18,048 nt of DNA. It comes from an uncultured Eubacteriales bacterium (lineage in GTDB: Bacteria > Bacillota > Clostridia > Oscillospirales > CAG-272). The DNA is taken from NCBI GenBank assembly GCA_949878535.1, contig CATLAS010000002.1:1-18048 (forward strand). Direction: 5' to 3'. A model generated the notes under the pieces. That model was not told the DNA's origin and did no database searches. It worked only from the letters and a program-made list of their open reading frames with translations. The position numbers and the translations under genes were made by a program. Positions 1 through 18,048 of the stretch are shown piece after piece (the first letter of the stretch is position 1; each line of letters opens with the position of its first letter).

Positions 1-886
1 ATTCCTTCACGGCGGGGATAATCAATGTGATTGCTACAATAACTGCGCACAGCAGCTTCATCAGGTTGGCGCTGTTCTTTCCGAAAAGCTCTGCATCTAC
101 AACAAAAGTAACGATCATTTTATATATAATAGAACCGCAAACTGCAGAGATCAGTCCAATAGTCACACCACGTTTTCCTCTGGGAAATAGGGAAAACAGT
201 GCTTCACCGATAATGACTGCCGCAAGTCCGTAAATCAACGTGCCGCTGCTGGAGCTGGCGTCGGAATAGCCCACATAATGGGCAATCAGTGCGCCGGACA
301 GGGCGATCAGTCCGTTGGAAACGCACAGTCCGATGATTTTTGTCCGATCCACATTGATGGAAGATGCCCGCACCATGTCCGGGTTATCTCCCGTTGCGCG
401 GATACACATACCAAGATGTGTTTTGAAAAACAAAATCATCAGTGCAATAACGGCTATGCATAGGATGCCTGCAAGAATGGTGCCTGCAAGCTTTTTGTCA
501 TCCCGGGTGGCATCGTCACCCAGAAAAACATATGCCATTTTAAACAATGTGTTTCCACCGATGGACAGGTTGGGGCCGCCCCGAACCATGAGATTGATGG
601 AATACAGACCACTCATGGTTATGATGCCTGCCAGAACCGGATGCACTTTCAGTTTTGTCTGTAGTAATCCGGTGGTCAGCCCTGCTGCCAGCCCTGCAAG
701 CAGGGCAAACAGAAGGGAGAGTCGGGGATATCCCATGGAGGCGGCAACTGCGGCTACAGCATTACCGAAGCCGAAGGATCCTTCCGTAGTCAGATCCGGA
801 ATATTCAGCACACGCAGGGAGATAAACACGCCGAGGGCTAACAGTCCGTATAAAAATCCCTCTTGCAGAGCCGTTACATACAGCAT
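1..886 (-). CDS. ABC transporter permease, TrpY-type (3' end outside window)
   Basis: This is an inner-membrane permease of the BPD_transp_2 type found with ABC_sub_bind substrate-binding proteins. The frame is open from an ATG at 886 to the left edge, about 295 codons, so nearly the whole protein is present. It begins MLYVTALQEGFLYGLLALGV and contains the family-typical stretch RVLNIPDLTTEGSFGFGNAV, with many hydrophobic segments. An AAAGGA site lies just upstream, and the gap to the lipoprotein gene is only 25 nt, so the two are co-transcribed. The matching ATPase is presumably beyond the left edge. Tryptophan as substrate is inferred from the upstream Trp-type T-box, not from the permease sequence. 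Family assignment is firm; substrate is moderate. Confidence 0.88.
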   Translation of the reverse strand, partial: MLYVTALQEGFLYGLLALGVFISLRVLNIPDLTTEGSFGFGNAVAAVAASMGYPRLSLLFALLAGLAAGLTTGLLQTKLKVHPVLAGIITMSGLYSINLMVRGGPNLSIGGNTLFKMAYVFLGDDATRDDKKLAGTILAGILCIAVIALMILFFKTHLGMCIRATGDNPDMVRASSINVDRTKIIGLCVSNGLIALSGALIAHYVGYSDASSSSGTLIYGLAAVIIGEALFSLFPRGKRGVTIGLISAVCGSIIYKMIVTFVVDAELFGKNSANLMKLLCAVIVAITLIIPAVKE

Positions 887-911
887 GATTTTTTATCCTT
901 TACTAATTGTA

Positions 912-1940
912 TTATTTGTTTTCGTACAGATTGATTGTATAACCCAGTGTATCTGCGTCGGGAATCTTGATATCCAGCGCTTCTGCAAGAGCTGCATTGA
1001 TTGTGCAGTAGTCGATGTCTACTACAATAGCGGGAATGTCTGCGACAGCGGTGCCCTTCAGATACTGGTCGGCCATTGCTGCAGTTTTTTCACCGATTCC
1101 CTTATCATCAATGGCAAGCGTTGCAAAGCAGCCGGAAGCAACGGTGGTGGCGGAAGAACAGTATGTAGGAATTTTTTCATCCTTGCAGATTTCGGTGAGT
1201 GCGGAAATTCCGGATTGCACGATTGCGTCATTGGGGATGAAGATTACGTCTGCACCGTCAGCGATCAGCGCTTCTGTCACGCTGCCCACGTCATCAGAGG
1301 TTTCCACTGTTTTTACAGTGTAGTTAATATCTTTAGAATCCAAATATTCGCAGGCGGAGTTGACGGTGCTGGTTGCATTTGCCTGTGCGGTACAGTAGAT
1401 CAGACCAAATTTGGTAACGTCCGGTGTGAGGGTGTATGCCAAATCAATAATCGCAGAGGTAGGGATTGCGTTAGAAGTTCCGGTTGCGTTTTTATCCGGG
1501 GTTTCCAGCTTGGAAATTACGCCGGCTGCTACGGGATCAGATACTGCGCAGAAGAAATTGGGTGTATCGGATTCCATATTCACAAACGCCTGGGTGGAAG
1601 GAGTTGCAATGGTGAATACTGCGTTGTAGGAGCCATCGTCCATGGTTGCACAGATTGTAGACAGCGCGGTTGCATCGCCCTGTGCGCACTTGTAATCAAT
1701 GGTGGTGTTTTCGTCGGTATAGCCGGCTTTTTCCAGCCCAGAGAGAATGCCGTCGCGCATGTCTAAGAATGCGCCGTTTTCGATTTGAGAGATAATACCG
1801 AATTTGTAGGTTTCTTTTTTTGTGTTATCGGTGTTTTCGGGCGTTTTGCCTGTATCTGCCGGATCCTTTGTACATCCGCTCATAAGCATAGGCACAGCCA
1901 GCAAGGTCAGTGCCAAAAGAAGAGAGATAAGTTTTTTCAT
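912..1940 (-). CDS. ABC transporter substrate-binding lipoprotein, TrpX-type (ABC_sub_bind family)
   Basis: This 342-aa exported lipoprotein captures substrate for the neighbouring permease. The N-terminus has a Lys-Lys start, a hydrophobic stretch and a lipobox ending MSGC (Cys23), followed by an acidic, Thr-rich linker. The mature part has features usual for ABC_sub_bind proteins, including FGIISQIENGAFLDMRDGI near the start and a central IFIPNDAIVQSGISAL segment. The start is placed at 1940 because GGAGG lies at 1950-1954, seven to nine bases upstream; a further ATG at 1955 would overlap that site. Members of this family are known or predicted importers of Trp, Tyr or other aromatic compounds. 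A UGG-specifier T-box at 2433-2699 on the same strand supports tryptophan, with the caveat that an opposite-strand gene lies between them. Confidence 0.88.
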   Translation of the reverse strand: MKKLISLLLALTLLAVPMLMSGCTKDPADTGKTPENTDNTKKETYKFGIISQIENGAFLDMRDGILSGLEKAGYTDENTTIDYKCAQGDATALSTICATMDDGSYNAVFTIATPSTQAFVNMESDTPNFFCAVSDPVAAGVISKLETPDKNATGTSNAIPTSAIIDLAYTLTPDVTKFGLIYCTAQANATSTVNSACEYLDSKDINYTVKTVETSDDVGSVTEALIADGADVIFIPNDAIVQSGISALTEICKDEKIPTYCSSATTVASGCFATLAIDDKGIGEKTAAMADQYLKGTAVADIPAIVVDIDYCTINAALAEALDIKIPDADTLGYTINLYENK

Positions 1941-1980
1941 TGAATGTTCCTCCAAAATAATAAATATTGTATATATTCAG

Positions 1981-1992
1981 CCGCTGCAGCGG
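1981..1992. promoter_or_regulatory. 12-bp perfect palindrome in the divergent intergenic region
   Basis: CCGCTGCAGCGG is a perfect palindrome between the lipoprotein start (1940, minus) and the Dabb gene promoter (plus). It lies just upstream of the plus-strand -35 box and about 40 nt upstream of the minus-strand start codon. It could be a regulator site for either gene, or a chance palindrome. No regulator family is recognised. Confidence 0.3.
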
Positions 1993-2000
1993 GTTCTGAC

Positions 2001-2029
2001 TTGATTTTATATAAATCTTCCGTTATACT
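2001..2029 (+). promoter_or_regulatory. Promoter of the Dabb-domain gene
   Basis: TTGATT (2001-2006), a 17-nt spacer and TATACT (2024-2029) make a good sigma-A promoter about 30 nt upstream of the Dabb start codon. It gives this gene its own transcription, opposite to the importer genes. Confidence 0.7.
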
Positions 2030-2057
2030 TTACGTATACGAACAAGGAGGGGCTGTT

Positions 2058-2357
2058 ATGATCCATATGGTTTTTATGAAATTTGAAGAAGGATTTTTCT
2101 CCCCCGCTATTTCCCGGGAAATAGCAGATGCGTTTCAGCGTTTGCAGCAGGCGCTGCCGGATGAGATTGTATCGGTGCGGGTGTTAGAAAATTGTGTTTC
2201 CAGAGAGGGAAACATGGATCTTCTCATTCAAATGGAGCTGCAAAGTGTTCAGTCATTGGAACGGTATTTGCACCATCCAGTGCATCTGGAAATCGGCGCT
2301 GTCATGAATCCGCATATTGTGCAGCGATGTTCCTTTGACTATGGAACAGGGGCATAA
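2058..2357 (+). CDS. Dabb (stress-responsive alpha/beta barrel) domain protein
   Basis: This 99-aa protein has the usual length and pattern of a single Dabb domain (dimeric ferredoxin-like alpha/beta barrel). It begins MIHMVFMKFEEG, has a helix rich in Ile, Ala and Gln, then strands IVSVRVLENCVSREGNMDLL, and ends near HHPVHLEIGAVMNPHIVQRC with a DYG tail. The start is fixed by AAGGAGG at 2044-2050, seven bases from the ATG. It is transcribed from its own promoter, opposite to the flanking importer genes and T-box. Dabb proteins vary in function, and nothing here shows a substrate or partner. The coding sequence holds a perfect 20-bp palindrome at 2106-2125. Confidence 0.8.
   Translation: MIHMVFMKFEEGFFSPAISREIADAFQRLQQALPDEIVSVRVLENCVSREGNMDLLIQMELQSVQSLERYLHHPVHLEIGAVMNPHIVQRCSFDYGTGA
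2106..2125. repeat. 20-bp perfect palindrome inside the Dabb gene
   Basis: gctatttcccgggaaatagc equals its own reverse complement. It lies in the coding region and encodes part of AISREIA. In an antisense transcript reading from the T-box it would also form a 10-bp hairpin arm pair without a loop. Confidence 0.6.
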
Positions 2358-2432
2358 AACAGTAAGGATCCGACCTGCTAACGCAATCAGGGATTGTGAG
2401 CGGATGCACGGGAACTTTGCTGCTGTCGCAAT

Positions 2433-2461
2433 AAAAAAATCCTGTCCGAAAAGGACAGGAT
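2433..2461 (-). terminator. T-box regulatory terminator
   Basis: On the minus strand ATCCTGTCC and GGACAGGAT form a 9-bp stem with a TTTTC loop, followed by seven T (2439-2433). It is the default-off structure of the T-box leader. Its stem begins about 10 nt after the conserved T-box sequence. Confidence 0.9.
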
Positions 2462-2699
2462 GTATAACCTGCGGTACCACCTTTTTTGCACGGTAAAATA
2501 CGTGCCACTTTGCAGAGTGCCAACACACTCCAAGCCTTTAACGCAGGCATACGGTCCGGGTACTTACAAATAAATGCTTTCTCCATTCCCTCAGCGATCC
2601 ATTTGCCGGGCGACCTGCCGCGGGGCTTTCACCTTCCCCCACTCTCTGTAGACGTCCACGTCGGTTTGATCTTCGCTTCATCGGTTTGTTTTTATTGTT
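2433..2699 (-). promoter_or_regulatory. T-box riboswitch, tryptophan specifier
   Basis: Read on the minus strand, the leader starts just after a consensus promoter. It has a Stem I with the usual AGAGAG and GGTGAAAGCC apical motifs (about 2622-2646). The base-side helix AGCGA (2677-2673) pairs with TCGCT (2597-2593). The triplet just before the closing helix is UGG followed by A (2601-2598), which is the Trp codon. The T-box AAGGTGGTACCGC lies at about 2471-2483, and a terminator follows at 2433-2461. Uncharged tRNA-Trp would pair with UGG and with the UGGU bulge and favour antitermination. The first same-strand gene downstream is the substrate-binding lipoprotein, about 490 nt away, with the Dabb gene on the other strand in between. 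Confidence 0.9.
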
Positions 2700-2705
2700 G
2701 GCAGT

Positions 2706-2734
2706 ATTATAGCGCGGGAAATCGGGTTTGTCAA
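2706..2734 (-). promoter_or_regulatory. Consensus promoter of the T-box leader
   Basis: On the minus strand TTGACA (2734-2729), a 17-nt spacer and TATAAT (2711-2706) match the sigma-A consensus at every position. Transcription should start near 2699, at the 5' end of the T-box leader. Confidence 0.9.
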
Positions 2735-2797
2735 TACTTTCAAAAGAAAAAGTTTTGTTTTTTCATTAATGTGAGGTAATGCGACAAACTATACAAG

Positions 2798-3166
2798 TAA
2801 AAAGCTCTCCCAGTAAAGGGAGCTGTCTCGTAACACAAATGAAAAGGCTCCTCCAGCAAAGTGAGGTAGCGCATCGCAGGCTTCATTTCCTTAAAGCCTC
2901 CCCCAGTAAAGGGAGGTGACGCACCGCAGGCTTCATTTCCTTAAAGCCTCCCTTGTGCAAAGGGAGGTGTCACAGCGAAAGCTGTGACGGAGGGATTGTT
3001 TAAGTTATACTGCCGATTTGCAGATTATTTAAAATGATAGTAGAAACAATCTTCCCGACGGCATCGCTGCGCTTGGCCACCCCCCTTTGCACAAGGGGGG
3101 CTTTATATGGTGGTGCCTGGAGTGTTCCCCCTTGCACAAGAGAGCCTTTTTTGTATTTTTACTTTG
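2798..3166. repeat. Block of GC-rich hairpin repeats with one full element (2946-3101)
   Basis: This gene-free stretch has three partial units built on CTCC-CAGTAAAG-GGAG hairpins (near 2802, 2851 and 2897), then one full multi-hairpin element (2946-3101), then another partial hairpin near 3127. The sequence CGCA(C/T)CGCAGGCTTCATTTCCTTAAAGCC occurs twice, at about 2870 and 2920. The full element runs: outer hairpin GCCTCCC/GGGAGG, inner hairpin TCACAGC-gaaa-GCTGTGA, GGAGGGATTGTT, the core, AACAATC, a degraded third hairpin, then CCCCCCTTTGCACAAGGGGGGC. No protein-coding gene is evident. Confidence 0.8.
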
Positions 3167-3217
3167 CTGGGGGCTTTTTCGTTTGTACTTTGCCAGAGGA
3201 GCATTTTTGCTGCATAC

Positions 3218-4072
3218 TTACGCCAGGTTGAGCTTTTTCTTCAGAAAATGATTGCACAGGGCGAATCCGCCGGCAGAAAGTGCCAGATAAAATACAGTTG
3301 AGAAAATCAGTGTGAAATGTACAAGAGATTCCGGTTGATTGTAAATCATACCAGCCATGATGGCATTGCTTCCTACCGAGGCAAATACGATCATATAAAT
3401 CAGTACAGTTATAATAGAAACTGCTGTATTGATCAGATAATAAAATCCAATAGCCGCTAAAATTTTGTGCTTTTTTGCAATGACTGCGCCAATTGTAATT
3501 GCAGTGAAAATCATAAAGGTAGCAAAAACAATGGATACAAGAATTCCCAGAATACTTTCCAAGGCGATAAACCAATAGGATGCGTTCATATACGGGAAAA
3601 GCTCGCTGAAGAATTCGCCGATTTCAGTGAATACTGCCATGTTCAGCAGAGCACCCCGAGGTGCTGATCCTATAAGAATATAAAGAAAGACAAAGAAAAG
3701 TACAGCCACAGTGGTAATAATTACCCACAAAAGTGTAGACCATGTTTTGGAAAACATATGGGTGGAGGTTTTCACTGGCAGCGTATGGGTCAGGTATCCT
3801 TCATCAGAGAAAAAGTGTTTATAAAAACGCACAAATACAATGATTGAAGATATGACAGCAAAGGCAACCAGAATCAGAATGGATCCGAAAATGATCAGCC
3901 CCAGCACACCGCTAAGCAGCGTTGCTGCGAAAGAATTCTGATAGTCGGAGACAGTGCTCATGAGCCGCATTGCTATACTGCCCAGCAGCGTAGTGCCGAG
4001 GGTCAGCAGCATCAGTGGCAGCACAAGCTTGGCGGTATATTTCATATCGTAGCGGAATAATTTCCTTAGCAT
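3218..4072 (-). CDS. ABC-2 type transporter permease (YtrC/D-like)
   Basis: This 284-aa integral membrane protein starts MLRKLFRYDMKYTAKLVLPL, a common opening for ABC-2 permeases, and has about six hydrophobic segments. A short amphipathic stretch near residues 82-110 (RFYKHFFSDEGYLTHTLPVK) is typical of the clostridial YtrC-like family. Its start overlaps the end of the ATPase gene by 7 nt, so translation is probably coupled. With the ATPase and the GntR repressor it forms a three-gene operon of the Ytr type. In Bacillus such transporters respond to cell-wall-active compounds. The substrate here is unknown. Confidence 0.85.
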   Translation of the reverse strand: MLRKLFRYDMKYTAKLVLPLMLLTLGTTLLGSIAMRLMSTVSDYQNSFAATLLSGVLGLIIFGSILILVAFAVISSIIVFVRFYKHFFSDEGYLTHTLPVKTSTHMFSKTWSTLLWVIITTVAVLFFVFLYILIGSAPRGALLNMAVFTEIGEFFSELFPYMNASYWFIALESILGILVSIVFATFMIFTAITIGAVIAKKHKILAAIGFYYLINTAVSIITVLIYMIVFASVGSNAIMAGMIYNQPESLVHFTLIFSTVFYLALSAGGFALCNHFLKKKLNLA

Positions 4073-4770
4073 CTGAATACCTCCCGAAATAGCTCGTCAA
4101 TTCCTTTGCCCAGTTCTTCCCGGACATTGTCTGCGGAGTTATACATTACCAGTGCGCCGTTGTGAATGAACATAAATTCATCCAGCACTTTTTCCACATC
4201 AGCAATCAAATGGGTGGAGATCAGCACGGTGGATTCCTGATTGTAGTTGGACACAATGGTGTTTAATATATAATCCCGTGTGGCGGGATCTACACCGCCG
4301 ATTGGCTCATCCAAAAGATACAATTGTGCTTCTCTGGACATAACCAGCACCAACTGCACTTTTTCTTTGGTTCCTTTGGAGAGCGCTTTCATTTTTTTGG
4401 TTGTAGGAACGCCCAGGTCTTCTAACATTGCCCGTGCCTTGTCTGTGTTGAAATCCTCATAAAAGTCTTCAAAATATTGGATTGTTTCTTCAACCCGCAT
4501 ACCGGGATCAAAGTAAGTACGCTCAGGCAGGTAGGATACAATACGCTTGGTTTCAATGCCTATTGGCATGCCCCCTACAAACAGTTCGCCGGAAGTGGGT
4601 GTGAGCAGTCCGGCAGTCAATTTAATCAATGTTGTTTTGCCGCTGCCGTTGGGACCGAGCAGTCCAATGACTTTCCCTTTGGGCAGTGCAATACTGAAGT
4701 TGTTTAGGGCGAGATCGCCCTGTCCGTAATTTTTGCACAAATTACGGCATTCAAGAATCGGCAGATTCAT
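4066..4770 (-). CDS. ABC transporter ATP-binding protein (YtrB-like)
   Basis: This 234-aa ATPase energises the permease encoded next to it. Walker A is GPNGSGKT (residues 39-46), the signature loop is the variant LSKGTKEKV (about 130-138) instead of LSGGQ, Walker B is LYLLDEP (150-156), and the switch His is in STHL (His187). The LSKG form is common in YtrB/GldA-type exporters. AAGGAGG lies nine to ten bases before the ATG, inside the end of the GntR gene, which overlaps this gene by 20 nt. Expression should therefore follow that of the repressor. Confidence 0.93.
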   Translation of the reverse strand: MNLPILECRNLCKNYGQGDLALNNFSIALPKGKVIGLLGPNGSGKTTLIKLTAGLLTPTSGELFVGGMPIGIETKRIVSYLPERTYFDPGMRVEETIQYFEDFYEDFNTDKARAMLEDLGVPTTKKMKALSKGTKEKVQLVLVMSREAQLYLLDEPIGGVDPATRDYILNTIVSNYNQESTVLISTHLIADVEKVLDEFMFIHNGALVMYNSADNVREELGKGIDELFREVFRC

Positions 4771-5170
4771 CCGATGGTGCCTCCTTTTTCAAAATGTTTA
4801 TGTCTGATGCTTTGTTATAACAGGTTTTGACCAGTCCGGCAGCTTCCTCCGCAGAATACCCCAGTTCCGTCATTTTTCCGGCGAACACCTGCAAAAGCTG
4901 CTGCGCGATGGTGTCTCTTGCCCGGGTGATGACTTCGTTGTCTGCTGTGACAAACCGACCGGCTGTGCCTTGGGTGACTACCAGCCCTTCCTCCTCCAAA
5001 ATTCCAAATGCCCGCTGAATTGTGTTGGGATTGATGGATGCTGTCAGAGCAAATTCCCGCACGGAGGGAAGTTTTTCATTTTTGCTGTACCGTCCGCATA
5101 CAATATCTGAACGGATGCGGTGGGCAGCCTGTAAATATATAGGAATCGTTTGATCGAAAGCCCATGCCAT
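4751..5170 (-). CDS. GntR-family transcriptional regulator, YtrA subfamily
   Basis: This is a 139-aa repressor-type protein. The N-terminal winged helix covers about residues 5-75, with the GntR signature LPSVREFALTASINPNTIQR followed by AFGILEEEGLVVTQGTAGRFV. The short C-terminal part of about 55 residues is helical and lacks a FadR or UTRA effector domain, which marks the YtrA subfamily. The start at 5170 is chosen for GGAG seven bases upstream; an ATG further upstream would place translation inside the operator. It heads an operon with the ATPase (20-nt overlap) and permease, and probably represses its own operon through the inverted repeat at 5187-5214. Confidence 0.9.
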   Translation of the reverse strand: MAWAFDQTIPIYLQAAHRIRSDIVCGRYSKNEKLPSVREFALTASINPNTIQRAFGILEEEGLVVTQGTAGRFVTADNEVITRARDTIAQQLLQVFAGKMTELGYSAEEAAGLVKTCYNKASDINILKKEAPSDESADS

Positions 5171-5186
5171 GATACGGCTCCTTTCA

Positions 5187-5214
5187 TGTATTATTGTACT
5201 AACACAATAATACA
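5187..5214. promoter_or_regulatory. Probable GntR (YtrA-type) operator
   Basis: TGTATTATTGT and ACAATAATACA form a perfect 11-bp inverted repeat around a 6-nt spacer. It covers the -10 box (5207-5212) and the expected transcription start of the GntR operon, where a repressor would block the polymerase. Autoregulation is inferred from position and symmetry. Confidence 0.75.
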
Positions 5215-5235
5215 ACATGTGCGCGTATTTGTCAA
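5207..5235 (-). promoter_or_regulatory. Promoter of the GntR-ABC operon
   Basis: On the minus strand TTGACA (5235-5230), 17 nt, and TATTAT (5212-5207) form a strong sigma-A promoter upstream of the GntR start codon at 5170. The operator overlaps its -10 box. Confidence 0.85.
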
Positions 5236-5277
5236 GAGATTTTTGGGTAAATTTTTGCGGTTTAGAATATGTATTTT

Positions 5278-5305
5278 AAAAGTCTCCCTTGATAGGGAGA
5301 CTTTT
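5278..5305 (-). terminator. Intrinsic terminator after the M23 gene
   Basis: AAAAGTCTCCCT and AGGGAGACTTTT are perfect 12-bp arms around a 4-nt loop. On the minus strand the hairpin ends in TTTT and lies about 55 nt after the M23 stop codon, closing the exported-protein cluster. It is nearly symmetric and might also work from the other strand. Confidence 0.8.
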
Positions 5306-5358
5306 AACGCAGTGTGATTGTTAAAATTGATATGATATATACAAAAATGTATTAAGAC

Positions 5359-6825
5359 TTACTTGCAAGTGCATTCTCCATAGGAATCCAGCCATTCATC
5401 TGCACCACACGCATACACTCTGTATCGCCGATGGGGGTGCGTCTCGCTGGTATAAATCGCAACTTGCTTACATTCCATATATGAATCCAAATATTCTGTA
5501 GCGCCGCACGCGTACACTCTGTATCTGCGGTGCGGATGATCCCCGTCCGGATAGATTGCCACCTGGTTGCACGCTCCGTATGAATCCAGCCACTCTGTAG
5601 CTCCGCATGCGTACACTCTGTATCTGCGGTGCGGGTGATCGTCCCCGGGATAAATCGCAACCTGGTTACATTCACCGAATGAGTCCAGCCATTCTGTAGC
5701 GCCGCATGCATACACTCTGTACCGCCGGTGGGGGTGATCTCCATCAGGATAGATTGCTGCCTGGCTGCATGTTTTGTATTCCCCTGTAAATTTCTCAATA
5801 TGGCACATATTGCACATTCCATATTGCCGGTGGGGATGATCGGTTAAGTAATATGTATATTCATACGTAGCAGCGTTCGTTCCCATGCTCCGCAAATCCC
5901 CGCAGATAGTACACTGCTCGTAATTCACATGGGGGTGGGTGCCTTCATACCATACGTATTCGTAGGTGTGTAGATAGAGGGCTGGGTCAACACGACTAAT
6001 GCCTATATACATTTCAAAATGAAGGTGTGCACCATCTGAATTTCCAGAGGAACCTACTTTCCCAATGATTTGTCCTTGTTCAATAGAATCATCTACATCA
6101 AAACCTGGCGCAGATTGCATGTGTGCATATCGAGTTTTAGTACCGTCATTATGATTTATAAGAATGCAGTGTCCATACGATTGATTTCCACTTGTGCTAC
6201 CATTCCATTTCTGTACCCATTCAACTGTTCCACTTTTTGTAGAATAAATAGCTCTACCACTGTTTCCATATGCTTTTCCATCATTTGCTACATAACGATA
6301 AAAATCAATAGCTTCATGTGATGAACTAAATGGACAACTTACACAGCCATTTTGATTGTCTCCGCCATATTTAGTGCTAAGATCGAAATTTACATTATCT
6401 ACCGGCAGAACCCATTCATTGGATCTGGCATTTGCATTTGCATACAAAGTCATCACATTCTTGGAAGTAGTTAGTAATTTTAATTCAGCAATTGAATATT
6501 CACCGAATAATTCATCACTATGATAAATCCGGATAATCATTCCAACTTGCAATTCGCCTTCAGTTATTTCCTGTCCGTTATATAGAATTTCAACGAAATG
6601 CTGTTCATCAAAAGATTCAACATCCGCGATCACATCTTCTATACGATTTCCCTCATATGCGTTAGTAAGTGTCATCGTTTGGTCATCAAATTCACAAATA
6701 ATCCCATGACGGCAATATTGAAGGGTTTGATTCGTCACCTGTGAATTATTATCTAAAGTTTTGTTGTCATCAAGTAAAACTCGTTCCGTCTCATTTGTTG
6801 CGGATGCGGAGTTAAGTTGCAGCAA
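5359..6825 (-). CDS. Secreted M23 family metalloendopeptidase with C-terminal Cys/His repeats; signal peptide out of frame
   Basis: The in-frame part is 488 aa from a TTG at 6825. Residues 1-120 form an unrecognised acidic N-terminal region. Residues 137-285 are a peptidase_M23 domain with all expected metal and catalytic residues: His170 and Asp174 (HEAID), His235 (YAH), His267 and His269 (HLHFE). It should cut peptidoglycan peptide bridges. Residues 297-488 are six repeats of 33-34 aa. The TTG has no ribosome site and opens in the middle of a hydrophobic stretch. An ATG at 6877 with AGAAAG upstream would give a classic signal peptide if one base were removed from the A4 run at 6865-6868. 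So the gene is either frameshifted or mis-sequenced, or it uses an odd start. It is last in an operon-like series of exported proteins. Confidence 0.85.
   Translation of the reverse strand: MLQLNSASATNETERVLLDDNKTLDNNSQVTNQTLQYCRHGIICEFDDQTMTLTNAYEGNRIEDVIADVESFDEQHFVEILYNGQEITEGELQVGMIIRIYHSDELFGEYSIAELKLLTTSKNVMTLYANANARSNEWVLPVDNVNFDLSTKYGGDNQNGCVSCPFSSSHEAIDFYRYVANDGKAYGNSGRAIYSTKSGTVEWVQKWNGSTSGNQSYGHCILINHNDGTKTRYAHMQSAPGFDVDDSIEQGQIIGKVGSSGNSDGAHLHFEMYIGISRVDPALYLHTYEYVWYEGTHPHVNYEQCTICGDLRSMGTNAATYEYTYYLTDHPHRQYGMCNMCHIEKFTGEYKTCSQAAIYPDGDHPHRRYRVYACGATEWLDSFGECNQVAIYPGDDHPHRRYRVYACGATEWLDSYGACNQVAIYPDGDHPHRRYRVYACGATEYLDSYMECKQVAIYTSETHPHRRYRVYACGADEWLDSYGECTCK
5362..5937 (-). repeat. 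Six 99-102 bp direct repeats encoding HPHxxY...C modules
   Basis: HPH tripeptides occur at residues 297, 330, 364, 397, 430 and 463 of the M23 protein, a period of 33 or 34 aa. The last four units are nearly identical (HPHRRYRVYACGATEWLDSY). The first two are diverged and carry CxxC (YEQCTICG, YGMCNMCH) where later ones keep one Cys. Such Cys/His modules could bind metal or form disulfides, and may attach the enzyme to a surface. The near-identity of the last four copies points to recent duplication. Confidence 0.85.
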
Positions 6826-6902
6826 TAATGATAAAAATACAATGACGCTTAATACTATATATAATTTTACGTTTCATTTCTTTCTACACCGTTCATTGAA
6901 TT

Positions 6903-7643
6903 TTAATTTATCATAGATTTACATATGCTTATTTGCAGAATAGAATCAATTTCCAGTTTATCTGCCTTGCGCACAGATATTTGAACAGAACTATCATTAT
7001 ATTCTCCATAAAGCGAATACGTGTCGAATTCGTAGTAACCAAAAGGGTCCCCTTTTGTTTCCCATGATTTTACATTTGTAACATCGGGGGTTTGCTTTAT
7101 AACACCTTCAAGTTCAGCGAAAGTTTCTGGCATTGCGGATCCACTGAATATTTTCATTATGTTTTCTTCTGATGAAGGTAAGAAATGCTTTGTATCGACA
7201 ACCGCAATGTCTACGCATTGGATATCGTCTTTTGGCAACGGAGCAAATTCGACTATGATATTATTGTTTTCATCTCGAGGGGGAGCACTTTCATCCCATT
7301 CTACATCCTCCCAACTCCAAAAATATTGACCAAATCCATTTTCAAAATTATACCAAACACCTGCCTTGGCTGTGCCAGCCGCTGTGAGTTTCCCGCGTTT
7401 TTCTGCTATTTGCGAATAGGTTAATCCAAGGTCGGAAAATACCTCTGTATTGAGCATCAACTCTGCTTCTTCGAGCTCCGTAGTGTCTTCCTCTGTTGTA
7501 GTAGCATCTTCCGTCGTCTGCACATCTGTTTTTTTTGTGGATTCCTCCGGTGTGCTGCCGGGTTTGTCGTTATCATCTGCACATGCTGCAATAGACACAA
7601 GCATAATACATGCGAGAAGCATGCTGATCAGTTTCGTTTTCAT
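6903..7643 (-). CDS. Lipoprotein, paralogue of the 7943-8650 gene
   Basis: This 246-aa lipoprotein has signal MKTKLISMLLACIMLVSIAAC with the lipobox Cys at 21, then a Thr/Glu-rich linker (about residues 22-65), then a globular part that starts LGLTYSQIAEKRG. That opening resembles a short motif common in clostridial lipoproteins of unknown function. The signal and first part of the linker are almost identical to the gene at 7943-8650, while the rest is clearly diverged, so this is an old duplication with a conserved or converted 5' end. AAAGGA precedes the ATG. It sits 25 nt upstream of the M23 protein's probable ATG. No enzymatic motif is visible; binding or protecting against the M23 enzyme is conceivable but unproven. 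Confidence 0.8.
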   Translation of the reverse strand: MKTKLISMLLACIMLVSIAACADDNDKPGSTPEESTKKTDVQTTEDATTTEEDTTELEEAELMLNTEVFSDLGLTYSQIAEKRGKLTAAGTAKAGVWYNFENGFGQYFWSWEDVEWDESAPPRDENNNIIVEFAPLPKDDIQCVDIAVVDTKHFLPSSEENIMKIFSGSAMPETFAELEGVIKQTPDVTNVKSWETKGDPFGYYEFDTYSLYGEYNDSSVQISVRKADKLEIDSILQISICKSMIN

Positions 7644-7696
7644 TGTGGTATTCCTTTCTTTATGTTTTTAGAAAATATTGTCGGACAACTGTTCAA

Positions 7697-7906
7697 TTAC
7701 GCATTCCCCATACAACAAATCGTTAAGGAGTGCGCACAGAAGCTCTGCAATTGCGCATTTTCAGCTGTTTCAGCCTGCGATATTTCATGATGTTCAACAG
7801 GGGAGAAATGATTGTTATCTGCTGCTGAAAATCCAATGAGAGATACAAATAAAACAGCTATCAGCAACACACAAATCAATCGTTTTGGAACCCGTGTGTA
7901 TTTCAT
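7697..7906 (-). CDS. Small secreted peptide, unknown function
   Basis: This 69-aa product has a basic start (MKYTRVPKR), a hydrophobic core (LICVLLIAVLFVSLIGF) and a likely cleavage after Ala29 or nearby, leaving a mature peptide of about 40 aa. The end is Cys-rich (SFCAHSLTICCMGNA, three Cys). AAAGGAAAA precedes the ATG. It lies 36 nt after one lipoprotein gene and 53 nt before its paralogue, in the same direction. It may be a secreted peptide in its own right or the remnant of a longer gene. No family is recognised. Confidence 0.6.
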   Translation of the reverse strand: MKYTRVPKRLICVLLIAVLFVSLIGFSAADNNHFSPVEHHEISQAETAENAQLQSFCAHSLTICCMGNA

Positions 7907-7942
7907 TTGGTTTTCCTTTCTTTTTTACAATGTATATAAAAT

Positions 7943-8650
7943 TCATTCATGCACAGATGAGTGATATACATCTATTTTTGCATCTGAATCAATCTTTTCC
8001 TTATCATTGTGCTCAATAATAAATCTAAAATCATTATATGAAAAACCAGAACAATAGTTTAAATATAACCCTTCCTGTGCATAAATGCAATCTTTTACTC
8101 CCTCTATTTTTTCTATATCAGTAATATCAAAAGGAAAAGAAGTATTGCAGAAAACGTCTTTTGCATCAATCCAGGAAATGCTTAGGCAAGGAATATCCTG
8201 CTTCGGAAGCTGTACTTTTTCCGCAATAAGGCGCCCATTTTCATCTTTAGGAATAGGATATCCGTCTTCTCGTGTAAGTTCTCTGCCATAATCAAGGTCA
8301 CCGATATCCCAGGCATAACTGCCGCTATATCCGTTTTTAAAATAAAAGCCAATACCACCGCCTGACACTCGGACAGCATCAACCTTCTCCCCCCGCTTTT
8401 CTACAAGTTCGGAGTAAGTCAACCCGATATCAGAAAGCAAATCTTCGTTAAACGCCAGTTCGGCTGTGGGTTCCGTTGTATTTTCCTCTGTAGTATCTTC
8501 TTCGGTGGTATCGTTTTCCGTAGTCTGCACATCAGTTTCTTTTGTGGATTCCTCCGGTGTGCTGCCGGGTTTGTCGGTATCATTTGCACATGCTGCAAGA
8601 GACATAAGCATAATGCATGCGAGAAGCATGCTGATCAGTTTCGTTTTCAT
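7943..8650 (-). CDS. Lipoprotein, first gene of the exported-protein cluster
   Basis: This 235-aa lipoprotein has signal MKTKLISMLLACIMLMSLAAC, a Thr/Glu linker (about 22-64), and a globular part opening LLSDIGLTYSELVEKRG. It is the paralogue of the 6903-7643 protein; they share the signal, the KPGSTPEESTK linker start and the GLTYS..EKRG motif, but little after that. AAAGGAG lies eight bases from the ATG. A strong promoter (8847-8875), a mini-ORF and a terminator precede it, so its expression may depend on readthrough. Function is unknown. Confidence 0.8.
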   Translation of the reverse strand: MKTKLISMLLACIMLMSLAACANDTDKPGSTPEESTKETDVQTTENDTTEEDTTEENTTEPTAELAFNEDLLSDIGLTYSELVEKRGEKVDAVRVSGGGIGFYFKNGYSGSYAWDIGDLDYGRELTREDGYPIPKDENGRLIAEKVQLPKQDIPCLSISWIDAKDVFCNTSFPFDITDIEKIEGVKDCIYAQEGLYLNYCSGFSYNDFRFIIEHNDKEKIDSDAKIDVYHSSVHE

Positions 8651-8713
8651 TGTATTTTCTCCTTTACATATATAGAGTGGTTAATGTAATATTATGTTTA
8701 ATTTTGTCGAATG

Positions 8714-8749
8714 AAAAAAGCCCGCAAAACATAAACTGCTTTTGCAGAC
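8714..8749 (-). terminator. Intrinsic terminator between the leader promoter and the lipoprotein gene
   Basis: On the minus strand GTCTGCAAAA pairs with TTTTGCGGGC (10 bp including two G-U pairs) around a 10-nt loop, followed by TTTTTT. It lies right after the mini-ORF stop and about 65 nt before the lipoprotein ATG, a position that fits an attenuator. It could also simply end a short independent transcript. Confidence 0.75.
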
Positions 8750-8750
8750 T

Positions 8751-8798
8751 TTACTTTGGTTTGGCTCCACTATATCGGCAATTTCTACAAGCTTGCAT
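8751..8798 (-). CDS. 15-codon leader peptide, MQACRNCRYSGAKPK
   Basis: A tiny ORF lies in the leader between a strong promoter and the terminator. AAAGGA is eight bases upstream of the ATG; an alternative in-frame ATG two codons earlier (8804) is too close to that site. The peptide has a CxxC pair and five basic residues. The stop codon is two bases from the terminator stem, so ribosome position could alter hairpin folding. Neither a known attenuator peptide nor a known small protein is recognised. Confidence 0.5.
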   Translation of the reverse strand: MQACRNCRYSGAKPK

Positions 8799-8846
8799 AG
8801 TCATATCCTTTCGTTGATATTATGTACTACATCTCCTTCTATTTTC

Positions 8847-8875
8847 AGTATACAGAATGGCAGCTTATTTGTCAA
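8847..8875 (-). promoter_or_regulatory. Promoter of the exported-protein cluster
   Basis: On the minus strand TTGACA (8875-8870), 17 nt, and TATACT (8852-8847) make a strong sigma-A promoter. Transcription would start near 8840, giving a leader of about 190 nt before the first lipoprotein gene. Confidence 0.85.
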
Positions 8876-8952
8876 CGATTTCCTGTGCGATACAATACAG
8901 CTTCTATAATATGCAAACACCCGGGTTTGTCACGAAAAATCCTGCTCCGCTA

Positions 8953-8981
8953 TTGTATAGAAGCGAAAAATGTGATAAAAT
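8953..8981 (+). promoter_or_regulatory. Probable promoter of yifB
   Basis: TTGTAT (8953-8958), 17 nt, and TAAAAT (8976-8981) lie about 45 nt before the yifB start. The match is good but not perfect, and a TATAAT-like box at about 8900 is an alternative with a poor -35. Confidence 0.55.
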
Positions 8982-9027
8982 GACGATACTGATTGGACTA
9001 AATTATACATTGAGGTACAAAACATAT

Positions 9028-10554
9028 ATGTTGACCACATCCTATTCCGCCAGTCTGCAAGGAATTGACGGATATATCGTTACCGTAGAGTGCAATTCCA
9101 GCCAGGATATTCCGATATTTGATATTGTCGGACTGCCCGACGCTGCAGTAAAAGAAGCAAAACAGCGGGTGCGTGCGGCAATGACAAACAGCGATCTTGC
9201 ATTTCCGGATTCGGCAATTATCGTCAATCTTGCACCGGCAGATATCAAAAAGGAAGGATGCGCTTTCGACCTTGCTATATTTATAGCAATTTTGAAAACT
9301 GCCGGAACCATACCGGAAGTGTGCGATTTAACTGGGCGGTGTTTTATCGGTGAGTTGTCCTTTTCCGGCGCGCTTCGGCGTGTGCCTGGGATTCTTTCCA
9401 TGGTAATTGCCGCAAAGGAGGCCGGATTCACAGAAGTGTTTGTACCGAAATGCTGCGGTCCCGAGGCAGCAGCCGTAGAAGGAATTTCCATATACGCCGC
9501 AGATGACGCAGTACAGATTGTGCGTCATTTGCAGGGGCTGGAAACTTTGCCTAAATTTGAAGGTGCAAAATATGATCTGGAAAATTACAGCCTTACAGGG
9601 TGCAATTTTTCCGATGTACGTGGGCAGGAACGGGCAAAGCGTGCGTTGGAAATTGCTGCGGCAGGCGGACATAATGTACTGATGATCGGTCCCCCCGGCG
9701 CAGGGAAATCCATGCTTGCAAGAAGGCTGCCCACGATTCTGCCCCCTATGTGCATGGATGATGCGGTGGAAACCACAAAAATTCATTCCGTCGCCGGAAT
9801 TTTGAAAGAAGGCACTTCTTTGGTATGTCAGCGCCCGTTCCGCAGCCCGCACCATACAATGAGCATTGCCTCGTTGGTTGGAGGCGGCGCACGGCCGAAG
9901 CCGGGCGAAGTTTCCGCAGCCCACAACGGCGTGCTTTTTCTGGATGAACTGCCGGAGTTTCCCAAAAATGTAATTGAAGGGCTGCGCCAACCTCTGGAGG
10001 ACGGTGAAGTCACTATCACTCGCGCCGCCGGAAAAACCACCTATCCCAGTCGATTCATGCTGGTGTGCGCCATGAATCCCTGTAAGTGCGGATACTTTGG
10101 CTCACAAAAACGTAAATGCACCTGTCGCAGAGAAGAAATCCGCCGCTATCTTGCAAAAGTCAGCGGCCCACTGCTGGATCGAATTGACATTCAAATTGAA
10201 ATTCCCGCTTTGGAATTCAGCGAAATTTCTGACCCTACTCCCACAGAAGATTCTTCTGTGATTCGCACCAGAGTAATCGCCGCAAGAACCTTTGCCGCAC
10301 AGCGATTCAACGGGGAAGTTTCCTGCAACGCTAATATGACCGCCCAGCAGGTGCGGCAGTTCTGCACAGTAGATCCAGCAGGAAATGCCATATTAGAAAA
10401 TGCTTTTGAAAAATTTGGCATGTCTGCAAGGGGACATGATCGGGTTTTGAAGGTTGCTCGAACCATAGCAGATCTGGATCACAGCGAAACGATTCGTGCA
10501 GCGCATATTGCTGAAGCAGTGCAGCTGCGCAGTCTGGATCGCAAATATTGGTAA
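9028..10554 (+). CDS. yifB: YifB/ComM-family Mg-chelatase-like AAA+ ATPase
   Basis: At 508 aa this is full length for the family. The N-terminal domain opens YSASLQGIDGYIVTVE and contains IVGLPDAAVKEAKQRVRAA. Walker A is GPPGAGKS (221-228) and Walker B is VLFLDE (302-307). A CxC...CxC cluster (Cys352, 354, 364, 366) follows MNP, and the C-terminal Mg_chelatase_C domain ends in LRSLDRKYW. The frame stays open upstream to 8857, but the family begins at this ATG, which has GAGGT about 12 nt before it. ComM homologues drive branch migration during natural transformation in Gram-negatives; the role in Clostridia is not settled. Its stop overlaps the ribosome site of the SecB-like gene, so they form an operon. 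Confidence 0.95.
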   Translation: MLTTSYSASLQGIDGYIVTVECNSSQDIPIFDIVGLPDAAVKEAKQRVRAAMTNSDLAFPDSAIIVNLAPADIKKEGCAFDLAIFIAILKTAGTIPEVCDLTGRCFIGELSFSGALRRVPGILSMVIAAKEAGFTEVFVPKCCGPEAAAVEGISIYAADDAVQIVRHLQGLETLPKFEGAKYDLENYSLTGCNFSDVRGQERAKRALEIAAAGGHNVLMIGPPGAGKSMLARRLPTILPPMCMDDAVETTKIHSVAGILKEGTSLVCQRPFRSPHHTMSIASLVGGGARPKPGEVSAAHNGVLFLDELPEFPKNVIEGLRQPLEDGEVTITRAAGKTTYPSRFMLVCAMNPCKCGYFGSQKRKCTCRREEIRRYLAKVSGPLLDRIDIQIEIPALEFSEISDPTPTEDSSVIRTRVIAARTFAAQRFNGEVSCNANMTAQQVRQFCTVDPAGNAILENAFEKFGMSARGHDRVLKVARTIADLDHSETIRAAHIAEAVQLRSLDRKYW

Positions 10555-10565
10555 GGAGAACGCCC

Positions 10566-10994
10566 ATGCTGGATTTTAACCGTTATTTTCTGCCCCAGAG
10601 ACAGATTTTTCTGGACAATGTTCAATATGAAACACTGGAAACGGAAAACCCTTCTGAAAAACGGAAACTGAACTGCAAAGATACCATTCTTGCCCAGCAC
10701 AGTGACAAGTGGGTGAAAATCAATTTTAACCGCACGCTGAGCTTTGCTCCTGAAGGAGTTTTCCGCCTGTCCGTCACCTTTGGTGTGCTGCTGCCATTCA
10801 ATCCGCAGACGAAAGATGAAATCAACTGGAAAGAAACAGACATTGCCGGTGCCTTCCGGGAAAGCTGCAAGCCGCTGCTTGTAAGTCTGATGTCCCGCAC
10901 CTCTCTGATGGTCGCGCAGATTACTTCTGCATCCGGGCAAAATCCGTTGGTAACACCGGCATCTCCTGTGACGGATTCTATGAGAAATGAATAG
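10566..10994 (+). CDS. SecB-like protein
   Basis: This 142-aa protein is placed directly after yifB, with AAGGAG overlapping the yifB stop codon and seven bases before this ATG. Strand-like segments such as RLSVTFGVLLPF and a C-terminal LMVAQITSASGQNPLVTPAS resemble the SecB fold as seen in short clostridial homologues. SecB-type proteins hold unfolded clients, for export or as part of toxin-antitoxin systems. No toxin-antitoxin pair is seen next to it, so a chaperone role is the simplest reading. The family call comes from pattern memory, not a computed match. Confidence 0.6.
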   Translation: MLDFNRYFLPQRQIFLDNVQYETLETENPSEKRKLNCKDTILAQHSDKWVKINFNRTLSFAPEGVFRLSVTFGVLLPFNPQTKDEINWKETDIAGAFRESCKPLLVSLMSRTSLMVAQITSASGQNPLVTPASPVTDSMRNE

Positions 10995-11437
10995 TAGGAG
11001 TATTCAGAAATAAAAAATCCCTTGTAAGGCTTCCTTGTGCTGGAGTCGCGTAGCAAATCCTATGGAGCTCCCGCGTAGTAAAAAACAAAAAGGCTCCCTT
11101 GTGTAAAGGGAGCTCCCGCTTTAGCGGGTGAGGGATTGTCTTGCTGTCATTTTAGATAATCTTTAAATTAGCGATACATATAGACAACCCCTCCGTCACG
11201 GCTACGCCGTGCCACCTCCCCTTGCACAGGGGAGGCTGTAAAATGATGGAGGCTGCGCGAAACCTACCTCCCTTTACCGGGGGGAAGCTTGAGTGATAGG
11301 AAACAATCTCCCCGACACGCCTACAGAGCGCCACTCCTTTACACAAGTAAGGCTAAAAAATAGTGAGGGCTGCGGCGCGCCACCTCCTTGGGAGTCTTGA
11401 TCCCCTCACACAGGAAGCTAATAAAGCTTAACGGAAA
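10995..11437. repeat. Gene-free stretch of hairpin repeats with one full element (11092-11237)
   Basis: The full element runs in the opposite sense to those at 2946, 13707, 16514 and 16825: its core reads forward only on the minus strand. Its inner hairpins are CCCGC-ttta-GCGGG (11114-11127) and CACGGC-tac-GCCGTG (11197-11211). Degraded fragments flank it on both sides (near 11020, 11265-11355 and 11380-11415), including GGAAACAATCTCCCCGAC, which matches the right half of an element. No coding gene is supported here. Confidence 0.8.
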
Positions 11438-11458
11438 TTGCAAAGCGTCTGCATCAAC

Positions 11459-12052
11459 ATGAAAGGAAAATTTGTTTTGAAAAAACCTGTACTAAAAATT
11501 CAATATGACTCGCCTGTCATCCTAACCTTTGCCCTGTTAGGCCTCCTTGCATTGCTTATGAACGGATGGACGGACGGTTGGTCAAATATACATCTTTTCA
11601 GCGTATACCGCGCACCTCTGACAGATCCCCTTACTTATGTCCGCATGTTCGGGCACGTCCTCGGACATACAGACTGGTCGCATTTTTTTGGTAACATATG
11701 CCTGATTCTGGTGCTGGGTCCAGTTGTGGAAAGTCGATATGGAAGCTGGAATCTTTTTTTCTCCATACTGATCACAGCACTGGTTTCCGGAATCGTCTAT
11801 TTTGTATTTTTCCCCGGAAATGCGCTGCTGGGCGCGTCTGGCATTGTATTTATGTTGATTTTTCTTTCCTCCATATCGGGAATCCGGGGAGGAAATATTC
11901 CCGTGTCCCTGATCCTGGTCGCGCTGATCTATCTGGGACGAGAAATTTACTCCATGATTTTTGTCGCCGACAATATATCTCAGCTAACGCATATTATCGG
12001 TGGGCTCTGCGGAATCATTTGCGGTGCCGCCATGGCGCGGGGCAAACGGTAG
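11459..12052 (+). CDS. Rhomboid family intramembrane serine protease
   Basis: This 197-aa protein (from ATG 11459) has about six membrane segments. Catalytic motifs are present: Ser127 in GASG, His178 in THIIGG, and the HxxxN pair His75/Asn79 in SHFFGN after GHVLGH. It would cut substrates within the membrane. The start is uncertain: ATG 11459 has no clear ribosome site. AAAGGA lies at 11462-11467, nine bases before an in-frame TTG at 11477. A TTG at 11438 is also open. It stands alone between repeat blocks, so no operon partner suggests a substrate. Confidence 0.88.
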   Translation: MKGKFVLKKPVLKIQYDSPVILTFALLGLLALLMNGWTDGWSNIHLFSVYRAPLTDPLTYVRMFGHVLGHTDWSHFFGNICLILVLGPVVESRYGSWNLFFSILITALVSGIVYFVFFPGNALLGASGIVFMLIFLSSISGIRGGNIPVSLILVALIYLGREIYSMIFVADNISQLTHIIGGLCGIICGAAMARGKR

Positions 12053-12317
12053 AAAAAGCAGAACACAAAAAGGCTTCTTTTATAATTAAACTCCCTTGTG
12101 CTGGAGGTCACTTCCCGGGGCATGCCGTGCAGCTCTAATCTTTTAAAAGGCCCTCTTGCGCAAAGGGGGGCAATGTCGCGGAGCGACTGGGGGATTGTAT
12201 ATTCCGTCATTTTACAAAATCTATAAATCGTCAGTATAACTAATTGACAGTCCCTCCGACACGATCGCTACACTTGACCGTACCAACTCCCATTGCTGGA
12301 GAATCCTTTTTTCTGGT
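12053..12317. repeat. Hairpin-repeat element, minus-sense (full copy about 12149-12304)
   Basis: Element layout: outer hairpin GGCCCTCTTGCGCAAAGGGGGGC, inner hairpin GTCGCGGAGCGAC, GGGGGATTGT, core (forward on the minus strand as TTATACTGACGATTT...AAAATGACGG), GACAGTCCC, then a right side with many mismatches. A damaged fragment lies at 12070-12135. This is the most decayed of the six full copies. No gene is seen. Confidence 0.7.
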
Positions 12318-13010
12318 TTACCCGCTGGTTTTCTCTGCAGTATAGGGGAATGCGTGAAGCACCCCATCGCTTACTGCTCCATAGAAAACTTCTTTTGGTG
12401 AACCAATGTTCATGGCGTGCAACTGCTTATCCAGCCATTTTGCATCCAGTCCTTCCTCCCGCAGACGGTTCCAGTCTACAATTCCATCCATAATCACCGC
12501 AGTGTCTAAAGTTGCCTTTTCTACCGCAATTCCCATATCCTGGGGTGTTGCGGGTCGATTTTCTGATTTAGGCAAAATACTTAACTTTCCGTTCGCTTCC
12601 AATATCACGCACTCCACCTGCGACAAATCAAAATATCCGCCGCTTCTGCAATGCATCACAAATTCATCCACATCCAACCGGGCCTTTTTAAAGCTTTTTT
12701 TAATCAGTTTTCCGTTCCGTAAAAGAATTAGCGGTCGCCCGTTGATTATACCGGCAGCTTTTCTCGATTTGTTGGTAATCCATGCAAGCAGGATGCTGAT
12801 TCCGCCGTACACAATCATAGCAATCAGCGGGTCCAATATTTCATGAGGCATAGCGGTAGCAAGTTCGGCTCCGATAGAGCCGATTGTGATTCCGTTCACA
12901 TAGTCAAACAAACTCATTTGCGACATTTGCCGGCATCCAATGCACTTTGTAATAATAAACATAGCAACTATAGATAATATCGCTGCCAATACGGTCTGAA
13001 GATATGCCAT
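12318..13010 (-). CDS. DUF421 (YetF/YrbG-type) membrane protein
   Basis: This 230-aa protein has two to three membrane segments in the first 80 residues, including the family-typical KCIGCRQMSQMSLFDYVNGI and GSIGAELA. The cytoplasmic part opens RPLILLRNGKLIKKSFKKAR and contains SQVECVILEANGKLSILPKS, both usual for DUF421. GGAGG is seven bases from the ATG. Its function is unknown; some YetF-type proteins are linked to spores. It is divergent from nrdR, and an NrdR-box-like site lies 34 nt upstream of its start codon, so NrdR may control it. Confidence 0.88.
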   Translation of the reverse strand: MAYLQTVLAAILSIVAMFIITKCIGCRQMSQMSLFDYVNGITIGSIGAELATAMPHEILDPLIAMIVYGGISILLAWITNKSRKAAGIINGRPLILLRNGKLIKKSFKKARLDVDEFVMHCRSGGYFDLSQVECVILEANGKLSILPKSENRPATPQDMGIAVEKATLDTAVIMDGIVDWNRLREEGLDAKWLDKQLHAMNIGSPKEVFYGAVSDGVLHAFPYTAEKTSG

Positions 13011-13043
13011 TTTTATTCCTCCAAGCTCTTCTTTTCAGAAATC

Positions 13044-13059
13044 ACACTATACATAGTGT
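13044..13059. promoter_or_regulatory. NrdR box 1
   Basis: ACACTATACATAGTGT matches the published NrdR-box consensus acaCwAtATaTwGtgt at all positions but one. It lies between the DUF421 and nrdR starts, closer to DUF421 and near where that gene's promoter would be expected. Confidence 0.75.
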
Positions 13060-13078
13060 TGCCCTCCGCCTTAAAATT

Positions 13079-13094
13079 CATCCATATATTGTGT
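13079..13094. promoter_or_regulatory. NrdR box 2 (weaker)
   Basis: CATCCATATATTGTGT matches the consensus at 12 of 16 positions, with the ATATAT centre and right half intact. Its centre is 35 bp from that of box 1; NrdR boxes usually come in pairs about three helical turns apart, so the spacing is slightly long. It lies 18 bp upstream of the nrdR -35 box. Confidence 0.55.
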
Positions 13095-13112
13095 TTTTTT
13101 ATAAATAGGCAC

Positions 13113-13141
13113 TTGCAAAAATTATTTTATTCCTGTATAAT
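13113..13141 (+). promoter_or_regulatory. Promoter of nrdR
   Basis: TTGCAA (13113-13118), 17 nt, TATAAT (13136-13141). Start of transcription should be near 13148, leaving a leader of about 90 nt. Both NrdR-like boxes lie upstream of the -35. Confidence 0.8.
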
Positions 13142-13237
13142 AAACGTATAAGATTTCCAGATATACCCAATTAAAATTTCTGCCGTTAAATCGGTTCAAC
13201 AAACTGAAAATTTTTTGATGTAGAAATGGAGATTCCT

Positions 13238-13687
13238 ATGAAATGTCCGTCCTGTGGATCTATGGACTTGAAGGTAGTGGATTCCCGCCCAGTGGAAGAA
13301 AACAATTCTATCCGGCGGCGTCGGGAATGCCTCCAGTGTCACGGAAGATTTACCACATATGAGATTATCGACGCTTTCCAGCCTGTAGTTGTAAAAAAAG
13401 ACGGCTCAAAAGAATTGTTCGATAAGAACAAGCTTTTATCTGGACTTTTGAAAGCCTGTCAGAAACGTCCTGTCAACGCGGAAACCGTGGCAAACGAGAT
13501 CGAAATAGAAATTCAGAATTCCCTGCGCAGAGAGATAACTTCTTCTGAAATCGGAGACATCGCTATGGAAAAGCTGCGCGCATTGGACGCAGTAGCCTAT
13601 GTGCGTTTTGCATCCGTTCACCGGGAATTTAAAGATGTAGAAACCTTTATGAAAGAACTGCAGACACTAAAAGGTGAAAAGCAGTAA
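13238..13687 (+). CDS. nrdR: Transcriptional repressor NrdR
   Basis: At 149 aa this is standard length. The N-terminal zinc ribbon has Cys3/Cys6 (MKCPSCG) and Cys31/Cys34 (CLQCHGRF). An ATP-cone domain fills residues about 46-136, with VVVKKDGSKELFDKNKL and the typical AYVRFASVHREFKD near the end. NrdR senses ATP/dATP and represses ribonucleotide reductase genes. The start is 13238 rather than the ATG at 13226, because GGAG (13228-13231) overlaps the earlier ATG and is six bases from this one. No nrd genes are in the window. Likely targets here are the two boxes upstream. Confidence 0.97.
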   Translation: MKCPSCGSMDLKVVDSRPVEENNSIRRRRECLQCHGRFTTYEIIDAFQPVVVKKDGSKELFDKNKLLSGLLKACQKRPVNAETVANEIEIEIQNSLRREITSSEIGDIAMEKLRALDAVAYVRFASVHREFKDVETFMKELQTLKGEKQ

Positions 13688-13706
13688 CAAGAATTCGAAT
13701 AACAAA

Positions 13707-13851
13707 GCTCCCAGTAAAGGGAACTGTCAGCCAAGCGCAGCGATTGAGACGGAGAGATTGTCTGTTATACTGCTGATTTAATAGTCCTGCAAAATGATAG
13801 TGTTACAATCCCCCACCCGCTGCGCGGGAGCCCCCTTTACACAAGGGGGCC
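13707..13851. repeat. Hairpin-repeat element, plus-sense
   Basis: This full copy, directly after nrdR, has a left hairpin AGCTCCCAGTAAAGGGAACT, core TTATACTGCTGATTT...AAAATGATAG, ACAATCCCCC, inner hairpin CCCGC-tgc-GCGGG (13816-13828), and a right hairpin that doubles as a terminator. Its second hairpin (GTCAGCCAAGCGCAGCGATTGAGAC) is partly decayed. Confidence 0.8.
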
Positions 13852-13856
13852 TTTTT
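13829..13856 (+). terminator. Terminator of nrdR formed by the right hairpin of the repeat
   Basis: GCCCCC-TTTACACAA-GGGGGC is followed by CTTTTT. It is the first intrinsic terminator after nrdR, about 140 nt past the stop codon. Confidence 0.7.
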
Positions 13857-13977
13857 ATGTTTATTTACACGGGATATTCCCAGGTTCGAAAACGAACCAT
13901 GCACAAGGGGAACTCTTTATGTTTATTTACGCGGGATACCCCCGGATTCGAAAACAAACCATGCACAAGGGGGCTAT
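13854..13977 (+). repeat. Two tandem 62-bp direct repeats
   Basis: TTTATGTTTATTTAC begins at 13854 and again at 13916, and each unit ends in CCATGCACAAGGGG. The units differ at about ten positions. Each holds a TTCGAAAAC(G/A)AA hairpin-like centre and ends in the right-end motif GCACAAGGGG of the repeat family, so this may be a tandem expansion of an element's end. Confidence 0.75.
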
Positions 13978-14042
13978 GTTTGTACTACGCCGTGCCAACT
14001 TTCTTTGCTAGGAGATTTTGAAGCATTTGTCTAAAAACTGTA

Positions 14043-14073
14043 CGGGGCATCGCCCGAAACGGACGATGCCCCG
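14043..14073 (-). terminator. Strong hairpin terminator after the SpoIIQ-like gene
   Basis: CGGGGCATCG and CGATGCCCCG are perfect 10-bp arms with a further CCG/CGG pairing inside. It begins seven bases after the stop codon of the minus-strand gene. T-runs flank both sides (TTTTT after it on the minus strand, TTTTTT on the plus strand), so it may work in both directions. Confidence 0.75.
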
Positions 14074-14079
14074 CATTTT

Positions 14080-14835
14080 TTACTGATCTTCAAACTGTGC
14101 ATTTCCGCCAGAAAAATCAATATAATCCGCCGGATTTACAGATACACCGTTTACCTGCAATTCAAAATGCAAATGTGATTCCTGCGCAATCTCCGCCAGC
14201 GCACTTTCGCCGGCAGCCGCAATAATGTCCCCTGCTTTTACACTGGTCCCCGCAGTGATTCCTGCCGGCAGTTCCTCAGAAAGATTGGAATATGTGCTCA
14301 CGCCTCCGCCGGCATGCGTAATAGACAAGCATTTTCCCATCATAGGATCATCCCATACCTCGCCGATCACTCCATCTGCAGCCGCACAGATTTTATCGCC
14401 TGCACCCACACTAATATCCACACCCTTATGGGTACGGTAATCATTCATTGTAGGAGAAAATACCGGCACATCCATGCTGTAATTCTGCATAACCACACCG
14501 CCTGTGGGATTGATAAACTGAGGCAGCACCTCCTCTGGTTCACCGTTTACATCCAGTGTAGTGTCCGCCTCCGGCTTTTTGGTTTCACCATCTTTTTCCG
14601 CAAATTCGTCAGACCGATCTGCATCCTTTTTTGTTTCGGATGAAGCATCTGCAGTTGTATCTGCCCTTTCAGTCACCTGCACTTTATGCACTGGTTTGGT
14701 AGTTTCAGCCGTATCTGTATTTACGTTGCGCACCACGGCTCCTGCAATAGCTACCACCACGGCAATCATCATCAAAATGACAAGCAGTGTTACATACAAA
14801 TTTGCTTTGCGATTTTCCTTGCTGTTATTATTCAT
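14080..14835 (-). CDS. Membrane-anchored M23 domain protein, SpoIIQ-like
   Basis: This 251-aa protein has one N-terminal membrane anchor (residues about 12-35), an acidic and Thr-rich linker (40-100), and an M23 domain (about 115-240). Conserved pieces are THKGVDI (His136, Asp140) and HLHFEL (His221, His223). The usual YAHL is YSNL, so the third-motif His is replaced by Asn184. The opening FSPTMNDYRTHKGVD and GEVWDDPMMGKCLSITHAGG are typical of SpoIIQ in Clostridia, which joins SpoIIIAH across the forespore membranes. A SpoIIQ role is inferred, since no other sporulation gene is in the window; a non-sporulation cell-wall protein is the alternative. AAAGGA is about nine bases from the ATG. Confidence 0.85.
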   Translation of the reverse strand: MNNNSKENRKANLYVTLLVILMMIAVVVAIAGAVVRNVNTDTAETTKPVHKVQVTERADTTADASSETKKDADRSDEFAEKDGETKKPEADTTLDVNGEPEEVLPQFINPTGGVVMQNYSMDVPVFSPTMNDYRTHKGVDISVGAGDKICAAADGVIGEVWDDPMMGKCLSITHAGGGVSTYSNLSEELPAGITAGTSVKAGDIIAAAGESALAEIAQESHLHFELQVNGVSVNPADYIDFSGGNAQFEDQ

Positions 14836-14941
14836 TTTCCTGCATCCTTTCGGTTATAGGTTTCGATGGTATTTTAGCCACTTACAAGGTTTTTATACAG
14901 GATCTTCTTCTTTTTCACATTTCCTTCATATTTATCTTTGG

Positions 14942-14970
14942 TTGACACAAAACCGCCTTTATGTTAAAAT
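14942..14970 (+). promoter_or_regulatory. Promoter of the CDF transporter transcript
   Basis: TTGACA (14942-14947), 17 nt, and TAAAAT (14965-14970) form a strong plus-strand promoter. The next confident gene is the CDF transporter at 15294, so the leader would be about 315 nt. Apart from the interrupted small frame at 15068-15271 and a 7-bp GCAGCGC/GCGCTGC hairpin (15229-15264), no known riboswitch is recognised in it. The rest of 14836-15293 holds no supported gene. Confidence 0.75.
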
Positions 14971-15067
14971 ATTGGAACTATACCCTTTACTGCAGAAAAG
15001 CCTGGAAAAGAATTTAATCAAATTGGAAAAATAGCGTAACGAAATTGGATAACACCATCCACAGTCC

Positions 15068-15271
15068 ATGCAAAAAATCACGCTGATCCTTTTTCTCGGT
15101 CTGCTTTTCGCTGTAACTGTTACAACGAACTACGAAAATCTGATCAGTATGTATTATGCCCGCTGAAATCACAAACTGGACCAATGGCACATATTTTGTA
15201 ATTGGATCGAAACACTTCCATATGCACAGCAGCGCATTCTTGTAAAGAAAGAAGCTGGCGCTGCAAAATAG
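15068..15271 (+). pseudogene. Small frame interrupted by UGA in the CDF leader
   Basis: From ATG 15068 a 32-codon frame encodes a hydrophobic segment (MQKITLILFLGLLFAVTV), ending at TGA (15164-15166). The same frame then stays open for 34 more codons (DQWHIFCNWIETLPYAQQ ... KKEAGAAK) to TAG at 15269. That stop is 22 nt before the CDF start, as expected for a gene in the same operon. There is no clear ribosome site at 15068. It may be a gene broken by a nonsense change, or two chance frames. No family is recognised. Confidence 0.3.
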
Positions 15272-15293
15272 ACCTGTTCCGGAGAAAGGACAA

Positions 15294-16469
15294 ATGCGCA
15301 TGAATCAAGACGCATCAAAAGCCCGCCTCGGCGCTGGGCGCAAAGCCGGTATTGTGGGAATCGTCTGCAATATTCTGCTGTTTATTATAAAAATCACCAC
15401 GGGAATCCTCACCGGCAGTATGTCCATTGTGGCAGATGCAATTAACAATCTGTCCGACGCCGGCAGTTCTGTTTTTGTTCTGGTGGGATATGTCCTATCA
15501 GCGCGCCCCGCAGACAAGGAGCATCCTTATGGCCATGCCCGCGCAGAGTATTTATGCGGATTGTTCATCTCCATTATCGTGTGCATCCTTGGAATTGAAC
15601 TGCTGCGCAGTTCCGCCGAACAATTATTTACAGGTGGAAGCGGCGCTGCATTCAGCCCCATTTCTATTGCAGTCATGAGCGCCACTGTAGCTGTGAAAGG
15701 CGGAATGGCACTATATTATCATATAATAGCCCGACAGATTGGCTCGCAGGCACTGCGTGCGTCTGCTGTGGACAGCATCGGTGATATGTGCGCTACAGGC
15801 GCAGTAGTTGCTGCCATGTTCCTGTCTAAAATCACCGGACCGCTGACAGATGCTGTGCTTGGCTGCATCATTTCCATATATATTCTGGTTTTGGGGATCA
15901 AGCTTACCAAAGAAGCGTCAGGCACCCTTATGGGAACTGCTCCTGACAAAGAATTCACAGCACAGATCATCCGCCGGATTCGGGAATATGACGGCGTTTT
16001 GGGAATACATGATCTAGTAATCCACAGTTACGGCGCAAACCGATACTTTGTATCTGTACATGTAGAAGTGGATGCAGAAGAGGATGTCATGGAGTCCCAC
16101 GATTTAATTGACAATATTGAAGAGGCCTTTCGTCGAGAAGAAGGGATTCATATGGTAATCCACATGGACCCGATTCAATATAAAGATGCACATGTCAATG
16201 AAATTCGCGCACGTGTTGCTGGAATCATCGAACAGATTTCATCGGAATACTCCTCTCCCATATCCATGCATGATTTTCGTGTTGTGTCGGGAATCACTCA
16301 TTCCAATCTGATTTTTGACGTGGCAGTAACAGATGATTTTCCCGTTAAAGATGAAGTATTATGTTCTGAACTGCAGGGAGAAATTAAGAAAATAGATTCT
16401 GCTTATAATGCGGTTATTACTGTAGACAGAGAGTACTCCTCCAATCGGTTCGGCAGCAAAATGGATTGA
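15294..16469 (+). CDS. Cation diffusion facilitator (CDF) metal exporter, Mn/Fe-like site
   Basis: This 391-aa protein has six membrane segments in residues about 15-200. The TM2 site reads Asn51-x3-Asp55 (in ADAINNLSD), and the TM5 site Asp160-x3-Asp164 (VDSIGD). Zinc CDFs normally have HxxxD at one of these; N/DxxxD with DxxxD is associated with Mn or Fe members, so export of Mn2+ or Fe2+ is favoured. HPYGHARAEY follows TM2. A cytoplasmic metal-binding domain (about 215-290) has HDLVIHSYGANRYFVSVHVE and HMVIHMDP, followed by an extra domain of about 90 aa seen in many clostridial homologues. GGAG lies nine bases before ATG 15294; ATG 15300 is an alternative start. Confidence 0.92.
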   Translation: MRMNQDASKARLGAGRKAGIVGIVCNILLFIIKITTGILTGSMSIVADAINNLSDAGSSVFVLVGYVLSARPADKEHPYGHARAEYLCGLFISIIVCILGIELLRSSAEQLFTGGSGAAFSPISIAVMSATVAVKGGMALYYHIIARQIGSQALRASAVDSIGDMCATGAVVAAMFLSKITGPLTDAVLGCIISIYILVLGIKLTKEASGTLMGTAPDKEFTAQIIRRIREYDGVLGIHDLVIHSYGANRYFVSVHVEVDAEEDVMESHDLIDNIEEAFRREEGIHMVIHMDPIQYKDAHVNEIRARVAGIIEQISSEYSSPISMHDFRVVSGITHSNLIFDVAVTDDFPVKDEVLCSELQGEIKKIDSAYNAVITVDREYSSNRFGSKMD

Positions 16470-16513
16470 CATAAATTTCTGCTGGACTCCCAAAGCGGGT
16501 TGGCAGCTTTCAA

Positions 16514-16668
16514 GCCTCTCACAGCAAAGGAAGGTGGCACGATCAAGCGTGGCGATCGCGTCAGAGGGATTGTTGTATACAGCCGATTTAAAAATCATCC
16601 CAAATGATAACATATACAATCCCTCAGTCTCCGCTGCGCGGAGACAGCCCCCTTTACACAAGGGGGCC
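16514..16668. repeat. Hairpin-repeat element, plus-sense
   Basis: This full copy lies 44 nt after the CDF stop. It has core TATACAGCCGATTT...AAATGATAAC, flanking GAGGGATTGT and ACAATCCCTC, and a third hairpin GTCTCCGC-tgc-GCGGAGAC (16627-16645). Its right hairpin GCCCCC-TTTACACAA-GGGGGC with CTTTTT is a likely terminator for the CDF transcript. A decayed fragment follows at about 16681-16735. Confidence 0.8.
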
Positions 16669-16824
16669 TTTTTATATTTGTGCCCGCGACAGCTCCTGCG
16701 GAGTCGCGTGGCGGATCCTCACAAGGGAGCTTTTTGTTCGTGGAAAACCGTTTTGTAAAAATTTTTTCATTTTTAGTAACATCTATACTCTCAAAGCAAA
16801 CCGCTAAAATATGCATTCACCCAA

Positions 16825-16980
16825 GCCTCCCCCCCCCCAGTAAAGGGAGGTGGGTTTTGCACAGCAAAACTCGAAGGGATTGTCCGCACGCACTGCCGAG
16901 TTTTAAATTATCCAAAATGATCGCATTACAATCCCCCAGTCACAGCTTTGCTGTGACAGCCCCCTTTGCACAAGGGGGCC
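16825..16980. repeat. Hairpin-repeat element, plus-sense, with a C10 tract
   Basis: Inner hairpins are GTTTTGC-aca-GCAAAAC (16854-16870) and GTCACAGC-ttt-GCTGTGAC (16939-16957). The core is CACTGCCGAGTTTTAAATTATCC then AAAATGAT, between GGGATTGT and ACAATCCC. A run of ten C (16829-16838) sits in the first hairpin. The right hairpin GCCCCC-TTTGCACAA-GGGGGC with CTTTT can act as a terminator. Confidence 0.8.
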
Positions 16981-17020
16981 TTTTAAAGTTTTTACTCTGT
17001 CGATTGCTTCCTACCAATCA

Positions 17021-17052
17021 AAAAGCCTCCCCCTGTGCAAGGGGAGGCTTTT
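17021..17052. terminator. Bidirectional terminator downstream of the MurE-like gene
   Basis: AAAAGCCTCCCC and GGGGAGGCTTTT are perfect 12-bp arms around an 8-nt loop, with A and T tracts outside. It lies about 70 nt after the MurE-like stop on the minus strand, and ends the plus-strand repeat block. A smaller hairpin, CATCTTT-tgc-AAAGATG, lies between it and the gene (about 17073-17089). Confidence 0.7.
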
Positions 17053-17123
17053 GTTAATATTCCACCAGCAGCATCTTTTGCAAAGATGAAAGGCTTTTTG
17101 TTATTCTTTTAAAACTTTTTATA

Positions 17124-18048
17124 TCACTGTATCGGAGAAAATTCTTTACATGCTTCCAAAACAACTTCCCGTTCCACGAACGGCTGCTTGGTTCCACACA
17201 CAAGCTGATAAGTTTCATGTCCCTTTCCGGCAAACAGAATTATATCCCCGTCCTGCGCCATCTGCACTGCACGGAATATTGCTGCCCTGCGGTCTATGAT
17301 ACATTCGTAATTGCTGTCTGCCTCCATATAAGAAGCAATATCGTTAACAACATCCTCCGGCGCTTCAAAATCCGGATTATCACTTGTAATAATACAATAA
17401 TCTGCCAGCGCAGACGCCGCATGCGCCAGTTCCTTCCGCCTGCCCTTGGTACGTCCGCCTACCGAACCAAACACGCAAATCAACCGCCCGGGATCATATT
17501 CCCGCAAGGTTTTCAACGCGTTTGTTAGACTCAAACCATTGTGTGCGTAGTCTATAATAAACGTGCGCCCGGGGATTCCCGGCACCACTTCAAAACGCCC
17601 CTGTACAGGTGTTTCCTGCAGAACCCGGGCAGAAAAGTCCCGGCTGATTCCAAAAAGCTCACACACGGCAATTGCCGCCAATCCATTATACACACTGAAC
17701 ATGCCGGGCGACATCAAATGCACATGCTCTGCTCTACTCCCCTTACGGCAATAAAAATCCACTCCCAGCGTTGTTGCAGTGCGATAGCGGGATAAATCGT
17801 ATGCGTTGTAATCTGCCTGACAGCGAATTCCATAGGAAACGCGCTGTCCCGCAAATCCCTCCAGCATAAATTCTGCCGCCGGATCATCCGCATTATATAC
17901 AGCCGTTTTCGCATTGTGCGAGGAAAACAGTCTTTGCTTGCTGCTGCGGTAATCCTCAAAATCCGGATGTTCCCCCTGTCCGATATGATCCTCCGACAGA
18001 TTGGTAAACACCACCGTTTCAAATCGGATTCCATCCACCCGATGATGA
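17124..18048 (-). CDS. MurE-like Mur ligase (5' end outside window)
   Basis: This partial gene covers about 308 codons of a Mur ligase; the N-terminal domain and P-loop lie beyond the right edge. The visible part opens HHRVDGIRFETVVFTNLSED, which is typical of MurE, and has the carbamylated-Lys segment YRSSKQRLF, a C-domain with DYAH, and FAGKGHETYQ near the end. Two features are unlike standard MurE. The DNPR motif that binds meso-diaminopimelate is DNPD (Asp encoded at about 17370-17372), and the usual GCGGDRDxGKR loop is GSVGGRTKGRR. It may add a different amino acid, or be a paralogue with another role. The gene is followed by the 17021-17052 terminator. Confidence 0.85.
   Translation of the reverse strand, partial: HHRVDGIRFETVVFTNLSEDHIGQGEHPDFEDYRSSKQRLFSSHNAKTAVYNADDPAAEFMLEGFAGQRVSYGIRCQADYNAYDLSRYRTATTLGVDFYCRKGSRAEHVHLMSPGMFSVYNGLAAIAVCELFGISRDFSARVLQETPVQGRFEVVPGIPGRTFIIDYAHNGLSLTNALKTLREYDPGRLICVFGSVGGRTKGRRKELAHAASALADYCIITSDNPDFEAPEDVVNDIASYMEADSNYECIIDRRAAIFRAVQMAQDGDIILFAGKGHETYQLVCGTKQPFVEREVVLEACKEFSPIQ

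What the first reader, a model, noticed from the sequence alone, without database searches (positions are those of the whole stretch)
2946..16980. Multi-hairpin repeat family whose inner stems change sequence but stay paired
Six elements (2946, 11092, 12149, 13707, 16514, 16825) share a core near TATACTGCCGATTT...AAAATGATA inside GGGATTGT/ACAATCCC arms and outer CCTTTGCACAAGG hairpins. The inner hairpins differ between copies: TCACAGC/GCTGTGA, CCCGC/GCGGG, CACGGC/GCCGTG, GTCTCCGC/GCGGAGAC, GTTTTGC/GCAAAAC. In all of these the stem ends in GC beside a 3-4 nt loop. Keeping pairing while losing sequence suggests selection on the folded form, as in a structured RNA or a hairpin DNA substrate mobilised in trans.
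Basis: seen in the sequence. Interest (0 to 1): 0.72.

Follow-up and report, generated by a model that had tools for sequence, protein, structure and literature searches.

The report
Small jumping DNA with triple-helix ends
The window's repeats look like gene-less copies of a tiny jumping element whose ends carry the sequence pattern of a self-folding triple-stranded DNA, and related ends flank one small nuclease gene (DUF559) in several other groups of bacteria, which points to a kind of mobile element that appears undescribed.

Summary
The six repeats are real; they belong to a family of hundreds of copies in this draft Clostridia genome and its congeners. Each half is [outer hairpin Y-loop-R][inner hairpin][R']. 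Inner-hairpin sequence varies while pairing is kept. New here: R' mirrors (does not complement) the outer hairpin's purine arm and changes with it base by base (C-G*G, T-A*A, G-C*T). That is the geometry of an intrastrand purine-motif DNA triplex with the inner hairpin as the turn, and argues against a structured RNA. Elements with the same two ends but a ~122-aa DUF559 gene as core (closest folds 3hrl and homing endonuclease I-Bth0305I) occur in other genera of the order: 24 of 50 close DUF559 ORFs have such modules at both ends, 0 of 105 control ORFs. DUF559 genes in Deinococcus and some cyanobacteria also sit between inverted triplex motifs; E. coli ycjD lies near a BoxC-like one. Best reading: the repeats are MITE-like passengers of a DUF559/triplex element. 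Cleavage, mobilisation and triplex formation are inferred; no DUF559 gene was found in the window's own 67%-complete genome.

The parts
2940..3108 (+). E1: full element (CC-type left end, decayed CC-type right end, core TTTAAGTTATACTGCCGATTTG..AAAATGATAGTAGAA)
2947..2995 (+). E1 left triplex-hairpin module: Y CCTCCCTT, loop GTGCA, R AAGGGAGG, inner hairpin TGTCACAGC-GAAA-GCTGTGAC, R' GGAGGGA (mirror 7/7)
3053..3100 (-). E1 right module, decayed (mirror 5/7)
11086..11242 (-). E2: full element
11188..11235 (-). E2 left module: Y CCTCCCCT, R AGGGGAGG, inner TGGCACGGC-GTA-GCCGTGAC, R' GGAGGGG (mirror 7/7; position-7 triplet C-G*G instead of T-A*A)
11093..11135 (+). E2 right module (GC type): Y GCTCCCTT, R AAGGGAGC, inner CCCGC-TTTA-GCGGG, R' TGAGGGA (mirror 7/7 with G-C*T)
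12143..12313 (-). E3: full but decayed element (left outer hairpin degenerate; right outer stem 6 of 8 pairs, mirror 6/7)
13698..13858 (+). E4: full element; left half decayed
13809..13850 (-). E4 right module: Y GCCCCCTT, R AAGGGGGC, inner CCCGC-GCA-GCGGG, R' TGGGGGA (mirror 7/7)
16508..16675 (+). E5: full element; left half decayed; right module GCCCCCTT/AAGGGGGC/TGAGGGA (mirror 6/7)
16822..16988 (+). E6: full element; left outer hairpin of another loop type
16932..16979 (-). E6 right module: Y GCCCCCTT, R AAGGGGGC, inner GTCACAGC-AAA-GCTGTGAC, R' TGGGGGA (mirror 7/7)
2800..2942 (.). Older outer-hairpin fragments beside E1 (repeat families D4 and D13)
   Evidence: read directly
11266..11420 (.). 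Element fragments right of E2
   Evidence: read directly
13840..13963 (.). Two tandem 62-nt terminator-like units right of E4, the loop carrying a further hairpin GGTTCG-AAAA-CGAACC
   Evidence: family D11
17021..17052 (.). Solo outer hairpin, terminator-like

Best explanation
The repeats are short non-autonomous (MITE-like) members of a mobile-element family whose two inverted ends are single-strand DNA structures: a class II intrastrand purine-motif triplex (pyrimidine arm Y, purine arm R, third strand R') in which the R-to-R' turn is itself a hairpin. Autonomous members carry one gene, a ~122-aa DUF559 nuclease of the Vsr-like fold, exactly between the ends. I propose that when an end is single-stranded (lagging strand, or cruciform extrusion) it folds into hairpin plus triplex; the DUF559 protein recognises this shape, cuts, and lets the unit move or copy without a detectable target duplication. 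Any DNA between two good ends can ride along, so gene-less copies with short cores multiply in intergenic gaps, more often than expected between convergent genes, where the outer hairpins resemble bidirectional terminators. The inner hairpin need only fold, so its sequence drifts and is exchanged between copies. SHOWN: copy number, inner pairing, mirror covariation, DUF559 genes between such ends in several genera and phyla, similarity ending at module edges in several locus pairs, sites lacking the insert. INFERRED: triplex formation, shape recognition, cutting by DUF559, mobilisation in trans, absence of a target duplication as a rule.
For: 1) Copies: 150 scored matches in 1.2 Mb; 253 full elements in 1.33 Mb of four congeneric genomes. 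2) Inner hairpin: innermost five pairs Watson-Crick 0.93/0.96 (246 of 253 halves on each side) v 0.42/0.54 after swapping arms (the hairpin was chosen by pairing, re-optimised control); GNA triloops 130 v 2 TNC of 177 three-nt loops left, 102 v 1 of 187 right, read outer-to-core. 3) Mirror rule: in the 374 of 506 halves with a GTG[CT]A outer loop, mutual information between Y and R' lies on the parallel diagonal (0.66, 0.48, 0.21, 0.19 bits at positions 1, 3, 6, 7; off-diagonal <=0.06 pooled, <=0.08 by side); 306 of 374 obey it over 7 nt; within-side shuffles: left 161 v mean 53 (max 71) of 198, right 145 v 80 (max 96) of 176. Left and right ends are almost unlinked (R' <=0.072, Y <=0.022 bits, 136 elements). 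Outside the rich genomes 123 of 149 modules with a TTGT score 7/7 (a few places counted twice), with a third position-1 triplet T-A*A. 4) DUF559: modules at both ends of 24 of 50 close ORFs (22 without L275 = L234 and the L271/L307 orthologues), one end of 11; control ORFs both 0, one 11, of 105. In 10 of 11 both-ended elements of the GTG[CT]A-loop type the gene reads from the CC end to the GC end (exception L313). In locus pairs such as L291/L322, L281/L322, L281/L292 and L310/L320 similarity (77-85%) ends within a few nt of the module edges. 5) In six 33-50-kb stretches around DUF559 genes of other phyla 9 of 12 motifs lie within 250 bp of the gene (two of the nine overlap on opposite strands). 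6) Sites without the insert: window sites in L033/L034, Deinococcus. 7) DUF559 residues E24, D51, E62, D64, H68 invariant in 24 sequences; nearest folds 3hrl and 3r3p.
Against: No DUF559 gene in the window's own genome (67% complete) nor in two of three other element-rich congeners, G002 and G009 (64-67% complete); the one in G003 is not directly flanked on both sides. In the window's genus the flanked DUF559 genes (L277, L284) have GGATGAG-type ends, so trans-mobilisation of these very copies is not shown. 15 of 50 close DUF559 ORFs have no recognised module, and none of the 24 remote or large ones does. Some pairs (L234, L272, L291, L292) stay similar beyond one module edge, so part of the flank is shared there. 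No excised intermediate was seen and no base-exact empty site for a Clostridial DUF559 element. 68 of 374 halves break the mirror rule (35 with C-G*A at position 3) and 132 of 506 halves could not be tested. PMC4666352 reports no in vivo footprint of a related triplex in E. coli (section 20, part 1). Outside Clostridia the modules mostly face the other way (R' distal) and the R-R' turn is usually 1-5 nt, so homology of the ends across phyla is uncertain. At the strict thresholds the E. coli stretch has no motif and Deinococcus sp. NW-56 has one motif near and three far. The AF2 model is moderate (pLDDT 72) and the Foldseek E-values are only ~1e-3.
Confidence: 0.62

Rival explanations
1. MITE of another, unseen transposase (DDE, serine or tyrosine type): ends recognised as duplex sequence, DUF559 being a frequent passenger or a terminator-loving free-standing homing nuclease gene.
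For: No DUF559 gene found in G000, G002 or G009; the DUF559 fold is closest to an uncharacterised endonuclease-like protein and a homing endonuclease; another element carries a different small gene (HTH, L261).
Against: Of 20 facing pairs of ends 260-8000 nt apart, 11 were read and no transposase was recognised among the ORFs shown, by eye (only three ORFs were searched against Pfam); DUF559 elements with diverged ends recur across genera; a duplex-reading transposase does not explain mirror covariation.
Confidence: 0.17
2. Structured RNA / bidirectional terminator family selected at each site for its fold, spread by recombination between copies.
For: Outer hairpins with T runs score as terminators on both strands (32 terminator-like sites in the window v mean 19 in shuffles); excess between convergent ORFs, 64 convergent: 100 tandem: 32 divergent v 131: 610: 131 for all adjacent pairs (57 of 253 elements not classed); G-T excess on the top strand of the left half (22 v 8).
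Against: No Rfam family at gathering score; no matching top-strand excess at the right half; mirror linkage has no RNA counterpart (purine-motif triplex does not form in RNA, passage); neighbouring species lack or differ in the insert.
Confidence: 0.1
3. Pairing is kept by mutation, not selection: template-switch (quasipalindrome) correction copies one arm onto the other, and exchange of halves between copies spreads the results.
For: Between copies with core edit distance <=4, of 57 half comparisons 19 have the same stem, 25 differ by two or more fully compensated pairs, 13 include broken or wobble pairs and none differs by exactly one compensated pair; intergenic regions are unstable.
Against: It cannot make mirror (same-polarity) repeats, so it does not explain R-R' covariation; 26 of 38 distinct stems form one network of single compensated steps, and at core distance <=6, 16 of 218 comparisons differ by exactly one compensated pair.
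Confidence: 0.08
4. REP/REPIN-like element mobilised by a RAYT (Y1) transposase.
For: Architecture of inverted hairpins, hundreds of intergenic copies, structure-based ends.
Against: Y1_Tnp PF01797 found in 0 of 4 element-rich genomes (G000, G002, G003, G009) and in 4 of 17 genus members overall: G010 and G015 (no R1 matches), G005 (28) and G011 (14).
Confidence: 0.03

Closest known systems
Class II intrastrand triplex motifs: BoxC / PIT / TM (Holder et al. 2015, PMC4666352: outline with abstract, section 15, section 20 part 1 and found passages read)
   Same: Y-R-R' order on one strand, third strand antiparallel to R, G/C-rich, many copies, loci variable between strains
   Different: The word starts covaria and compensatory do not occur in its main text; the parts I read name no mobilising gene
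REPIN/RAYT system (PMC3116915, PMC2817692, PMC8266576: seen only as search listings with abstract openings)
   Same: Short palindromic passengers in many copies, thought to be mobilised by a chromosomal enzyme reading hairpin shape
   Different: No Y1 transposase found in the element-rich genomes; a Vsr-like nuclease gene lies between the ends; ends are triplex-patterned
Vsr-like (EDxHD) homing endonucleases such as I-Bth0305I (3r3p); family assignment recalled
   Same: Fold and conserved acidic/His residue pattern of DUF559
   Different: DUF559 elements sit at unrelated sites with fixed ends, so they seem to move like transposons rather than home into one allele
Classical bacterial MITEs (general knowledge)
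   Same: 100-200 bp, inverted ends shared with a larger gene-bearing element, intergenic
   Different: No target duplication detected, no known transposase, ends conserved as a fold rather than as a duplex sequence

Membership tests
MITE (general) | Short non-coding unit in many copies with inverted ends | tested here: met
   253 full elements in 1.33 Mb; inverted modules
MITE (general) | Shares ends with an autonomous element | tested here: inconclusive
   Ends nearly identical to DUF559 elements in other genera, but none with these ends found in the window's own genome or genus and autonomy untested
MITE (general) | Target-site duplication | tested here: not met
   No excess of direct flanking repeats of 4-12 nt at offsets 0-8 in 173 elements
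Class II intrastrand triplex motif (BoxC/PIT/TM) | Y-R-R' with R' mirror of R | tested here: met
   306 of 374 testable halves over 7 nt; diagonal mutual information
Class II intrastrand triplex motif (BoxC/PIT/TM) | Short turns (1-6 nt) between the three strands | tested here: not met
   R-R' turn is a hairpin, mostly 14-35 nt
Class II intrastrand triplex motif (BoxC/PIT/TM) | Triplex forms in solution | not testable with these tools
   Needs CD/NMR of oligonucleotides
REPIN/RAYT | Y1 (RAYT) transposase in the genome | tested here: not met
   0 of 4 element-rich genomes; three are 64-67% complete
REPIN/RAYT | GTAG/CGTC tag at the palindrome foot | not tested
   Feature known from the title of PMC3733652; not counted here
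Rfam structured RNA | Match at a family's gathering score | tested here: not met
   0 matches in the window
DUF559 / Vsr-like nuclease element (proposed here) | DUF559 gene between two inverted triplex modules with fixed outer edges | tested here: met
   For loci of other genera: 24 of 50 close ORFs v 0 of 105 controls; edges constant in several pairs. The window copies themselves lack the gene
DUF559 / Vsr-like nuclease element (proposed here) | DUF559 is required for movement | not testable with these tools
   Experiment needed

The most novel reading that the evidence does not exclude
A superfamily of minimal transposons: one ~120-aa Vsr-like nuclease (DUF559) between two ends that work as folded single-strand DNA triplex plus hairpin. 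It spans Clostridia, Deinococcota, Cyanobacteriota and Pseudomonadota, explains the long-orphan BoxC/PIT/TM triplex repeats as its derivatives (E. coli ycjD beside a BoxC-like motif being a relic), and preserves a natural base-triplet covariation record for a DNA triple helix.
Probability: 0.45. Interest if true: 0.93.

Novelty: categorically new. Interest (0 to 1): 0.86.

Why it matters
[quoted passage not shown] it would add a nuclease fold to those thought to move DNA; and it would supply evolutionary covariation as evidence that a DNA triple helix is selected in nature. It would also give DUF559, annotated in Pfam only as 'protein of unknown function', a testable job.

Tried and rejected
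Rfam at gathering and relaxed thresholds: nothing at gathering; relaxed, a T-box below its cut-off and four weak sub-cut-off matches (one, anti-hemB, overlaps E4 at 13813-13866, E 0.57). RAYT/Y1: not found in element-rich genomes. Target duplications: none detected. Flanks as inverted repeats, i.e. insertion into palindromes: no excess in 131 rich-genome and 45 other elements, although Deinococcus copies carry outer inverted repeats or hairpins. Partial hits or facing ends as split autonomous elements in the rich genomes: by eye, small ORFs or ordinary genes between them. Empty site for a Clostridial DUF559 element (L281) in 118 family genomes: not found. Antiparallel pairing of R' with Y, and pairing of R' across the core: not supported by the off-diagonal and left-right mutual information. 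G-quadruplex: GC-type ends lack the needed G runs and the positional code would be unexplained (inference). Defence-system families: weak partial matches; NCBIfam: one family, far below its cut-off. Literature: ten searches. 'DUF559' occurs in 14 papers of the library, none about mobile elements judging by titles and abstract openings; I opened only PMC4666352. The library lacks most subscription journals and preprints, so absence in print is not established.

Selection effects: the hairpin was chosen by best pairing (re-optimised control); R' was chosen as the best mirror match before TTGT or in a span, whereas it was fixed by position (arms allowed one substitution). The plasmid DUF559 loci fetched are 14 of 43 records, picked by hand for taxonomic spread or because one search matched them.
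Full report
1. What is there. The window is a contig of a 1.2-Mb, 241-contig, 67%-complete draft genome; the nearest relative with a genus name by the CDF gene is 'Candidatus Avispirillum faecium' (84% amino-acid identity), Clostridia. It holds six elements of 157-171 bp as cut here, lying between the likely genes. A sequence-only model from the six gave 150 scored matches genome-wide, nine of them the same place on the other strand. Among 58 genomes (own included; at most 48 candidates scored each) 25 have matches, very unevenly within the genus: at the cap in G002, G003 and G009, 50 in G004, 41 in G006, 28 in G005, 14 in G011, two each in G007 and G014, and none in G001, G008, G010, G012, G013, G015, G016.

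2. Copies collected. In 1.33 Mb of stretches from four genomes (G000, G002, G003, G009) an HMM gave 322 non-overlapping hits, 253 with both arms. Each half reads, from the outside: outer hairpin (Y8-loop-R8), inner hairpin, then GGAGGGATTGT (CC-type) or TGAGGGATTGT (GC-type), then the core. Inner hairpins are very diverse (94 left and 89 right forms among the first 161 elements); 386 halves have a perfect innermost 5-bp stem, of 38 kinds, 26 of them joined by single compensated steps. Pairing is far above swapped-arm and shuffled controls. Three-nt loops are mostly GNA (130 of 177 left, 102 of 187 right); that such loops make unusually stable DNA minihairpins is recalled, not from a call.

3. 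The mirror rule. In 374 halves whose outer loop is GTG[CT]A (of 506; 132 not testable), the 7 nt before TTGT mirror the purine arm. Mutual information sits on the parallel diagonal: position 1 (C-G*G 171, G-C*T 165), position 3 (T-A*A 224, C-G*G 105, against C-G*A 35), position 6 (C-G*G 345, T-A*A 19, against T-G*G 8), position 7 (T-A*A 350, C-G*G 15, against C-G*A 7). The left and right ends of one element are almost unlinked, so subfamily linkage is a poor explanation. In other genomes 123 of 149 modules obey all seven positions (30 distinct types, 14 of them perfect, v mean 2.2 and maximum 7 in shuffles), and T-A*A appears at position 1. Watson-Crick pairing cannot give this polarity; a purine-motif third strand can, and the inner hairpin then sits where the strand turns. 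This would explain why only its fold matters (inference).

4. Mobility of the repeats. The sites of E2, E4 and E5/E6 are short gaps in relative L033 (26, 95 and 41 bp between alignable blocks, against 491, 438 and 654 in the window), and the E4 site is also empty in L034 (28 bp). Between G000 and G003 (90.5% identical over 48 kb) or G009 (84%), many orthologous gaps are empty on one side or filled by different or oppositely oriented copies amid older fragments (89 comparisons; 16 printed). No target duplication was detected. Elements lie more often between convergent genes than expected.

5. The gene-bearing relative. In G029 the same two ends enclose a 122-aa ORF starting right after GGAGGGATTGTA and ending inside the other end; Pfam DUF559, E 1.1e-29. 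A DUF559 survey of the order (43 of 147 genomes), of chosen relatives (22 of 32) and of the phylum (53 of 199, mostly remote or large proteins) gave loci with 74 recognised ORFs. A module finder run on ORF edges found modules at both ends of 24, at one end of 11, at neither of 39; all 35 with a module fall among the 50 close DUF559 ORFs (105-162 aa or shorter, E <= 1e-41; L234 = L275 and the L271/L307 orthologues included). Among 105 control ORFs from the same loci: 0 both, 11 one. End types differ between elements yet keep the rule (CCTCCCT>GGAGGGA, GCTCCCT>TGAGGGA, GCTCCCC>TGAGGGG, GCTCTCC>TGAGAGG); the CCTTCCC/CCTTCTC>GGATGAG type fits less well (T at position 4, and a mismatch at position 6 for CCTTCCC). 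Pairs such as L291/L322 (85%) or L281/L292 (84%) are alike from the outer edge of one module to that of the other and unrelated beyond; pairs among L234, L272, L291 and L292 share flank on one side. Several protein clusters with hundreds of members have a longest contig of only 512-1124 nt (P0005, P0011, P0012, P0013), as expected of a collapsed repeat (inference).

6. The protein. Invariant E24, Q42, D51, E62, D64, H68, D77, R80, R93, N96 (among others) in 24 sequences suggest an active nuclease. Sequence search finds 3hrl (E 4.7e-21) and the mobile-intron protein 3r3p (E 0.003); the AF2 model (pLDDT 72) is closest to the same two.

7. Beyond Clostridia. E. coli K-12 ycjD is a DUF559 protein (41% identical to P0021); a BoxC-like motif CCCTCGCCCC-TCT-GGGGAGAGGG-TTA-GGGTGAGGGG lies about 170 bp downstream, found only with one stem mismatch allowed; that this motif is BoxC rests on recall and on the description in PMC4666352. 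Deinococcus proteolyticus and D. psychrotolerans carry inverted motifs at both gene ends and no other in 49.5 and 49.9 kb. Over six stretches 9 of 12 motifs lie beside the gene; D. sp. NW-56 contributes one near and three far, D. aetherius three near (two overlapping on opposite strands), Synechocystis one near, E. coli none at this threshold. The relaxed finder found motifs on both sides in L363, L366, L368 and L365 (the last with TCCCCCA-type arms), on one side in L359, L361, L362, L364, L367 and L371, upstream only in phage contig L370, and none in L360 (repeats visible by eye) or P. aeruginosa L369. Relatives without the insert: Deinococcus sp. QL22 paaD-paaZ and D. radiodurans hpaB/oxidoreductase; D. 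wulumuqiensis keeps a broken copy. These alignments are not base-exact.

8. Mechanism and doubt. I favour shape-dependent cutting by DUF559 with the repeats as passengers. The weakest link is that the window's own genome shows no DUF559 gene. Inner stems are exchanged in blocks between copies, so pairing alone does not prove selection; the mirror rule is the stronger sign. No triplex, cut or jump has been observed.

9. Known work. PMC4666352 (outline with abstract, section 15, section 20 part 1, passages) describes class II intrastrand triplexes in many genomes, stable in vitro, without an in vivo footprint, tied to local instability; earlier PIT elements are said there to have shown no promoter or terminator activity. 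It searched 1-6 nt turns only and its main text does not use words beginning covaria or compensatory. No paper listed in the searches made (see Tried and rejected) was seen to link such motifs to DUF559.

10. Changes on re-checking. The number of close DUF559 ORFs is 50, not 51 (L306 is a large protein), the gap sizes now follow, and the left-half G-T excess is stated.

Noticed in passing
window 2448-2690 (-): T-box leader (82 bits, below the gathering score of 93) on the minus strand, with an antisense + strand ORF region (1944-2357) between it and the ABC-transporter binding protein (912-1955).
   Followed up: no
window 5370-5841: Five repeats spaced 99-102 nt inside a peptidase-like ORF (5359-6825, -), encoding a repeated ~33-aa unit (..HPHRRYRVYACGATEWLDSYG..).
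   Followed up: no
window 13840-13963; L148 right of 17732: Tandem copies of single terminator-like outer-hairpin units, as if one end of the element can multiply alone.
   Followed up: no
L031 4735-5450; L032 455-805; window 13859-13963: Outer-hairpin loops replaced by a longer arm carrying a further variable hairpin (GGATCCGC-TAC-GCGGCTCC, GGGATTCG-AAAA-CGAATCCC), a second place where pairing is kept while sequence changes.
   Followed up: partly
L261 311-905; L155 6280-6799: Element ends enclosing other small genes (a 78-aa HTH protein; a 60-aa ORF with no Pfam match).
   Followed up: partly
L372, L373, L378, L379: Deinococcus DUF559 elements carry an extra outer inverted repeat or hairpin outside the triplex that differs between species; several sit at different junctions of hpa or paa gene clusters.
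   Followed up: partly
L360, L361 (cyanobacterial plasmids): DUF559 genes lie next to genes annotated DUF1156 on two cyanobacterial plasmids; in L361 a DUF1156 gene ends just before it.
   Followed up: no
L272, L291, L292, L279 flanks: Several DUF559 elements share a flanking repeat with two further hairpins (CTTGTCA..TGACAAG, GCATTTGTG..CACAAATGC), perhaps a preferred target.
   Followed up: no
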